DNA of 64,000 bases from Hydrogenophaga sp. SL48 (GTDB lineage Bacteria; Pseudomonadota; Gammaproteobacteria; Burkholderiales; Burkholderiaceae_C), in the NCBI RefSeq assembly GCF_021729865.1, contig NZ_CP063400.1:1364001-1428000 (forward strand), written 5' to 3'. Position numbers and translations under genes: made by a program. This document shows, piece by piece, positions 1-64,000 of the stretch (its first letter is position 1; each line of letters opens with the position of its first letter). Below the pieces are notes generated by a model. It worked only from the letters and a program-made list of their open reading frames with translations, did not search any database and was not told the DNA's origin.

Positions 1-2
1 AG

Positions 3-1694
3 CCGGACCCTGAAGCCGTGACCCGCCTGCGCCTGCAGCTCGACAGCCTGCAGGCCGACGCCCTTGACCACCGGTTTTCCATGGGGTTTGCCGAACGCTA
101 CGGTCAGAACGGCCTGCAAGGCGAGTCCGCGTTGAAGGGCAGCGAGACCTTCATTGAGCAGGCGCGGCGTGCGCTGGACAACCCTGGAACGGTGACGAGC
201 GCTGCCTTTTTTGAATCCGGCACCGCCGCGATCGGCGCAGTGCGCACCTACCAGACGGCGGTGCTGCAGCGGCTGGACACCTTGCTGGAGGCCCGGCTGG
301 CGGCCTTGCGCACCCAGCGCCAGGTGGCCATGGGCGTGGCCTTGTTGGGCCTGGCCGCATTGACGTACCTGCTGTTGTCCTTCTACATGAGCTTCGTGGT
401 CGACTTCCGCCATGTGAGCAGCGTGATGAGCCAGACCGCCCAAGGCAACCTGCGGGCGCATGTGCAGGTGCGGGGCAACGATGAGCTGGCCGACCTGGCG
501 GCGCAGCTGGCGAACATGATCAACAAACTGTCGGGCATGGTTGCCGAAGTCCGCAGCAACTCGGCGCTGGTGGCCTACGCGGGCAAGAGCCTGGTGGCGG
601 GCAACCGCGATCTGGCCGACCGCACCGAACAGCAGGCCGCCAACCTGGAACAGACGGCGGCCAGCGTGCAGGAACTGTCCAGCACCGTGCACCAGAACGC
701 CGAAACTGCGGTCAATTCCGACGCTCAGGCGGCCCGCGTGCGCGACGTGGCGGAAGCGGGTGCCCAGGCCATGGTGCGCGCGGTGGATTCGGTCGAGGGC
801 ATCCAGAAGAGCGCACAGCAGATGAACGAGATCATCGGCGTGATCGACAGCCTGGCGTTTCAGACCAACATCCTGGCGCTCAACGCGGCGGTGGAAGCGG
901 CGCGCGCCGGCGAGCAGGGCAGGGGGTTTGCCGTGGTGGCGAGCGAGGTGCGCAGCCTGGCGCAGCGCTCGGCCGCCTCGTCGCGCGAGATCCGTGAACT
1001 GATCCAGGCCTCGGGGGCGCAGGTCTCGGCCAGCGTGGCGCAGATGCGCGTGGCCGGCACCAACATGACCGAGATCGTCAACGGGGTGCGTGGGGTCGCG
1101 GCCAACATGTCGCTGATCTCGGCCGCCAGTGCCGAGCAGAGCAGCGGCCTGAGCGAAATCTCGACCGCCGTCGGCCAACTGGACGAAATCACGCAGCGCA
1201 ACGCCCAGATGGTGGAGCGCGCGGTGCAGCAGGCCACCCAGCTGGAAGGCCGTGCGGCCACGCTGGCGCAGGCGGTGTCGTCCTTCATGCTGCAGCAGGG
1301 GGCGGCCGAGGAGGCCATGCAGCTGGTGCAGCAGGCGCTCGCGTTGCGGGCGCAATCGGGTCGAGAGGGTTTTCTGCGCGACATCACCGACCCGGCCCGG
1401 GCCTTTCACGACCGCGACATGTATGTGTTCGCCCTCGACCGCCTCGGCAGCTACCGGGCTTTCGGTGGCCGGCCCGACAAGGTCGGTGGCCGGGTGCAGG
1501 ACATCCCCGGCGTGGACGGCGCGTCGCTGCTGGAGGCCATCGTGGCGCAGGCCGAGCTGGAACCGGGCTGGGTGGAGTACGACATCACCAACCCGCAGAG
1601 CGGCATCGTCCAGACCAAGATGTCTTACGTGACCAAGGTGGACGACCTGTACGTGGGCTGCGGGGTGTACAAGTCGCTGAGCGTGGCGGCCTGA
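3..1694 (+). CDS. Methyl-accepting chemotaxis protein, 5'-partial, with C-terminal Cache-like domain
   Basis: Inner-membrane chemoreceptor signalling to CheA/CheW. The frame is open to the window edge, so the true start lies upstream; a GTG at 18 is only an internal possibility. Counting from that GTG: periplasmic helical part (1-103), one membrane segment (about 104-128), HAMP (about 129-180), then the cytoplasmic signalling domain with the hairpin signature [18 protein letters not shown] and [18 protein letters not shown] (about 281-318). After the signalling domain, residues about 447-558 form a further globular region with [29 protein letters not shown] and LYVGCGVY, which resembles a single Cache (sCache_2) domain in an unusual cytoplasmic C-terminal position. 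Family assignment is firm; the ligand is unknown. Confidence 0.93.
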
Positions 1695-1706
1695 CGGCGC
1701 CGGCGC

Positions 1707-2366
1707 TCAGGCCGCAGCGTCCCGTTTCGCGCGGGCGCGGGCCAGGGCGGCTTCGATCACCGAGCGCTTTTTGTCGAGCACGGCGGGGTCGGTGTGTTGC
1801 GAGTGGGTCGCCAGATCGGCCAGCTTCATCCGGGCCTTGGCTTCCTGCCGTTGATCGTGTTCAAGCTGCTCGCGCGCCAGGCGCGCCGTGCGCTGCTGGT
1901 ACCGTTCGCGGCCCTGCGCCGCCTGGGCCGCGGTCCAGGCCTGCCAGCCCGTGCGTTCGCCGCTCACCACCTCCAGTGAAATGCAGTCCACCGGGCAGAC
2001 CGGCAGACAGAGCTCACAGCCCGTGCAACAGGGCTCGATGACGGTGTGCATGAGCTTGTTGCTGCCGACGATGGCGTCGGTCGGGCAGACCTTGATGCAC
2101 AACGTGCAGCCGATGCACCAGTCTTCGTCAATGACCGCCAGGGTCAGCGGGCCTTCGATGCCGTTGGCGGGGTTGAGCGGGGTGACGGGCTGGCCGGTGA
2201 GGGCCGCGAGCCGCTCGATGCCCTCTTGGCCGCCAGGCGGGCACTGGTTGATGCAGGCCTCGCCGGCGGCGACAGCCTCGGCGTACCGGGCGCAGTCCGG
2301 GTAACCGCAGCGCGTGCATTGCGTCTGTGGCAGGGCGGCGTCGATGCGCCGGGCGAGGTCGTTCAT
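1707..2366 (-). CDS. rsxB: RnfB/RsxB-like electron transport ferredoxin
   Basis: 219 aa. The N-terminal Fe-S motif (C17, C20, C25, C42) is the RnfB-type 4Fe-4S domain, followed by two ferredoxin-type clusters: [12 protein letters not shown] (C84, C87, C90, C94) and [12 protein letters not shown] (C114, C117, C120, C124). The long N-terminal hydrophobic anchor of classical RnfB is missing, so the protein is probably soluble or peripheral. No other rsx/rnf gene is adjacent, so it stands alone here. It is convergent with the chemoreceptor gene and lies downstream of phaZ on the same strand. The cluster motifs make the family clear; the partner enzyme cannot be told from this window. Confidence 0.9.
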
Positions 2367-2378
2367 GAAGCCAATATA

Positions 2379-2401
2379 CCGGGGAGCGGGCTGCTCCCCG
2401 G
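2379..2401 (-). terminator. GC-rich hairpin downstream of phaZ
   Basis: Perfect 9-bp inverted repeat CCGGGGAGC / GCTCCCCGG with a 5-nt loop in the short gap between the phaZ stop and the rsxB start. There is no T-tract, so it is a weak terminator at best and may only be a transcript-end stabiliser. Confidence 0.4.
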
Positions 2402-2412
2402 GGTCCGCACCA

Positions 2413-3897
2413 TCAGGCTGCGGGTGCCTTGCCCTTGGCGGCTGCTTTGACCACGGGCTTGGATGCGGTTTTGCTCGCGGCCACGGCCTTGACCGCAGCC
2501 TTGACCACGGGCTTGGCTGCCACCTTGGGCGTGGCCTTTTTGGCCACAGGCTTCACCACGACCGCGGACTGGCGCGCGGGGCGTTCGGCCGGTGGGGCCA
2601 CCGCCGCAGGGGCCGTGTCGGGAGCCGCCGCCTTGGGCTGGTGCGCCAGGATGAAGGTCTTGACCACCGGGTACACCATCTCGCGCCAGCGGCGGCCGCT
2701 GAAAATGCCGTAGTGGCCCGCGCCCTTGGCTTCGTAGTGCATCTGGTGCGTCTTGGGGATGCTGGTGCACAGGTCGTGCGCCGCAGCCGTCTGGCCCGAG
2801 CCCGAGATGTCGTCCAGCTCACCTTCCACGGTCAGCAGACCGGTGGTGGCGATGTCTTCGGGGCGCACGCGCTCGACCTTGCCGGCTTCGTTCTTCACGT
2901 CCCAGGTGCCATTGACCAGCTTGAAGTCCTGGAACACGGTCTCGATGGTTTCGAGGTAGTAGTCGGCGTCCATGTCGAGCACGGCGTTGTACTCGTCGTA
3001 GAACTTGCGGTGGCTCTCGACGCTGGAGTTGTCGCCCTTGATCAGGTCTTTGAAGTAGTCGTAGTGGCTGGTGGCGTGGCGGTCGGGGTTCATGGCCACA
3101 AAGCCGGTGTGCTGCAGGAAACCGGGGTAGACGCGGCGGCCGGCACCAGGGAAGTTGCTCGGCACCCGGTAGATCACGTTGTTTTCAAACCAGCTGTGGC
3201 TGCGCTGCGTGGCCAGGTTGTTCACCGCGGTGGGCGATTTGCTGGCGTCGATGGGGCCGCCCATCATGGTCATGGACAGCGGCGTGGTTTCGCCGCGGCT
3301 GGCCATCAGCGACACGGCGGCCAGCACCGGCACGGTGGGCTGGCACACGCTCATCACGTGGCAGTTGCCGTAGTTCTTCTGCAGGTAGCGGATGAATTCC
3401 TGCACGTAGTTCACATAGTCGTCGAGGTGGAACTCACCCTCGGACAGCGGAACCAGGCGCGCGTTCTTCCAGTCGGTGATGTAGACCTTGTGGTCTTTCA
3501 ACATGGTGCGCACGGTGTCGCGCAGCAGGGTGGCGTAGTGGCCCGAGAGCGGGGCCACGATCAGCACGACCGGCTGGCCCTTGAGCTTGCCCAGGGTGGC
3601 GGAGTCGTCGGTGAAGCGCTTGAAGCGGCGCAGTTCGCAGAACGGCTTGTCGATCTCGATGCGCTCGAAAATCGCCACGTCCACCCCGTCCACATCGGCG
3701 GTGGTGATACCGAACACCGGTTTTTCGTAGTCCTTGCCCAGGCGGTGCATGAGGTCGTAGCCCGCTGCCACCCGCTGCGCCAGCGGCATCTGCGCCAATG
3801 GCAGCGCAGGGTTGTTGTAGAGCTTGGCGGCGACCTCGGCCAGGTCCGCGAACGGCTCCATCATGGAGCGCTGGGTTTCGTAAATCTGGTAGAGCAT
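2413..3897 (-). CDS. phaZ: Intracellular polyhydroxyalkanoate depolymerase with Lys/Ala-rich tail
   Basis: 494 aa. Mobilises intracellular poly(3-hydroxybutyrate) granules. The nucleophile is the cysteine of [10 protein letters not shown] (C185), corresponding to the Cys nucleophile of PhaZa1-type depolymerases; the acid lies in [11 protein letters not shown] and the histidine in [13 protein letters not shown]. The family core is about 410-420 aa. This protein goes on for roughly 75 residues with a Pro/Ala linker and a repetitive Lys-Ala-Val tail ([20 protein letters not shown] and similar), resembling histone H1-like or phasin-like tails. An upstream in-frame extension exists, but the ATG at 3897 opens the conserved [10 protein letters not shown] start, so I chose it. 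It has its own promoter region, where a TTGCA-N-TGCAA palindrome lies. Confidence 0.94.
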
Positions 3898-3916
3898 GGG
3901 GGAACCAATGGTTATG

Positions 3917-3927
3917 TTGCAGTGCAA
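3917..3927. promoter_or_regulatory. TTGCA-N-TGCAA palindrome upstream of phaZ, candidate PhaR-type operator
   Basis: The inverted repeat TTGCAGTGCAA begins 20 bases upstream of the phaZ start codon. TGC/GCA-rich palindromes near PHA-granule genes are the kind of site bound by PhaR repressors. Assignment to PhaR is inference; the palindrome itself is seen directly. Confidence 0.45.
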
Positions 3928-4054
3928 TATAACAGCATGTGGCAAGACCCGAAACGGTGGAAACACCTAATTTCCCCGGGCTTTTGTCACCTTTGTGAAA
4001 GAATGACCGGCCCGGTTTTCAGGGTCGCCACAAGCCGAACCGCAGGGAGTGAGG

Positions 4055-4099
4055 CCACCCAGCAAAAAGCCGCTCCAGGAGCGGCTTTTTGCTGGGTGG
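4055..4099 (-). terminator. Intrinsic terminator after the aminotransferase gene
   Basis: Perfect 22-bp inverted repeat separated by a single base, containing AAAAAGCCGCTCC / GGAGCGGCTTTTT, located 9 bases beyond the aminotransferase stop. Oligo-T runs on both strands lie inside the stem, so it could terminate in either direction. It insulates the aminotransferase gene from phaZ, which is on the same strand. Confidence 0.85.
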
Positions 4100-4107
4100 G
4101 GGCAGGT

Positions 4108-5304
4108 TCAGACCACTTTGGCGATGGCCTGGCAGACGTAGTCGATGTTCTTGCTGTTGAGCGCGGCCACGCACATGCGGCCGGTGTCGGTGCCGTAGAC
4201 GCCGAACTCGCTGCGCAGGCGCACCATCTGGTCCTTGGTGAGGCCCGAGTAGCTGAACATGCCGATCTGGGTGGTGATGAAGCTCATGTCCTGCTTCACG
4301 CCGGCGGCCTTCAGGCCGTCCACCAGCTTCTGGCGCATGGCCTTGATGCGCACGCGCATCTCGCCCAGCTCTTTTTCCCACAGGGCGCGCAGCTCGGGGT
4401 TGTTCAGCACCGCGGCGACCACGGCACCGCCGTGGATCGGCGGGTTGGAGTAGTTGGTGCGGATGACGATCTTGAGCTGCGACAGCACGCGGTCGCATTC
4501 TTCCTTGCTTTCGCAGACCACCGACAGGGCGCCCACGCGCTCGCCGTACAGGCTGAAGCTCTTGGAGAAGCTGGTGGATACAAAGAAGGTCAGGCCGGCG
4601 GCCACGAACTTGCCGATCACGGCGCCGTCTTCGGCGATGCCGTAACCGAAACCCTGGTAGGCCATGTCGAGGAACGGGGTCAGGCCCCTGGCCTTGACCA
4701 CGGCGATCACCTGGTCCCACTGGGCGGGGGTGATGTCGTAGCCGGTGGGGTTGTGGCAGCAGGCGTGCAGCAGCACGATGGTGCCGGGCGCTGCGGCATT
4801 CAGGCTGGCCAGCATGCCGTCAAAGTCCACATCGCGCTTCTCGGCGTCGTAGTAGGCGTAGGTGTCCACGGCGAAGCCGGCGCTGGTGAACAGGGCTCGG
4901 TGGTTCTCCCAGCTGGGGTCGGAGATCAGCACGGTGGCGTTGGGGCTGACCTTCTTCAGGAAGTCGGCGCCGATCTTCAGGCCGCCCGTGCCGCCGATGC
5001 CTTGCACCGTGGCCACGCGGCCACTTTTGACGACGTCGCTGTCCGCGCCAAAGACCAGGCCCTTGACGGCCGCGTCGTAAGCGACGATGCCGTCGATGGG
5101 CAGGTAACCACGGGCGGTGGGCTTCTCCATCATGGCTTTTTCAGCCGCCTGCACGCACTGCAGCAGGGGCAGCTTGCCGGTGTCGTCGAAATACACGCCC
5201 ACGCCGAGGTTGACCTTGTTGGGGTTGGTGTCGGCAGCGAACTGCTCGTTCAGACCCAGGATGGGGTCGCGGGGGGCCATTTCGACGGCGGTGAACAAAG
5301 ACAT
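4108..5304 (-). CDS. tyrB: Aromatic-amino-acid/aspartate aminotransferase (class I)
   Basis: 398 aa, normal for the AspC/TyrB family. PLP-dependent transfer of the amino group of aromatic amino acids or aspartate to 2-oxoglutarate. Class I landmarks: [10 protein letters not shown], the PLP-lysine motif [16 protein letters not shown], and [13 protein letters not shown]. The chosen ATG at 5304 is preceded on its strand by AGGA at good spacing; a longer in-frame extension to 5403 lacks similarity. Sequence alone does not separate TyrB from AspC, so the symbol is the likelier of two. It is divergent from uvrB, sharing a 111-bp intergenic region, and monocistronic given the terminator downstream. 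Confidence 0.9.
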
Positions 5305-5415
5305 GTCAGAGGTCCTGAAGTGTTGAATGCGCAGGGGCTGTGGGGGATTCGCTGCCCAGGCAGCCCAGCGCTGATTGCGGTAGGCTGTCGGGTTGTCCCG
5401 CAATTTTATCCGCCC

Positions 5416-7521
<2,106 letters not shown>

Positions 7522-7617
7522 GGTTCTGCCCCACAATGGAGGGCCAAGCGCCCACGCCGGGGCCGGCCAACAGAGCCGGGTCGTGGGCATCTCCCATAAG
7601 AAGACGCCACTCCACCC

Positions 7618-8310
7618 ATGTCAGTTCTGCCTGAGCCGCACGAGTTGCCCGCCACGGACGGTGCCACGCGCATCTATCTGATCGAAGACGACCCCTCCAT
7701 CGTGCAGTTTGTCCAGCGGGCACTGGTGTCGCGCCCATCGTGGCGTCTGGTGGGCCACTCGGGCAGCGTGGATCACGCTCGCCAGCACGCCCTGGCGGGT
7801 CGCGCGAATGTGTTTCTGGTGGACCTCGGGCTTCCGGACGGACGCGGGGAGGAGCTGTTGCGCTGGCTGGCGCACGAACGGCCCGATGCCGAATTGCTGG
7901 TGTTCACGGTGTTCGGTGGCGAGTCGAGCTTGGTGGCGGCACTGCAGGCAGGCGCTACAGGGTACGTTCTCAAAGGTTGCCGGTCGGATGAGCTGATCGC
8001 TGCGATCGAGCAGATCCGCGATGGCGGCGCCCCCATTTCGCCGCTGCTGGCTCGGATGCTGCTGAAGCAGTTCCGTGTCGCACCGGACGCGCCCGCTCCC
8101 TCGCTGGTCCTCCACGATGTGCTGTTGTCCGAGCGCGAGACCGAGGTGCTCAGGCTGGTGGCTCAGGGCTACGTGAACAAGGAGATCGCTCAGCGCCTGA
8201 CCATTTCCCCCGCCACGGTGGGCTCGCACATCAAGAACCTGTACCGCAAGCTCGCGGTCCACAGTCGTGTGCAGGTGGTCCGGGTGGCGCAGAAGCGTGG
8301 GTTGCTGTGA
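7618..8310 (+). CDS. NarL/FixJ-family response regulator
   Basis: 230 aa. Receiver domain with the acidic pocket (IEDD, 22-25), phospho-acceptor D69 in FLVDLGLPDG, the FT switch residue and the lysine of GYVLKG, followed by a LuxR-type helix-turn-helix (about 165-225, LSERETEVLRLVAQGYVNKE). The stop codon overlaps the start of the next gene, a membrane histidine kinase, so the two form a two-component system. Target genes and signal are not visible. No obvious regulon member is next to it. Confidence 0.93.
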   Translation: MSVLPEPHELPATDGATRIYLIEDDPSIVQFVQRALVSRPSWRLVGHSGSVDHARQHALAGRANVFLVDLGLPDGRGEELLRWLAHERPDAELLVFTVFGGESSLVAALQAGATGYVLKGCRSDELIAAIEQIRDGGAPISPLLARMLLKQFRVAPDAPAPSLVLHDVLLSERETEVLRLVAQGYVNKEIAQRLTISPATVGSHIKNLYRKLAVHSRVQVVRVAQKRGLL

Positions 8311-10241
8311 TGCCAACGGGTGCCCTGACCCGGCGGATACTGGGCACGCCAGCCTATCTGTGGGCCGGGTTGCTGGTGCTGGCGCTCTTCATCGCCCTGC
8401 TGTGGGTGTCTCGAACCGGGGCGGTCGACGGTGCCTACGCGATCCGTCATGCGCAGGTCACCCACAGCCAGTCGGGTGTCGCTCTGCACACCACGGTGAG
8501 TTTGCCGCATGTGTGGGACGACCAGACGCCACCTTGGCATGGTGAGGCCCGTTACCGGCTGGACTGGCCCGCCAGCCTGGGCACCGAACGCCCGCTTGGC
8601 TTGTTGTTGCCCCGCGTGGGCGCGCGCTACCGCGTGTGGCTGAACGGACATGAGGTGAGCGACCGTTTCTGGGCACGGTCCGGCTTTGTCGACACCTCGC
8701 TGGTCCCTCACCTGGTGCTCTTTCCCAAGGCATGGCTTGCTGCTGATCCAGGTGCCAACCAGCTGGACATCGAGGTGAAGGGTCAGCCCTTGCGCAAGAG
8801 CGGGCTCTCCATCGTCCATCTCGGCGACGCCGATGCCTTGAACCACCGCTATGAGCAGCTCATGTGGTGGCAGGTGTATGCCACGTGGATGGTGGCGGCC
8901 TGTTCGCTCATGGTGGGCCTGATGTCGCTGCTGATGTGGTTGCAGACCCGTGAACGCATGTTCGGTCTGCTCGTAGGCGCGACATTCGCCTGGACCGTGC
9001 GCCTGGCGCTGACGCCCATGGAAACGCCACCCATGCCTTTCGAGGTCTGGTATTACCTCCACAAGCTGTCCTTTACCGTCTACTGCGGTTGTCTGTACCT
9101 GTTCATGTGGGAACTCTTTGAATACCGGCAGGGTTACATCCGCAACTTCGTCAATGGTTTGCTGGTGGTCGGGCCGGTGTGGCTGGCGGTCACGGTCTAT
9201 TTCAACCAATACGACATGTACCGCCTCTGGATGGGCATCATCACGGCCACGTCCGCCGTGGCACTGGTCAAGCTCTTCCATCGTGCCCGCTGGGGGCTGG
9301 ACTCCAATCAGCGCCTCATGGTGCTCGTGGGTGCGGCCACCATGGCCACAGGGGTGCGTGACTTTGCGGTGGTCAACATGGGGGCGCCCGGTGATGCCGA
9401 CATCCGGTGGATGAATGTGGGCTCACTGATGCTGTTGTATGCCCTGGGCTGGGTGCTGGTGCGCCGCACCGCTTCGTCGATGGAGCAGGTGGGGCGCCTG
9501 AACGCTGAACTGGCCCAGAAGGTGAGTGAGCGCGAGAGCGAGCTGCACCGCCTGTTTGAACGCCTGCGACTTGTGGAAAGCCAGCGGGTGCTGGAGTGCG
9601 AACGCCGGCGCCTCACGCGGGACATGCACGACGGCCTGGGCAGTCAGCTGGTGCAGGCCCTGAACGTGGTCCGCAGCAGCGGCGGGCAGGTGGACAGTGC
9701 GGCGGTGGCCGCGATGCTCAATCACGCGCTGGAAGACCTGCGCATGACGCTGGACTCTCTGGAACCGATGGAGGGTGACCTGCCCACCATCCTGGGGACC
9801 CTGCGCCAGCGCATCGCACCTGCGCTTCAGGCGGCACGCATCGACCTGGACTGGCAGGTGCAGGACGTGCCCGCCATTCCCGGCCTGGAGGCGCAGGGTG
9901 TGCTGCACGTGTTCCGTTGTCTGCAAGAGGTGTTCGCCAACATCGTGAAGCATGCGCAGGCCAGCCGCGTGACGGTGCGCACGCTGGAAGTCGACGGGTG
10001 CGTCGAGCTCAGTGTCAGTGACGACGGTGTCGGGCTGGATGCACCGCCTGACGGCACGGTGAGAGATGGAGGACGGGGGATCGGCCACATCCGTCTGCGA
10101 GCGGCAGAGCTGGGGGTACAGGTTCACTTTGACGGAGCCAACCCGGGCACCTGTGTGCGCTTCCTGTTTCCCTTGCAGTCCCCTCCATTCGATGGTTTCT
10201 CGATGCAGACCCGGGAACCGGGACAGGCGATTCTGCTCTGA
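8310..10241 (+). CDS. Membrane sensor histidine kinase (HisKA_3), partner of the upstream regulator
   Basis: 643 aa. N-terminal membrane anchor (about 12-36), an extracytoplasmic beta-rich part of about 150 residues, then a run of hydrophobic segments (about 190-390) arranged like a 7TMR-DISM sensor, a coiled coil (about 395-430), the dimerisation/phospho-acceptor motif RDMHDGLGSQL with H440, and the ATPase motifs VFANIVKHAQ, SDDGVGLD and GGRGIGHIRLR. The ATG at 8310 overlaps the regulator stop codon (TGATG); a GTG one codon earlier is an alternative. The stimulus is unknown; the membrane part suggests sensing a ligand outside or within the inner membrane. Confidence 0.92.
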   Translation: MPTGALTRRILGTPAYLWAGLLVLALFIALLWVSRTGAVDGAYAIRHAQVTHSQSGVALHTTVSLPHVWDDQTPPWHGEARYRLDWPASLGTERPLGLLLPRVGARYRVWLNGHEVSDRFWARSGFVDTSLVPHLVLFPKAWLAADPGANQLDIEVKGQPLRKSGLSIVHLGDADALNHRYEQLMWWQVYATWMVAACSLMVGLMSLLMWLQTRERMFGLLVGATFAWTVRLALTPMETPPMPFEVWYYLHKLSFTVYCGCLYLFMWELFEYRQGYIRNFVNGLLVVGPVWLAVTVYFNQYDMYRLWMGIITATSAVALVKLFHRARWGLDSNQRLMVLVGAATMATGVRDFAVVNMGAPGDADIRWMNVGSLMLLYALGWVLVRRTASSMEQVGRLNAELAQKVSERESELHRLFERLRLVESQRVLECERRRLTRDMHDGLGSQLVQALNVVRSSGGQVDSAAVAAMLNHALEDLRMTLDSLEPMEGDLPTILGTLRQRIAPALQAARIDLDWQVQDVPAIPGLEAQGVLHVFRCLQEVFANIVKHAQASRVTVRTLEVDGCVELSVSDDGVGLDAPPDGTVRDGGRGIGHIRLRAAELGVQVHFDGANPGTCVRFLFPLQSPPFDGFSMQTREPGQAILL

Positions 10242-10308
10242 CTTTCAGGGTGGTCAAGGAGCAGCCGTGCGCCCGGGAAGACCCAGCGCATTACTGGGGT
10301 ATGGGGTA

Positions 10309-10333
10309 TACTCGATAAAAACAGTCGGATAAC
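10309..10333 (+). promoter_or_regulatory. Type 1 IscR-binding site in the isc promoter
   Basis: A 25-bp element beginning ATACTCGATAAAA and ending ACAGTCGGATAA matches the type 1 IscR consensus at most positions, including AGTCGG of the right half. It lies 120 bp upstream of iscR, as expected for autorepression by [2Fe-2S]-IscR. The match was judged by eye. Confidence 0.78.
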
Positions 10334-10452
10334 AGTTTGACGATGCAGCTGCACTTGATGCAGTTGGGGTGGGTGGAGAAGTCGCTGGCCAGGACACCGG
10401 GTGTTTCAGCCAGCCATTCACAACGACCAAGCCTCACGAACAGGAGCCTCAC

Positions 10453-10986
10453 ATGCGCCTCACGACCAAAGGCCGCTTCGCGGTCACAGCCATGATCGAC
10501 CTGGCCCTGCGCCAGAACAATGGGCCAGTCACCCTGGCGGCCATCAGCCAGCGTCAGCAGATTTCGCTCTCCTACCTGGAACAGCTGTTTGGCAAGCTGC
10601 GTCGCCACGAGCTGGTGGAGTCCACCCGTGGACCGGGCGGCGGCTACACCCTCGGGCGCAAGGCGTCCGACATCACCGTCGCCGACATCATCGTGTCGGT
10701 GGACGAGCCGATCGACGCCACACAATGCGGCGGCAAGGAAAACTGCCTGGGCGAAGGCAACCGCTGCATGACCCACGAGCTGTGGGCTGCGTTGAACGCC
10801 AAGATGGTGGATTTTCTCGACTCCGTGTCCCTGCAGTCGCTCGTGGAAGAGCAGCTGGCCAAGGGCGTGGTGGTGGAAAACGCCCCCATGATCAAACGCG
10901 CCATTTCCAGCGCGCCGGTGGTCAAGCCGATCCGAGTCAATGCACCCAACTCGGTGTTTGCCCTCGGTAACGCATTCTCCAAATAA
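10453..10986 (+). CDS. iscR: Iron-sulfur cluster assembly transcription factor IscR
   Basis: 177 aa Rrf2-family regulator. Winged-helix start [19 protein letters not shown] and wing PGGGYTLGR; the [2Fe-2S] ligands are C92, C98, C105 and H108 (E. coli: C92, C98, C104, H107), one residue longer in the last spacing. First gene of iscRSUA-hscBA-fdx and preceded by an IscR box. The start was placed at the ATG after an AGGAG-like site; an upstream extension from 10369 runs through the promoter and is not coding. In cells with ample Fe-S clusters it should repress its own operon. Confidence 0.97.
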
Positions 10987-11068
10987 CGGGTGAAGCGGCT
11001 CGAGAGCGCCCCCTGGCGCCGACGAAACGCGACCTCCAACGCCCAGCCAGCCCCTCTCTTTGCCAGCC

Positions 11069-12286
11069 ATGAGCACACCACACTTTCCCATCTACATGGA
11101 CTACAGCGCCACCAACCCCTGCGATCCGCGGGTGGTGGACGCCATGATTCCCTGGTTGCGCGAGCATTTCGGCAACCCGGCCTCGCGCAGCCACGCCTGG
11201 GGCTGGGAAGCTGAAAAAGCGGTCGAGACCGCCCGCGATCAGGTGGCTGCGCTCATCAACGCCGATCCGCGCGAAATTGTGTGGACCAGTGGCGCCACCG
11301 AGTCCAACAACCTGGCGCTCAAGGGCGCGGCGCAGTTCTACAAGACCAAGGGCAAACACCTCATCACCGTCAAGACCGAGCACAAGGCCGTGCTCGACAC
11401 CATGCGCGAGCTGGAGCGCCAGGGTTTTGAGGTGACCTACCTGGACGTGCAGGCCGACGGCTTGCTGAATCTGGACGCCTTCAAGGCCGCGATCCGCCCC
11501 GACACCATCCTGGCTTCGGTCATGTTCGTGAACAACGAGATCGGCGTCATCCAGGACATCGCTGCCATCGGCGCGATCTGCCGCGAGAAGGGTGTGATCT
11601 TCCACGTGGACGCGGCCCAGGCCACGGGCCGGGTGGACATCGATCTGCAAACGCTGCCGGTGGACTTGATGAGCCTGACCAGCCACAAGACCTACGGCCC
11701 CAAGGGCATCGGTGCTTTGTACGTGCGTCGCAAACCGCGCATCCGCATCGAAGCGCAGATGCATGGCGGCGGCCACGAGCGCGGTATGCGTTCGGGCACG
11801 CTGCCCACCCACCAGTGCGTGGGCATGGGCGAGGCCTACCGCATTGCCAAAGAAGAGATGCATGCTGAGAACGTGCGCATCAAGGCGCTGCACGACCGCA
11901 TGCTGGCGGGTCTGAAAGATGTGGAAGAGGTGTTCATCAACGGCCACGAGACCCAGCGCGTGCCGCACAACCTCAACATGAGCTTCAACTACGTCGAAGG
12001 CGAGTCGCTGATCATGGGCATCAAGGGCCTGGCGGTGTCGTCGGGATCGGCTTGCACCTCGGCCAGCCTGGAGCCCAGCTACGTGTTGCGCGCCTTGGGC
12101 CGCAGCGACGAACTGGCTCACAGCAGCCTGCGCATGACGATCGGTCGCTGGACCACCGAAGAAGAGATCGATTACGCGATCGGCACGATCAAGGAAAACG
12201 TGGCGAAGCTGCGTGAGTTGTCCCCCCTGTGGGAAATGTTCAAAGACGGCATTGATATCTCGACGATTCAATGGGCCGCACACTGA
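11069..12286 (+). CDS. iscS: Cysteine desulfurase IscS
   Basis: 405 aa. PLP enzyme that takes sulfur from cysteine and passes it as persulfide to IscU. PLP lysine K207 in [12 protein letters not shown], catalytic loop cysteine C329 in [11 protein letters not shown], and the expected C-terminal IscU-contact tail [10 protein letters not shown]. The conserved MDYSATNP start supports the ATG at 11069; there is no clear Shine-Dalgarno sequence, so translation may depend on readthrough from iscR. 12 bp before iscU. Confidence 0.98.
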
Positions 12287-12298
12287 AGGAGAAAGACC

Positions 12299-12685
12299 AT
12301 GGCTTACTCAGAAAAGGTCGTTGACCACTACGAAAATCCGCGCAATGTCGGCTCGTTCGACAAGGGCGACGAGTCCGTCGGCACCGGCATGGTGGGCGCG
12401 CCCGCCTGCGGCGACGTGATGAAGCTGCAGATCAAGGTGAACCCGACCACGGGGGTGATCGAAGATGCGCGTTTCAAGACCTACGGCTGTGGCTCGGCGA
12501 TTGCCTCCAGCTCGCTCGTGACCGAGTGGGTCAAGGGCAAGACGCTGGACCAGGCGGCCGCGCTGAAGAACAGCGAGATCGCCGAAGAGCTGGCGCTGCC
12601 GCCCGTGAAAATCCACTGCTCCATCCTGGCCGAAGACGCCATCAAGGCGGCGGTGGACGACTACCGCAAGAAGCACCTGAACTGA
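12299..12685 (+). CDS. iscU: Fe-S cluster scaffold protein IscU
   Basis: 128 aa. Scaffold on which IscS sulfur and iron are assembled before HscA/HscB-driven transfer. Cluster ligands C37 (GAPACGDV), C64 (TYGCGSA) and C107 (HCSIL) with the adjacent conserved acidic residue D39. The HscA-recognition motif LPPVK is present at 100-104. Strong ribosome site AAGGAGA before the ATG. Confidence 0.98.
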
Positions 12686-12708
12686 TTCAAGCCCGGTCCA
12701 TCGACACC

Positions 12709-13032
12709 ATGTCCATCTCGATTTCAGAAGCTGCAGCCCGCCACGTCACCCGTTACATCGCCAAACGCGGCAAGGGTGTGGGTGTTCGCCTGGGCGTCAA
12801 GACCACCGGCTGCTCCGGTCTGGCCTACAAGCTGGAGTACGCTGACGAGATCGCGCCGGAAGACGTGGTGTTCGAGGACAACGGTGTCAAGGTGCTGGTG
12901 GACCCGAAAAGCCTGGCCTACATCGACGGCACGCAGCTGGACTTTGTGCGAGAAGGCCTCAACGAGGGCTTCCGCTTCAACAACCCCAACGAGCGCGACC
13001 GTTGTGGCTGCGGCGAGAGTTTCCGTATCTGA
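12709..13032 (+). CDS. iscA: A-type Fe-S carrier IscA
   Basis: 107 aa HesB/IscA protein. The three invariant cysteines are present: C35 (TTGCSG), C99 and C101 (RCGCGESF). Carries clusters or iron to apo-proteins. Follows iscU by 23 bp. The ATG at 12709 gives the normal length; longer readings upstream overlap iscU and are not supported. Confidence 0.97.
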
Positions 13033-13058
13033 TACTGTTGCCGGACCAACCACTTGCG

Positions 13059-13090
13059 GCCGCCAGTGCGTCACGTGCTGGCGGCTTTTT
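13059..13090 (+). terminator. Intrinsic terminator between iscA and hscB
   Basis: GCCGCCAG / CTGGCGGC stem (8 bp, 11-nt loop) followed by TTTTT. It ends 8 bases before the hscB start, inside what is otherwise one operon, so it probably lowers hscBA-fdx expression relative to iscRSUA. Confidence 0.8.
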
Positions 13091-13097
13091 AACGCCC

Positions 13098-13616
13098 ATG
13101 AACCTGCTGTCCAATGATTTTGAGATCTTCGGCGTTGCGCCCGCGTTTGCGCTGGACCGCGACGCCCTGGACGCGCGCTGGAAAGACCTGCAGCGTGAAG
13201 CCCATCCGGACCGTTTCGCTGCGGCCGACGCACAGGCCCAGCGCCAGGCCATGCAGTGGTCGGTGCGCATCAACGAGGCTTACCAGCGCCTGAAGGACCC
13301 GCTCAAGCGTGCGGCCTACCTGTGCGAACTCAACGGCGCACCGATCCAGGCCGAGAACAACACCGCCATGCCGGCCGCGTTCCTGATGCAGCAGATGCAG
13401 TGGCGCGAAGACCTGGAAGACGCCCGCGACGATGCCGCACTCGAGCGCATGGCCGACGACGTGGCTGCCGCACGCGGCCGCATGCTGCTGGATTTGCAGC
13501 AGGTGGCGGACGTGCAGCGCGACTTCCCCGCACTGGCCGGGCAGGTCAGAGCCCTTATGTTTGTAGAGCGCTTTGCCCGCGACGTTGAAAACCGGCTCGA
13601 TCAGCTGGGACAATAG
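13098..13616 (+). CDS. hscB: Fe-S assembly J-domain co-chaperone HscB
   Basis: 172 aa. N-terminal J-domain with the HPD signature (REAHPDRFA, about 34-40), then the C-terminal helical bundle that binds IscU. Stimulates HscA ATPase and presents IscU. The ATG at 13098 gives the typical length of about 170 aa and sits just after the terminator hairpin; in-frame sequence upstream lies in the hairpin and iscA. Confidence 0.96.
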   Translation: MNLLSNDFEIFGVAPAFALDRDALDARWKDLQREAHPDRFAAADAQAQRQAMQWSVRINEAYQRLKDPLKRAAYLCELNGAPIQAENNTAMPAAFLMQQMQWREDLEDARDDAALERMADDVAAARGRMLLDLQQVADVQRDFPALAGQVRALMFVERFARDVENRLDQLGQ

Positions 13617-13669
13617 AAGGCTGCGCTCCGCATCCGACCGATTTCCAGCTCCACTGAAACCCCGCGCCC

Positions 13670-15553
13670 ATGGCACTCCTGCAGATTTCCGAACCCGGCC
13701 AGTCCCTTGATCCGCACCAGCGCCGGGTGGCGGTGGGCATCGACCTGGGCACCACGCATTCGCTGGTGGCGGCGGTGCGCCATGGTGTGTCCGAATGCCT
13801 GCCGTCGGCCGATGGCCGGGTGATCTTGCCGAGTGTGGTGCGTTACCTCGATCCCGCTCAAGGCGGCGCCGGGCGGCAGATCGGCTTTGAAGCGCTGGCC
13901 GCGCAGGTCGGCGATCCGGCGAACACCGTGAGCTCCGTCAAGCGCCTGATGGGTCGCACGCGGTCTCAGGTGGTCGATGCGGACAAGCTGCCGTACTCGG
14001 TGGTGGACGACAACGGCATGGCCGTGGTCGATACCGTGGCAGGGCTCAAGACACCCATGGAAGTGAGTGCCGAGATCCTGGCCACGCTGCGTTTTCGCGC
14101 CGAAGACAGCTTTGACGACGAACTCTTCGGTGCGGTGATCACCGTGCCCGCGTACTTCGACGACGCGCAGCGCCAGGCCACCAAAGACGCGGCGCAGCTG
14201 GCCGGCATCAACGTGCTGCGGCTGATCAACGAGCCCACGGCCGCGGCCATCGCCTACGGTCTGGACAACGGTTCGGAAGGCATTTACGCGATCTACGACC
14301 TTGGTGGTGGCACTTTCGACATCTCCATCCTGCGCCTGACGCGCGGCGTGTTCGAGGTCATGGCCACCGGCGGCGATTCCGCGCTGGGCGGTGACGATTT
14401 TGACCAGGCGCTGGCGGCCTGGGTGCTGGCGCAGCTGGGCGTGGCCCATGCGCCCACCGCGTCCGAGCGCGCGGGTCTGCACGCCGAGGCCCGCCGCTGC
14501 AAGGAGGCCTTGTCCAGTGTGAAAGCAGGCGATGACGGCGTCGTGTTCGAGGCCATGGTGGCCGGCCAGGCGCTGCGCCAGACCGTGACCCCTGCCGAGT
14601 TCGAAGCCTGCACCGCCGGCCTGACCGCCCGCACCATGACCGCCTTGCGCAAGGTGCTGCGAGATGCCGGCATCGGCAAAGACGAGGTCAAAGGCGTGGT
14701 GATGGTGGGTGGCTCCACCCGCATGCCGGTGATCCGGCGCACCGTGGGCGAGTTCTTCGGCCAGGAGCCGCTGACCAACCTGAACCCCGACGAGGTGGTG
14801 GCGCTGGGCGCCGCGATCCAGGCCAACGCACTGGCCGGCAACAGCCGCGACGGTGACCTGCTGCTGCTGGATGTGATTCCGCTCTCGCTCGGCATCGAGA
14901 CCATGGGCGGCCTGGTCGAACGCATCGTGCCGCGCAACAGCCCCATCCCCACCGCGCTGGCGCAAGATTTCACCACCTACCAGGACGGCCAGACCGCGCT
15001 GGCGCTGCATGTGGTGCAGGGTGAGCGCGACCTGGTGGCCGACTGCCGCAGCCTCGCGCGCTTCACGCTGCGCGGCATCCCGCCGATGGCGGCGGGCGCG
15101 GCCCGCATCCGCGTGAGCTTCACGGTCGATGCCGATGGCCTGCTGTCGGTGAGCGCGAAAGAGCAGGGCAGCGGCGTGGAAACCAGGATCGATGTCAAGC
15201 CGTCCTACGGCTTGTCGGACGAGCAGATCGCGTCGATGCTGCAAGACAGCTTCGCCACCGCACAGCAAGACATGGCCGCCCGCGCGCTGGTCGAGGCCCG
15301 GGTGGATGCCGACCGCATGATCGCCGCCACCCGCAGCGCCCTGGCCGCCGACGGGGACCTGCTGGACCCCGCCGAGCGCGAAGCCATCCATGTGCTGATG
15401 AACCAACTCGCCGAGGTCGCGACCGGCGACGAGGCTGCTGTGATCGAGGCAGCGACCACGGCCCTGGCCAAAGGCACCGAAGCGTTCGCCGCCATGCGCA
15501 TGAACCGGGGCATCCAGCACGCCCTGGCCGGCAAGCGGCTGGAAGAAGTCTGA
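13670..15553 (+). CDS. hscA: Fe-S assembly Hsp70-type chaperone HscA
   Basis: 627 aa, within the usual HscA range. Nucleotide-binding domain motifs [27 protein letters not shown] and [11 protein letters not shown], interdomain linker [15 protein letters not shown], then the substrate-binding domain for the IscU LPPVK motif. The conserved start of the family is offset by about 20 residues, as is normal in HscA. 53 bp after hscB and 25 bp before fdx. Confidence 0.97.
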
Positions 15554-15578
15554 GTCGCGCCCAAGGCCCGAGAACCCC

Positions 15579-15917
15579 ATGCCCATCATCAAAATACTGC
15601 CCCACCCCGAATACTGCCCACAAGGCACCCAGGTCAGCGCGCCCGCTGGCACCTCCATCTGCGAAGCCCTGCTGGACAATGACATCTCGATCGAGCACGC
15701 CTGCGACATGGTGTGCGCCTGCACCACCTGCCACGTGATCGTGCGCGAGGGTTACAACAGCCTCAATGAGCTCGACGAGAACGAGGAAGACATGCTCGAC
15801 CGCGCCTGGGGTCTGGAGCCGCAGTCCCGCCTGTCGTGCCAGGCCATCCTGGCGCAGCAGGACGTGACGATCGAGATCCCGAAGTATTCGATCAACCACG
15901 CCAAAGAGAATCATTGA
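15579..15917 (+). CDS. fdx: ISC-type [2Fe-2S] ferredoxin
   Basis: 112 aa adrenodoxin-like ferredoxin. Ligands C42, C48, C51 (ACDMVCACTTC) and C87 (LSCQA) agree with E. coli Fdx positions. Probably supplies electrons for cluster assembly on IscU. Last gene of the isc operon; an iscX-like gene, often found next in gammaproteobacteria, is absent, and the sequence beyond is a short repeat and then dnaQ. Confidence 0.97.
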   Translation: MPIIKILPHPEYCPQGTQVSAPAGTSICEALLDNDISIEHACDMVCACTTCHVIVREGYNSLNELDENEEDMLDRAWGLEPQSRLSCQAILAQQDVTIEIPKYSINHAKENH

Positions 15918-15918
15918 C

Positions 15919-15997
15919 CCCCACGCTTCGCCGCTTCGCGGGTCGCTGCCCCCCGAGGGGGCTGATCCACCTTGGGGCGGCCCGGCGGTGGATCACC
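15919..15997. repeat. GC-rich REP-like intergenic repeat, copy 1
   Basis: Intergenic block with two nested palindromes: GCCCCCCGAGGGGGC, and TGATCCACC / GGTGGATCA at 15963-15971 and 15987-15995. The latter encloses CTTGGGGCGGCCCGG, which recurs exactly at 63844-63858; a decayed relative is at about 58453. It fills the fdx-dnaQ gap and may act as a transcript end or stabiliser. Confidence 0.7.
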
Positions 15998-16014
15998 ACT
16001 GATGCGAGAAAGCC

Positions 16015-16722
16015 ATGAGACAAATTGTTCTGGACACGGAAACCACCGGCCTGTCGGCTGAAAACGGCGACCGCATCATTGAAATCGGCTGCGTCGAGTT
16101 GTTCAACCGCAAGCTCACCGGCAACAACCTGCATTTCTACGTCAACCCGGAGCGCGACAGCCACGAAGACGCGCTCAAGGTCCACGGCATCAGCAACGAG
16201 TTTCTGCGCGACAAGCCGAAGTTCGCCCAGATTGCGGACGAGGTGCTGGCGTACCTCAAAGATGCCGAACTCATCATCCACAACGCGCCGTTCGACATCA
16301 GCTTCCTGAACAAGGAGCTGGAGCGTTTGAAGCGCCCGCCCATGAAGGCGCACGTGGCGGGCGTGATCGACACACTGGTGATGGCCAAGGAGATGTTCCC
16401 GGGCAAGCGCAACGGCCTCGATGCCCTGTGCGACCGGCTGGAGGTGGACAACTCCGGCCGCACTTTGCACGGCGCCTTGCTGGACGCCGAGTTGCTGGCC
16501 GATGTGTACATCAACATGACGCGCGGGCAGGACGCGCTGCTGATGGACGTGGGCACCACCGAGGTGGCCGGCGAGGTGTCGGTGCAGGTGGACCTCAGTC
16601 AGGTGGTGTTGCCGGTGCTGCGGGCCAATGAGCAGGAGGTCGCTGCACACGGTGTCGCGCTGGCGGACATCGACAAGGCCTGCAAAGGAAAAACGCTCTG
16701 GCGGCAGCTCGAAACCGCATGA
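16015..16722 (+). CDS. dnaQ: DNA polymerase III epsilon subunit (3'-5' proofreading exonuclease)
   Basis: 235 aa. DnaQ/DEDDh exonuclease: Exo I VLDTETTG (D7, E9), Exo II HNAPFDISFLN, Exo III HGALLDAELLADVY with H and D. The C-terminal tail after about residue 185 should bind the alpha subunit. Length is normal (E. coli 243). It lies downstream of the isc operon beyond a repeat, so it is probably transcribed separately. Confidence 0.97.
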   Translation: MRQIVLDTETTGLSAENGDRIIEIGCVELFNRKLTGNNLHFYVNPERDSHEDALKVHGISNEFLRDKPKFAQIADEVLAYLKDAELIIHNAPFDISFLNKELERLKRPPMKAHVAGVIDTLVMAKEMFPGKRNGLDALCDRLEVDNSGRTLHGALLDAELLADVYINMTRGQDALLMDVGTTEVAGEVSVQVDLSQVVLPVLRANEQEVAAHGVALADIDKACKGKTLWRQLETA

Positions 16723-16734
16723 GTTGCACAGCGC

Positions 16735-16764
16735 TTCAGAAATCTGAGAAAAACAGGCTATAAT
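16735..16764 (+). promoter_or_regulatory. Sigma-70 promoter of the tRNA-Val gene
   Basis: Perfect -10 box TATAAT at 16759-16764 with TTCAGA at 16735-16740 as -35 and an 18-bp spacer; transcription would start about 35 bases before the tRNA. Confidence 0.65.
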
Positions 16765-16807
16765 CTGAGGCTTCCGAATGATCGGATCGAAAGAACACAG
16801 ATCATTT

Positions 16808-16882
16808 GGGCGGTTAGCTCAGTGGTAGAGCACTGCCTTCACACGGCAGGGGTCGCAGGTTCGAACCCTGCACCGCCCACCA
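16808..16882 (+). tRNA. tRNA-Val (anticodon CAC)
   Basis: 75-nt cloverleaf. Acceptor GGGCGGT pairs with ACCGCCC; D-arm GCTC-AGTGGTA-GAGC; anticodon stem CTGCC/GGCAG around loop TTCACAC, anticodon CAC reading GTG valine codons; T-arm GCAGG-TTCGAAC-CCTGC; CCA is encoded. A terminator hairpin follows 5 bases later. Confidence 0.96.
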
Positions 16883-16887
16883 GACGG

Positions 16888-16923
16888 AAAACCCCGTAAG
16901 TTTCAGGACTTACGGGGTTTTTT
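16888..16923. terminator. Bidirectional intrinsic terminator after tRNA-Val
   Basis: AAAACCCCGTAAG / CTTACGGGGTTTT 13-bp stem with an 8-nt loop, followed by further T residues. It closes the tRNA transcript and, from the other strand, the LysR-family gene. Confidence 0.9.
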
Positions 16924-16930
16924 ATTGCCC

Positions 16931-17821
16931 CTACCAGCGCGGGGTGGCAAAGCGCTGCACCAGAAAGTCCATCAAGGCGCGCACCGCGGGCGACAAGTGC
17001 TTGCGTGAGGGGTAGAGCGCGTGGATGGCCATGTCGGGTGGTTGCCAGTCGGGCAGCACCGCCACGAGCGTGCCATCGGCCAGGTGCGGGTTGGCCAGGT
17101 AGGTCGGCTGCAGCGCCACACCGCCGCCCGCCAATGCAGCTTGCAACAAGGCGGTGGCCTCGTTGGCGCTGAGCTGGCTGCGCACGCCGACCCGGCTTTG
17201 TTCCTTCCCACGGATGAGCGTCCAGACGCTTTTGCCGAAGTTGGCAAAACTCAGGCAACGGTGGCCTTCCAGATCGGCCGGAGTGGTGGGTGTGCCATGT
17301 TCCGCCAGGTAGGCCGGAGAGGCCACCAGCACCGAAGCGCAAGGCGCCAGCACACGACCGATCAAGGCAGGGTCGGGCTCGGCGCTGATGCGGATGGCCA
17401 GGTCGATGCGCGCCTCCACCAGGTTGAGTGCACCTTCGCTGGCGTTCAGGTCGATCTTGAGCTGCGGGTGCAGCTTCAGGAAATCGGCCAGTGCGGCCGC
17501 CATCTGCGCGTAGGCGAACGAGATGCTGCAGGTGACGCGCAACTGCCCGCGCAAGGCGGTGTCTTGGCGGCTGGTTTCCTGTTCCACGTCGTCCATCAGC
17601 GCCAGCATCTGCTGGCTGCGGCGCAGGCAGGTCTCGCCCGCGTCGGTGAGCGTGACGCTGCGCGTGGTGCGCTGCAGCAGGCGGGCGCCCAGCCACTGCT
17701 CCAGCGCGCCCACATGGCGCGTGACCATGGCGCGCGACATCTCCAGTTTGTCGGCCGTGGCGCTGAAGCTGCCGCTCTCGGCCACCGCCACAAACACGCG
17801 CATGGCGGTCAAGCGGTCCAT
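16931..17821 (-). CDS. LysR-family transcriptional regulator
   Basis: 296 aa. N-terminal winged helix (MDRLTAMRVFVAVAESGSFS, 1-65) with the typical recognition region, then a LysR substrate-binding domain. The ATG at 17821 was chosen because it opens the conserved MDRLTAM start; the in-frame extension runs into the divergent promoter. It shares a 121-bp intergenic region with the metallo-hydrolase-like gene at 17943, which it probably controls; TTCGGATACTGAA (17872-17884) fits a T-N11-A LysR box. Effector unknown. Confidence 0.92.
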   Translation of the reverse strand: MDRLTAMRVFVAVAESGSFSATADKLEMSRAMVTRHVGALEQWLGARLLQRTTRSVTLTDAGETCLRRSQQMLALMDDVEQETSRQDTALRGQLRVTCSISFAYAQMAAALADFLKLHPQLKIDLNASEGALNLVEARIDLAIRISAEPDPALIGRVLAPCASVLVASPAYLAEHGTPTTPADLEGHRCLSFANFGKSVWTLIRGKEQSRVGVRSQLSANEATALLQAALAGGGVALQPTYLANPHLADGTLVAVLPDWQPPDMAIHALYPSRKHLSPAVRALMDFLVQRFATPRW

Positions 17822-17942
17822 GATTTGCTCTGTTTTTGAAACATATATGGCCGGATTATGCGGTTTATCTGTTCGGATACTGAAACTACAGTTCGTTCCA
17901 GCGCTGAACAGTGCCACCTCAACCATCCAACAGGAGCCTTCC

Positions 17943-18809
17943 ATGATCCGCACCACCGTCGTCGCCGCCTCACTGGCCATCGCCTTCACCAGTGCCCAGG
18001 CCGCACAGCCGCTGACCGTCAAGGTCTACAACGCCGCCGGCAACAGCTTCAACGTCAACTCGACCCTGGTCTATAGCGAAAAAGAGGCCATGGTGATCGA
18101 TGCCGGCTTCACCCGCGCCGACGCGCTGCGCATCGCCGCCAACGTGCTCGACAGCGGCAAGCGGCTCACCACCATCTACGTGAGCCAGGCCGACCCGGAC
18201 TACTACTTCGGCGTCGAAACCCTCAAGGAGATCTTCCCCCAGGCCGACGTGGTCACCACACCCGCCGTGCTGGAGAAGCTGAGCGCCAAGATGGCGGGCA
18301 AGGTGGCGTTCTGGGGCCCCAAGATGGGCGCCAACGCGCCGCGCCAACCCGTGGCACCACGCGCGCTCGTTGGCAACAGCTTGAAGCTGGAAGGCCAGAC
18401 CATTGAAATCCGTGGCACGCAAGGCCTGCTGGCCCACCGTCCCTACGCCTGGATCCCGTCGATCAAGGCCGTGGTGGGCAACATCGGTGTCTTTGGCCAC
18501 ATGCACGTGTGGACCGCCGACACGCAAAGTGCCGCCGAGCGCGCCGCCTGGGTGGCCCAGCTCGACGAAATGGCCGCCCTCAAGCCCGAGCTGGTGGTGC
18601 CTGGTCACATGAAGGCCGGTTCCGCCGTGGACGCCAGCGCCATTGCCTTCACCAAGGACTACCTGCAGACCTTCGAGAAAAACCTGGCCGCCAGCAAGAC
18701 CGGCGCCGAGCTGATCGACGCCATGAAAAAGGCCTACCCGCAGCTGACCGACGGTGCGATGTCGCTGGACATCGGCGCCAAGGTCAACAAGGGCGAGATG
18801 AAGTGGTGA
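17943..18809 (+). CDS. Secreted metallo-beta-lactamase-fold protein with degenerate metal site
   Basis: 288 aa with a signal peptide (MIRTTVVAASLAIAFTSAQA, cleavage after AQA), so probably periplasmic. The fold is recognisable from VYSEKEAMVIDAGFT and the late PELVVPGHMKAG, but the usual HxHxDH zinc motif is replaced by VSQADPDYYFG: the two first histidines are Ser and Ala, and the last is Tyr. It may therefore be a non-zinc hydrolase or a binding protein. Good ribosome site (AGGAG). First gene of a likely three-gene operon with a DsbA-like protein and an 85-aa protein, divergent from a LysR regulator. Substrate unknown. Confidence 0.82.
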   Translation: MIRTTVVAASLAIAFTSAQAAQPLTVKVYNAAGNSFNVNSTLVYSEKEAMVIDAGFTRADALRIAANVLDSGKRLTTIYVSQADPDYYFGVETLKEIFPQADVVTTPAVLEKLSAKMAGKVAFWGPKMGANAPRQPVAPRALVGNSLKLEGQTIEIRGTQGLLAHRPYAWIPSIKAVVGNIGVFGHMHVWTADTQSAAERAAWVAQLDEMAALKPELVVPGHMKAGSAVDASAIAFTKDYLQTFEKNLAASKTGAELIDAMKKAYPQLTDGAMSLDIGAKVNKGEMKW

Positions 18810-18820
18810 GGCGATACACC

Positions 18821-19456
18821 ATGAGCACCTCCGTCACCTACCTGTTCGATCCCCTGTGCGGCTGGTGCTACGGCGCCTCGCCGCTGGTTCAGAAGCTGGG
18901 GCAGCACAGCGGGATCAACCTGACGCTCGCCCCCACGGGTCTGTTTGCCGATGGCGGTCGGCGCATGGACGCGGCCTTTGCCGAGTTCGCCTGGTCCAAC
19001 GACCAGCGCATCGCCCAGCTCACGGGCCAGCGCTTCACCGAGGCCTACCGCCAGAACGTGCTGGGTCGCCACGGCAGCTCCTTCGATTCGGCAGCGATGA
19101 CGCTGGCCCTCACGGCGGTGTCGTTGACCGAGCCGCAGCGCGAACGGGACGTGCTGAAGGCTTTGCAGGAGGCACGCTATGTCGAGGGGCTGGACACCGG
19201 CAGTGTTCAGGTGGTTGGCGGTCTGTTGCGCAGCCTGTGTCTGGATGCGGCGGCCGACCGGCTGGCGGCTGCCGACGCCGATCTGATGGAGCGCCACGCG
19301 GCGCGACTGGGCCAGGCCCGTCGCCTGATGCGGACGCTGGGCGCGCAGGGTGTGCCGGCCCTGGTCGTGCACCGCGCGTCGGGCGACCGGCTGCTGGGCG
19401 GCCAAACGCTGTACGGTGATGTCGATTCACTGATCGGCCAGATCGTGGCCGGCTGA
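18821..19456 (+). CDS. DsbA-family thioredoxin-fold protein
   Basis: 211 aa without signal peptide, so cytoplasmic. Begins with the thioredoxin-fold strand and CxxC site YLFDPLCGWCYGASP, followed by the inserted helical domain and the late beta segment GAQGVPALVVHRASGDRLLGG with the cis-proline region (VPA). This is the FrnE/2-hydroxychromene isomerase-like branch of the DsbA superfamily. Starts 11 bp after the metallo-hydrolase-like gene, so the two are co-transcribed. Redox partner unknown. Confidence 0.85.
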   Translation: MSTSVTYLFDPLCGWCYGASPLVQKLGQHSGINLTLAPTGLFADGGRRMDAAFAEFAWSNDQRIAQLTGQRFTEAYRQNVLGRHGSSFDSAAMTLALTAVSLTEPQRERDVLKALQEARYVEGLDTGSVQVVGGLLRSLCLDAAADRLAAADADLMERHAARLGQARRLMRTLGAQGVPALVVHRASGDRLLGGQTLYGDVDSLIGQIVAG

Positions 19457-19467
19457 AGGAGCGAACC

Positions 19468-19725
19468 ATGGGCGTTCTTCACACCGTGCTGGAGCATCTG
19501 CACGCCGGGCGCTGGACCGAGGCGCACAACCTGGTTCAGAGCGACGCCTCCGAGCTCGGTGCCTGGCTGCACGGCATCGTGCACATTGTGGAGGGCGACC
19601 TGGAGGACGCCGAGCACTGGTACAACCAGGCCAACCGCCCCTTTCGCAGCCGCGGTACCTTGCGTGAAGAACTGGACAGCTTGGCGCGTGAACTCGCGAA
19701 CGCACCGGATGGTGCGCGCCGATGA
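19468..19725 (+). CDS. Small conserved hypothetical protein
   Basis: 85 aa, acidic and helical, no signal peptide or membrane segment. Contains WTEAHNLVQ and GDLEDAEHWYNQANRPF, which look like one or two TPR-like helical hairpins. Strong ribosome site (GAAGGAG) and 11-bp spacing to the DsbA-like gene make it the third member of that operon. I do not recognise a function. Confidence 0.75.
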   Translation: MGVLHTVLEHLHAGRWTEAHNLVQSDASELGAWLHGIVHIVEGDLEDAEHWYNQANRPFRSRGTLREELDSLARELANAPDGARR

Positions 19726-19898
19726 GGATGCCGTGGGCCAGGCGGGGTGACCGGGCGCCCCTGTCGAACCTGGTCCCGCTGAACGCAAGGCCGTGCGCTC
19801 CGGACCGTGTCTGGGCGTGCCCGCTGGCGCCCGACGCCATGGGGTGATTCCCGTCGTTTCAGCGTGAAGGCGCGCGCGCCCTCTACAGTGTGGTCCCT

Positions 19899-21497
19899 AT
19901 GCCCAGAACCGACGACGACCTGTCTCCCCTCGCGCCGCTGCGCCTGCCGGTGTTCCGCATGTTGTGGACCACCTGGCTCATGGCCAACGTGTGCATGTGG
20001 ATGAGCGACGTGGCGGCGGCCTGGATGATGACCTCGCTCACCACCACGCCGCTCTGGGTCGCGCTGGTGCAGACGGCCTCCACCCTGCCGGTGTTCCTGC
20101 TGGGCCTGCCCAGCGGCGCGCTGGCCGACAGCCTGGACCGCAAGCGCTACTTCCTCGTCACGCAGTTGTGGATCGCCGTGGTGGCGTCGATCCTGAGCGT
20201 CTTCGTCTTCCTGGACGTGATGTCGCCGGCCCTGCTGCTGGCGCTGACCTTCGCCAACGGCATCGGCCTGGCCATGCGCTGGCCGGTGTTCTCGGCCATC
20301 GTGCCCGAGCTCGTGCCCCGCACCCAGCTGCCGGCGGCACTGGCGCTCAACGGGGTGTCGATGAATGCCTCGCGCATCATCGGCCCACTGGTGGCCGGCG
20401 CGCTGATCGCCAGCGCCGGCAGCGCCTGGGTGTTCCTGCTCAACGCGGTGCTCTCGCTGGTGGCCGCGGTCATCATCAGCCGCTGGAAGCGTGAGCACAT
20501 ACCGCACCCGCTGGGGCGCGAGCGCCTGGGCTCCGCAATGCGCGTGGGCCTGCAGTACGTGGCTCAGTCCTACCACCTCAAGGGTGTGCTGCTGCGCATC
20601 TCGATCTTCTTCTTCCACTCGACCGCGCTGATGGCGCTGCTGGCCCTGCTGGCGCGCGGCATGCAGGGCGGCGGCGCCGGCACCTTCACCCTGCTGCTGG
20701 CCGCCATGGGCGCGGGCGCCATCGCGTCCACGGCGTTCCTGCCCGGCTTGCGCCGGCGCTATCCGCGCGACGGGCTCATCCTGCGCGGCGCGGCCCTGCA
20801 GGCCGCCGCCATGGCGACCATGGCCTGGACCGACCTGGTCTGGGTGGCGGTGCCCGCGATGTTTCTGGGCGGCGCGGCCTGGATCACCACCGCCAACACG
20901 CTCAGCGTCTCGATCCAGATGGGCCTGCCCGACTGGGTGCGCGCGCGCGGCATGTCCATCTACCAGATGGCCATCATGGGCGCCAGCGCCACGGGGGCCG
21001 CGATATGGGGCCAGGTGGCCACCTGGACCAGCGTGCCGGTCAGCCTGGCCATCGCGGCCGCGACGGGGTTGCTCGCCATGTTCCTGGCCAACCGCCTGTT
21101 GCCCGACGCCGGGATGGAAGACGACCTCACGCCCAAGCGCATCTTTCCCGCACCCCAGATCCACGCGCCGCCGCCCCAGGGCCATGTGATGGTGACCATC
21201 GACTACCGCATCGACCCCGCACGTGCGGCCGACTTTCGGGAGCTGATGCTGGGCGAAGGGCGCCGCAGCCGCCTGCGCCACGGGGCCTTGTCGTGGGAGC
21301 TGCTGCACGACATCCACGAGCCCAGCCGCTTCGTCGAGGTCATCGTCGACGAGTCCTGGACCGATCACCTGCGCCGCTTTGACCGCGTCACCGCCGCCGA
21401 CGTGGCGCTGCGCGACCGCAAGCTGGCCTTCCACCTGGGCGAGGAGCCGCCTCGCGTCACCCGCAGCCTGATGGAAACGACGGTGAAGACCCCCTGA
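19899..21497 (+). CDS. MFS exporter (MFS_3/EntS-like) with C-terminal ferredoxin-like domain
   Basis: 532 aa. Around 10-12 hydrophobic segments over residues 20-405 with the MFS loop-2/3 motif GALADSLDRKRYF, then a soluble C-terminal part (about 430-525: MVTIDYRIDPARAADFRELM, SWELLHDIHEPSRFVEVIV) resembling an antibiotic-biosynthesis-monooxygenase-like alpha/beta domain. That combination is typical of the large MFS_3 transporter family. Probably exports a small molecule by proton antiport; substrate unknown. The ATG at 19899 was chosen over the GTG three codons upstream. It sits alone between the 85-aa gene and the convergent ccoG. Confidence 0.87.
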   Translation: MPRTDDDLSPLAPLRLPVFRMLWTTWLMANVCMWMSDVAAAWMMTSLTTTPLWVALVQTASTLPVFLLGLPSGALADSLDRKRYFLVTQLWIAVVASILSVFVFLDVMSPALLLALTFANGIGLAMRWPVFSAIVPELVPRTQLPAALALNGVSMNASRIIGPLVAGALIASAGSAWVFLLNAVLSLVAAVIISRWKREHIPHPLGRERLGSAMRVGLQYVAQSYHLKGVLLRISIFFFHSTALMALLALLARGMQGGGAGTFTLLLAAMGAGAIASTAFLPGLRRRYPRDGLILRGAALQAAAMATMAWTDLVWVAVPAMFLGGAAWITTANTLSVSIQMGLPDWVRARGMSIYQMAIMGASATGAAIWGQVATWTSVPVSLAIAAATGLLAMFLANRLLPDAGMEDDLTPKRIFPAPQIHAPPPQGHVMVTIDYRIDPARAADFRELMLGEGRRSRLRHGALSWELLHDIHEPSRFVEVIVDESWTDHLRRFDRVTAADVALRDRKLAFHLGEEPPRVTRSLMETTVKTP

Positions 21498-21512
21498 ATC
21501 CCGCCCGGTACC

Positions 21513-22922
21513 CTATCGCGGCACGATGAAGGTCGAGGGCTCCCGGACGGGCGGGAGCGACGGGTGCCCGGGATCGGTCACCTCGAAGTGGATGTCGATG
21601 ATCTCGCCCGCCTTCGTGGCCGCGACCGCCTGGGGCATGTGGGCCGTCACCGTGATGGTGTGGGCCTGGGCGGGTGGCAACACCACCGTGGATGGGCCGA
21701 GCAGGTTCACCCCGCTGGACGGTTCAATGGCCACGTTCAGCGACCGCGCGCGGTCCGATGCGTTCATCAGCTGCAGGGTGTACACGTTCTCCACCGCGCC
21801 CTGGTCCACCGTGCGCGCCATCACGCTGCGGTCGCGAACGACGTTGAGCCGCACCTCGGCGCGGGTCAGGAAGGCGGTGGTCATGGCGGCCATGGCGATC
21901 AGGAGCAGCGAGCCATAGACCACGACGCGGGGTCGCCAGAACCGATTCAAGGACCGCCCGGGCTTTGAGGTGTCGCCACCCAGCTCCAGCAGCGAGGCCA
22001 TGCGGATCAGGCCCCGGGGCGCCTCGATCTTGTCCATCACCTGGTTGCATGCGTCGATGCACAGTCCACAACCGATGCAGGCCGCCTGCAGGCCGTCCCG
22101 GATGTCAATGCCGGTCGGGCAGACCTGGACGCAGAGCGTGCAGTCGATGCAGTGCCCGGCGGACTTGGCGCGGGTGTCGCTGTCCGCGCCGGCCCGGCGC
22201 GGCTCGCCCCGGCGGTGGTCGTAGGCCACGTTCAGCGTGCGTGGGTCCATCAACGAGCCCTGGAAGCGGCCGTAGGGGCACATGTGCAGGCACACGCTCT
22301 CGCGCAGGAAGCCCGCATTGCCGTAGGTGGCCAGGCCGTAGAAGCCGATCCAGAAACCTTCCCAGGGGCCGAGTTGACCGGGCACGGCCAGGGCCAGTTC
22401 GCGGATGGGCGTGAAGTAGCCCACCAGCGTGAAGCCGGTCCACAGGGCCAGCAGCGCCCAGGCCAGGTGTTTGCCGCCGCGCCGCAGCAGTTTCTGCGCG
22501 TTCCAGGGGCCGCGGTCCAGCCGCAGGCGGGCCTGGCGGTCGCCCTCCGTGCGGCGCTCGATCCACTGGAACAGCCCGGTGTACACCGTCTGCGGGCAGG
22601 CGAAGCCGCACCACACGCGACCGGCCACCGTGGTGGCAAAAAACAGCAGCAGGGCGCTGATCACCAGCAGGCCGGCGAGGTAGATCAGGTCCTGCGGGTA
22701 GAGCACCGCGCTGAACAGGAAGAAGCGGCCGGCCTCCAGGTCGAACAGCACGGCCTGGCGGCCGTGCACCGTCAGCCAGGGCAGGCCGTAGTAGACCAGC
22801 TGCGTGATCCAGACCATGGCCCAGCGCCAGCGGGTGAACACGCCCGTGATCGAGCGCACCTGGATCTTGTCTTCGGCGGGCCGGTGGTTGACCGGGACGA
22901 TGGGGATGGTGCGGGAGGTCAT
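21513..22922 (-). CDS. ccoG: Cytochrome c oxidase accessory protein CcoG
   Basis: 469 aa membrane-bound polyferredoxin needed for cbb3-oxidase copper handling and assembly. Several membrane segments in the first 210 residues, with GRVWCGFACPQTVYTGLF, then HMCPYGRFQG, two ferredoxin clusters (CIDCTLCVQVCPTGIDIR and CIGCGLCIDACNQ), another membrane segment (about 340-360), and a C-terminal beta-rich Ig-like domain. No ccoNOPQ or ccoS is in the window. Begins 5 bp after the stop of the acyl-CoA-dehydrogenase-like gene, so translationally close. Confidence 0.95.
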   Translation of the reverse strand: MTSRTIPIVPVNHRPAEDKIQVRSITGVFTRWRWAMVWITQLVYYGLPWLTVHGRQAVLFDLEAGRFFLFSAVLYPQDLIYLAGLLVISALLLFFATTVAGRVWCGFACPQTVYTGLFQWIERRTEGDRQARLRLDRGPWNAQKLLRRGGKHLAWALLALWTGFTLVGYFTPIRELALAVPGQLGPWEGFWIGFYGLATYGNAGFLRESVCLHMCPYGRFQGSLMDPRTLNVAYDHRRGEPRRAGADSDTRAKSAGHCIDCTLCVQVCPTGIDIRDGLQAACIGCGLCIDACNQVMDKIEAPRGLIRMASLLELGGDTSKPGRSLNRFWRPRVVVYGSLLLIAMAAMTTAFLTRAEVRLNVVRDRSVMARTVDQGAVENVYTLQLMNASDRARSLNVAIEPSSGVNLLGPSTVVLPPAQAHTITVTAHMPQAVAATKAGEIIDIHFEVTDPGHPSLPPVREPSTFIVPR

Positions 22923-22927
22923 GGTGT

Positions 22928-23587
22928 TCAGGTGTTCAGGGCAGGGGGGCGGGGCCGGCAGGGCGCCAGGGCCTCGGCCACCGGGGCCAGCTGCTGGGCC
23001 ATGTGTTGCTCGCCCAGCCACTCGTCTTCGCGGAAGAAGACGCGGTTCAGGTGGAGCGAAGCGTGGGCATGCCCGGGGGCGGCGGGGTGAACGGACAGAC
23101 CGTCTTCCTCGCTGCGCAGCAGCACCCAGCCCGCGTTGCCGTCGCCCAGGCGCACCGGGGCGACCAGTGAAGAACCTTCCCAGGGCAGGTTGGGCACCCC
23201 ATGAAAAACGCCGCTCAGCAGCCAGCCCCGGCCCGTGTCTTCGGCGGTCAGTTCCTTGCCGCCCGGGGCCAGCGTGGCCGCCCGGTCGCCGTTCAGAAAA
23301 TCGGGTAGCCAGAATTCCCGCAGCCCCACGTTGGCGGTCTGCACCAGCGCCTCGATGGCCAGGCGCTGCGCCCACAGGACCGCTGCGGCGGCTGGGTCCT
23401 GCCGTTGCAGAAGCCCGGCGGCATGCGCCAGATCGTCGAGGCCGCCGCCGTTGCCGCCGAGATCGCGGGGCACCGCACAGCGCAGCAGGCCGGAGTCCAC
23501 CACCCGCTGCAGGGGAGAGCGTGAGGCCTGAAGCGCGTTCACAACGGGAGCGGTGCCAAGGAGTCCGGTGTCGGTGAGCATGGCCAT
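22928..23587 (-). CDS. Short acyl-CoA dehydrogenase-like protein (N-terminal half only)
   Basis: 219 aa, compared with about 380 for normal acyl-CoA dehydrogenases. The N-terminal helical domain (RVVDSGLLRCAVPRDLGG, LLQRQDPAAAAVLWAQRLAI) and the middle beta-domain (LSGVFHGVPNLPWEG, HLNRVFFREDEWLGE) are recognisable, but the C-terminal helical domain with the FAD/tetramer contacts is missing and the stop is followed at once by ccoG. Start is uncertain: ATG at 23587 or 23581, neither with a good ribosome site. Could be a truncated gene, a non-catalytic regulator, or half of a heteromer. Its tight pairing with ccoG suggests it is retained, but no function can be assigned. Confidence 0.72.
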   Translation of the reverse strand: MAMLTDTGLLGTAPVVNALQASRSPLQRVVDSGLLRCAVPRDLGGNGGGLDDLAHAAGLLQRQDPAAAAVLWAQRLAIEALVQTANVGLREFWLPDFLNGDRAATLAPGGKELTAEDTGRGWLLSGVFHGVPNLPWEGSSLVAPVRLGDGNAGWVLLRSEEDGLSVHPAAPGHAHASLHLNRVFFREDEWLGEQHMAQQLAPVAEALAPCRPRPPALNT

Positions 23588-23641
23588 GATGGTCGCTGGT
23601 GATCATCTGGTTGCAAAGATTCAGTTGAAATGAAATCAGAC

Positions 23642-23676
23642 CGGATCAGATGGTGCTGTTTTTCGCATCTGATCCG
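23642..23676. promoter_or_regulatory. 11-bp inverted repeat in the divergent promoter region
   Basis: CGGATCAGATG (23642-23652) and CATCTGATCCG (23666-23676) form a perfect repeat with a 13-bp spacer, midway between the acyl-CoA-dehydrogenase-like/ccoG operon and lrgAB. A further ATCAGA lies at 23635. Symmetry and position suit an operator for a dimeric regulator; the protein is unknown. Confidence 0.5.
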
Positions 23677-23741
23677 CTGTTTCCGGAAAAAGAGCCGTTT
23701 CTGAGCCGGGTCGCCATCAGCGGCGCGGAGATACTCGTTCC

Positions 23742-24128
23742 ATGTCTGATTCACACACTCGCCGGTGGCCCCGGCCCGCCAAAGCCCTGCTGGCCATGGC
23801 GGGCCTGGTGGTGCTGCAGTTCCTTGGTGACGTCCTGGTGGCGCGAACCGGCTGGCCGGTGCCCGGTTCGCTGGTGGGCTTGCTGCTGCTCCTGACGGGG
23901 CTGGCGCTGCGGGGCCGCGTGCCCCAGGCGCTGGACGACGTGAGCGCGCCGCTGCTGCGGCATCTGATGCTGCTGCTCATCCCGTCGGTGGCGGCGGTGG
24001 GCCTGTACGCCGGCCTGCTGGCGCAACACGCGGTGGCGTTCCTGCTGGTGTCCGTGGGGGTCACGGCCCTGACCATCGTGGTCACCGCCTGGACCCTGCA
24101 GCGGCTTCTGAAGCGGGCGCCCCGTTGA
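23742..24128 (+). CDS. lrgA: CidA/LrgA family holin-like membrane protein
   Basis: 128 aa with four hydrophobic helices (about 14-33, 42-59, 70-90, 96-116) and the family motif GWPVPGSLVGLLLLL. CidA/LrgA proteins act in the inner membrane with their B partners in murein hydrolase control or in metabolite export. The stop codon overlaps the start of the lrgB-type gene. LrgA versus CidA cannot be told from sequence alone. Confidence 0.88.
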   Translation: MSDSHTRRWPRPAKALLAMAGLVVLQFLGDVLVARTGWPVPGSLVGLLLLLTGLALRGRVPQALDDVSAPLLRHLMLLLIPSVAAVGLYAGLLAQHAVAFLLVSVGVTALTIVVTAWTLQRLLKRAPR

Positions 24129-24820
24129 TGCTCTGGTCAGCGATCACGCTGGCGGCCTACCTGGCCGCGCTGTGGCTGTACCGGCGCAGCGGCCACCACC
24201 TGCTCTGCCTGCCCGTGCTCACCGGCACGGGCCTGGTGCTCGCCGCGCTGGCGCTGGCCGGCACCAGCTACCCGGTGTACGCCGAGGCCACCCGCGTGCT
24301 GCGCTGGTTGGCGGGGCCGGCCGTCATCGCCCTGGCCGTGCCCTTGTACCGGCAGGCCGCCTTGCTGCGGCGGCTGGCCGTGCCCTTGCTGGCCGCGCTG
24401 GCGGTGGGTTGTCTGGTGTCGGTGCTGGGCACCGTGGCGCTGTGCGTCCTTCTGGGCACGCCGATGTCGTTCGCCCTGTCGCTGGCGCCCAAGGCCGCGA
24501 CCATGCCCATGGCCTTGCTGGCGGCCGAGCGCGCGGGCGGTGTGCCCGCGGTGACGGCGATGGCCGTGGTGGCCACCGGCGTGCTGGGCCCCTTGCTGGC
24601 GGGGCCGCTGCTGCGCTGGCTGCGGGTGGGGGAAGGGCCAGGGGGCGGCGCGGACGGCGAGGTCGTGCGCAGCTTCACGCTCGGCCTGGTGGCGCACGCC
24701 ATCGGCGTCGCGCGGGTGTTGCAGACGCACCCCAGCAGCGTGGCCTTCGCGGCACTGGCCATGGGCTTGAACGGCGTGGCCACCGCGCTGGTGCTGGCCG
24801 TGTTGTCGCGCTGGCTGTGA
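24128..24820 (+). CDS. lrgB: LrgB/CidB family membrane protein
   Basis: 230 aa, six or more hydrophobic segments. Family landmarks: LPVLTGTGLVLAALAL, ALSLAPKAATMPMALLAAE (the conserved P-K-[AS]-x-T region) and the C-terminal HAIGVARVLQ and FAALAMGLNGV. The ATG at 24128 overlaps the lrgA stop (TGATG), giving a translationally coupled pair. Partner of the LrgA-type protein. Confidence 0.9.
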   Translation: MLWSAITLAAYLAALWLYRRSGHHLLCLPVLTGTGLVLAALALAGTSYPVYAEATRVLRWLAGPAVIALAVPLYRQAALLRRLAVPLLAALAVGCLVSVLGTVALCVLLGTPMSFALSLAPKAATMPMALLAAERAGGVPAVTAMAVVATGVLGPLLAGPLLRWLRVGEGPGGGADGEVVRSFTLGLVAHAIGVARVLQTHPSSVAFAALAMGLNGVATALVLAVLSRWL

Positions 24821-24939
24821 CGACACCGCGGCGGGACCAGCTGCCGGCAGACGCACCGCTGGCATCCGTTGGACCATCGGGTTTGCCGTCCACCGCCTGC
24901 ACTGCAACAATCTCGGGAAACTGGACCTGGGAAGATCAG

Positions 24940-26376
24940 ATGAGCGGCACCCGCCTGACCCGATACCAACAGCTGGCCGAAGACATGGCCGACGCCATCC
25001 GCGCTGGCCTGCTGCGGCCGGGCGAACGCCTGCCCTCGGTGCGGGTCACCTGCGAGCAGCGGCGCGTGAGCCCGTCCACCGTGTTCCAGGCCTACGGCCA
25101 CCTGGAGTCGCTGGGGCTGATCGAGGCGCGCGCCCGTTCAGGCTACTTCGTGCGCGCCACGCGCCGCCCGCTGCGCGCCGGCCCCGAGCCGGCGCCCCCA
25201 CGCAGCGAGGCCACGCCGGTGGCCATCAGCGAGCTGGTGTTCGACCTGCTGGGCACCACCCGCGACGCCGACGTGGTGCCGCTGGGCTCGGCGTTTCCGG
25301 CCCCGCACCTGTTCCCGTTCGATGAACTCGCGCGCAGCGGCGCGCGCGCCATGCGACGCCTCAAGGCGAGCCAGATCACCGGCGCGCTGACCGCGGGCGA
25401 CGAAGGCCTGCGCCTGGCGCTGCGCAAACGCTACGCGCTGCAAGGCGTGCCGCTGGCCGACAACGAACTCATCATCACCAACGGCGCCATGGAGGCGCTC
25501 AACCTGTGCCTGCAGGCGGTCACGAAGCCGGGCGATGTGGTGGTGGTGGAGTCGCCCACGTTTTACGCCGCGCTGCAGGCGCTCGAACGCCTGCACCTGA
25601 AGGCGGTGGAGGTGGCGACCGACCCGAAGGAGGGCGTGGACCTGGCCGCGCTGGGCGAGCTGCTGGCGCGGCAGAAGGTGGCCGCCTGCTGGTTCATGCC
25701 CAGCTTCCAGAACCCGCTGGGGGCGCTGATGCCGGTGGCTCGGCGCCAGGCTCTGGTGGCGCTGCTGGCGCAGCACGGCGTGCCGCTGATCGAGGACGAC
25801 GTGTACGGCGAACTGCACGCCGGCGTGCGCCGCCCGCCGCCGGCCAAGGCCTTCGACCAGCAGGGCGGGGTGCTGCACTGTTCGTCGTTCTCCAAATGTC
25901 TGGCGCCGGGTTACCGCGTCGGCTGGGCCGCCGCCGGGCGCTACGCACCGCAGGTGGAGCGGCTGAAGATGATGACCTCGCTGGCCACGGCCATTCCGCC
26001 GCAGCTGGCGGTGGCGGACTACCTGGCCCAGGGCGGCTACGACCGGCACCTGCGCCGCCTGCGCGAGGCCCTGGCCACGCAGCAGGCGCACGCGCTGAAG
26101 CTGGTGGAGCGGCACTTCCCGGCCGGCACCCGCGTCACGCGGCCCGAAGGGGGCTACTTCATCTGGGTCGAGCTGCCGCCCGAGGTGGACGCGCTGGCGC
26201 TGCACCAGCGGGCCAGGGCCTGCGCCATCAGCACCGCGCCAGGCGTGCTGTTCTCGGCCGACCACCGATTCACCCATCATTTGCGGCTGAACGTGGGGCA
26301 CCCGGGGGATGCGCGGTTTGACGGGGCGATCAGGACGCTGGGGCGGCTGGCGTCGGACCTGCAGTCGGGGCGCTGA
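24940..26376 (+). CDS. MocR-type GntR/aminotransferase-fold transcriptional regulator
   Basis: 478 aa. N-terminal GntR winged helix (5-70: YQQLAEDMADAIRAGLLRPG, LPSVRVTCEQRRVSPSTVFQ), linker, then a class I aminotransferase-like domain with SFQNPLGALMP and the PLP-lysine motif FSKCLAPGYRVG. MocR proteins use PLP as an effector rather than catalyse. Typical target is the neighbouring gene; lrgAB lies upstream in the same direction and the LhgO-like gene downstream, with no divergent partner. Target unknown. Confidence 0.9.
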   Translation: MSGTRLTRYQQLAEDMADAIRAGLLRPGERLPSVRVTCEQRRVSPSTVFQAYGHLESLGLIEARARSGYFVRATRRPLRAGPEPAPPRSEATPVAISELVFDLLGTTRDADVVPLGSAFPAPHLFPFDELARSGARAMRRLKASQITGALTAGDEGLRLALRKRYALQGVPLADNELIITNGAMEALNLCLQAVTKPGDVVVVESPTFYAALQALERLHLKAVEVATDPKEGVDLAALGELLARQKVAACWFMPSFQNPLGALMPVARRQALVALLAQHGVPLIEDDVYGELHAGVRRPPPAKAFDQQGGVLHCSSFSKCLAPGYRVGWAAAGRYAPQVERLKMMTSLATAIPPQLAVADYLAQGGYDRHLRRLREALATQQAHALKLVERHFPAGTRVTRPEGGYFIWVELPPEVDALALHQRARACAISTAPGVLFSADHRFTHHLRLNVGHPGDARFDGAIRTLGRLASDLQSGR

Positions 26377-26613
26377 GGCGCCAGACACGGGATCAAAGTC
26401 GCCCGTGGCGCACTGGCTGCCAGGGATTGGCCGTGGGCTTGACGCGTGCCCTGTTCTGGGGACTCCGTGCAGGCTGGTTCGGCGGGTCAACGACTTGCCC
26501 AGAACGGACAGGATGACCCTGCCCGCAGGTGCTGCGGCACACTACGCCAGTTTCGGACCCGAGGCCAAAACTGACGGGCGTGTCAGCCGGGCTGCGGTCC
26601 AGAGGAGCATGGC

Positions 26614-27720
26614 ATGGAACGGGTGGACGCGGTGGTGATCGGCGCGGGCGTGGTGGGGCTGGCGGTGGCGCGTGCCCTGGCCCTGGCGGGCCGGGAGGTC
26701 ATGGTGCTGGAGCGCGAGGGTGCCATCGGGTCTGGGACCAGCTCCCGCAACAGCGAGGTGGTGCACGCGGGCATCTACTACCCCGCCGGCTCCCTCAAGG
26801 CCCAGCTGTGCGTGGAAGGGCGTGACCGGCTGTACGCCTACTGTGGCGAGCGCGCCATCGCCCACCGCCGTTGCGGCAAGCTCATCGTGGCCCACACACC
26901 GTCCCAGGTGGCGGCCCTGCCGGCTCTGTTGGACAAGGCCCGGGCCAATGGGGTGCACGATTTGCGGTGCCTGAGCCGCGACGAGGCGAGGGCGCTGGAG
27001 GCGCAGCTCGACTGCGAGGCTGCCGTGCTCTCGCCATCGACCGGCATCGTCGACAGCCACGGCCTGATGCTCGGTCTGCAGGGCGATCTGGAGCACGCGG
27101 GAGGCCTGGTGGCCTGCCACACCGAGGTGAAGTCCGTTCAGGCCCATGCCGACGGGCTGGACGTCGCCACCCTGGATGGCACGGTGCTGCGCGCCCGCAG
27201 CGTGGTCAACGCGGCCGGTCTTCAGGCCTGTGACCTTGCCCGTCGCACGCGGGGGCTGGACCCGGCCCAGGTGCCGAAGCCCTGGTATGCCAAGGGCAGC
27301 TATTTCACCTTGAGCGGTCGCTCGCCGTTTGAGCACCTGATCTACCCCGCCCCCGAGCCCGACAGGCACCTGGCGGGGCTGGGCGTGCACCTCACGATCG
27401 ATCTGGGCGGCCAGGCGAAATTCGGCCCCGATGTGCAGTGGACCGACGATCCGGACGATCTGGTGGTGGACCCGGCGCGTGGCGCGTCGTTCTACGCCGA
27501 AGTGCGCCGCTACTGGCCCGGCTTGCCCGACGGCGCCTTGTTACCCGGTTACGCCGGCATGCGCCCCAAGATCAGCGGACCCGGCGAGCCGGCCGCCGAT
27601 TTCCGGATCGACGGGCCCAGGCGACACGGCGTGGCCGGGCTTGTGAACCTGTTCGGCATCGAGTCGCCCGGGCTGACCGGTTGCCTGGCGATCGGCGAGC
27701 GCGTGGCGTCGCTGCTCTGA
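26614..27720 (+). CDS. FAD-dependent oxidoreductase, LhgO-like
   Basis: 368 aa DAO-superfamily flavoprotein. Rossmann start [20 protein letters not shown] with acid VLEREG, the LhgO-type motif [16 protein letters not shown], and the C-terminal flavin-binding [16 protein letters not shown]-2-hydroxyglutarate oxidases and related 2-hydroxyacid oxidases carry these motifs; they pass electrons to the quinone pool. An AGAGGAG site precedes the ATG. Convergent with pyrD 22 bp away. Substrate is inferred only. Confidence 0.85.
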
Positions 27721-27742
27721 AGGGCTGTGATGCCGGTGGCGT

Positions 27743-28834
27743 TCAGGCCGCTTCGGCGCGGGCGTTCTTGATCGCCTGCGCCGACGCCCACACCAGCGAC
27801 GGCCCCTTGTAGATGAGGCCGGTGTAGATCTGGACCAGGTTGGCGCCCGACTGGATCTTGCTCAATGCATTCTGGGCGCTCATCACGCCACCCACGCCGA
27901 TGATGGGGAAGTCCTTGCCCAGGCAGGCGCGCAGCTGGCGGATCACCCGGTTGCTGGCTTCCAGCACCGGTGACCCCGAGAGACCACCGGCTTCTTCCGC
28001 GTGGGGCAGCCCCTTGACGGCGTCGCGGCTCAGCGTGGTGTTGGTGGCGATCACGCCCCACGAGTTGTTGACCCCACCGCGGCTGTCGGCGCCGTAACGC
28101 ATCAGGGTGCCTGCAATGACCTCCACCTGGGTCTCGTCGAGGTCGGGGGCGATCTTGAGGAAGACGGGGATGCGCCGCCCCGTCTGCTGGGCCAGCTGCT
28201 CGCGCCGCTCCGAGACCGCGCCGAGCAGGGCGTCCAGCGCCTCGTCGCTTTGCAGGCTGCGCAGGTTCTTGGTGTTGGGGCTGGAGATGTTGACCGTCAC
28301 GTAGTCGGCGTGCGGGTACACGCCGCTCAGGCAGGTGAGGTAGTCCTCGGTCGCCCGTTCGATCGGCGTGGCGGCGTTCTTGCCGATGTTCAGTCCGAGC
28401 AGCATCGGGCTCACACCGCCCTGATCGCGGAACCGGGCCCGCTGCACATTGGCAATGAACGCGGCGAGGCCCTCGTTGTTGAAACCCAGGCGGTTGATCA
28501 GGGCGTTGGCCTTGGGCAAGCGAAACATGCGCGGCTTGGGATTGCCCGGCTGCGCCAGCGGGGTGACCGTGCCGACCTCGACGAAACCGAAGCCCATGGC
28601 GGCCAGGCCGTCGATGCAGCGGGCGTTCTTGTCGAGACCGGCCGCCAGGCCGACGCGGTTGGGGAACTGCAGGCCGGCGAGCGTGAACGGATCGTTCACG
28701 CGGGGCTCGCTGTACAGGCAGGTCAGTGGGGAATGCTGCAGTGTTGCCAGGCTGCCCAGCGTGAGCTCGTGGGCAGCTTCGGGATCGAGGCCGAACAGGA
28801 AGGGGCGGGCGACGGCGTAGGGCAGAAGTGACAT
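27743..28834 (-). CDS. pyrD: Dihydroorotate dehydrogenase (quinone), class 2
   Basis: 363 aa. Oxidises dihydroorotate to orotate with FMN, passing electrons to ubiquinone at the inner membrane; fourth step of pyrimidine synthesis. N-terminal amphipathic quinone-tunnel helices (1-45), [17 protein letters not shown], catalytic serine in [20 protein letters not shown], and the phosphate-binding FPIIGVGGV and [10 protein letters not shown]. Divergent from rpiA with 41 bp between. Confidence 0.97.
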
Positions 28835-28875
28835 TGGATAATCGTGGGATTCTTTGTTACCGCTGATTGTCTCAA

Positions 28876-29547
28876 ATGACCCAAGACGAACTCAAAGCCC
28901 TGGTCGGGCAGGCCGCCCTCCAGTACGTGATCCCCGGCGAGGTGGTGGGGGTGGGCACTGGCTCCACCGTCAACAAGTTCATCGACGCGCTGGCGTCGCT
29001 GAAAGACCAGATTCCGGGTGCCGTGTCCAGCTCAGAGGCCTCAACAGCCCGCATGCGCGCCCTGGGCATCCCGGTACTGAACGCCAGCGAGGTCACGGAG
29101 CTTTCGGTGTACATCGATGGCGCCGACGAGATCGACGCGCGGGGCTTCATGGTCAAGGGCGGTGGTGCGGCACTGACCCGTGAAAAGATCGTCGCAGCCA
29201 TGTCCAGGCGCTTCGTCTGCATTGCCGACGAGTCCAAGATGGTGCCGGTGCTGGGTGCCTTTCCGCTGCCGGTGGAGGTGATTCCGATGGCCGCGGCCCG
29301 TCTGATGCGGCAATTTCAGCAAATGGGCGGCAAGGCGCACGTGCGGTTGAAAGACGGCCAACCGCTGGTGACCGACAACGGCCAGCACATCCTGGATGTC
29401 ACGGGCCTGCAGATCACCGACCCGCTGGGGTTTGAAAGCCAGGTCAACCAGTGGCCCGGCGTGGTCACGGTGGGCGTGTTTGCCCACCAGAAGGCCGATG
29501 TCTGTCTGCTCGGCACGCCCGGTGGCGTCAAGACCCTGAGCTTCTGA
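28876..29547 (+). CDS. rpiA: Ribose-5-phosphate isomerase A
   Basis: 223 aa. Interconverts ribose-5-P and ribulose-5-P in the pentose phosphate pathway. Phosphate loop [22 protein letters not shown] with catalytic acids, [14 protein letters not shown]. The ATG at 28876 fits the family start; an upstream TTG is unlikely. Confidence 0.97.
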
Positions 29548-29562
29548 CACCTGCCCCAGGGT

Positions 29563-30228
29563 TCAGAAGCGGATGCCGCCCGAGCCTTCCACGGTAGGCG
29601 CTGCGGGCGTGTCCGCCGGTGGTGCCGCCGAGCGCCTTCTCTCTGCCGCCGTCTCGCTGGGTGCTGCTGCAGGCAGGGGCTTGGCCTCCACCAGGGCCGT
29701 GGCCGCGGGGCGCCGGTAGCTGGCGGGCAGCACCGACTGCTTGGGATACCCGGCCGCGTCCAGGTACTGGTTCCACTCCGATTCGGAATAGCCCTTGATC
29801 TGTTGACTGCCGATCGTGAGCAGGGGCAGGCTGTTGGTGTTGCTCAATCGCTTGAATGCAGCGCCGTCGTCCGCGGAGTTCACAGTTTTTTCCGTGTAGG
29901 GGATGCCGCGCGCGTTCAGCATGTTCCGACCGTTGTTGCAGGGGGTGCAGTCGCTGCCGGTGTACAGGGTGACCGGGTACCGGCCGGCCGCCTGGCGCAG
30001 TTCTGGCGGCAGGGGAGCGCTCCCGCTGGCGCCAGCCGACACGCCAGCCACCGGCCTGGCGTTGGCGCTGGGCGGTGGGGGCTGGTCGGAGTAGCTCACC
30101 CGACCGTCGGGTCCGACGATGCGGTAGACACCCTGGGCCATGGCCCAGGGTGCGGCCAGTGTTCCCAGTAACAAGGCCGCTGCCACGATGCCAGCGGGTT
30201 TTGGGGCCCGAATCGCGATGTGCTTCAT
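29563..30228 (-). CDS. Exported DUF4124/glutaredoxin-like protein
   Basis: 221 aa. Signal peptide (about 1-32, ending ..PWAMAQG), a DUF4124-type segment (VYRIVGPDGRVSYSDQPPPP), then a glutaredoxin-like domain with CxxC at YTGSDCTPCNNGRNML and the cis-proline/GSH region SLPLLTIGSQQIKGYSESEW, and an Ala/Pro-rich disordered tail. Probably a periplasmic thiol-disulfide protein. The ATG at 30228 is preceded by AGGAG. Lies 32 bp downstream of the oligopeptidase gene. Confidence 0.85.
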   Translation of the reverse strand: MKHIAIRAPKPAGIVAAALLLGTLAAPWAMAQGVYRIVGPDGRVSYSDQPPPPSANARPVAGVSAGASGSAPLPPELRQAAGRYPVTLYTGSDCTPCNNGRNMLNARGIPYTEKTVNSADDGAAFKRLSNTNSLPLLTIGSQQIKGYSESEWNQYLDAAGYPKQSVLPASYRRPAATALVEAKPLPAAAPSETAAERRRSAAPPADTPAAPTVEGSGGIRF

Positions 30229-30260
30229 GTCATCTCCTGTCAACCATTTCAAAGGGCGCT

Positions 30261-32330
30261 TCATGCCATGCCCTGGTGACGCAACAAGGCGTCGATGCCC
30301 GGCTCACGGCCGCGAAAAGCCTTGAACGACTCCATGGCGGGACGGCTGCCGCCCGCTTCCAGAATGGCCTCACGGTACCGGCGACCGGTGGCGACGTCCA
30401 GCGTGCTGTGACCGCCGGCTTTCGCGGCTTCCTCGAAGGCCGCGTAAGCGTCTGCCGACAGCACCTCGGCCCACTTGTAGCTGTAATAACCGGCGGAGTA
30501 GCCGCCCGCAAAGATGTGGCTGAAAGTGTGGGGCGTGCGGCTGTAGGCCGGTGGCTGCAGCACCGCGACTTCGTCGCGCACCTGCTGCTGCAGCGCGAGG
30601 ATGGCCTCGCCGCTGTCGGCGGGCGGGGTCTGGCTGTGCAGCAGCATGTCGAACAAAGAGAACTCCACCTGGCGAAGCGTCTGCAGGCCGCTCTGGTAGT
30701 TCTTGGCGGCGAGCATCTTGTCGAACAGCACACGGGGCAGCGGCTCGCCGGTGTCCACATGGGCGGTCATGTGCTTGAGCACGTCCCATTCCCAGCAGAA
30801 GTTTTCCATGAACTGGCTGGGCAGTTCGACAGCGTCCCATTCCACACCACTGATGCCCGATACGTCACGCTCGTTCACCTGCGTCAGCAGGTGGTGCAGG
30901 CCGTGACCAAATTCGTGGAAGAGGGTGATCACGTCGTCGTGCGTGAGCAGCGGTGGCTTGCCGTTCACGCCTTCGGCGAAGTTGCAGACCAGGTGCGCCA
31001 CCGGGGTTTGCAGTGCGCCGGTGTCCGGTCGCAGCCAGCGGGCGCGCACGTCGTCCATCCAGGCGCCGCCGCGCTTTCCGGTGCGCGCGGCCGGATCCAG
31101 GTAGAACTGGCCCACCAACTGCGTTCCCGCGGAGGTGTTGCGCTCGATGCGGTAGAACTCGACGCCAGGGTTCCACACCGGCGCCGTGTCGCGGCGGATC
31201 GCCACCTCGAACAGGGTTTCAACGATCTGGAACAGGCCAGCCAGCACCTTGGGCGCGGTGAAGTAGGGTTTGACTTCCTGCTCGCTGAAGGCGTAACGCG
31301 CTTCCTTGAGCTTTTCGCCGATGTAGGGCCAGTCCCAGGCTTGTGGATCGTTCAGCCCCAATTCGGTGCTGGCGAAAACGCGCAGATCGGCCAGGTCTTG
31401 CTCGGCGTAGGGGCGGGCTTTGTGGCCCAGATCGCGGAGGAAGCTGACCACCTGTTCGGGCGATTGGGCCATCTTGGGCACCAGCGACACATCCGCATAG
31501 TGACGATGGCCCAGGAGCAGAGCCTCTTCGTGACGCAGCGCCAACAGCTCGGCCATGATGGCCGCGTTGTCGAAGCGCTGGGCATCGTCGGGCGCCTGGT
31601 CGCTGGCGCGTGTGACATACGCCCGGTAGAGTTTTTCACGCAATCCGCTGCTGTGGGCAAACTGCATCACCGGCAGATAGCAGGGCATTTTGAGGGTCAG
31701 CTTGTGACCCGCCTGACCATCGGCCAGCGCCGCGGCCGAGGTGGCCTGCAGCACATCGGGAGGAACACCCGCCATCTCTTCGGCGGGGACCACGAGGCTG
31801 AAGGCATCGGTGGCGTCCAGCGCGTTTTCACTGAACTTCTGCCCCAGTTCGGCCTGGCGCTCCTGCAGCCAGGCAAAGCGCTCCCGGGCCTCGCCCTGGA
31901 GCTCAGCGCCACCGAGCACGAAGCTGCGCATGGCGTTGCGGTGGGCCTGGGCCTGCTCGGCGTTCAGGCGGGTCAGGTCCATCGACCGGTATTTGTTGAA
32001 CAGCCGCTCGTCCGAGCCCAGGCGGGTCCAGAACTCCGTGACACGCGGCAGCGCCTCGTTGTAGGCCGCACGCAACGCGGGCGTGTCGGCCACGCTGTTG
32101 AGGTGCCCGACCGATCCCCAGGCCCGCGAGAGTCGTTCCGTTGCAACGTCCAACACCCGAGAGATCGCCGTCCAGTCGCTGGGGAAGTCGTCGGCCGTGA
32201 CGGTTTCAAGCGCGGCGTTGGCTTCCTTCAGCAGTGCATCGACCGCGGGTGCCACGTGATCGGGCGCAATGGCATCAAAAAGCGGCAGACCCGAGAAGTC
32301 CAGCAAAGGGTTGTCAACGGAAATGTTCAT
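30261..32330 (-). CDS. prlC: Oligopeptidase A (M3 metallopeptidase)
   Basis: 689 aa. Cytosolic zinc oligopeptidase that degrades signal peptides and short peptides. Zinc motif TLFHEFGHGLHHLLT (HExxH) with the downstream glutamate in GVEWDAVELPSQFMENFC. Length matches PrlC/OpdA (about 680). Transcribed toward the DUF4124 gene and downstream of yhbY; 67 bp separates it from yhbY. Confidence 0.95.
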   Translation of the reverse strand: MNISVDNPLLDFSGLPLFDAIAPDHVAPAVDALLKEANAALETVTADDFPSDWTAISRVLDVATERLSRAWGSVGHLNSVADTPALRAAYNEALPRVTEFWTRLGSDERLFNKYRSMDLTRLNAEQAQAHRNAMRSFVLGGAELQGEARERFAWLQERQAELGQKFSENALDATDAFSLVVPAEEMAGVPPDVLQATSAAALADGQAGHKLTLKMPCYLPVMQFAHSSGLREKLYRAYVTRASDQAPDDAQRFDNAAIMAELLALRHEEALLLGHRHYADVSLVPKMAQSPEQVVSFLRDLGHKARPYAEQDLADLRVFASTELGLNDPQAWDWPYIGEKLKEARYAFSEQEVKPYFTAPKVLAGLFQIVETLFEVAIRRDTAPVWNPGVEFYRIERNTSAGTQLVGQFYLDPAARTGKRGGAWMDDVRARWLRPDTGALQTPVAHLVCNFAEGVNGKPPLLTHDDVITLFHEFGHGLHHLLTQVNERDVSGISGVEWDAVELPSQFMENFCWEWDVLKHMTAHVDTGEPLPRVLFDKMLAAKNYQSGLQTLRQVEFSLFDMLLHSQTPPADSGEAILALQQQVRDEVAVLQPPAYSRTPHTFSHIFAGGYSAGYYSYKWAEVLSADAYAAFEEAAKAGGHSTLDVATGRRYREAILEAGGSRPAMESFKAFRGREPGIDALLRHQGMA

Positions 32331-32397
32331 GCGGTCTCAGTAGGGGCTCAGGGGAACAACTTCAAGACTCGACGGCGGGGCTTTCACCCATGTCGCG

Positions 32398-32868
32398 TCA
32401 GCGAGCGCTTTTCTTGATGCTCTTTTTCAGAACCTTGGCGCGCTTGACCTGTCCGCCGGGGGTCAGGCGCTGGTTGCCCAGCACTCGCACCACCTTCACT
32501 TCAGGGCGCTGGCCGCCACGGCTGCTGAACTTCAGCACCTTCACGTCGCGCGGGCCGGGCATGCGGTCTTCGTCCACCGCTTTCTCCTTCTCGGGCACCG
32601 GGCGCCAGAGCACCAGCAGCTTGCCAATGTGCTGGATGGGCGCGGCGTCGAGTTCGTCGGCGAGTGTTTGCAGCATGGCCTCGCGAGCAGCGCGGTCGTC
32701 GCTGAAGACGCGGACCTTGATCAGGCCGTGGGCCTTGAGTGCACCGTCGATTTCCTTCTTGACCGAGGGGCTCAAGCCATCGCCGCCAACGAGGACGACG
32801 GGATCAAGGTGGTGGGCATCGGCGCGGTGGACTTTGCGCTGGGCGGGAGTGAGTGTGATCTGGGGCAT
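32398..32868 (-). CDS. yhbY: CRM-domain RNA-binding protein YhbY, C-terminally extended
   Basis: 156 aa; the CRM domain occupies about 1-97 ([50 protein letters not shown] with the GxxG-type loop). E. coli YhbY is 97 aa; the extra basic tail ends [12 protein letters not shown] and should add non-specific RNA affinity. Associates with pre-50S ribosomes. Divergent from rlmE, as in many proteobacteria. Confidence 0.93.
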
Positions 32869-32906
32869 GGGACAATTATCGTTTACACAGAAGCCGGGCG
32901 TCCCTC

Positions 32907-33578
32907 ATGGGCATGAAAGTCAAAACGAAGAGCAAGAAGGTCAACAAGGCGTGGTTGAACGACCACGTCAACGACCCTTACGTCAAGCTCGCCAGTCGCG
33001 AGGGCTACCGCGCACGAGCCGCCTACAAGCTCAAGGAGATCGACGAAACCCTGGGTTTGATCCGTCCCGGTGATTGTGTGGTCGACCTGGGCTCGACGCC
33101 AGGCGCCTGGAGCCAGTACACCCGCCGCAGGCTGAGCCCGCAGGGCGCAGCGGTCGGAGCGCTGCACGGGCACATCCTGGCGCTGGACCTGCTCCCAATG
33201 GAGCCGGTGGAGGGTGTGCACTTCATCCAGGGCGACTTTCGCGAGCCGGCTGTGCTGGCCGAGCTGGAGCAGGCCCTGATCGACCGTGGCATCCAGGCGG
33301 TGGACGTCGTGGTGTCCGACATGGCCCCCAATCTGTCCGGCATCGGATCCGCCGACGCGGCCCGCATCATCGACTTGGTGGAGCTGGCGGTCGATTTTTC
33401 GGTCAAACACCTCAAGCCGAGCGGTTCGCTGGTGGTCAAGCTGTTCCATGGGGGGGCTTACGACCCGATGGTGGCGCTGTTTCGCCAGACCTTCAAGGTG
33501 GTCAAACCGTTCAAGCCCAAGGCTTCGCGCGACAAGTCTTCTGAAACCTTTCTGGTGGGCATGGGTCTTAAAAATTGA
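32907..33578 (+). CDS. rlmE: 23S rRNA 2'-O-methyltransferase RlmE (FtsJ/RrmJ)
   Basis: 223 aa. Methylates U2552 of 23S rRNA. SAM-binding [12 protein letters not shown], and the K-D-K-E tetrad from [31 protein letters not shown] and SSETFLVG. Start could be the ATG at 32907 or the one at 32913 (MKVKTKSKK). First gene of rlmE-ftsH-folP. Confidence 0.97.
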
Positions 33579-33717
33579 GGTCGCTCAACGATTGCCGGGG
33601 AAACACCGACCATTTCATTGACATTGCCACGTCAAAGATCAATTCAAGGTCATCTTGAAAGACCTAAAATGGTCTCAACATGCCTTATTCCGACAATGTT
33701 CTAGCCAGGAGCCGCAC

Positions 33718-35634
33718 TTGAACAACCAGTGGTTCTCGAAAATCGCCGTGTGGATGGTCATCGCCATGGTGCTTTTCACTGTTTTCAAGCAGTTTGATGG
33801 TCGCACCTCTGCGGGTGCCGGCACTGTGGGGTATTCCGAATTCCTCGACTTGGTCAAATCTGGCGGGCTCAAATCCGCCACCATCCAAGAAGGGCAAGGC
33901 GGTACCGAAATCGTGGCCGTCACCCAAGACGACCGCCGGGTGCGCACCACCGCCACCTACCTCGACCGCGGGTTGGTGGGTGACTTGATCAACAACAACG
34001 TGAAGTTCGATGTGCGCCCCCGTGAAGAGGGCTCGCTGCTGATGACTCTGCTCGTGAGTTGGGGCCCGATGCTGCTGTTGATCGGGGTGTGGATCTATTT
34101 CATGCGCCAGATGCAGGGCGGCGGCAAGGGCGGGGCGTTCAGCTTCGGCAAGAGCAAGGCCCGCATGCTCGACGAAAACAACAACACCGTGACTTTCGCC
34201 GACGTGGCCGGTTGCGACGAGGCCAAGGAAGAAGTGAAGGAGGTCGTGGACTTCCTGAAAGATCCAGCCAAGTTCCAGAAGCTGGGCGGGCGGATTCCGC
34301 GCGGCCTGCTGCTGGTTGGCCCTCCCGGCACAGGCAAGACCTTGCTGGCCAAGGGCATCGCGGGCGAAGCCAAGGTGCCGTTTTTCAGCATTTCGGGCTC
34401 TGACTTCGTGGAAATGTTCGTGGGTGTGGGTGCGGCCCGTGTGCGCGACATGTTCGAGAACGCCAAGAAGAACGCTCCCTGCATCATCTTCATTGATGAA
34501 ATTGATGCGGTTGGTCGCCAGCGCGGTGCTGGCCTGGGCGGCGGCAACGACGAGCGCGAACAGACATTGAACCAGATGCTGGTCGAGATGGACGGTTTCG
34601 AGACCAACCTGGGGGTGATCGTGGTGGCCGCCACCAACCGCCCGGACATCCTGGACGCCGCCTTGCTGCGCCCGGGCCGTTTCGACCGCCAAGTCTATGT
34701 GACGCTGCCCGACATCCGCGGCCGCGAGCAGATCTTGAACGTGCACATGCGCAAGGTGCCCCTGGGCACCGACGTGAACCCGAGCGTGATCGCGCGGGGC
34801 ACGCCCGGCATGAGTGGTGCCGATCTGGCCAACCTTTGCAATGAAGCAGCCTTGATGGCCGCGCGCCGCAACGCACGCGTGGTCGAAATGCAGGACTTCG
34901 AGAAGGCCAAGGACAAGATCTTCATGGGCCCCGAACGCAAGAGCATGGTGATGCCCGAGGAAGAGCGAAAGAACACCGCTTACCACGAAGCTGGTCATGC
35001 GCTCATTGGCAAACTGATGCCCAAATGCGATCCCGTGCACAAGGTCACCATCATCCCGCGCGGTCGCGCGCTGGGTGTGACCATGAGCCTGCCCGCTCAG
35101 GATCGCTACAGCTACGACAAAGACTACATGCTGAACCAGATCAGCATGCTCTTTGGTGGCCGTATTGCCGAAGAAGTGTTCATGAACCAGATGACCACCG
35201 GCGCTTCGAACGATTTCGAGCGCGCCACCTCCATCGCCCGTGACATGGTGATGCGCTACGGCATGACCGATGCGCTGGGCCCGATGGTGTACGCCGAGAA
35301 TGAGGGTGAGGTGTTTCTGGGTCGTTCGGTGACCAAGACCACCAACATGAGCGAGCAGACCATGCAGAAGGTGGACGCCGAGGTACGGCGCATCATCGAT
35401 CAGCAATACAAGCTGGCACGTGATCTGATCGAAGAGCACAGTGACAAGATGCACGCCATGGCCAAGGCCCTGCTTGAATGGGAGACCATCGACGCTGAGC
35501 AGATCGACGACATCATGGCCGGCAAGCCCCCGCGTCCGCCGAAGGACTGGACGCCACGCAATCCGTCTGTGGGGGGAGGAGGCAGTGGCGGTACACCAGC
35601 CGTGACGCCTGATCCAGCGCCGAACGCGGCCTGA
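33718..35634 (+). CDS. ftsH: ATP-dependent zinc metalloprotease FtsH
   Basis: 638 aa hexameric AAA+ inner-membrane protease degrading misfolded membrane proteins and short-lived regulators. Two membrane segments (about 7-25 and 100-122) around a periplasmic domain; Walker A GPPGTGKT, Walker [12 protein letters not shown], second region of homology, zinc site HEAGH. I chose the TTG at 33718 (AGGAG seven bases upstream) because it opens [11 protein letters not shown], the normal family start; no ATG fits. Confidence 0.96.
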
Positions 35635-35657
35635 TTCAGGTCTTATTCACAGTATTC

Positions 35658-35680
35658 ACGGGGCCTCACGGCCCCGTTTT
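35658..35680 (+). terminator. Intrinsic terminator between ftsH and folP
   Basis: ACGGGGCC-TCAC-GGCCCCGT stem (8 bp) running into TTTT, 23 bp after the ftsH stop. Confidence 0.8.
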
Positions 35681-35700
35681 CGTTGGAGCCTTGGACACCC

Positions 35701-36546
35701 ATGCGCTGGATCACGACTCGTTTCGACATCGACTTGAATTCGCCCAAGGTTATGGGCATTGTCAACGTCACGCCTGACTCATTTTCTGATGGCGGACAAC
35801 ATGCTGTTGCCTCAGCCGCTTTGCTTCATTGTGAGCAGCTGATCAACGAGGGCGCACACATTTTGGACATCGGCGGCGAGTCGACCCGCCCCGGCAGCCC
35901 TGCCTTGTCGCTGGATGAGGAGCTGACCAGGGTGCTGCCAGTGGTGCGCGAAGCGGTCAAGCTGGGTGTGCCCGTGTCGGTCGATACCTACAAGCCGGAG
36001 GTGATGCGCGCCGTTCTGGACCTGGGCGTTGACATCGTCAACGACATCTGGGCTTTGAGGCAGGGTGACGCATTGGGCGTCGTGGCTTCTCACCCACGCT
36101 GCGGTGTGTGTCTCATGCACATGCATCGAGATCCTCAGACCATGCAGGTGGCGCCGATGGAAGGCGATGTGCTGTCACAGGTCGCCGAGTTTTTGATGGG
36201 ATGTGCCCAGGCATTGGGCAATATTGGCGTTGCGCGCGACCGGATCGCCCTGGACCCGGGCATTGGCTTTGGCAAGACGGTGGAGCAGAACTTCTCGCTG
36301 CTCGGACGCCAGAACGAGTTGCTTGCGCTGGGGTATCCGATACTGGCGGGCTGGTCGCGTAAGTCTTCGCTCGGCGCCGTCACTGGGAGACCGGTTCCGG
36401 CCGAGCGCGTGTCGGCCAGCATCGCCGCAGCCCTGCTGGCCGTGGAGCGGGGTGCCAGCGTTGTTCGGGTGCACGACGTGCATCAGACGGTGGATGCATT
36501 GAAGGTGTGGTTAGCTATGCAAGCCTCAGAGAAACACGCAGCCTGA
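35701..36546 (+). CDS. folP: Dihydropteroate synthase
   Basis: 281 aa. Condenses p-aminobenzoate with dihydropterin pyrophosphate in folate synthesis; sulfonamide target. Pterin/phosphate motifs MGIVNVTPDSFSDGG, DIGGESTRPGS, DPGIGFGKT and the late VRVHDV. An in-frame extension of six codons exists; the ATG at 35701 fits the family. glmM, its usual downstream neighbour, is 20 kb away across the secretion locus. Confidence 0.97.
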   Translation: MRWITTRFDIDLNSPKVMGIVNVTPDSFSDGGQHAVASAALLHCEQLINEGAHILDIGGESTRPGSPALSLDEELTRVLPVVREAVKLGVPVSVDTYKPEVMRAVLDLGVDIVNDIWALRQGDALGVVASHPRCGVCLMHMHRDPQTMQVAPMEGDVLSQVAEFLMGCAQALGNIGVARDRIALDPGIGFGKTVEQNFSLLGRQNELLALGYPILAGWSRKSSLGAVTGRPVPAERVSASIAAALLAVERGASVVRVHDVHQTVDALKVWLAMQASEKHAA

Positions 36547-36595
36547 GAAACGTTTTAACGCGCAAAGTTACATGTTGTGTCAACTAAGGTGTTCA

Positions 36596-36607
36596 GTGAA
36601 TATTCAC
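36596..36607. promoter_or_regulatory. Palindrome in the region upstream of virB1
   Basis: GTGAATATTCAC is a perfect 12-bp palindrome 152 bp before virB1, in AT-rich sequence. TACAAT at 36634-36639 could serve as a -10 box (no good -35). Candidate operator/promoter of the secretion locus. An AGGAGG-like run at about 36663 has no suitable start codon after it. Confidence 0.4.
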
Positions 36608-36758
36608 GTAGCTGTTTCCACTAGTACACAAGTTACAATGCGCCGCAATAAAACAGATTTTCAGGAGGAAGCGGCCGCATCTCAGCGATCGCTCTGGTCG
36701 TCATTGCCGACACCCGTTCGGCATGCATTGAACCAGGGCTTTGTGCGTTCGCCGCGTC

Positions 36759-37871
36759 ATGGTTCTCATGCTGGAATGCCCCGATCTTTCGGTTCCCAAA
36801 GAAGTGATGCAGCACGTGGTTCACGTCGAGTCATCACGGAATCCCTTCGCTATTGGCGTTGTGGGCGGGTATCTTGCGCGCCAGCCCAAAAGCCTTGACG
36901 AAGCGCTGGCTGCGGTTCGCCAGCTGAAGGAAGAGGGCTACAACTTCTCGGTCGGCATCGCTCAGGTCAATCGCTATAACCTGGCGAAATACGGCTTGAA
37001 TACCTACGCCGATGCATTCGACGTCTGCTCCAACCTCAGAGCGGGCTCCAGAATTCTTCGCGAGTGTTACGACCGAGCCCAAGATTGGGGCAAAGCCTTC
37101 AGCTGCTACTACTCCGGAAACTTTGCCACCGGGTTTGAGCATGGCTACGTTCAAAAAATCTTTGCGTCCATGCGCAAGGTTCAGTACGGCCTTGTGTCCC
37201 AAGGGGAGCCGGTCAGGATCATTCCCTACAACAACAGTCCGCGAAAACTGGCTCGTGAAGACAACGTGCCCCTGAGCGGTGTTGGGACTGCCTCCGGTGC
37301 ATCAATTGCGCGAGTTGCTGCAACCACGGGGCAGACCACCACCTACCCTGAGCCGCATGCGATCCGCAAATACCAGCCCTCGACGCCGCTGTCCATGACC
37401 GCCGCCGCGCTGGCCAACGCTCAGGTGCCTTCAGGGCCATCGTCAAGACAGAGCGCGGGCGTCGAAACAGCCGAAAACCGCCCTGCCATACCCGTTCCTG
37501 GGCCGGGTGCTGTCATGCCGGACTCAAACAAGTCCCGATCCGATGGATTGAACGGCATCCCGACGCAAGTGGTGGGCGTCAACGGCGACCCATATCAAAC
37601 ACGCTTGCTGCCACCTGCCAGTACAGGCTTGCCCGCAGACAAGCTTCCATTGCCTGACTTGAACGCGCCCTTGTCCCCCGTTGCAGGTGGTGGGCGTAAG
37701 TCAGAGAAATTCAGTGCATCCAGCGCCGTGGCCGCTCGAAAAGGCGGCAGCTTGTTGCACTCCATCGAGTCTTCAGGGAAACCTGGAAACACTGCTGAAG
37801 GCGCGTCCGACGGCGATACACCCAGTCTGCGAGAAAGCGCAACGCCCTCGGACAGATCATTTGTGTTTTAG
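36759..37871 (+). CDS. virB1: VirB1-like lytic transglycosylase
   Basis: 370 aa. Opens peptidoglycan for assembly of the secretion channel. SLT-like domain at about 5-155 with the catalytic glutamate E24 in VMQHVVHVESSRNPFAIG, then YNFSVGIAQVNRYNLAKYGL and FSCYYSGNFATGF. After about residue 160 comes a long Pro/Ser/Ala-rich tail (over 200 residues) without recognisable fold. There is no evident signal peptide from this start, as in other VirB1 proteins of this group. Starts at 36759 or 36768 are both possible and neither has a good ribosome site. First gene of the locus. Confidence 0.88.
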   Translation: MVLMLECPDLSVPKEVMQHVVHVESSRNPFAIGVVGGYLARQPKSLDEALAAVRQLKEEGYNFSVGIAQVNRYNLAKYGLNTYADAFDVCSNLRAGSRILRECYDRAQDWGKAFSCYYSGNFATGFEHGYVQKIFASMRKVQYGLVSQGEPVRIIPYNNSPRKLAREDNVPLSGVGTASGASIARVAATTGQTTTYPEPHAIRKYQPSTPLSMTAAALANAQVPSGPSSRQSAGVETAENRPAIPVPGPGAVMPDSNKSRSDGLNGIPTQVVGVNGDPYQTRLLPPASTGLPADKLPLPDLNAPLSPVAGGGRKSEKFSASSAVAARKGGSLLHSIESSGKPGNTAEGASDGDTPSLRESATPSDRSFVF

Positions 37872-37885
37872 AAATGGAAAGAACC

Positions 37886-38254
37886 ATGAATCCTATTTTT
37901 TTGAAATCTATTGCAAGCCACTTTCGGGTGCTCATTAATGTTTTTTTGATTGCATTGTTGTTTGCCTCTGAATCGGCGAATGCAGCCGGCTTTGTTGATG
38001 CATGCAATAATGTTACCGGGTTTTTTGAAAATTTTGAAACAATACTGAAAGTTGCTTCGATTTCAATCGTTACGATCGCGATCGTGTTTGCTGGATATCA
38101 AATCGCATTTGCTCACAAACGGTTGTCCGATGTGGCTCCGATTTTGATTGGAGGTTTGTTGATTGGTGGGGCTGCCACTATTTCTGGATGGTTTGTTGCG
38201 GATTGGCAGGCTAACACTGGTGCAAACAACACGTGCGCGGTTAATACTCAGTGA
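37886..38254 (+). CDS. virB2: VirB2-like pilin subunit
   Basis: 122 aa. Major T4SS pilin. Cleavable signal (to about SANA at 35-36), then a mature part with two hydrophobic helices (FETILKVASISIVTIAIVFA and LSDVAPILIGGLLIGGAATI) joined by the short basic loop AHKR, standard for TrbC/VirB2. I chose the ATG at 37886 because GGAAAG lies in front; ATG 37874 gives four extra residues. Cys residues occur at CNN and CAV. Base composition is strongly AT-rich relative to the flanks. Confidence 0.88.
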   Translation: MNPIFLKSIASHFRVLINVFLIALLFASESANAAGFVDACNNVTGFFENFETILKVASISIVTIAIVFAGYQIAFAHKRLSDVAPILIGGLLIGGAATISGWFVADWQANTGANNTCAVNTQ

Positions 38255-38300
38255 TGATTTTAAATGGTTTTTGCCAATTTAATTAAGGTGTAAAATTGCG

Positions 38301-38621
38301 ATGAGGAAAGATGTCCTCTTTCGAGGGTGCACTCGGCCACCCATGATTCTTGGTGTGCCATACATACCTTTTTTGGTTGGTGCTGGTGGGCCATTGTTGC
38401 TTGCAATGTATATCTCTTTGTATCTGTTGCTTTTGATCCCATTTATCATTTTTGTCATGAGGATGGCTGCCAAGAGAGATGAGATGATCTTTCGTTTGAT
38501 CGGGCTTCATTTGGTTTTTAGATTTTTACCTCGAAATTCAACCAATTACGGTGGTGCTTGGGTCTTTGGTCCTGGTAAAAACTTATATAGACGGCGCAAG
38601 ATGATTGATTATATTGAATAG
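38301..38621 (+). CDS. virB3: VirB3-like inner-membrane protein
   Basis: 106 aa. N-terminal LFRGCTRPPMILGVPYIPFL is typical of VirB3, followed by a long hydrophobic stretch (about 15-55) and a basic C-terminus. VirB3 sits in the inner-membrane complex beside VirB4. Immediately upstream of virB4, the normal order. AT-rich like virB2. Confidence 0.9.
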   Translation: MRKDVLFRGCTRPPMILGVPYIPFLVGAGGPLLLAMYISLYLLLLIPFIIFVMRMAAKRDEMIFRLIGLHLVFRFLPRNSTNYGGAWVFGPGKNLYRRRKMIDYIE

Positions 38622-38668
38622 ATCTATTTGTATGGTCTGGCTGAATTTCGCTTACTGATCAATATTCA

Positions 38669-41146
38669 ATGTCACTTGTCTCTCCTGAAGCTGATTACAG
38701 CAACTTCGTCCCCTTCAGTACTCATGTGGACACCCATGTGGTGAAGTCGCGGGAAGGGGATTACATGATTACCTGGCTCTTGAGCGGTTTTCCGTTCGTG
38801 GGTCGGGAGGATTGGGAGTTGGAGCACCGGCACAAGACGTTCAACAGTCTGCTGCAAAGCTTGCGCGCGCCAGATTTTGAGAACGTCGCATTCTGGGCAC
38901 ATGACGTGCGGCGACGCCGGCCTATCAAGACCAGTGCTCATTTTCCTCATCGCTTCAGTCAGGAGCTGCACGACAGCTACATGGAGCGCTTGTCCAGCAA
39001 GCGTCTTATGCAGAATGAGTTGTACCTGACGATGATCTATCGGCCGGTGGTCAGCGGAAAACGATTTGCAGCCATCTCCAGGGACATTGAAGTTCTGCGT
39101 CGCGAGGAAAAAGCCTATCTTGAGAAAATCTATGAACTGGTTGGCAACGTAGAGGCGTTACTCCAGGACTATTCGCCGTACCGCTTGGGTCTCTATGAAA
39201 GTATCAACAAGCAGGTGTTCTCGGAAAACTTGGAGTTTTTTGGATACCTTTTGAATCATGTCGATGAGCCGGTGCCGGTGTTGCCAGCGCCGATCTACAA
39301 TTACTTGCCCACGAGCAAGCACATGTTCTCGACGGGTAGTGGTGATTTTGCAATCCGTACGGCCAACGGAGACAATTATTACGGTGCGATTCTCAATATC
39401 AAAGAATATGCAGATAGTTCTTGGCCGGGAATTTTGAATGGTCTAAAGTACTTGGAATTCGAGTACATCGTTACGCACTCGTTCACGCCCATGAGTCGAT
39501 ACGACTCAATGAAGGCTCTGGAGCGCACCAAAGGTGCGATGTTGTCGTCAGAAGACAAGGCGGTCAGCCAAATCGTGGAGCTGGATTTTGCGATGGACCA
39601 GTTGGCTTCCGGGAATTTTGTTCTGGGACAATACCATTTCAATATGGCGATTTTTGCGTCAGATCAAGAAGAACTCTACAACAATATTTCTCAGGCTCGA
39701 GCTCAGCTATCGGGCGCCAGCTTCGTGACCGTGAAGGAAGATGTGGCAATTCCCGCAGCGTTTTACGCTCAGCTGCCTTGCAACTGGCGTTTTCGCCCTC
39801 GCATTGCCAATTTGAGCTCACTTAACTTTCTTGGCTTGTGCCCGTTGCATAATTTCGCAACCGGTAAACCTAACTTTAATCCGTGGGGCTCTTCTGTCAG
39901 TATTTTGCAGACGCTGAACAATCAGGCCTATCATTTCAATTTTCATGCTACCAAGCCAAACGAGTATTCGCTTGGTGAAAAGGCGATCGCCAACACGATG
40001 GTCATCGGCAAGTCCGGCACTGGTAAGACCGCGTTGATCAATTTTCTGCTCGCGCAAGTACAGAAGATTCAGCCTGAGCCCACCATCTTTTTCTTCGACA
40101 AAGACCGTGGCGCCGAGATTTTCATCCGTGCCTGCGGAGGCCGTTATTTCACGCTGGAGAAGGGGCGCCCAACTGGGTTCAATCCGCTGCAGTGCGACAA
40201 CACGCCAGAAAACGAACAGTTCCTGGTAGAGCTGATTCAGGCGCTGTGTGGCAAAGACAAGTATTCCCCATCTGAACAGGAGGACCTGATTCGCGCCGTG
40301 CGGGCCATTCTCGACACGCCCATGCATTTGCGAACCATGACCAACCTGCAGAAGAGCTTGCCCAACACGGGCGAAAACAGCCTCTTCGAATGCATTTCGG
40401 TCTGGTGCAAGGGCGGCCCGGCAGCATGGGTGTTCGACAACCCCAAGGACAACATCGACTTTTCAGGCTCCAACATCATCGGTTTCGACTACACCGAGGT
40501 GATCGAAGATGGCAAGACCCGCGAACCCATCATCCAATACCTGTTGCATCGCATGGAGAGCCTGATCGATGGACGTCCATTTATCTATGTGATGGACGAG
40601 TTCTGGAAAGTGCTGGAGGGCAAGGGCGGTCTTAAGGACTTTGCGAAGAACAAACAGAAGACCATCCGAAAGCAAAACGGCCTGGGCATTTTTGCGACAC
40701 AAAGCCCGCAAGACGCGCTCAATAGCGACATTTCGGCATCGTTGATTGAACAAACTGCCACGTTGATCTTGCTGCCCAACCCCAACGCCGATTCCAAAGA
40801 TTACCTGGAAGGTCTCAAGCTGACGCAGGCCGAATTTGAACTGGTGGTCGGGCTGGATGAGCGCAGCCGCTGTTTTCTGGTCAAGCAAGGACACAACGCG
40901 GTGTTGTGCCAACTCAACCTCAACGGCATGGACGACGAACTCGCTGTGTTGTCTGGCTCCAGCGACAACGTGGAGATCCTGACCGAATTGCTGCGCGAGC
41001 ACCCGACACCACAGCAACCAGACACTTGGTTGACCGAGTTTCACGCGCGGCGCAAAGGGTTGCGCACGCAGCGCAAGACGGCCATGGCCAACAGCCACGA
41101 ATACCTCCGCCATGCGCCCACGGAGGTGATCGAAGGCCAAATCTGA
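38669..41146 (+). CDS. virB4: VirB4-like secretion ATPase
   Basis: 825 aa. Largest T4SS ATPase, energising pilus biogenesis and substrate passage at the inner membrane. Walker A VIGKSGTGKTALINFLL (about 449-456), Walker B FIYVMDEFWKVLE (about 637), and the late motif GLGIFATQSPQDALNSDIS. Length is typical for the family. Intact and not interrupted by the nearby IS. Confidence 0.96.
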   Translation: MSLVSPEADYSNFVPFSTHVDTHVVKSREGDYMITWLLSGFPFVGREDWELEHRHKTFNSLLQSLRAPDFENVAFWAHDVRRRRPIKTSAHFPHRFSQELHDSYMERLSSKRLMQNELYLTMIYRPVVSGKRFAAISRDIEVLRREEKAYLEKIYELVGNVEALLQDYSPYRLGLYESINKQVFSENLEFFGYLLNHVDEPVPVLPAPIYNYLPTSKHMFSTGSGDFAIRTANGDNYYGAILNIKEYADSSWPGILNGLKYLEFEYIVTHSFTPMSRYDSMKALERTKGAMLSSEDKAVSQIVELDFAMDQLASGNFVLGQYHFNMAIFASDQEELYNNISQARAQLSGASFVTVKEDVAIPAAFYAQLPCNWRFRPRIANLSSLNFLGLCPLHNFATGKPNFNPWGSSVSILQTLNNQAYHFNFHATKPNEYSLGEKAIANTMVIGKSGTGKTALINFLLAQVQKIQPEPTIFFFDKDRGAEIFIRACGGRYFTLEKGRPTGFNPLQCDNTPENEQFLVELIQALCGKDKYSPSEQEDLIRAVRAILDTPMHLRTMTNLQKSLPNTGENSLFECISVWCKGGPAAWVFDNPKDNIDFSGSNIIGFDYTEVIEDGKTREPIIQYLLHRMESLIDGRPFIYVMDEFWKVLEGKGGLKDFAKNKQKTIRKQNGLGIFATQSPQDALNSDISASLIEQTATLILLPNPNADSKDYLEGLKLTQAEFELVVGLDERSRCFLVKQGHNAVLCQLNLNGMDDELAVLSGSSDNVEILTELLREHPTPQQPDTWLTEFHARRKGLRTQRKTAMANSHEYLRHAPTEVIEGQI

Positions 41147-41199
41147 GTGGTTTTGGTGCAGAGCCTCATTGGGGCAGTGATTTATTTTTCGAGGGAGTA

Positions 41200-41619
41200 A
41201 TGATGAAAACAAAAACATGGTCCTGGCTCTTGAGCGTGGTGCTCTTGAGTTCGGTCCCTGCCAGTGCGATGGCGGCTCAGGGGCAGTCGAAATGCGGAGG
41301 TCTTGCCCCTTCTGGAACCAGTACAGGCGGCGCCGCCTTCGACGACGATCTTCCTGCCGATCAAGACGTTTTTTCTTTCTGCGCGTTCGGTTACACGCCC
41401 CACTGCTGGGTGGGCGTCAACCCGATCGCCGGCACCTGGAAAATCGCCAACAACTACTGCTTCAATCCCAAGTGGACCAGCAAGTACGAGCAGATTTGCC
41501 CAAAAGGTCTCAAGCCTGGCACCTGGAAAAGCCCGGGAAAGGACCCCTTTCAGTACAAAGGAAAGCAGGGCGCACCCGACGGGCTGGAGGAGTGCCAACA
41601 CCTGATGGAAGGCTTCTGA
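41200..41619 (+). CDS. Small secreted cysteine-rich protein of the T4SS locus
   Basis: 139 aa from the ATG at 41200 (or from 41203, better spaced from GAGGGAG). Signal peptide (WSWLLSVVLLSSVPASAMA). The mature part has six cysteines (KCGGL, SFCAFG, HCWVGV, NYCFNP, QICPKG, EECQH), suggesting disulfides in the periplasm or outside. I do not recognise the family. It sits between virB4 and the IS, with another secreted protein beyond the IS. Could be an accessory surface protein or an immunity-type protein; no function assigned. Confidence 0.75.
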   Translation: MMKTKTWSWLLSVVLLSSVPASAMAAQGQSKCGGLAPSGTSTGGAAFDDDLPADQDVFSFCAFGYTPHCWVGVNPIAGTWKIANNYCFNPKWTSKYEQICPKGLKPGTWKSPGKDPFQYKGKQGAPDGLEECQHLMEGF

Positions 41620-41685
41620 GTCGGAGGGGTTTCCATGGGTGTTCAGGCCTGCCAGCGTGAGACCACTCATTCGATACATTCATAA

Positions 41686-42861
41686 GGAAGGTCTGCAAAA
41701 CCGCGGCGCCGTGGGCCGATGTGAGACAGTGACGTCATGAAGCAAATGAGCCTGGGCGAGAGCGGATTCGAGCGCAAGACCAAGAGAACGCGCAAGCGCG
41801 AGTTCCTCGACGAGATGAACCTGGTAGTGCCGTGGACCGAGCTGGTGTCGCTGATTGCACAGCATGCACCAACGCCTGGCGCCAAGGGTGGTCGTCCGCC
41901 GTTTGCCGTGCGAACCATGCTTCGCATTCACTTCCTGCAGCAGTGGTTCAACCTGTCCGACCCGGCGATGGAGGAGGCGCTGTACGACACGCCCATGTTT
42001 CGAGAGTTTGCGGGGCTGGACCAGGGTGAGGAGAACTTGCCTGACGAGAGCACCATCCTGCGCTTTCGCCATCTGCTCGAACAACACAACTTGAGCCTGC
42101 AATTGCTTGCCACGGTCAACGCCACCCTGGCCGACAAAGGCCTGCTGCTCAAGAGCGGTACGGTCGTCGACGCCACGCTCATTGCCGCCCCCAGCTCGAC
42201 CAAGAACAACAGCGGCGAACGCGACCCCGAGATGCATCAGACCAAGAAGGGCAACCAGTGGCACTTCGGGATGAAAGCGCATATTGGGGTCGATGCCGAA
42301 TCGGGCCTGGTGCACACCGTCAAGGCCACAGCGGCCAACGCGCACGACATCACCCAGGCCAGCGAACTGCTGCACGGCGACGAAACCGATGTCTTTGCCG
42401 ACTCTGGCTACCGGGGCGTTCACAAGCGCGATGAGGTGATCAAGGACCATCCCGAGGTCCACTGGTACGTGGCCATGATGCCCAGCCATCGCAAGGCGCT
42501 GGACAAGGAAACGCCCATGGGCTCGATCATGGAAGCGCTGGAGAAAACCAAGGCGCGCATCCGAGCCAAGGTCGAACACCCGTTCCGGGTGATCAAGCGC
42601 CAGTTCGGATATGTGAAGGTGCGCTACCGGGGATTGGCCAAGAACACGGCGCAGCTGCACACCCTGTTTGCGTTGTCCAACATCTGGATGGTGCGCCGAA
42701 CGCTTTTGAAGGAGACCCGAGGATGAGTGCGTCCGAATGCGGCCAACGGCCACGAATCAGGGCGAAATCGGCCAACAAAGCGCCCTCGTGAGCCTGAAAT
42801 CGCCATCATTTGAAATTGCATGCATCACCTCGCGCCGTAGCGGGTGTTGTGCAGACCTTCC
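41686..42861 (+). mobile_element. Intact IS5-family insertion sequence (1176 bp)
   Basis: Terminal inverted repeats GGAAGGTCTGCA (41686-41697) and TGCAGACCTTCC (42850-42861), flanked by ATAA on both sides (41682-41685 and 42862-42865), a 4-bp target duplication typical of the IS5 group. Contains one transposase gene. Removing it joins CATTC with ATAAGAAATC, so no gene was broken. Confidence 0.93.
41737..42726 (+). CDS. IS5-family transposase
   Basis: 329 aa, full length. DDE catalytic residues fall in SGTVVDATLIAAPSS (D), TDVFADSGYRGVHKR (D) and IRAKVEHPFRVIKRQFGYVK (E, with the Y-x2-R-x3-E-x6-K-like signature). N-terminal part carries the usual DUF772-type helix-turn-helix (GRPPFAVRTMLRIHFLQQW). 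Intact, so the element may be active. Confidence 0.96.
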   Translation: MKQMSLGESGFERKTKRTRKREFLDEMNLVVPWTELVSLIAQHAPTPGAKGGRPPFAVRTMLRIHFLQQWFNLSDPAMEEALYDTPMFREFAGLDQGEENLPDESTILRFRHLLEQHNLSLQLLATVNATLADKGLLLKSGTVVDATLIAAPSSTKNNSGERDPEMHQTKKGNQWHFGMKAHIGVDAESGLVHTVKATAANAHDITQASELLHGDETDVFADSGYRGVHKRDEVIKDHPEVHWYVAMMPSHRKALDKETPMGSIMEALEKTKARIRAKVEHPFRVIKRQFGYVKVRYRGLAKNTAQLHTLFALSNIWMVRRTLLKETRG

Positions 42862-42882
42862 ATAAGAAATCAAGGAGGAATT

Positions 42883-43446
42883 ATGTGCTTCGCTAGAAAT
42901 ACACGCCAGACACTGGCATTGATCATTGGGACCGTCTTGCTGGGTGCTGCGCCATTGGCGTCCGCTGGCATGTTTGATTCAATCAAACCACCCAAGCCAG
43001 GTGAGATGCCGGAGGCTCCAAAACCACCGGAGTTACCGGAATTGCCGGAGCTACCCAGTTTCGAGGGAAAGATGCCTCGGCCAGGCCAATCTGCTGGCCT
43101 TCAAGTGTCTTGTTTACAGCAAGGAAAAATGGACATGACCCGTCCGTCGCTCCCCTTGTTGTCTTGCTGGGAAAGCCCGGTGGCCAGTGGCGAGACGCTG
43201 GAAGAGATTCAAAAGGCATGCACCGTGCAAATGACGCCGATGACCGACGTTCAATCCACGCTCGTACCCAAATGCCCTTCCAAAGCCCTTGGTACCTGCA
43301 TTAATGCCAAAAACGGAAAGAGCAGCAAGAGCGATCACTATCACTACACGCCGCAAACCCCTCTCGAATGGATCAAGGCCAAGAAGAACTGCGAGAAGGC
43401 GGGTGGTGAATGGTATGGGTTGGGTAATCCGACATCGTGGTTCTGA
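42883..43446 (+). CDS. Secreted proline-rich protein of the T4SS locus
   Basis: 187 aa. Signal peptide (to about PLASAG), then the repeat-like EAPKPPELPELPELPSFEG, followed by a cysteine-containing domain (SCLQQGK, LSCWES, KACTVQM, PKCPSK, GTCINAK, KNCEKAGGEWYG). The strong ribosome site AAGGAGG lies just outside the right end of the IS. Function unknown. Its Cys-rich design and position echo the 139-aa protein on the other side of the IS, but I could not establish homology by eye. Confidence 0.75.
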   Translation: MCFARNTRQTLALIIGTVLLGAAPLASAGMFDSIKPPKPGEMPEAPKPPELPELPELPSFEGKMPRPGQSAGLQVSCLQQGKMDMTRPSLPLLSCWESPVASGETLEEIQKACTVQMTPMTDVQSTLVPKCPSKALGTCINAKNGKSSKSDHYHYTPQTPLEWIKAKKNCEKAGGEWYGLGNPTSWF

Positions 43447-43475
43447 GAAAAGAGCCGCGCCTGCGAAGACTTACA

Positions 43476-43506
43476 AAATGTGCACATTTAGCTGTCAGAT
43501 GTGACA
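43476..43506. promoter_or_regulatory. Tandem palindromes upstream of the lipoprotein/virB5 segment
   Basis: AAATGTGCACATTT (43476-43489) is a perfect 14-bp palindrome; TGTCA-GATG-TGACA (43493-43506) is a second inverted repeat four bases later. They lie in a 208-bp gap otherwise empty of genes and may mark an internal promoter for virB5 to virD4. Half-site AAATGTG recalls CRP/FNR-type sites. Confidence 0.45.
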
Positions 43507-43654
43507 GGGGGTAAGTCGATGGACCACAAATGGTGGCTATGCTCACCCGGTTCCCAGGCGAGGCAAACACAGACGACGCACAGATTGCGTGCACTGGGTT
43601 TGGCCGATTGATCAACGTTTCGCTCCGCGCGAACACCAAGGCAGGAAAAAGACC

Positions 43655-44020
43655 ATGACACACATCCCCAAAGACCCCCTGATTTTGTTGAGCCGCCGGC
43701 GACTGCTCGGGCGTTTGGCGCTGGGCGGTTCGGCCGCTTTGGCGTTGGCGGCTTGTGGGGGCGGGGGCGGTGGTGACGATTCGGAGGGCATTGATCTTCG
43801 GGCTGCTTATGACAGGGTTGTTGAAGGCATGACCAGAGCACAAGTCGTCCGCGCGGTCGGAAGAGACCCCAATTCGGTCAGCTCCGATGAGACGTTGTAT
43901 TGGAGTGAAAATGGTCAGCAGCTCGAAGTTGATATTTTTGAGCCGACCGGACTTACGTATTATGTGCGTTGGGACAGTCTGGTGGTCCCATACGGAAATT
44001 TAAGAAAAGACTTCTTCTGA
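43655..44020 (+). CDS. Lipoprotein with twin-arginine-like leader
   Basis: 121 aa. Leader SRRRLLGRLALGGSAALALAAC combines consecutive arginines with a lipobox (LAAC), so Tat export of a lipoprotein is possible. After a glycine run, AAYDRVVEGMTRAQVVRAVG and QLEVDIFEPTGLTYYVRWD resemble the small BamE/SmpA-like outer-membrane lipoprotein fold. It lies just before virB5. Ribosome site AGGA. It could be an outer-membrane factor of the apparatus or an immunity protein. Low certainty of role. Confidence 0.7.
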   Translation: MTHIPKDPLILLSRRRLLGRLALGGSAALALAACGGGGGGDDSEGIDLRAAYDRVVEGMTRAQVVRAVGRDPNSVSSDETLYWSENGQQLEVDIFEPTGLTYYVRWDSLVVPYGNLRKDFF

Positions 44021-44048
44021 AACTTGCCTTAGCTCACTTTTGGGGAAT

Positions 44049-44735
44049 ATGGTGATTAAGTATTTGATGGCACTTTTTGTATTCTTAGCTCCGAGTTTTG
44101 TGATGGCGCAATGGGCTGTATACGACCAAAAAGTATACGAAGAACTGACGAAAATTAATAACATCACTTCACTTGGACGTAACGATAATCTCGGTGGTGA
44201 TTTTCGAGGGGCCATCTCCAGCTCATCCTCGGGCCAAGATGTCACCTTGGGTACGGGTTCCAATCAGGCAGTCTTGAAAGGGCTGGACACCAAGTTTGAA
44301 ACCATTACGGTGGACAACCCGGAAAAGTACATTGGTACTGAGCAAGATTGTGGTTCTAATTCCGCACAATTCCTCAAGCATTACAACGCCTGTGCCGGGC
44401 TGAGAAACCTGCGCCTACAAACCCTCAAGCAAAGCCAAGACATGCTTAAGGTATTGAATAAAAGGCGTGAACAAATCGTGAACTTGGTGACTGCGTCCCG
44501 TGGTGTCAGTGACAAATCAGGCCAAATGCAGCGCTATCACTTTGAACTGCAAGCCCAACAATCGTTGTTGCAAACCGACGCGATGCAGTTGCAGGTGTTG
44601 ATGGATGGTTACAAGCAGCGGGAAAAGACCTACGAAATGCAAATGGTCGAGGCCAAGCGCGAGCGCGACACGGGTCGGTTCGATGCTGGCAAAGGCGCGT
44701 TGCGCAAGCCTGCTGTGCCGTTTTTGGTGAACTGA
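44049..44735 (+). CDS. virB5: VirB5-like pilus-tip protein
   Basis: 228 aa. Signal peptide (to about SFVMAQ), then a mostly helical protein with AVYDQKVYEELTKINNI at the N-terminus and the long C-terminal helices QMQRYHFELQAQQSLLQ and EKTYEMQMVEAKRERDTGRF. Position immediately before virB6 and the helical design identify it as the VirB5 minor pilin, though sequence conservation in this family is low. Two cysteines (DCGS, NACAG) may form a disulfide. Confidence 0.8.
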   Translation: MVIKYLMALFVFLAPSFVMAQWAVYDQKVYEELTKINNITSLGRNDNLGGDFRGAISSSSSGQDVTLGTGSNQAVLKGLDTKFETITVDNPEKYIGTEQDCGSNSAQFLKHYNACAGLRNLRLQTLKQSQDMLKVLNKRREQIVNLVTASRGVSDKSGQMQRYHFELQAQQSLLQTDAMQLQVLMDGYKQREKTYEMQMVEAKRERDTGRFDAGKGALRKPAVPFLVN

Positions 44736-44790
44736 TGCTGACTGCACGTATGTCAGCCGCCGTGCATTTGTTTGTTTCTGGGGAATTATA

Positions 44791-46422
44791 ATGCCTGCTT
44801 GTTCCGCTGCGGGAGTGTTGGCTGTAGGGGCCACGTTTGGGCTGAGCGGTATCATCGGCGCAGGCGCCGATTTGTTGACGGTGCTCAACGATGCATTTTT
44901 CTATTGCTCGGTGCGTGAATACATCATGGACGACATCATCCAGGGGCCCTACAGGGAACTGGTCGCACAAAAGCTCGCCATGGCATTGGGGGTGATGTCC
45001 ACCGTGATCATGACCATCTGGGTCTCCTATCAAGGGTTTCAGATCATCACGGGTGCCAACCGAAACCCCATCGTGCCGTTGTTCATTCAGACCGGCAAGA
45101 TGGTCTTGATCTTGTCGCTGGTGGGGCTTGTGGCAGCCAATTCACCCGTGATTGTGGACTGGGTGGGTAATTTCAAAAACTTGATCTCACAAGCCGTGGC
45201 CAACGGTGCAGACATCACAATCCTCGTTGACCTGAATCTGGGCATCACCTCGCTGCTCAACTCCATCACAGAATCCATGAAGGCGGTGGACAACGGCAAG
45301 GACCCGAACACCATCACCACCACCGTGGGCTTGATCGGGCAGAGCGGTCCGGCGATGCTGGTGGCGGTGTTGTTGATGTTGAGCGAGCTGTCCGTCACGT
45401 TGGCCATCATGCTGGCGCCGCTGTTCATCTTCTTTTTGCTCTTTCAGCAAACCACAGCCCTGTTTTGGTCTTGGGCCAAGTTCGTTCTAGGTGCGCTGTT
45501 TTCGATGGCCACCTTGACATTGATTGGCGCCTTGGTGTTGAAGGCAACTGCCATTTATGGCGGTTCGGTGGTTGTGGCGTATTACGGCGGCTTGCTGTCT
45601 GGCACCAGCTTGTTTGATATTTCAGGCAGCTCGTTGCGATTGGCGGCGTTGGGAGCCTTGATGTCGGCCATCATCATGGCCATCCCCCACACCATCATGC
45701 AGTTTTTCGGTGCAGGCGCAGGCTTTGCCGCCGGGGCGTTCGGGTTTGCAGGCGCTGGTGCTGTGGCGGGCAGTTTGGGCGCGGCCAAGGGGCTGGGCAC
45801 TGGAGCGGGATTTGCTGCGTTGGGCCAGAACCAGCCGCAAAACAACGGAGCCACCGTTCAAGCCGGTTCTGGCAGCCAGCCCGGCAATGCGCCGGGCCAG
45901 ATCGGTGGTTCCCAGTCGCTGACCCAGTCGGGATACAGCGGTTCAAGCAACGGTGGGGTTTACAGCGCGCAATCAGCGATTGGGCGGTTCAACTCGGAGG
46001 CTTCGCAAATGGGCTCCGAGAGCGATGCTTCCATGGGGCCTCGGAATGTGGCTGGATCCAGAGGGTTGGCCAATGACAGTGGGTTCACGGGCTTTCAGTC
46101 CGTTCGCCAGAACCAGAACGCGATGCAGCAGTCAGGCGAGTTGCGTCGCGACGGGTCGATGGGCAACCCGCCGACTGGAAACCACGAGGTCGTGGCCCGC
46201 GACGCGCAAGACATGACTTTGGATGAAAAGCGGGGTGTTTACACAACGCCCAGCACCGACGCTGTGCTGGCAGGCAGTGCAGGTCGCGGTGGTGATCTTC
46301 GAGTATCTGGATCGGACACAAGCGTCCATGCTGCAGACAAGGTGCTTGTAGCCAAAAACGAAGCGCAGCCCGCGCGTCCGACAGTTCCCTATGGCAACAA
46401 CGGCAACACAAGAGCCACTTGA
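44791..46422 (+). CDS. virB6: VirB6-like polytopic inner-membrane protein
   Basis: 543 aa. Several membrane helices between about 60 and 335 (including VMSTVIMTIWVSYQGFQIIT, MVLILSLVGLVAANSPVIV, MLVAVLLMLSELSVTLAIML), matching the TrbL/VirB6 family that lines the substrate path. From about residue 355 the protein becomes a low-complexity Gly/Ser/Asn/Gln-rich cytoplasmic-like tail of nearly 190 residues, longer than in classical VirB6 (about 290 aa). Long C-terminal extensions also occur in X-T4SS VirB6 proteins (from memory). Confidence 0.9.
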   Translation: MPACSAAGVLAVGATFGLSGIIGAGADLLTVLNDAFFYCSVREYIMDDIIQGPYRELVAQKLAMALGVMSTVIMTIWVSYQGFQIITGANRNPIVPLFIQTGKMVLILSLVGLVAANSPVIVDWVGNFKNLISQAVANGADITILVDLNLGITSLLNSITESMKAVDNGKDPNTITTTVGLIGQSGPAMLVAVLLMLSELSVTLAIMLAPLFIFFLLFQQTTALFWSWAKFVLGALFSMATLTLIGALVLKATAIYGGSVVVAYYGGLLSGTSLFDISGSSLRLAALGALMSAIIMAIPHTIMQFFGAGAGFAAGAFGFAGAGAVAGSLGAAKGLGTGAGFAALGQNQPQNNGATVQAGSGSQPGNAPGQIGGSQSLTQSGYSGSSNGGVYSAQSAIGRFNSEASQMGSESDASMGPRNVAGSRGLANDSGFTGFQSVRQNQNAMQQSGELRRDGSMGNPPTGNHEVVARDAQDMTLDEKRGVYTTPSTDAVLAGSAGRGGDLRVSGSDTSVHAADKVLVAKNEAQPARPTVPYGNNGNTRAT

Positions 46423-46459
46423 TGTTGAACAACTGAGCTTTTTAATTCGCGAATACAAC

Positions 46460-46891
46460 ATGACCAAGACGAAAACAAAGAAGACATGGGATCAACTGTC
46501 GCGCGCGGTGGCAAGCGTGTTCGCGCTGGGCCTCCTCCAAGCCTGTGCCGTGCCCAAGGCCGTTGACATCGCCGACAACTGGAGGCCTATCAACACACTG
46601 AGCGCCACACCACAGGAAATCCCGCTCAAGGAAGAGGCTGAGTTGCTGCGGTTTCAGATGCTGCCGACCGACGCGACCTTGCGCAACATGCTGGAGCGCT
46701 GGGCCAAAGAGTACGGCGGTACGCTGGATTGGCAGTACCCGAGCGACCTGACGCTGGTGAGCGGTCTTGAGTCTGTCAAAGACAACAACCTTCAGCGTGC
46801 CCTCAACACGGTGCGCCGCAGCTATGCAGCGCAGAAGCTTCGTGTTCAGGTGTCGGCCAGCAAAGCGGTACTGGTCACACGCATGCCTTGA
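46460..46891 (+). CDS. virB7: VirB7-like outer-membrane lipoprotein with N0-like domain
   Basis: 143 aa, three times the length of Agrobacterium VirB7. Signal ending in the lipobox LLQAC (C29). Then a VirB9-binding segment NWRPINTLSATPQEIPL and a globular domain (about 58-140) with LPTDATLRNMLERWAKEYGG, DWQYPSDLTLV and RSYAAQKLRVQVSASKAVLV, i.e. the N0/TcpQ-like fold seen in VirB7 of the Xanthomonas killing T4SS, where it forms an extra ring around the core complex. The identification is from recalled family features; it is the best single marker that this is an X-T4SS. Confidence 0.87.
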   Translation: MTKTKTKKTWDQLSRAVASVFALGLLQACAVPKAVDIADNWRPINTLSATPQEIPLKEEAELLRFQMLPTDATLRNMLERWAKEYGGTLDWQYPSDLTLVSGLESVKDNNLQRALNTVRRSYAAQKLRVQVSASKAVLVTRMP

Positions 46892-46948
46892 GGGGGCGGT
46901 TGAGATCAGGTTTTGCGGGTGTGGATCAACAAGGTTTTCAGGGCTGAT

Positions 46949-47845
46949 ATGGCATTGTTCAAACGGGAGCTGTCCGAGGCTTCTCAGGAGATTCTCAAGA
47001 AATCGATGGACTTTGAGTCGAACGTGATTTCCATGGTCAAGCGCAGCGAGCGCCGAGCCTGGACCGTGGCGATGGGGTCGATGGCATTGACGGTGTTGAT
47101 GGCAGGTGGCATTGCCTACATGCTGCCGCTCAAAGAAAAGGTGCCCTACTTGGTGACGGTGGACCTGAAGCGCAGCACGAGCACGATTTCGCCGCTGCGG
47201 GACAACGTGGCCGCCACCGGCATCTACGCGAGCGAGGCGCTGAACCGCAGCCATGTGGCGCGTTTTGTGCAGGCCCGTGAGGGGTACGACTACGACACCA
47301 TCAACGAGCACGATTGGGAGTATGTGGCGGCGATGTCGAACGATCAGGTTAAGGGCTTGTTTGTGAAGCAGTTCGACGGGACGAACAACAGCCCGGAAAA
47401 GCGCTGGGGCCGCAACATCGCGATCCGCGTCAAGGTCAACAGCATTGTGTTCAATGGCCTGGACGAAGAGCGCGGCGCGAGGCCTACCGGTGCCACGGTT
47501 CGGTTTGAAAAGTGGAAGTTCGACAAGACCACGGGCAAGAGCGACTACCTGAGCAGCCACGTCGGAACAATGACGTACGAGTACAAGACCAACCTGAAGA
47601 TGAGCGACAACCTGCGCTTGCGCAATCCGTTGGGGTTCCAGGTGACGGCGTTCAGGGTGGATGACGAGTTCAACGCGCCGGTGTTCAAGTCGGCGAACCA
47701 GGATGCAGGTGTGCCGCTGCTGAATGAGGAGGAGGGCGTGACGCACCGTGGCTCGGACGTGGCGGGGGCGGCGCAAGCGCCAGCTGCCGCAGTTCAGCAG
47801 CCGAATTTGCCCGGTGCGCCAGCGACACCAACACAAGGGCAGTGA
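46949..47845 (+). CDS. virB8: VirB8-like inner-membrane assembly factor
   Basis: 298 aa. Short cytoplasmic N-terminus (MALFKRELSE), one membrane helix (about 37-58) and a periplasmic NTF2-like domain (LKEKVPYLVTVDLKRSTSTI, YDYDTINEHDWEYVAAMSNDQ, NPLGFQVTAFRVDDEF). C-terminal tail is Ala/Pro/Gln-rich. The ATG at 46949 has CAGGG before it; in-frame TTG/GTG starts upstream are less likely. Confidence 0.93.
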   Translation: MALFKRELSEASQEILKKSMDFESNVISMVKRSERRAWTVAMGSMALTVLMAGGIAYMLPLKEKVPYLVTVDLKRSTSTISPLRDNVAATGIYASEALNRSHVARFVQAREGYDYDTINEHDWEYVAAMSNDQVKGLFVKQFDGTNNSPEKRWGRNIAIRVKVNSIVFNGLDEERGARPTGATVRFEKWKFDKTTGKSDYLSSHVGTMTYEYKTNLKMSDNLRLRNPLGFQVTAFRVDDEFNAPVFKSANQDAGVPLLNEEEGVTHRGSDVAGAAQAPAAAVQQPNLPGAPATPTQGQ

Positions 47846-47894
47846 TGTTTTCAGAATCCAACGATTTTTCCGGAATGAACAGGGGCAGCCAAAA

Positions 47895-48650
47895 ATGAGC
47901 AAAAAGAACTCTCGAACTTGGGCTTTGTGGGCTCTGCTGGCAGGGGCAGGCTTGGTCTGGCAAGGTGCTGCGCAAGCGCAAGAGGTGCGTGAGGTGCCTT
48001 ACCGCCCGGATCAGGTGACCCGGGTGAACACCGCCTTGGGCATTGCCACCCAGATCGAGATCAGCCCGCAGGAACAGATCAAGGACTTCGGGACCGGTTT
48101 CAGTGATGGCTGGGAGTTGGTGCGCCGCGACAACATCTTCTACATCCGTCCGAAAAACGTGGACGTGGACACCAACATGTACATCCGCACCAACATGCGC
48201 TCGTACCTGCTGGATCTGAAGGTGTCGGCCTCCAAGTGGAAGACGTTGGAGGAGGCGAAGAGTGCCGGCGTGTTCTACAAGGTCCGCTTCGTCTATGGCA
48301 GCGAGGAGCCCGACAAGGCCAGCGCTTTGGCTGCGGCCAATGCCGTGTTGTCACCGACCGCGAGCGCGCTGAATTCGCAGGTCAACTACCACCTGAACTA
48401 CGACTACTCGACAGTGAGCGATGTGTCGACCATCGTCCCGACACGGATGTACGACAACCAGCAGTTCACCTACATCCACCTGCCACCGATGGCGAACTTT
48501 CCGGCGGTGTTCGGGCGCAACGAGCGCCATGGTGAAGAGTTTCTGGTCAACACCAAGAGCGAGAAAAACGTGATGGTGGTGTTGGGCGTCTATCCGTACC
48601 TGGTGATGCGGCTGGGCAATGACGTGATCGGTTTGAGGAGGAACAAATGA
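47895..48650 (+). CDS. virB9: VirB9-like outer-membrane complex protein
   Basis: 251 aa. Signal peptide (to about AAQAQ), N-terminal domain with YRPDQVTRVNTALGIATQIE and the C-terminal domain with YDNQQFTYIHLP and VLGVYPYLVMRLG, as in CagX/VirB9 proteins. Binds the VirB7 peptide and VirB10 in the core complex. The stop overlaps the virB10 start codon. Confidence 0.95.
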   Translation: MSKKNSRTWALWALLAGAGLVWQGAAQAQEVREVPYRPDQVTRVNTALGIATQIEISPQEQIKDFGTGFSDGWELVRRDNIFYIRPKNVDVDTNMYIRTNMRSYLLDLKVSASKWKTLEEAKSAGVFYKVRFVYGSEEPDKASALAAANAVLSPTASALNSQVNYHLNYDYSTVSDVSTIVPTRMYDNQQFTYIHLPPMANFPAVFGRNERHGEEFLVNTKSEKNVMVVLGVYPYLVMRLGNDVIGLRRNK

Positions 48651-49735
48651 GCTTGCAATTTCCCAACGCCAACGGTGGCGGCCAAGGCCCCGTGCTGTCC
48701 GACAACATGCCCAAGCTGTCTGCGGGTCTGACCCGCGGGGTCAACAAGACTGCTGTGGCTTACATCGTCCTGGTGTCGCTCGCGACCATCGGCATGACGC
48801 TGTGGGTGGCGAGCAATGCGTTTTCGGCCGATGACGACAAGAAGAAGCAGGTCACTTACGAAGAAGTGACTGTTCCCGAAAAGCCGTTGCTCAAGCTGCC
48901 GCCGCCTGAGCTAGATGCAGAGGTGGTGGCCAAGGCCAACGTGCCGCCGATGCCGCCCGCCATGCCAATGGGCGAAGGCGCCGCGCCGGTCAAGGACGAT
49001 CTGATGCAGCGGCGCATGGCCAGCGAAAACAACCTGGTGGCTGCGTCTGAAAAAGGCAAGAAAAATCCGCTCTTTGAAGACGAGTTTTCGTCGGTGAAAC
49101 GCGGGGCTGTGGAGGCCCTCGCCAACGCCGACTTCACGCTCACGCGCGGTACCTTCATTCGCTGTTCGCTGGAGACCAAGGTCGTGTCGACGCTGGCGGG
49201 CATGACCTCTTGTATCGTGACCGAGCCGATCTATTCCGTGAACGGGAGTCGTTTGCTGATCGACAAGGGTTCCAAGGTCACTGGTGAGTACAAGTACGCC
49301 GATGAAAATTACGACCGTGTGGGCATCATCTGGACCCGCGTGTTGACGACGACGGGGCTGGACGTCCGGATCGACAGCGCGGGAACCGATGCGCTGGGTG
49401 GCGCCGGCGTTCCAGGCGAATACAACGGCCATTGGGGCGAGCGGATCGGTTCGGCCCTGTTGGTGAGCTTGCTGGCGGACGGTATCGATGCTGGCGCGCA
49501 GAAGTTCGCCAATGAAAATGACATTCGCGGACGCCAGACCACGACCTATGCGGGCGGTGCCATCCAAGAGCGCGTTGATCCCTGGGAGTCTGCGACGGCC
49601 AGCACGGCCAAGAAGGCCGCCAACGACATGCTCGCCCGCTCGGCCAACCGCAAGGCGACGGTGACGGTGCTCAACGGCACGGTGGTCAACATTTTCGCGG
49701 CGCGCGACGTCGATTTTTCCAGCGTGATGCGTTGA
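48647..49735 (+). CDS. virB10: VirB10-like envelope-spanning channel protein
   Basis: 362 aa. Cytoplasmic N-terminus, one membrane helix (about 37-57), a proline-rich periplasmic region (EKPLLKLPPPELDAE, PPMPPAMPMG), and the C-terminal TrbI-like beta-barrel domain (FTLTRGTFIRCSLETKVVST, LIDKGSKVTGEY, GGAGVPGEYNGHWGERIG) that forms the outer-membrane cap with its antenna helices. GAGGAGG ribosome site inside virB9. Confidence 0.95.
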   Translation: MSLQFPNANGGGQGPVLSDNMPKLSAGLTRGVNKTAVAYIVLVSLATIGMTLWVASNAFSADDDKKKQVTYEEVTVPEKPLLKLPPPELDAEVVAKANVPPMPPAMPMGEGAAPVKDDLMQRRMASENNLVAASEKGKKNPLFEDEFSSVKRGAVEALANADFTLTRGTFIRCSLETKVVSTLAGMTSCIVTEPIYSVNGSRLLIDKGSKVTGEYKYADENYDRVGIIWTRVLTTTGLDVRIDSAGTDALGGAGVPGEYNGHWGERIGSALLVSLLADGIDAGAQKFANENDIRGRQTTTYAGGAIQERVDPWESATASTAKKAANDMLARSANRKATVTVLNGTVVNIFAARDVDFSSVMR

Positions 49736-49754
49736 TCGCAGTGGCCTTCATGTC

Positions 49755-50804
49755 ATGACGGTGCAGACCAACGACGAACCCATTGCGAACATATCAACGG
49801 AGTTTCTGGAGTACCAGTACCACGTGCTGGGGATCACGAACTTCCTGAGCGATCCCCGCGTCACGGAGATTTGCATCAACCGCCCGGGGGAGGTGTTCCT
49901 GGAAACAGTGGCAGGCTGGGAGCGCATCGATGTGCCTAGCCTGACCTTTGACCGGGCGCGGCAGTTTTGCACCACGGTGGTCAACGAAAGCAAGACCGGA
50001 CAGCGCATCACGCAGGTCGATCCCGTGGTGTCGCTCACCTTTCCCACCGGGCAACGTGCCCAGTTCGTGTTGCCTCCCGCCGTGCCAGCCGACCACGTGT
50101 CGATCACGATCCGCTTGCCTTCGCGCTACACCAAGACGCTGAACCAGTACCAGGACGACGGCTTTTTCGCGCAGATTCTGGAAGAGGACGGCAGCATCAG
50201 CGCCATGGACGAGGAATTGCTGGCCTTGAAACGTGCACGGGACTTTCATGGCTTTTTCAGCAAAGCGGTGCACTACAAGAAGAACATTGTGGTGTCCGGC
50301 GCCACTGGCAGCGGCAAGACCACGTTCATGAAGTCGCTGGTGACGCACATCCCGGACGACGAGCGGCTGATCACCATCGAAGACGCGCGCGAGCTGTTCA
50401 TTGAGCAGCCCAACCGGGTGCACCTGATCTATTCGCGCGGTGGGCAGGGCACGGCGAACGTCACCGCCAAAGGCTGCATGGAGGCCTGCCTGCGCATGAA
50501 GCCCGACCGCATCATCCTCGCGGAAATCCGGGGTGACGAGTCGTTCTATTACATCCGAAACTGCGCTTCGGGCCACCCGGGTTCCATCACCAGTTGCCAC
50601 GCTGGCAGCACCAGCCAGACTTGGGACCAGATGGCGTTGATGGTCAAGGCCTCCCCCGAGGGCTCGGGGCTGGCGTTCGGCGAGATCAAGCGGCTGCTGA
50701 TGCTGACCATCGACGTGGTGGTGCACATCAAAGCCCACGCAGGGCAGCGCTACATCACCGGCATCGACTTCGACCCCCAGCGCAAGCTGGCTCTGGACGC
50801 GTGA
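49755..50804 (+). CDS. virB11: VirB11-like secretion ATPase
   Basis: 349 aa hexameric traffic ATPase on the cytoplasmic face. N-terminal domain, Walker A GATGSGKTTF (about 183-190), Asp box ITIEDARELF, Walker B MKPDRIILAEIRGDE, His box SGHPGSITSCHAGS. Last of the continuous structural block; the cargo genes follow immediately. Confidence 0.96.
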   Translation: MTVQTNDEPIANISTEFLEYQYHVLGITNFLSDPRVTEICINRPGEVFLETVAGWERIDVPSLTFDRARQFCTTVVNESKTGQRITQVDPVVSLTFPTGQRAQFVLPPAVPADHVSITIRLPSRYTKTLNQYQDDGFFAQILEEDGSISAMDEELLALKRARDFHGFFSKAVHYKKNIVVSGATGSGKTTFMKSLVTHIPDDERLITIEDARELFIEQPNRVHLIYSRGGQGTANVTAKGCMEACLRMKPDRIILAEIRGDESFYYIRNCASGHPGSITSCHAGSTSQTWDQMALMVKASPEGSGLAFGEIKRLLMLTIDVVVHIKAHAGQRYITGIDFDPQRKLALDA

Positions 50805-50809
50805 CAACC

Positions 50810-51274
50810 ATGATCAACACCTCTTTTCTTTTCAAGGCGCTGAGCGCCGCTTCGCTGTGTGTGGCATCCATGCTGGTCCACGCAGCAACCCCAATTCCGG
50901 GTTTGACGCCTGTGGACATACGCGGCCTGTGGTTCCCGAAGTCGGAAGCTGGCTCAGCCAAGTGTGCGAATTACCTGGGACGGCAACCGGTGGAACCCGA
51001 TGTAGGCGCGCTGGTCATCAACGAGCGCCAGATGGTGCGATGGGTGCAGCCTGGTCAGAGCGCCACGATTTTCGTGACCGACGTTCAACCGCGCCGCCGC
51101 AACACTTGGCGCATCCAGGGCCTGCTTGATGCACCGCCCTACGAGGCACCGAAGGTTTTGGAGACCTATGTGTTTGAGGTGCGGCAAGACGACCTGCACT
51201 GGTCGAGCCGACGGGAAGGAGCTCGGCTGAGCGAAAGGGTGGAAACCTCCGTGTTTGCGCGATGCGGTTATTGA
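50810..51274 (+). CDS. Periplasmic protein of unknown function in the T4SS cargo block
   Basis: 154 aa starting 5 bp after virB11. Signal peptide (LFKALSAASLCVASMLVHAA), then a small beta-rich domain: IRGLWFPKSEAGSAKCANYLG, NERQMVRWVQPGQSATIFVT, TYVFEVRQDDLHWSSRREG, ending in RCGY; the two mature cysteines could pair. No family recognised. Exported and placed upstream of the lipoprotein and lipase genes, it may be an immunity protein or a periplasmic accessory protein. Confidence 0.72.
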   Translation: MINTSFLFKALSAASLCVASMLVHAATPIPGLTPVDIRGLWFPKSEAGSAKCANYLGRQPVEPDVGALVINERQMVRWVQPGQSATIFVTDVQPRRRNTWRIQGLLDAPPYEAPKVLETYVFEVRQDDLHWSSRREGARLSERVETSVFARCGY

Positions 51275-51344
51275 ACGCGCGCCGACCTCTTCAAACCCTT
51301 CTTTTGGCAGCCATTGGTGCTGCATTTTCCTGAAAGGTGACCTG

Positions 51345-51863
51345 ATGCGAACTCGCCGGATTTTTGTTGGCGTTTTGATGACCCTGGCATTGGCCTCGGC
51401 GTGTGCGACCAAGGTGGCGGAGCCTTGGCACAAGTTCGCTTTTGATGGCTGGAATGACAAGTGGTATCCGGCTCATGAATTGCTGGAGTACAGCTACGGA
51501 GATAAGTACCGGATGGTTCGGGCGAGTGTCATCACGCCCGATCAACCTATTCACGAGAGCAAGAGCCAATTGCCTCCTGGTACCAACATCAACGGACCGA
51601 TGCCCGTCGGAGAGTTCTTGTTCGTCAAATGGCGCATCAAGGCGACGGATGAAGTGGTCGAGGATCGGGTGGATCTGCGTCAACGTCTACCCAAGGACAT
51701 GAAAGACCATGGTCTGACATTTGTGATTGAAGGCAAGCAGCTCTATGTGTATGTGGTCACGCCCAAGGTCCTGAACAGCGACTTGCCACCCAACAAGAAG
51801 ACCAGTTCGTCTAGGTACAGGGAAACATTTGAAATCTATCCCACCAACGAACTGTCCAGATAA
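51345..51863 (+). CDS. Lipoprotein, candidate immunity protein for the adjacent lipase
   Basis: 172 aa. Signal with lipobox ALASAC (C20). The mature domain contains FDGWNDKWYPAHELLEYSYG, INGPMPVGEFLFVKWRIKAT and FVIEGKQLYVYVVTPK. From memory, proteins with this DGWxDKW...YGDxYxMVR pattern sit beside DUF2235-type lipase genes in type VI secretion loci as presumed immunity proteins; I could not verify this. It ends 21 bp before the lipase gene. An exported lipoprotein fits protection against an effector delivered into the periplasm. Confidence 0.75.
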   Translation: MRTRRIFVGVLMTLALASACATKVAEPWHKFAFDGWNDKWYPAHELLEYSYGDKYRMVRASVITPDQPIHESKSQLPPGTNINGPMPVGEFLFVKWRIKATDEVVEDRVDLRQRLPKDMKDHGLTFVIEGKQLYVYVVTPKVLNSDLPPNKKTSSSRYRETFEIYPTNELSR

Positions 51864-51884
51864 ACCGGAACAAGAGACCCGGAC

Positions 51885-53546
51885 ATGGGAACAACCATTG
51901 ATCGCCATCTGTCGCGAGAAGAAGTCCAGCAGGTGCAAGTTCAGCGCGATGCCATGGGTCAGCTCCATGGCGCTCCAGCCGGGAGTTTGGTTTTTTTTGC
52001 GGCTTTTGATGGGACGAACAACGACAAAGACAATCTTGAGCTGTCGGGGAACCCTTATCCGACCAATGTGGCGAACATGTATCGGCAGGCCGAGGATGCA
52101 AAGCTGGTCAATCCCAGCCTTCAAACTGGCTACTACCGCGGCGTAGGCACTGGCGGCGAAATGGGCAGATTGCTGGAGGCTGGACCGTTCCCCACGGAAC
52201 CCGTTCGAGTGGCCGCCAACTATGCTTATCTAGACTTCGCTGAAAAGGCGAGAGACTACCTCCGCGACAACCCCACCGCCACACACAAAGACATCAGCCT
52301 TTCCAGCGTCGGTTTCAGTCGAGGTACCGCCTCTCAGGTCTTGTTGGCTCAGATGCTCAACGACAAAGGCCTGGTGACCGAGGATGGCAAGGTGCTGGCA
52401 CCGCCCGGTGGCATCGAGGTCAAGGGCATGGTGATGCTGGACCCGGTGCACAGCTACATCAAGGGCGACATGCGCTTGCCGCCCAATGTGAAGGGTGATG
52501 TGCTGGTGGTGCGTGCCGACGACGAGTTCCGCACGGAGTTCAAGGCAGCCGACTACAGTCACGACCCGCGCGTCAAGACCGTCAACCTGCATGGCAACCA
52601 TTGCGGCATTGGTGGGGGATCCCACCAACGTGGTACGGCCGCAGCTGCGCTGGAGGGCTCGACGAAGTACCTTCAGAACAGCGGGGTGACGGTGGCGGAC
52701 GTGCCTGCCGGTCAACGGTTTGACCCAAACGAGCCGATCCCTTTGCACTCCGAGGCGTACCAGACAGCGCGCAATGGCGACAAGCTGTACAGCGACCCTG
52801 TCGATGGTGACCCGGCACGTTCCCGGCCCCTGTTGCAATGGGCGGTGCAAGGCGAGCGTGGTTCGCGGGGAACGACACCGGTGCATGCCGATCCAGATCG
52901 CTTCGAGGCCTTCCCCGAGCACATGCGTGGCGTGCTGAAGGATGACCGCCTGACCGATGCGCAGAAGGACAACCACGTGCTGTTGCAGCACCGGTTCGAC
53001 CAGCGGATGCTGAACACCGGCATGCCGGAGACCGAAAAGCAGGCGGTGCGGACGCGAATCGAGCGTCAGTTCCACGAGCTGGCTGCCGAGGGGCGCCTTC
53101 ATCAGCCGGTTCAGCAGACCGAACAGGCCATGGACGGTGTGTTCGCCTCAGCAGCTCAGGCCACGAAGACGACTGCGCCGGTGCTCGGCGGATCGCTGGG
53201 CGCGTTTCAGGCGCAGGCCCGGCAAAGCCTGGGGGCGGGCTTGTCGAACCATGGGTTCACGGCGGAACAGATCGAGCAGGTGCAGGCCTATGCCGTGCGG
53301 ACGGCGGCCGAGCACCGGATGGGGACAGAGGCCAGTTGGATGGGGCTGAGCGTGGATGGTGCGCGTGTGGCAATGAAAGATGTCGCAGGGGCGATGTGGG
53401 ACTTCCCGGTTCGAGATGCATTCCGGGAATCTGCAGAAGAGCATTTGCACCGCGCCACGGGACATGAACGTCGCCGGGGTGATGCCACGGCGCTGGCCCA
53501 GGTTCAGCCGCAGGCGGTGCCCGCGCAGGAGATGGCGCGAGCCTGA
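51885..53546 (+). CDS. Candidate T4SS effector: DUF2235-type alpha/beta-hydrolase (lipase) with C-terminal secretion domain
   Basis: 553 aa, no signal peptide. Residues about 35-290 form a DUF2235/Tle-like hydrolase: FAAFDGTNNDKDN, nucleophile elbow GFSRG (S145), MVMLDPVHS (D186) and LHGNHCGIGGG (H239) as a plausible catalytic triad, so phospholipase or lipase activity is likely. A middle segment (290-420) is unassigned. The C-terminal 130 residues (FTAEQIEQVQAYAVRTAAEH, WMGLSVDGARVAM, then a charged helix and a tail rich in Gln, Ala and Pro) resemble the X-T4SS recruitment domain (XVIPCD) in order and length, though divergent. Flanked by two exported lipoproteins, the usual home of an effector with immunity genes. 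Confidence 0.78.
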   Translation: MGTTIDRHLSREEVQQVQVQRDAMGQLHGAPAGSLVFFAAFDGTNNDKDNLELSGNPYPTNVANMYRQAEDAKLVNPSLQTGYYRGVGTGGEMGRLLEAGPFPTEPVRVAANYAYLDFAEKARDYLRDNPTATHKDISLSSVGFSRGTASQVLLAQMLNDKGLVTEDGKVLAPPGGIEVKGMVMLDPVHSYIKGDMRLPPNVKGDVLVVRADDEFRTEFKAADYSHDPRVKTVNLHGNHCGIGGGSHQRGTAAAALEGSTKYLQNSGVTVADVPAGQRFDPNEPIPLHSEAYQTARNGDKLYSDPVDGDPARSRPLLQWAVQGERGSRGTTPVHADPDRFEAFPEHMRGVLKDDRLTDAQKDNHVLLQHRFDQRMLNTGMPETEKQAVRTRIERQFHELAAEGRLHQPVQQTEQAMDGVFASAAQATKTTAPVLGGSLGAFQAQARQSLGAGLSNHGFTAEQIEQVQAYAVRTAAEHRMGTEASWMGLSVDGARVAMKDVAGAMWDFPVRDAFRESAEEHLHRATGHERRRGDATALAQVQPQAVPAQEMARA

Positions 53547-53600
53547 GGCGGTTGGGCGCTGCCGTGACCACCACATGAAACACATGAAAAGGGATGACCG

Positions 53601-54557
53601 ATGAAGAGCAAAAGACTGGGTGTGTTGTTGCTGACCGCCTCGCTGGCCGCGTGTGGGCAACTGCCCATCGATTTCTTTCAGCCGCAACGCGACGGCCTGG
53701 AGACCCTCTCTCAGCAGATCGGTCCCGATGCAGGCAGCTTGAATTTTGATTTTGAGTTCGACGACAAGGCCGATGCGACGGCGGGCGAGGTCGGTTCGGG
53801 CTACATCGTGGTGAGCCGAGGAGGCAAGGAGTTGCAGGCCCTGCCGCACGCCTTTGAGATGCCTCGAAGCCGGTTGGACCGGCAAGCCTGGCTGCACTTC
53901 AAGGATTTCAACGGCGACGGGCTGCTGGACTTCAAGGTCACGCGCCTGTTTGCCATGGACGGCAAACTGCCAGTGGACAGCCTGTACCAGTTCGATGCCA
54001 AGACAGGCACCTTTGCCCAGGTGGATGTCGTGTCCAATGCCGGCGAGATCGAGGCGACCGCACCAGGTTGTGTGTCGTTGAAGTTGGTCAATGCCGCCGG
54101 CCATGCCAAGCAGGAAGGCCACTGTTTTGTGCCCGCCGCTGCACGCTGGGTTCGGGCCAAGCCGGAGGTGGCGAAAAAAGGAGTCGCGGCGGTGCGTGTC
54201 GAAGCGGTCTGCGACCCGCAGACGCCGGAGTTGATCGGCTGTCGTCGCGCGCGCATCGAGCAAGACCGTGTCCTGCTGACGATGGTGCGTGAGTACCGCA
54301 TGGGCAAGAAGCAGGCCCTGATCGGCCTGCAAGGCAAGGCCTATGCCGAGACCTACGCCAGAATGCAGGACTTGGACCACCAGAGCTGGCAGCGTTATCG
54401 GGACGCCCGCTGCGCCTCTCAGTCGCGCGAGCAGGCGGTGGCTGTCAAGGCATTGCCTGCCGCGATCGAGCTGTGTCGCCACGACTGGTCTCGCGATCAG
54501 TTGCGCCGCTACAAAGAGCAGGTGGCGCGTTTGGGTGAGGGGAAAGGCAAGCCATGA
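53601..54557 (+). CDS. Lipoprotein with calcium-type loop and LprI-like C-terminus, candidate immunity protein
   Basis: 318 aa. Lipobox SLAAC (C18). The N-terminal half has FKDFNGDGLLDFKVTRL, a DxNxDGxxD calcium-binding loop as in VCBS/EF-hand-like repeats. The C-terminal part (about 197-310) has CDPQTPELIGCRRARIEQD, HQSWQRYRDARC and IELCRHDWSRDQLRRYKEQ, which resembles the LprI/DUF1311 lysozyme-inhibitor-like domain. X. citri carries a lipoprotein immunity protein (XAC2610) also described as calcium-binding and lysozyme-inhibitor-like (from memory). It overlaps virD4 by 4 bp (ATGA), so it is part of the secretion operon. Confidence 0.75.
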   Translation: MKSKRLGVLLLTASLAACGQLPIDFFQPQRDGLETLSQQIGPDAGSLNFDFEFDDKADATAGEVGSGYIVVSRGGKELQALPHAFEMPRSRLDRQAWLHFKDFNGDGLLDFKVTRLFAMDGKLPVDSLYQFDAKTGTFAQVDVVSNAGEIEATAPGCVSLKLVNAAGHAKQEGHCFVPAAARWVRAKPEVAKKGVAAVRVEAVCDPQTPELIGCRRARIEQDRVLLTMVREYRMGKKQALIGLQGKAYAETYARMQDLDHQSWQRYRDARCASQSREQAVAVKALPAAIELCRHDWSRDQLRRYKEQVARLGEGKGKP

Positions 54558-56482
54558 GGCAAGCCAAGCTGCTGTTGTTTCTGGCGTTGCTGGCGGCAGT
54601 CCTGTTCGCTGGTCTGTACCTGAGTGGTCTGGTGCTGTTCTGGCGGCTGGACATGCCCTGGTCGCGCATGCAGTGGCTGGACTACCTGCGCTATTGGTTG
54701 GCCTATTCGGATGTACCCGCCCACGCCGGGGTGATCAAGAGCAGCGGGTTGATCGGTTTTGCGGTGCCATTGCTCATGCTGGTCGCGCTGACCGCTCTGG
54801 TGTTGTTCCGAAAAAAGCCCAACCTGTATGGCGAGGCCCGCTTCGCGACCACGGGTGACCTGCGCGAGCGCAAGATGCTCAAGCCCGACGACACGGCGCT
54901 GGTGGTGGGCAAGAAGGACGGCCAGTTCGTGTACTTCAACGGCCAGCAGTTTGCCCTTCTGGCCGCGCCCACCCGCTCGGGCAAGGGCGTGGGCATCGTG
55001 GTTCCCAACCTGTTGAGCTACCAGGGCTCGGTGGTGGTACTCGACATCAAGCAGGAGAACTTTGACCTCACCAGCGGTTTTCGCGCCCGCTACGGGCAGC
55101 ATGTCTACCTCTTCAATCCGTTTGCCGAAGACCGGCGCACCCACCGCTGGAACCCGCTGTCCTATGTGTCGCGGGACGAACATTTCCGCATCAGCGATGT
55201 GCAGAGCATCGCCGCCATGCTGTACCCGGCCTCGGAGCTGCACAAGGACCCGTTCTGGGCCAACCAGGCGCAGAACGCCTTTGTCGCCTTCGCGCTCTAC
55301 GCCTTCGAGCAGGCGGCCTACCTCGCTGAACAGTTTGACGTCCCCTACGACGCGCCCACCATCGGTGGCCTGTACCGCCTGGCGTCGGGGCGACCGGGGC
55401 AGGAGATCAAGACCTACCTGACCGAGCTGGCGGCCTGGCCGCACCTGAGCCCGAGCGCGCGCACGGCGTTCGCCACGTTGCTGGGGCAGGCCAACGAGAC
55501 CTTTGCCAGCATCATGGGCACCTTCAAGGAGCCGCTGAACCCCTGGCTCAACCCGGTGGTGGATGCAGCCACCAGCGGCAACGACTTCGATTTGCGGGAC
55601 GTGCGCCGCAAGAAGATGAGCATCTACGTGGTGATCCAGCCCAACAAGCTGGCGGAGAGCCGCCTGATCCTCAACCTCTTCTTCAGCCAGCTGATCAACC
55701 AGAACACCCGCGAGCTGCCTCAGGCCAACCCCGAGCTCAAGCACCAGTGCCTGTTGCTCATGGACGAGTTCACCAGCATCGGGCGGGTCGACATCATCGC
55801 CAGCGCGGTCAGCTTCATGGCGGGCTACAACCTGCGCCTGATGCCCATCATCCAGAGCATGGCGCAGCTGGAGTCGACCTACGGCAAGGAAACCGCGCGC
55901 ACCATCATGACCAACCACGCGCTGCGCATCATCTTCGCGCCGCGCGAGCAGCAGGACGCCAACGAATACAGCGAGATGCTGGGCTATACCGCCATGCGCA
56001 AGGACAGCGTGAGCCGCAGCCGTTCGCGCGAGAGCAGCTACACCCGCAGCGAGAGCGACGAGCGCCGTGCGCTCATGCTGCCTCAGGAACTCAAGGCCAT
56101 GGGTGACGAGAAGCAGATCCTGCTGGTCGAAGGCATGGCGCACCCGGTGATGGGCGAGAAGATCCGCTACTTCAAAGAGTCGACGTTCAAGGAGCGCCTG
56201 CTGCCGAAGGTGGAGGTGCCGATGCTGGTCTTGCCGGGCAGCCTTCCCACGAGCACCACTGCCCCGGCGCAGGTGCCCATGGCCCGCGAAGCCGTGGTGC
56301 TGGATGCACCGCCCGTGGTTCACCGGAGCGTCGAGTCCTCGCTGGCTCAGCAATACGAGGCGCACCGTCAGCGCACCCCCGAAGCGCCTCAGGAGTACAC
56401 CGGTCTGGCGGGCATCGGCCAGGAGGTGGATGAGGTGATGCGTGGCCTGGCCAGCCTGTCGTTTGAAACAGTTGCTCGCTGA
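54554..56482 (+). CDS. virD4: VirD4-like coupling ATPase
   Basis: 642 aa. Recruits substrates to the channel. Two N-terminal membrane helices (about 6-30 and 58-84), Walker A APTRSGKGVGIVVPNLL (about 138-145), VVVLDIKQENFDLTSGFR, Walker B CLLLMDEFTSIG (about 400), NHALRIIFAPREQQDA. Full length and intact; C-terminal tail Ala/Pro/Glu-rich. In the X-T4SS the all-alpha domain of VirD4 binds the effector C-terminal domain. Coupled by 4-bp overlap to the upstream lipoprotein gene. Confidence 0.95.
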   Translation: MRQAKLLLFLALLAAVLFAGLYLSGLVLFWRLDMPWSRMQWLDYLRYWLAYSDVPAHAGVIKSSGLIGFAVPLLMLVALTALVLFRKKPNLYGEARFATTGDLRERKMLKPDDTALVVGKKDGQFVYFNGQQFALLAAPTRSGKGVGIVVPNLLSYQGSVVVLDIKQENFDLTSGFRARYGQHVYLFNPFAEDRRTHRWNPLSYVSRDEHFRISDVQSIAAMLYPASELHKDPFWANQAQNAFVAFALYAFEQAAYLAEQFDVPYDAPTIGGLYRLASGRPGQEIKTYLTELAAWPHLSPSARTAFATLLGQANETFASIMGTFKEPLNPWLNPVVDAATSGNDFDLRDVRRKKMSIYVVIQPNKLAESRLILNLFFSQLINQNTRELPQANPELKHQCLLLMDEFTSIGRVDIIASAVSFMAGYNLRLMPIIQSMAQLESTYGKETARTIMTNHALRIIFAPREQQDANEYSEMLGYTAMRKDSVSRSRSRESSYTRSESDERRALMLPQELKAMGDEKQILLVEGMAHPVMGEKIRYFKESTFKERLLPKVEVPMLVLPGSLPTSTTAPAQVPMAREAVVLDAPPVVHRSVESSLAQQYEAHRQRTPEAPQEYTGLAGIGQEVDEVMRGLASLSFETVAR

Positions 56483-56528
56483 AGGCTTCGCTGGCTTTGG
56501 GGGTGTCAGGCGGTCGCCGGCGCGGCCC

Positions 56529-56534
56529 TAAAAT
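56529..56534 (+). promoter_or_regulatory. Possible -10 box for glmM
   Basis: TAAAAT 70 bp upstream of glmM, in the 121-bp gap after virD4; the -35 region is poor. A separate promoter is expected because folP is now 20 kb away. Confidence 0.3.
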
Positions 56535-56603
56535 GGTGCCCGAGGCTGCGTCCGGTCGGACCAGCCTTCACCACGGGCCGGGCCCGTCCATCTTTTTCCC
56601 TCT

Positions 56604-57938
56604 ATGACACGCAAGTACTTTGGCACCGACGGCATCCGCGGTACCGTCGGGCAGGCCCCCATCACCCCCGACTTCGTGCTGCGCCTGGCGCACGCCGTGG
56701 GGCGGGTGCTCAAGCAGAGTGAAGCCCGTCCCACGGTGCTGATCGGCAAAGACACCCGCATTTCCGGCTACATGCTGGAGAGTGCGCTGGAGTCTGGTTT
56801 CAATTCCGCCGGGGTGGACGTGGTGCTGCTCGGCCCAGTGCCGACGCCGGCCGTGGCCTACCTCACCCGCGCGCAGCGCGCGAGCCTGGGTGTGGTGATC
56901 AGCGCCAGCCACAATCCGTTTGCCGACAACGGCATCAAGTTCTTCAGCGCCATGGGCAACAAGTTGCCTGACGAGTGGGAGTTGGCGGTGGAAGCCGCGC
57001 TGGACGAGGAGCCTGTGTGGGTCGATTCGGCCAACCTGGGCAAAGCCCGCCGCATGGACGACGCCGCGGGTCGCTACATCGAGTTCTGCAAGAGCACCTG
57101 TTCCCATCTGTTCTCGCTCAAGGGCCTGAAGATCGTGGTGGACGGGGCCCACGGCGCGGCGTACCACATCGCTCCCGATGTGTTCCATGAACTGGGTGCC
57201 GAGGTCATCAAGATCGGTTGCACGCCCGATGGCCTGAACATCAACAAGGGCGTGGGTGCCACGCACCCCGAGGCGCTGGTCGAGGCGGTGAAGGCGCACG
57301 GCGCTCACTACGGTGTTGCTCTGGATGGCGACGCCGATCGCCTGCAGATGGTGGATGCCACCGGCCGCCTGTTCAATGGCGACGAACTGCTCTACCTGAT
57401 CGCGGCCGACCGCATCGCACGAGACATCGAAGTGCCCGGCGTCGTGGGCACGCTCATGACCAACATGGCGGTCGAGGTGGCGTTCAGGAAGAAGGGGGTG
57501 AAGTTCGTGCGCGCCAAGGTGGGCGACCGCTACGTGCTCGAAGCGCTGGAGCGCCATGGCTGGACGCTGGGTGGCGAAGGCTCGGGCCACCTGCTGGTGC
57601 TGGACCGTCACACCACCGGGGACGGGCTCGTTTCCGCGCTGCAGGTATTGCACGCCTGCGTGGACAGCGGCAAGACCATGGCCCAGTTGCTGGCCGACGT
57701 GACGCTGTTTCCGCAGACGCTGATCAACGTGCGCCTTCAACCGGGGCAGGACTGGACCACCAACACGCTGCTGGCCGATGAGACGAAGGCGGTGAACGCC
57801 GAGCTGGGCGAGACCGGCCGCGTGCTGGTCCGCGCCAGCGGCACCGAGCCCTTGCTGCGTGTGATGGTGGAAGCGCGCGACGCGCAACAGGCGCAGGCCT
57901 GCGCCGAGCGTTTGGTCAACGCGGTGAGGGCCGGCTGA
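56604..57938 (+). CDS. glmM: Phosphoglucosamine mutase
   Basis: 444 aa. Converts glucosamine-6-P to glucosamine-1-P for UDP-GlcNAc and cell-wall synthesis. Active phosphoserine S102 in [10 protein letters not shown], metal loop [11 protein letters not shown], sugar loop [10 protein letters not shown], phosphate-binding [15 protein letters not shown]. Normal length. The stop overlaps the next start (TGATG). Its usual neighbour folP is separated by the secretion locus. Confidence 0.98.
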
Positions 57939-58447
57939 TGGCGGCCGCATTGTCGGTCCGCCGCGCGGACTACCTGAATGCACGCGATGCCGCCGCCGTG
58001 GTCGCCTTGCTCGACGCCTACGCCAGCGATCCCGCCGGTGGCGGCGAACCGCTGTCTGATTTCGTCAAAGTGAACCTGGTGCGTGAACTGGCGGCCCGTC
58101 CGCAGGCCTACAGCGTGCTGGCGTTTGATGGTGAAACGCCGGTGGGACTGGTCAACTGCATCGAGGGGTTTTCGTCCTTCAAATGCAAGCCACTGGTCAA
58201 CGTGCACGATGTGGCCGTGCTCGCCAGCCACCGCGGCCGCGGCATCGCGGAGCAGATGCTGGCCGAAGCCGAGCGCATCGCCGTGGAGCGCGGTGCGGTA
58301 AAGATGACGCTGGAGGTGCTCTCGGGCAACGCGCCGGCGCGCAAGCTGTACCAGCGCATCGGCTACGCCGGCTACCAGCTGGACCCTTCGATGGGCACGG
58401 CGGAGTTCATGCAGAAATTGTTACCCCCCGCGCCGGGCTCTGATTGA
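57938..58447 (+). CDS. GNAT-family N-acetyltransferase
   Basis: 169 aa. Acetyl-CoA-binding motif A VLASHRGRGIAEQMLAEAE (Q/R-x-x-G-x-A/G), motif B LYQRIGYAGYQ. Overlaps glmM by one base, so co-translated. Substrate unknown. A shared operon with glmM does not show that it acts on amino sugars. Confidence 0.88.
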   Translation: MAAALSVRRADYLNARDAAAVVALLDAYASDPAGGGEPLSDFVKVNLVRELAARPQAYSVLAFDGETPVGLVNCIEGFSSFKCKPLVNVHDVAVLASHRGRGIAEQMLAEAERIAVERGAVKMTLEVLSGNAPARKLYQRIGYAGYQLDPSMGTAEFMQKLLPPAPGSD

Positions 58448-58452
58448 GCCCG

Positions 58453-58490
58453 TCACCCCCCAGGGGGCGATGCGAGTGGCCCGGCGGAGC
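58453..58490. repeat. Decayed REP-like repeat, copy 2
   Basis: ACCCCCCAGGGGGC followed by GTGGCCCGGCGGAGCCGG, similar to the palindromic core and GGCCCGGCGG of the repeat at 15919. Sits in the gap between the convergent GNAT and namZ genes. Confidence 0.45.
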
Positions 58491-58526
58491 CGGTTCCACC
58501 GCATCCTGCGATGTCGATGCTCCTGC

Positions 58527-59729
58527 TCAGTAGAGCAGGAACTGCTTTCTTGCTTCTTCCCAGGCGGCTTCGTCCGGTGCCGTGATCGCGTCGAGCTCTT
58601 CGGGCGTTGACTTCGGGTCGTCCACCCACTCGCGCAGTGCCGGCCCGCCATTGATCAGGTCGATGGCCAGGCGATGATGTTCGTATTCGTAGGCGAAGTC
58701 GCGCCACAGCGGGTAGTCGGGCGCTTGCATCCTCACCGCCTTGAACGCCAGGGCCTGCAGGCGCCAGGGGCGGAAAGCGGCGTGGTCGTAGTGCGTCGGG
58801 TCTTCGATGTGGATCTGCACACCGGCGCAGAGTTTGCCCATGTGTTTGTGGAAGGTCGGCTCGAAGAAACACTCACGCAGCACACAGCCTTGGAGCCACT
58901 GCGGCGCGGTGCGGCGCATGTCGGCGATGAGTTGGCGGGCGTCGATGTCGGGCGCGCCGAACAGTTCCAGCGGGCGCGTGGTGCCGCGGCCTTCGCTGAG
59001 CGTGGTGCCTTCGAGCATCACGGTGCCTGCGTAAGCGCGGGCCATCCAGAGGTTGGCCGCGTTGGGGCTGGGGTTGACCCAGGTGCGCTCGGTGGGCCAG
59101 CCGAAGCCGGGGGCGGCGTCGGGCGCCCAGCCTTCCATGGTGATGACGCGGTATTCCACCTGCAGACCGAGCGTGGCGATGAACCAGTGGCCGAGTTCGC
59201 CCATGGTCATGCCGTGGCGCATGGGCATGGCGCCGGCGCCGACGAAGCTCTCCCAGCCCTCGCGCAAGGTCAGGCCTTCGACCGGGCGACCTGCGGGGTT
59301 GGGGCGGTCGAGCACCCAGACGGCCTTGCCGTGCTGCGCCGCCGCTTCGAGCACGTAGCGCAGCGTGGTGATGAAGGTGTAGATGCGGCAGCCGAGGTCC
59401 TGCAGATCGACCAGCAGCACGTCGAAGCTGGCCATCATGGCGTCGGTCGGGCGGCGCACCTCGCCGTAGAGGCTGAACACCGGCAGTCCCAAGCGCGGGT
59501 CGAGGTAGTCGGGCGACTCGACCATGTTGTCCTGCTTGTCACCGCGCAGCCCGTGTTGCGGGCCGAAGGCCGCGGTGAGTTTCAGGTCGGGCAGGGCCGC
59601 GAGGGCGTCCAGCGAGTGCGTGAGGTCCCGCGTGACCGAGGCCGGGTGGGCGAGCAGGGCGATCCGCCGGCCGGCCAGGGGCGCGCGCAGGGTGGGGTCT
59701 TCGATGAGGCGTTCGATGCCGAATTTCAT
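58527..59729 (-). CDS. namZ: NamZ-like exo-beta-N-acetylmuramidase (DUF1343)
   Basis: 400 aa without an evident signal peptide. DUF1343/GH171 motifs: AHPASVTRDL, FGPQHGLRGDKQDNM, YGEVRRPTDAMM, LVDLQDLGCRIYTFITTLRY, LDRPNPAGRPVEG and RGTTRPLELFGAP. The family removes terminal MurNAc from peptidoglycan fragments in muropeptide recycling. It overlaps the DOMON-like gene by 4 bp (ATGA), forming a lipoprotein/DOMON/namZ operon. Substrate assignment rests on the family. Confidence 0.88.
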   Translation of the reverse strand: MKFGIERLIEDPTLRAPLAGRRIALLAHPASVTRDLTHSLDALAALPDLKLTAAFGPQHGLRGDKQDNMVESPDYLDPRLGLPVFSLYGEVRRPTDAMMASFDVLLVDLQDLGCRIYTFITTLRYVLEAAAQHGKAVWVLDRPNPAGRPVEGLTLREGWESFVGAGAMPMRHGMTMGELGHWFIATLGLQVEYRVITMEGWAPDAAPGFGWPTERTWVNPSPNAANLWMARAYAGTVMLEGTTLSEGRGTTRPLELFGAPDIDARQLIADMRRTAPQWLQGCVLRECFFEPTFHKHMGKLCAGVQIHIEDPTHYDHAAFRPWRLQALAFKAVRMQAPDYPLWRDFAYEYEHHRLAIDLINGGPALREWVDDPKSTPEELDAITAPDEAAWEEARKQFLLY

Positions 59730-60316
59730 GCGGGGCTTTGGAGGGCGAAAGGGGGCGGGAGCAGGCGGTGGGTCCAGCCGCTGGCGTGGTGGAAGTCGGG
59801 CCGATCGGCGCGCGGGTGGTGCAGCGCCCAGTAACTGAGCTGGCCTTCGCGGGCTTCGATCACGGCGTTCAGGCCGATCTTCAGCCAGGCGTCGTGCGCC
59901 GGCTCAGGCAGCAGCGCTGGCGGCAGCCAGACCTGCAGGTCCAGCGTGTCCGCCGAGCGCTCGCAGGTGATGGCAGGCGGGGGACTGTTGCGTTCGGCGG
60001 CGGGGTCGCGCGCCCGTTCGTCGCTGAAGCGGTACGCGGCCCACTGACCCGACGGCGAGAAATTGAACTCGCGGTAGGCCGTGCTGCCGGCCGTGCCCAC
60101 GAAGGCTTCAAAGCAGGTGTGTTGCCAGAGCCCGTCCGCGGGGCCGGGTGGCAGGGGCGCGGGGATGGCCAGTGCGTTCAGGTCACCGGTGAGCGTGTAG
60201 CGAAGCCGCCAGCCGGCGCCATCGGGCACCAGCACCACCGCGAGTTGCAGGCCCTCGGCGCTGGGTGCCGCCGGATGGGCCAGCAGCGTCAACGCCGCTG
60301 CGTGCGGACCTGGCAT
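59726..60316 (-). CDS. DOMON-like domain protein
   Basis: 196 aa beta-sandwich-like protein with LWQHTCFEAFVG, YREFNFSPSGQWAAYRFSD, AWLKIGLNAVIEAREGQLSYW and HPRADRPDFHHASGW, the pattern of DOMON-like proteins that bind heme or sugar; ligand unknown. No signal peptide seen. ATG at 60316 chosen over a GTG five codons upstream; it overlaps the stop of the upstream lipoprotein gene (TGATG). Confidence 0.8.
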   Translation of the reverse strand: MPGPHAAALTLLAHPAAPSAEGLQLAVVLVPDGAGWRLRYTLTGDLNALAIPAPLPPGPADGLWQHTCFEAFVGTAGSTAYREFNFSPSGQWAAYRFSDERARDPAAERNSPPPAITCERSADTLDLQVWLPPALLPEPAHDAWLKIGLNAVIEAREGQLSYWALHHPRADRPDFHHASGWTHRLLPPPFALQSPA

Positions 60317-60759
60317 CAGGGCTGGTAACACGTGCCGGCGGGGTCGACGTCCATGCGGATGAGCTGGTTGCTGCCACCGCCCCAGACGTTGCCGCCGGTG
60401 AAGCTCAGGCAGCCTTCGCCCTTGTAGAGCGTGACGACGCGGCGCGCGTCGCTGCCGAGGTAGAAGGGAATCCAGCGCTTGCCGGTTTCGTGGTTGAAGA
60501 GCTCGTCGTAGTTGCCGATCAGCTTCAGCACCTGTTGCAGTTCCATGCCGATCCTCAGCTTGGCGAACCGGCTGTCCGGTGCGGGCGTTCCGGAGACTTC
60601 GCCCTCAAACTTGCCGTCGGGCGACTTGACGGTGCGCACCTCCTGGCCGCTGGCCGAGCGCCCGGCGCTGGGCGCGGCAGGGTCGAGCGAGACGCTGGAA
60701 CACCCCAGGATGGCGATGGACATGGCGCCCAGCGCCAGGGTGGTTCGCAGTGAGGACAT
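60316..60759 (-). CDS. Small lipoprotein of unknown function
   Basis: 147 aa. Lipobox AILGC (C20). After a Ser/Pro linker, RFAKLRIGMELQQVLKLIGN, FYLGSDARRVVTLYKGEGC and TGGNVWGGGSNQLIRMDVDP suggest a small BamE-like outer-membrane fold with two cysteines (GC and TC). First gene of the operon leading to the DOMON-like and NamZ genes. AAGGAG-type ribosome site upstream. Function not recognised. Confidence 0.82.
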   Translation of the reverse strand: MSSLRTTLALGAMSIAILGCSSVSLDPAAPSAGRSASGQEVRTVKSPDGKFEGEVSGTPAPDSRFAKLRIGMELQQVLKLIGNYDELFNHETGKRWIPFYLGSDARRVVTLYKGEGCLSFTGGNVWGGGSNQLIRMDVDPAGTCYQP

Positions 60760-60837
60760 GGTGACTCCTTGGGACGTGATCGGCGGTGGCGGTCATTGTA
60801 GTGAGCGCCACGCGGCGCTGACCCACGACGGGCGGGG

Positions 60838-62127
60838 TCATGCCGGCGATGCACCCGCTGGCATGACCACCACGGGCGAGAAGCCACCGCCTTCGGTGCG
60901 GAAGTTGGTGGTCTGGCCCGACCAGGAGCGCGCGGCCAGCAGCTGCACCTGGCCACGGTAGGTGTAGGCGCGCAGGTCCAGTTTGAGCAGCGTGGTCTGG
61001 CCGTCCACAGACACCAGCCTCTCGCTGGGCGGCACGGTGGTCTGGGCGACGTAGTCCCCCGCCAGGATCTCGCCCCACACACGCTTGGTGAGCTTGTCGC
61101 CACGGTAGGCGGCGCGGGCGCCGAAACCGGCGGCGGGCTTGAAGAACAGGGTACGCCGCTGGGCCCAGAGCGCGTCGGCGTTGTCCGCCGTGACGCGCTG
61201 CGTGGCGGGCACCACCTGGCGCAGCACGGCACGGTCGGCTTCACTCACGCCACAGGTGTCGAGCAGCGCGGCGTCGGACAGCGCGATCAGGTTGCGTTTG
61301 TCGGCGTACAGCGCGTGGGTGCGGGGATGCGGCGTGACCACGGCGGCTCCCGCGCGGTAGGCCTGTTGCAGCGGATTGTGGCCGCTGTCCTGCAGGTAGA
61401 AATCGGTCAGGCGGTTGTAGACGAGGTCCACCGGCATGCCGTCCGGCAGGGCCGAGTGCCAGAGCGCGTCGTTGCGCCATTGCAGCTCGCGGGCATCGGC
61501 CACGACGGCGATCAGGCCGTGCGCGGCGAACAGGGCGCGCGCCATCTCGAACTCGGGTGCGAGGTACTGCTCGCCGGGAGCGTCGTCCACGATCAGCACG
61601 TTGCGCAGCGGCGTGTCGCCGCGCTGCGACCGCCATTCGGCGCGGAACATGGCGACGAACACTTCGTCCAGCCGCAGCAGGGTGTCCGCCGGGTCGAACA
61701 GGGGCTCGAACCCGGCGCAGCAGGCGCGGTGCGCCCGGGCCAGCGCGGCGTTGAGCAGGGCGCCGCCGGCGTTGCTGTTGATCTCGATCAGCTTGGGGCC
61801 GTCGGCGGCGAGGTGGAAGTCGTAACCCATGAAGACACCGGCCGGGCCCCAGTCCAGCGCAGCGATCGGGTTCGCGCGGGCGAGGGCCTGTTCGCGCCAG
61901 GCGGGCAGGGCGATCACGCGCTCCAGCGTTTGCACGGCCTGCACGATCTGCCGCTGCACCCCGGCGTCGAGGAACACCGCGCTGGCGGAGAACAGGTGCG
62001 GGTGGCTCTCGGCCAGCCGCGCGGTGAGGCCGCCCAGCGCCGGGCTGGTTTCCAGCTGTTCGCGCAGGCGCGAGGCTTGGAGGGTCTGGCAGGCACAGCC
62101 CAGGTTCAGCGCGTCGGCGAGGTTCAT
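60838..62127 (-). CDS. ATP-grasp-like protein coupled to ArsR
   Basis: 429 aa. KLIEINSNAGGALLNAALAR (probable metal/ATP-binding core), PVDLVYNRLTDFYLQDSGHN, and FFKPAAGFGARAAYRGDKLT with AGDYVAQTTVPPSER (ATP-binding lysine region) suggest a glutathione-synthase-like ATP-grasp ligase. A cysteine pair lies near the start (LNLGCACQTLQ). Begins with AGGAGG within the arsR 3' end and overlaps arsR by 4 bp, so it is the only evident target of that regulator. I know no described function; amide or peptide ligation of a small thiol compound is a guess. Confidence 0.72.
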   Translation of the reverse strand: MNLADALNLGCACQTLQASRLREQLETSPALGGLTARLAESHPHLFSASAVFLDAGVQRQIVQAVQTLERVIALPAWREQALARANPIAALDWGPAGVFMGYDFHLAADGPKLIEINSNAGGALLNAALARAHRACCAGFEPLFDPADTLLRLDEVFVAMFRAEWRSQRGDTPLRNVLIVDDAPGEQYLAPEFEMARALFAAHGLIAVVADARELQWRNDALWHSALPDGMPVDLVYNRLTDFYLQDSGHNPLQQAYRAGAAVVTPHPRTHALYADKRNLIALSDAALLDTCGVSEADRAVLRQVVPATQRVTADNADALWAQRRTLFFKPAAGFGARAAYRGDKLTKRVWGEILAGDYVAQTTVPPSERLVSVDGQTTLLKLDLRAYTYRGQVQLLAARSWSGQTTNFRTEGGGFSPVVVMPAGASPA

Positions 62128-62477
62128 GGGGCCTCCTGGGGTTCGCAGCACACCGCGGCACCCGCCCGCTCGGATGTCCGGCCACCGCAGCAGTGTTCGG
62201 TGAGGTAGCCCAGCAACGCGTTCATGCGGTGAAAGTGGGCGCGGTAGATCAGGTGGCGGCCCTGCGGCTCGGCGCTCACCAGGTCGGCGTGCACCAGTTC
62301 CTTGAGGTGGAACGAGAGCGAACTCGGTGCCACGTCCAGTCGCTCGGCGATGGCGCCGGGCGTCAGGCCCACCGGCCCGGCGACCACCAGCTCGCGGAAG
62401 GCGCGCAGGCGCACGGCCTGCGACAGGGCCGTGAGGGCCCGTAGGGCCTGGCTTTCCTGGGGGGTGATTGTTTCCAT
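62124..62477 (-). CDS. ArsR-family regulator, arsenite-type cysteines
   Basis: 117 aa winged helix: LTPGAIAERLDVAPSSLSFHLKELVHADLV. The C-terminal helix ends in LTEHCCGG (C96, C97) and a second pair VCCEP (C110, C111), like the vicinal cysteines of arsenite-sensing ArsR such as that of Acidithiobacillus ferrooxidans. The ATG at 62477 is set inside the palindromic operator ATATTTC / GAAATAT. Controls itself and the ATP-grasp-like gene. No arsB, arsC or acr3 is nearby. Confidence 0.9.
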   Translation of the reverse strand: METITPQESQALRALTALSQAVRLRAFRELVVAGPVGLTPGAIAERLDVAPSSLSFHLKELVHADLVSAEPQGRHLIYRAHFHRMNALLGYLTEHCCGGRTSERAGAAVCCEPQEAP

Positions 62478-62499
62478 ATTTCGATGATAGTTGAAATAT
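62476..62499 (-). promoter_or_regulatory. ArsR operator
   Basis: ATATTTC (62476-62482) and GAAATAT (62493-62499) with a 10-bp spacer, overlapping the arsR start codon; the inner bases TTTCGAT...GTTGAAA extend the symmetry. Typical ArsR/SmtB autoregulatory site. Confidence 0.75.
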
Positions 62500-62563
62500 A
62501 GGGCCGTCATCCGTCCCCAATCATGGTGGCGGCACCCTGCGGCTGGCCGCGCGCTGGCTTGTA

Positions 62564-63805
62564 TCAGGCGGCCGGCTCGGCGGCGGGGCTTCGGCTCAGG
62601 GCGGGCTCGGTGGCGCGGGGCACGCTGTCCGCACCGTCCTGCATGGTGGTCCATTTGGATTCGCTCGCGGCGGAGGCCAGCACCCGCTCGATGAAGCGCA
62701 CCCCGCGCGCACCCGCTTCAATGCGCGGGTAGTCCGCGGCCAGCGGATCGGCGGCCACGCCCTGCAGGCGGGCGCGGATGTCGGCGGCCACGCCCAGGTA
62801 GACGTTGGCAAAGGCCTCGATGAAACCCTCGGGGTGGCCGGCGGGCAGGCGCGAGGCACGCATGGCCGCTTCGCACAGCCCGGCCGAAGCGCGGGTGAGC
62901 GTGCGCGGCGGGCCGTCCAGCGGCAGGTGCAGCAGCTGGTTGGGGTTCTCCTGGCACCAGAGCAGGCTGCCGGTGGTGCCGCTCACGCGCAGGCGCAGGT
63001 CGTTCTCGCTGCCGGTGCAGATCTGCGAGGCGATCAGCACGCCGCGCGCGCCGCCCTGCAGGCGCAGCAGCATATTGCCGTCGTCGTCCAGTGTGCGGCC
63101 CGCGCCCATGGCGCTGAGGTCGGCGCAAATCGCTTCGATCTCCAGCCCGGTCACGGTGGTGAGCAGGTTTTCGGCGTGCGAACCGATGTCGCCCATGGCG
63201 CCGGCGGCGCCGCTCAGCGCCGGGTCCACGCGCCAGGCGGCCTGCTTGCTGCCACTGTCTTCCACGGCGGTGGCCAGCCAGCCCTGGTGGTACTCGACCA
63301 CCACCTTGCGCACCGTGCCGATGGCGCCGCTGTGCACCATGTGGCGCATCTGGCGCACCAGCGGGTAGCCGGTGTAGTTGTAGGTCACGCCAAACACCGT
63401 GCCCTGCCGGTTCACGGCGGCCACCAGGTCCCGCGCCTGCGCGCTGGTGTGCACCAGCGGCTTGTCGCAGACCACGTGAAACCCCGCCTCCACGAAGGCC
63501 TGGGCCACGGGGAAGTGCAGGTGGTTGGGCGTGACGATGGAGACGAAGTCGATGCGTTCTTCGGGTGGTCGGCGCAGCTCGTCGGCCAGCAGGTCTTGCC
63601 AGCGGCCGTGGTTGCGGTCATCGGCCAGAAACAGGTCGCGGCCCGAGGCACGTGCCTTGTCGGGGCTGCTGGAGAGCGCGCCGGCCACCAGCTCGATCTG
63701 GCCGTCCAGCGCGGCGGCCTGGCGGTGCACGCCGCCGATGAAGGCGTCGCGGCCGCCGCCCACCATGGCGTAGCGCAGTCGGCGTGGAATGTGGACAAGG
63801 GTCAC
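62564..63805 (-). CDS. Gfo/Idh/MocA-family sugar oxidoreductase
   Basis: 413 aa. NAD(P)-binding start [36 protein letters not shown], catalytic-lysine motif [17 protein letters not shown], then the C-terminal GFO_IDH_MocA domain ([20 protein letters not shown] with conserved D/H). Only a GTG start (63805) fits the family length. Downstream of a probable TIM-barrel isomerase gene, a frequent pairing in sugar or inositol-like catabolism. Substrate unknown. Confidence 0.9.
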
Positions 63806-63829
63806 TGGCGTACCTCCGCTCTTCGAGCT

Positions 63830-63862
63830 GCGGTGCGAGCTGGCTTGGGGCGGCCCGGCGCG
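63830..63862. repeat. GC-rich repeat, copy 3
   Basis: Contains CTTGGGGCGGCCCGG (63844-63858), an exact match to 15971-15985 of the fdx-dnaQ repeat, in the gap between the last two genes. Confidence 0.65.
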
Positions 63863-63866
63863 GCGC

Positions 63867-64000
63867 TCATGGGGCTTGTTGGTCTTTGGCGAACACGGCG
63901 TCGAACGCGCCGGCGGCCGGTTTGAAATCCAGGCGCTTGCAGAAGGCCGCGCTCTCGGTGGCGCCGTGCACGCGGTCCATGCGGCTGTCTTCCCACTCCA
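63867..64000 (-). CDS. 3' end of a probable sugar phosphate isomerase/epimerase (TIM barrel), partial
   Basis: Only the last 44 codons are in the window: [20 protein letters not shown] followed by [20 protein letters not shown] and a TGA at 63867-63869. The EWEDSRMDR and KRLDF pattern resembles the C-terminus of IolE-like TIM-barrel proteins, which often accompany Gfo/Idh/MocA genes. Assignment is tentative because the body of the protein lies outside. Confidence 0.5.

What the first reader, a model, noticed from the sequence alone, without database searches (positions are those of the whole stretch)
36547..56603. An antibacterial-type (X-T4SS-like) secretion locus splits the folP-glmM pair
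rlmE-ftsH-folP-glmM is a widely conserved order; here 20 kb with a full virB1-virB11 plus virD4 set lies between folP and glmM, all on one strand. No relaxase, integrase, partition or replication gene is present, so DNA transfer is unlikely. A long VirB7 and a lipase/lipoprotein cargo block point to protein delivery into rival bacteria. The insertion point, gene order (cargo between virB11 and virD4) and effector class differ from what I recall for Xanthomonas.
Basis: partly seen in the sequence, partly recalled or inferred. Interest (0 to 1): 0.9.

Follow-up and report, generated by a model that had tools for sequence, protein, structure and literature searches.

The report
Bacteria-killing secretion system with swappable parts
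This is a type IV secretion system that most likely injects toxins into rival bacteria; the kind is known, but here the genes for its tip and inner-channel proteins look exchangeable and also sit in separate islands beside toxin genes.

Summary
A complete virB1-virB11/virD4 set fills the 20,057 bp between folP and glmM, with no relaxase among its genes. It is a chromosomal X-T4SS: VirB7 carries an N0 domain and matches X. citri VirB7, VirB4 groups with Xanthomonadales systems and not with plasmid systems, and the genome encodes XVIPCD effectors. The genus is Hydrogenophaga, where X-T4SSs were listed in print in 2019. The folP-glmM site is the usual one: 11 of 13 assessable carriers have the system there, and 35 of 36 assessable non-carriers have the pair adjacent.

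The new part lies inside. VirB5 and VirB6 distances covary (r=0.84-0.88) but hardly follow the core, and the VirB6 and core trees reject each other. Eight virB6 copies in six genomes lie off-locus, the window's own genome included (4.51 Mb). Seven of these islands carry a gene with an effector-type C-terminus; the eighth is cut by a contig end. Three genomes show no virB5/virB6 beside the core. The cargo lipase (orfF) lacks a detectable XVIPCD; its C-terminal domain, on several unlike N-termini, occurs in 18 of 18 carriers and 3 of 49 non-carriers. What the module does is inferred.

The parts
35683..36546 (+). folP, left flank
   Evidence: adjacent to glmM (12-123 bp) in 35 of 36 assessable non-carriers of the genus
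36741..37871 (+). virB1, lytic transglycosylase (start codon uncertain)
   Evidence: PF01464 E=1.3e-9
37874..38254 (+). virB2 pilin
   Evidence: PF04956 E=1e-14
38301..38621 (+). virB3
   Evidence: PF05101 E=1.2e-20
38669..41146 (+). virB4 ATPase, the only VirB4 match in this genome at E<=0.001
   Evidence: PF03135 E=5e-47; single genome match; tree
41200..41619 (+). orfA, small secreted protein beside virB4
   Evidence: no Pfam or NCBIfam family; extracted in 13 of 18 carriers; weak homologues in a few Dyella, Stenotrophomonas and Pseudoxanthomonas loci
41686..42861 (+). IS element with DDE transposase (41737-42726), inverted ends GGAAGGTCTGCA, ATAA on both sides
   Evidence: PF01609 E=9e-34; second copy in L089
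42883..43446 (+). orfB, secreted protein of the variable module
   Evidence: no family; extracted in 7 of 18 carriers
43655..44020 (+). orfC, small lipoprotein paired with virB5
   Evidence: within 400 bases upstream of 27 of 27 assessable virB5 genes (fragments of broken genes merged; 2 more virB5 are cut by contig ends); alignment A9
44049..44735 (+). virB5, predicted pilus-tip protein, part of the exchangeable module
   Evidence: profile A1 E=2e-96, of which it is a member; PF07996 only weak; distances covary with VirB6
44791..46422 (+). virB6, inner-membrane channel protein, part of the exchangeable module
   Evidence: PF04610 E=4e-19; tree conflicts with the core
46460..46891 (+). virB7 lipoprotein with C-terminal N0 domain, 143 aa
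   Evidence: PF10671 E=4e-7; best PDB match X. citri VirB7 6gyb, E=1.7e-18
46913..47845 (+). virB8 with 58-aa C-terminal extension, 53% A/Q/G/P
   Evidence: PF04335 E=6e-42; composition
47895..48650 (+). virB9
   Evidence: PF03524 E=6.5e-45
48647..49735 (+). virB10
   Evidence: PF03743 E=6e-42; best PDB match VirB10 of 6gyb, E=1e-60
49755..50804 (+). virB11 ATPase
   Evidence: PF00437 E=4e-26
50810..51274 (+). orfD, secreted protein, near-constant part of the locus
   Evidence: extracted in 15 of 18 carriers
51345..51863 (+). orfE, lipoprotein, candidate immunity protein for orfF
   Evidence: same 6 of 18 carriers' main-locus stretches as orfF, and next to orfF in L147, L149, L155 and L156
51885..53546 (+). 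orfF, Tle1-like lipase effector candidate with a C-terminal domain (profiles A5/A8) that is not a detectable XVIPCD
   Evidence: PF09994 E=2e-9, over cut-off; A5 profile
53601..54557 (+). orfG, lipoprotein before virD4, weakly XAC2610-like
   Evidence: NF047539 24.8 bits, below its cut-off of 35; tblastn match in 17 of 17 other carriers
54554..56482 (+). virD4 coupling protein
   Evidence: PF02534 E=5e-116
56604..57938 (+). glmM, right flank

Best explanation
The locus is a chromosomal X-T4SS of Hydrogenophaga that most likely injects toxins into neighbouring bacteria. Shown by comparison: the full machine, its X-T4SS clade, XVIPCD effectors elsewhere in the genome, no relaxase, and a genus-typical home between folP and glmM. 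Also shown: virB5 and virB6, with the small lipoprotein gene orfC ahead of virB5, behave as a unit exchanged independently of the core, and copies lie elsewhere in the chromosome beside effector-type genes. Inferred: VirB5 is the tip that docks on VirB6, so swapping the pair changes which neighbours are engaged or which cargo passes, while VirB4, VirB7-VirB11 and VirD4 stay constant. OrfF is probably a phospholipase delivered by the machine and OrfE its immunity lipoprotein; orfF's shared C-terminal domain is probably a second recognition signal.
For: System. Site. Module: VirB5-VirB6 Mantel r=0.84 over 14 pairs and 0.88 over 10 main-locus pairs (p=1e-4 each); VirB5-core r=0.12 (p=0.20) and VirB6-core r=0.26 (p=0.047). 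AU tests p=3.9e-7 and 4.5e-5. G299 and G318: core 97% identical, VirB5 42%, VirB6 30%. Profile A2 (VirB6, E<=1e-20) hits 17 of 18 carriers and 0 of 49 non-carriers; 8 off-locus copies in 6 genomes. The own genome has one VirB4 but two VirB5-VirB6 pairs. Seven of eight islands hold a protein with an XVIPCD (3, genus profile A6) or an orfF-type C-terminus (4, profile A8). Effector domain A5: 18 of 18 carriers, 12 of 12 if the 6 genomes used to build it are left out, and 3 of 49 others, on several unlike N-termini. VirB5 docking on VirB6: a model given in PMC12857230 (passages).
Against: No killing assay for this genus was found in what I read. OrfF has no detectable XVIPCD. The VirB7 motif reads QEIPL, where the review gives [T/S]EIPL. 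PF20410 co-occurrence is imperfect: 3 carriers (G208, G299, G300) lack a hit at E<=0.01 and 3 non-carriers have one. VirB5 varies in T4SSs generally, and other genes of the locus are also loosely conserved: mean identity is 58% for VirB2, 54% for orfA, 50% for orfD and 49% for orfG, against 46% for VirB5 and 41% for VirB6. No structure could be predicted.
Confidence: 0.85

Rival explanations
1. The orphan virB5-virB6 pairs are silent leftovers of recombination, and the variation is only weak constraint on fast-evolving surface proteins.
For: Broken virB5 copies lie beside intact ones in G302 and G334, and a truncated one in G304. Truncated virB6 copies occur in Xanthomonadales and extra or truncated copies were reported before (PMC3826837, PMC10432156, passages).
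Against: In G208, G313 and G321 the only virB5-virB6 genes found are the off-locus ones. The eight off-locus VirB6 frames are 538-588 aa, like the 532-607 aa of main-locus ones. No VirB6 match in 49 non-carriers. VirB5 and VirB6 change together.
Confidence: 0.22
2. The module sorts cargo: each VirB6 variant passes the effectors encoded with it, rather than choosing prey.
For: Seven of eight orphan islands carry a gene with an XVIPCD or an orfF-type C-terminus and the eighth is cut by a contig end. The same orfF family occurs in islands of G208, G313 and G311 and in the window.
Against: VirB5, the predicted tip, changes with VirB6. Recognition of cargo is attributed to VirD4 (PMC6536674 passage), which is fairly conserved here (75% mean identity). 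Genomes with one VirB6 hold three to six orfF-type proteins, for example G317 and G334.
Confidence: 0.25
3. The module is a self-recognition device: orfC acts like an exclusion lipoprotein that stops sister cells with the same VirB5-VirB6 from being attacked.
For: orfC is a lipoprotein upstream of 27 of 27 assessable virB5 genes and is duplicated with it. Conjugative plasmids keep exclusion lipoproteins near virB5-virB6 homologues (recalled, no call). In some Xanthomonadales loci a DUF4189 gene follows full or partial virB6 copies (two such proteins confirmed by Pfam).
Against: orfC has only a weak match to an inhibitor fold (BLIP, E=0.004, below cut-off). X-T4SS carriers already have effector-specific immunity proteins.
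Confidence: 0.13
4. A conjugative system or the remnant of an integrative conjugative element.
For: Full VirB/VirD4 set, low GC, insertion between housekeeping genes.
Against: No relaxase or integrase among 20 genes; VirB4 apart from 10 plasmid rows at support 99. The plasmid VirB4 rows listed are at most 42.9% identical, and all 5,000 counted records are under 60%, against 63-66% for the 71 non-Hydrogenophaga loci kept. XVIPCD effectors are present.
Confidence: 0.03
5. A protein-injection system aimed at eukaryotes.
For: Lipases can also act on eukaryotic membranes (general knowledge).
Against: Effector genes lie near lipoprotein genes that look like periplasmic immunity; one joins GH19 and XVIPCD, as described for S. 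maltophilia TfcB (abstract of PMC11253643); the clade is X-T4SS.
Confidence: 0.05

Closest known systems
X-T4SS of Xanthomonas citri and Stenotrophomonas maltophilia (Sgro 2019, PMC6536674)
   Same: Chromosomal; twelve subunits; N0-domain VirB7; VirB8 with A/Q/G/P-rich tail; XVIPCD effectors with lipoprotein partners
   Different: Gene order is virB1-B6 then virB7-B11 then virD4, where most of the 71 other named loci have virB7-B11 then virB1-B6; folP-glmM site; orfA-orfG; the cargo lipase has another C-terminal domain; full virB5-virB6 pairs off-locus
X-T4SS listed for Hydrogenophaga crassostreae LPB0072 and others (PMC6536674, Table 1 passage)
   Same: Same genus and kind; that table lists PHCC01000002.1, the contig of locus L159
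   Different: The passages and sections read do not mention the folP-glmM site, orphan virB5-virB6 pairs or the orfF-type domain; 'glmM' has no occurrence in the text
Bartonella Trw system (PMC2883598, passages)
   Same: trwJ (virB5 homologue) amplified together with trwI and trwH and diversified more than the core; linked to host-specific binding
   Different: Tandem copies inside one locus, no VirD4 homologue, an adhesion role; here separate islands with effector genes and a virD4-bearing system
Orphan VgrG islands of T6SS (recalled, no call)
   Same: Tip component plus effector and immunity genes away from the core locus
   Different: Unrelated machine; here tip plus inner-membrane channel protein
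Tandem virB5 in Lysobacter and extra or truncated virB6 copies in Xanthomonas (PMC6536674, PMC3826837, PMC10432156)
   Same: Extra copies of the same two genes
   Different: Reported in the passages read as tandem virB5, or as virB6 copies or fragments, not as full off-locus virB5-virB6 pairs with cargo. PMC3826837 does note putative virB5 and virB6 on a plasmid and reads them as remnants of a plasmid system

Membership tests
X-T4SS | Located in the chromosome | tested here: met
   Single 5.43 Mb contig, window at 1.36-1.43 Mb
X-T4SS | VirB7 with C-terminal N0 domain | tested here: met
   PF10671 E=4e-7; X. citri VirB7 6gyb E=1.7e-18; preceding motif QEIPL, not [T/S]EIPL
X-T4SS | All twelve class A subunits | tested here: met
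   VirB5 only by weak Pfam match, alignment with other VirB5 and position
X-T4SS | Genome carries effectors with C-terminal XVIPCD | tested here: met
   PF20410 over cut-off at 4,647,249 and 2,788,374; a third, GH19-linked, below cut-off
X-T4SS | VirB8 with A/Q/G/P-rich C-terminal extension | tested here: met
   58 aa, 53% AQGP, counted from the end of the Pfam match; the review gives 53 aa and 45% for H. crassostreae
X-T4SS | VirB4 groups with X-T4SS | tested here: met
   89 X-type rows apart from 10 plasmid rows, support 99 (quick method, long plasmid branches)
X-T4SS | Kills other bacteria on contact | not testable with these tools
   Needs a competition assay
Conjugative T4SS / ICE | Relaxase or integrase in the element | tested here: not met
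   None among 20 of 20 genes; antisense ORFs and the rest of the genome not scanned
X-Tfe (XVIPCD effector) for orfF | C-terminal XVIPCD | tested here: not met
   No PF20410 match; profile comparison probability 0.2%
Tle1-like phospholipase for orfF | PF09994 catalytic domain | tested here: met
   37.6 bits, cut-off 27; activity not tested
XAC2610-type immunity protein for orfG | NF047539 over its curated cut-off | tested here: not met
   24.8 against 35 bits
Bartonella Trw-like variable virB5-virB6 set | virB5-virB6 homologues multiplied and diversified beyond the core | tested here: met
   this is a likeness in evolution, not membership

The most novel reading that the evidence does not exclude
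Bacteria-killing T4SSs have a fixed core and interchangeable specificity cassettes: orfC-virB5-virB6, carried with effector and immunity genes in orphan islands much as VgrG islands serve T6SS. One cell keeps two or more cassettes for a single core and so has more than one prey range or cargo set. A related pattern, virB6 copies away from the core, extends to Lysobacter, Luteibacter, Dyella, Stenotrophomonas and Xanthomonas. A second C-terminal effector signal, unrelated by profile to XVIPCD, feeds the Hydrogenophaga machine.
Probability: 0.4. Interest if true: 0.85.

Novelty: new variant of a known kind. Interest (0 to 1): 0.6.

Why it matters
What decides which cell a bacteria-killing T4SS attacks is open; the 2019 review only suggests VirB5. 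Natural genomes with one core and two VirB5-VirB6 pairs make the question testable by gene removal. If orphan pairs are used, gene counts at the main locus mislead: G208 and G313 would look broken there but need not be. The orfF-type domain would enlarge the effector catalogue: profile A5 (E<=0.001) lists 73 matches in 67 genomes, against 32 for PF20410 (E<=0.01). PF20410 also missed or underscored XVIPCDs that the genus profile finds in island lipases of G208, G313 and G321.

Tried and rejected
1) XVIPCD in orfF: Pfam and two profile comparisons gave nothing. By eye the domain looks like a diverged XVIPCD, but that is not a test. Weak matches of domain A8 to BurrH repeats in the PDB (26 positions) and to Gmad1 in Pfam (4 of 17 members, best E=0.0013) were not taken as homology. 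orfF had no PDB match up to E=1.

2) Conjugative origin: rejected.

3) orfD-orfG as one cargo block: rejected. orfD and orfG are near constant; only orfE-orfF moves.

4) Two Luteibacter second copies (L253, L257) lie in further complete or near-complete X-T4SSs and were not counted as orphans. My note listed L200 among loci with a partial virB6; that copy is only cut by the locus edge and belongs to the system in L257.

5) Flanking repeats at the own-genome island: none convincing; no integrase recognised by eye (no family scan of the flanks).

6) Structure prediction for orfF, orfC and domain A8: never ran. The empty site of the island beside minC was not tested. VirB10 and VirD4 trees with references were not built. 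The folP-glmM order outside the genus was not measured.

7) Dropped rows: only 50 of 71 eligible named genomes were searched. In one search the topology tests used 13 genomes holding both core and main-locus VirB6. In one search, 14 virB5-virB6 pairs were used of those held. Searches used profiles built from carriers, so those members match by construction; searches scored only part of the first-look candidates in many genomes. One search kept the best 80 loci of a capped list. Fisher tests treat related genomes as independent. One search's E-values are for 11 proteins.
Full report
Observation. The stretch between folP (ends 36546) and glmM (starts 56604) holds a complete set of virB1 to virB11 plus virD4, all on the + strand. 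Pfam names eleven of the twelve subunits over the curated cut-off; VirB5 is weak there but aligns with the other VirB5 proteins collected here. None of the 20 genes scanned is a relaxase, integrase, partition or replication gene. GC drops to 47% within the locus. It disrupts no gene and has a 99.7% identical copy directly upstream of another effector gene.

What it is. VirB7 is 143 aa with an N0 (TcpQ) domain, and its best solved relative is VirB7 of 6gyb, the X. citri core complex. VirB10's best is VirB10 of the same entry. VirB4 is 63-66% identical to those of the 71 non-Hydrogenophaga loci kept, which come from genera the review lists for X-T4SS, their family members, Leeia and Hydromonas (a capped list). 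The plasmid VirB4 rows listed are at most 42.9% identical, and all 5,000 plasmid records counted are under 60%. In a tree of 99 rows, 15 Hydrogenophaga rows, 71 named X-set rows and 3 further family rows lie apart from 10 plasmid rows with support 99. The quick method was used, and plasmid rows have long branches. VirB8 has a 58-residue tail with 53% Ala, Gln, Gly and Pro. The genome encodes XVIPCD proteins over the PF20410 cut-off at two places and a weaker GH19-XVIPCD protein at a third; lipoprotein-like genes lie next to the first two and, across the IS copy, near the third. The four criteria that Sgro et al. 2019 used (PMC6536674; outline with abstract, passages and sections 9 and 10 read) are met. 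The review already lists Hydrogenophaga, including the contig of L159. The system is therefore a new member of a known kind.

The site. In the genus, 18 of 67 genomes have the VirB10 (E<=1e-40). folP and glmM lie on one contig in 49 genomes. Of 13 carriers, 11 have 13.0-27.9 kb between the two genes, G321 has 4,950 bp and G304 has 107 bp. Of 36 non-carriers, 35 have 12-123 bp. The exception, G355, has a 29.4 kb insert resembling a Tad-type pilus cluster (my reading of the ORFs) plus a relict virB1 beside folP, a footprint of a lost system. G304 keeps its system elsewhere. G321 keeps virB1 and virB4, with virB2 and virB3 between, at the site, virB7-virD4 about 210 kb away and virB5-virB6 at 3.57 Mb. 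Four carriers (G314, G317, G353, G354) have the two genes on different contigs; in all four the virB7-virD4 part lies upstream of glmM. In G317 and G354 folP is not to the left of virB1 in the stretch read. None of the 71 other named loci shows folP or glmM in the held stretch.

The exchangeable module. Mean identity within the genus is 90% for VirB4, 88% for VirB11 and 75-78% for VirB9, VirB10 and VirD4, but 46% for VirB5, 41% for VirB6 and 33% for orfC; orfD (50%), orfG (49%) and VirB2 (58%) are also loose. G299 and G318 have cores 97% identical, yet VirB5 is 42% and VirB6 30% identical. VirB5 and VirB6 distances rise together (Mantel r=0.84 over 14 pairs, 0.88 over 10 main-locus pairs, p=1e-4 each), while VirB5 does not follow the core (r=0.12, p=0.20) and VirB6 barely does (r=0.26, p=0.047). 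The VirB6 data reject the core topology (AU p=3.9e-7) and the core data reject the VirB6 topology (p=4.5e-5) over 13 genomes. orfC lies within 400 bases upstream of every virB5 that can be assessed, 27 of 27 (fragments of broken genes merged; two more sit at contig ends).

Orphan islands. VirB6 profile A2 finds 17 of the 18 carriers and none of the 49 non-carriers at E<=1e-20; the missing carrier, G300, is fragmentary (81% complete). Eight copies in six genomes are away from virB4-virB7: one each in G000, G321, G280 and G311, two each in G208 and G313. In the window's own genome the island at about 4.51-4.52 Mb is orfC-virB5-virB6-small gene-692-aa protein, and that protein's C-terminus resembles orfF's. 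The genome has only one VirB4 match, so no second T4SS explains the extra pair. G208 and G313 show no virB5 or virB6 beside the core but two different pairs elsewhere (VirB6 28% and VirB5 41% identical to each other in G313). Seven of the eight islands include a protein with an effector-type C-terminus: XVIPCD by the genus profile A6 in G208 (C6), G313 (1.03 Mb) and G321, and the orfF-type domain in G000, G208 (C15), G313 (4.59 Mb) and G311; a VirB4 control gave no match. The eighth ends with its contig. Broken virB5 copies beside intact ones in G302 and G334 look like leftovers of turnover.

Wider reach. In 50 named X-T4SS genomes searched (of 71 eligible), all 50 have a match to the Xanthomonadales VirB6 profile. 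Stretches fetched around second full-length matches show virB6 without virB4 or virB7-virB11 recognised in view at eight places in six genomes: three in Lysobacter antibioticus 13-6, one each in Lysobacter sp. cf310, Luteibacter rhizovicinus, Xanthomonas sp. F10, Dyella sp. SG609 and Stenotrophomonas koreensis (in Xanthomonas sp. F10 virB6 is known only). A virB5 match lies beside it at four of the eight (L249, L250, L251, L254). Of the lipase-like proteins beside three of them, one (L250) has an XVIPCD by profile A6 and two (L252, L254) do not. A second T4SS further away than the stretch cannot be excluded there. Two Luteibacter copies belong to second systems.

Cargo. orfE and orfF occur in the same 6 of 18 carriers' main-locus stretches and side by side in four further loci, L147, L149, L155 and L156, which fits an effector and its immunity lipoprotein. 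orfF has a Tle1-like lipase domain. Its C-terminal domain is not recognisable as XVIPCD. A profile of it (A5) hits 18 of 18 carriers and 3 of 49 non-carriers (Fisher p=1.4e-13, genomes not independent); six carriers supplied its seven rows, and without them it is 12 of 12. PF20410 hits 15 of 18 and 3 of 49 (p=1.6e-9). The domain sits on Tle1-like lipases, other GHSLGG lipases, long glycine-rich proteins and further types (by eye). This is how a secretion signal would be distributed, but it is not proof.

How it may work. A 2025 review describes a model in which a VirB5 pentamer docks on a VirB6 pentamer to start the pilus (PMC12857230, passages), so the two must fit each other. That explains their joint exchange. 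In Bartonella Trw the homologous genes were amplified together and the variable tip gene is a candidate for host-specific binding (PMC2883598, passages). The likeliest reading is that Hydrogenophaga swaps tip and channel base to change which neighbours are engaged, or which toxins pass, while keeping the core. This step is inferred.

Novelty. Searches of the held library turned up tandem virB5 in two Lysobacter (PMC6536674, section 9), truncated virB6 copies in X. citri 306 and X. fuscans and a putative plasmid virB5-virB6 (PMC3826837, passages) and four virB6 copies in the incomplete X. euvesicatoria cluster (PMC10432156, passages). PMC10933484, PMC9062649, PMC10989847 and PMC11253643 were also looked at by passages only. 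In these I saw no description of off-locus virB5-virB6 pairs with effectors in X-T4SS. Most subscription papers and all bioRxiv preprints are not covered.

Noticed in passing
L178, L192, L216, L174, L181, L169, L191, L201, L224, L232, L172, L223 (Xanthomonadales X-T4SS loci): 3'-partial copies of virB6 with different tails near the full gene; in L178 and L192 they are interleaved with small secreted-protein genes, one of which (L178) is DUF4189 by Pfam. They look like displaced virB6-tail plus partner units and may hint at a recognition pair. L192 also has a second full virB6.
   Followed up: partly
L117-L118 (G355 folP-glmM gap): A Tad-like pilus cluster occupies the same site beside a truncated X-T4SS virB1: one system replaced by another at the same chromosomal place.
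   Followed up: partly
L253 and L257 (Luteibacter): A second X-T4SS gene set in one genome; in L257 the two sets follow each other.
   Followed up: no
L126 (G353) and A5 matches just upstream of glmM in G280, G305, G334, G354: In several relatives further effector-like genes with XVIPCD or orfF-type C-termini fill the gap between virD4 and glmM.
   Followed up: partly
L089:3473-4662 and window 41686-42861: The same IS lies directly upstream of the GH19-XVIPCD effector and inside the T4SS locus of the window's genome.
   Followed up: partly
L156 (G349): A genome without the VirB10 keeps orfE-orfF-orfC-virB5 on a short contig: a relict or an assembly gap.
   Followed up: no
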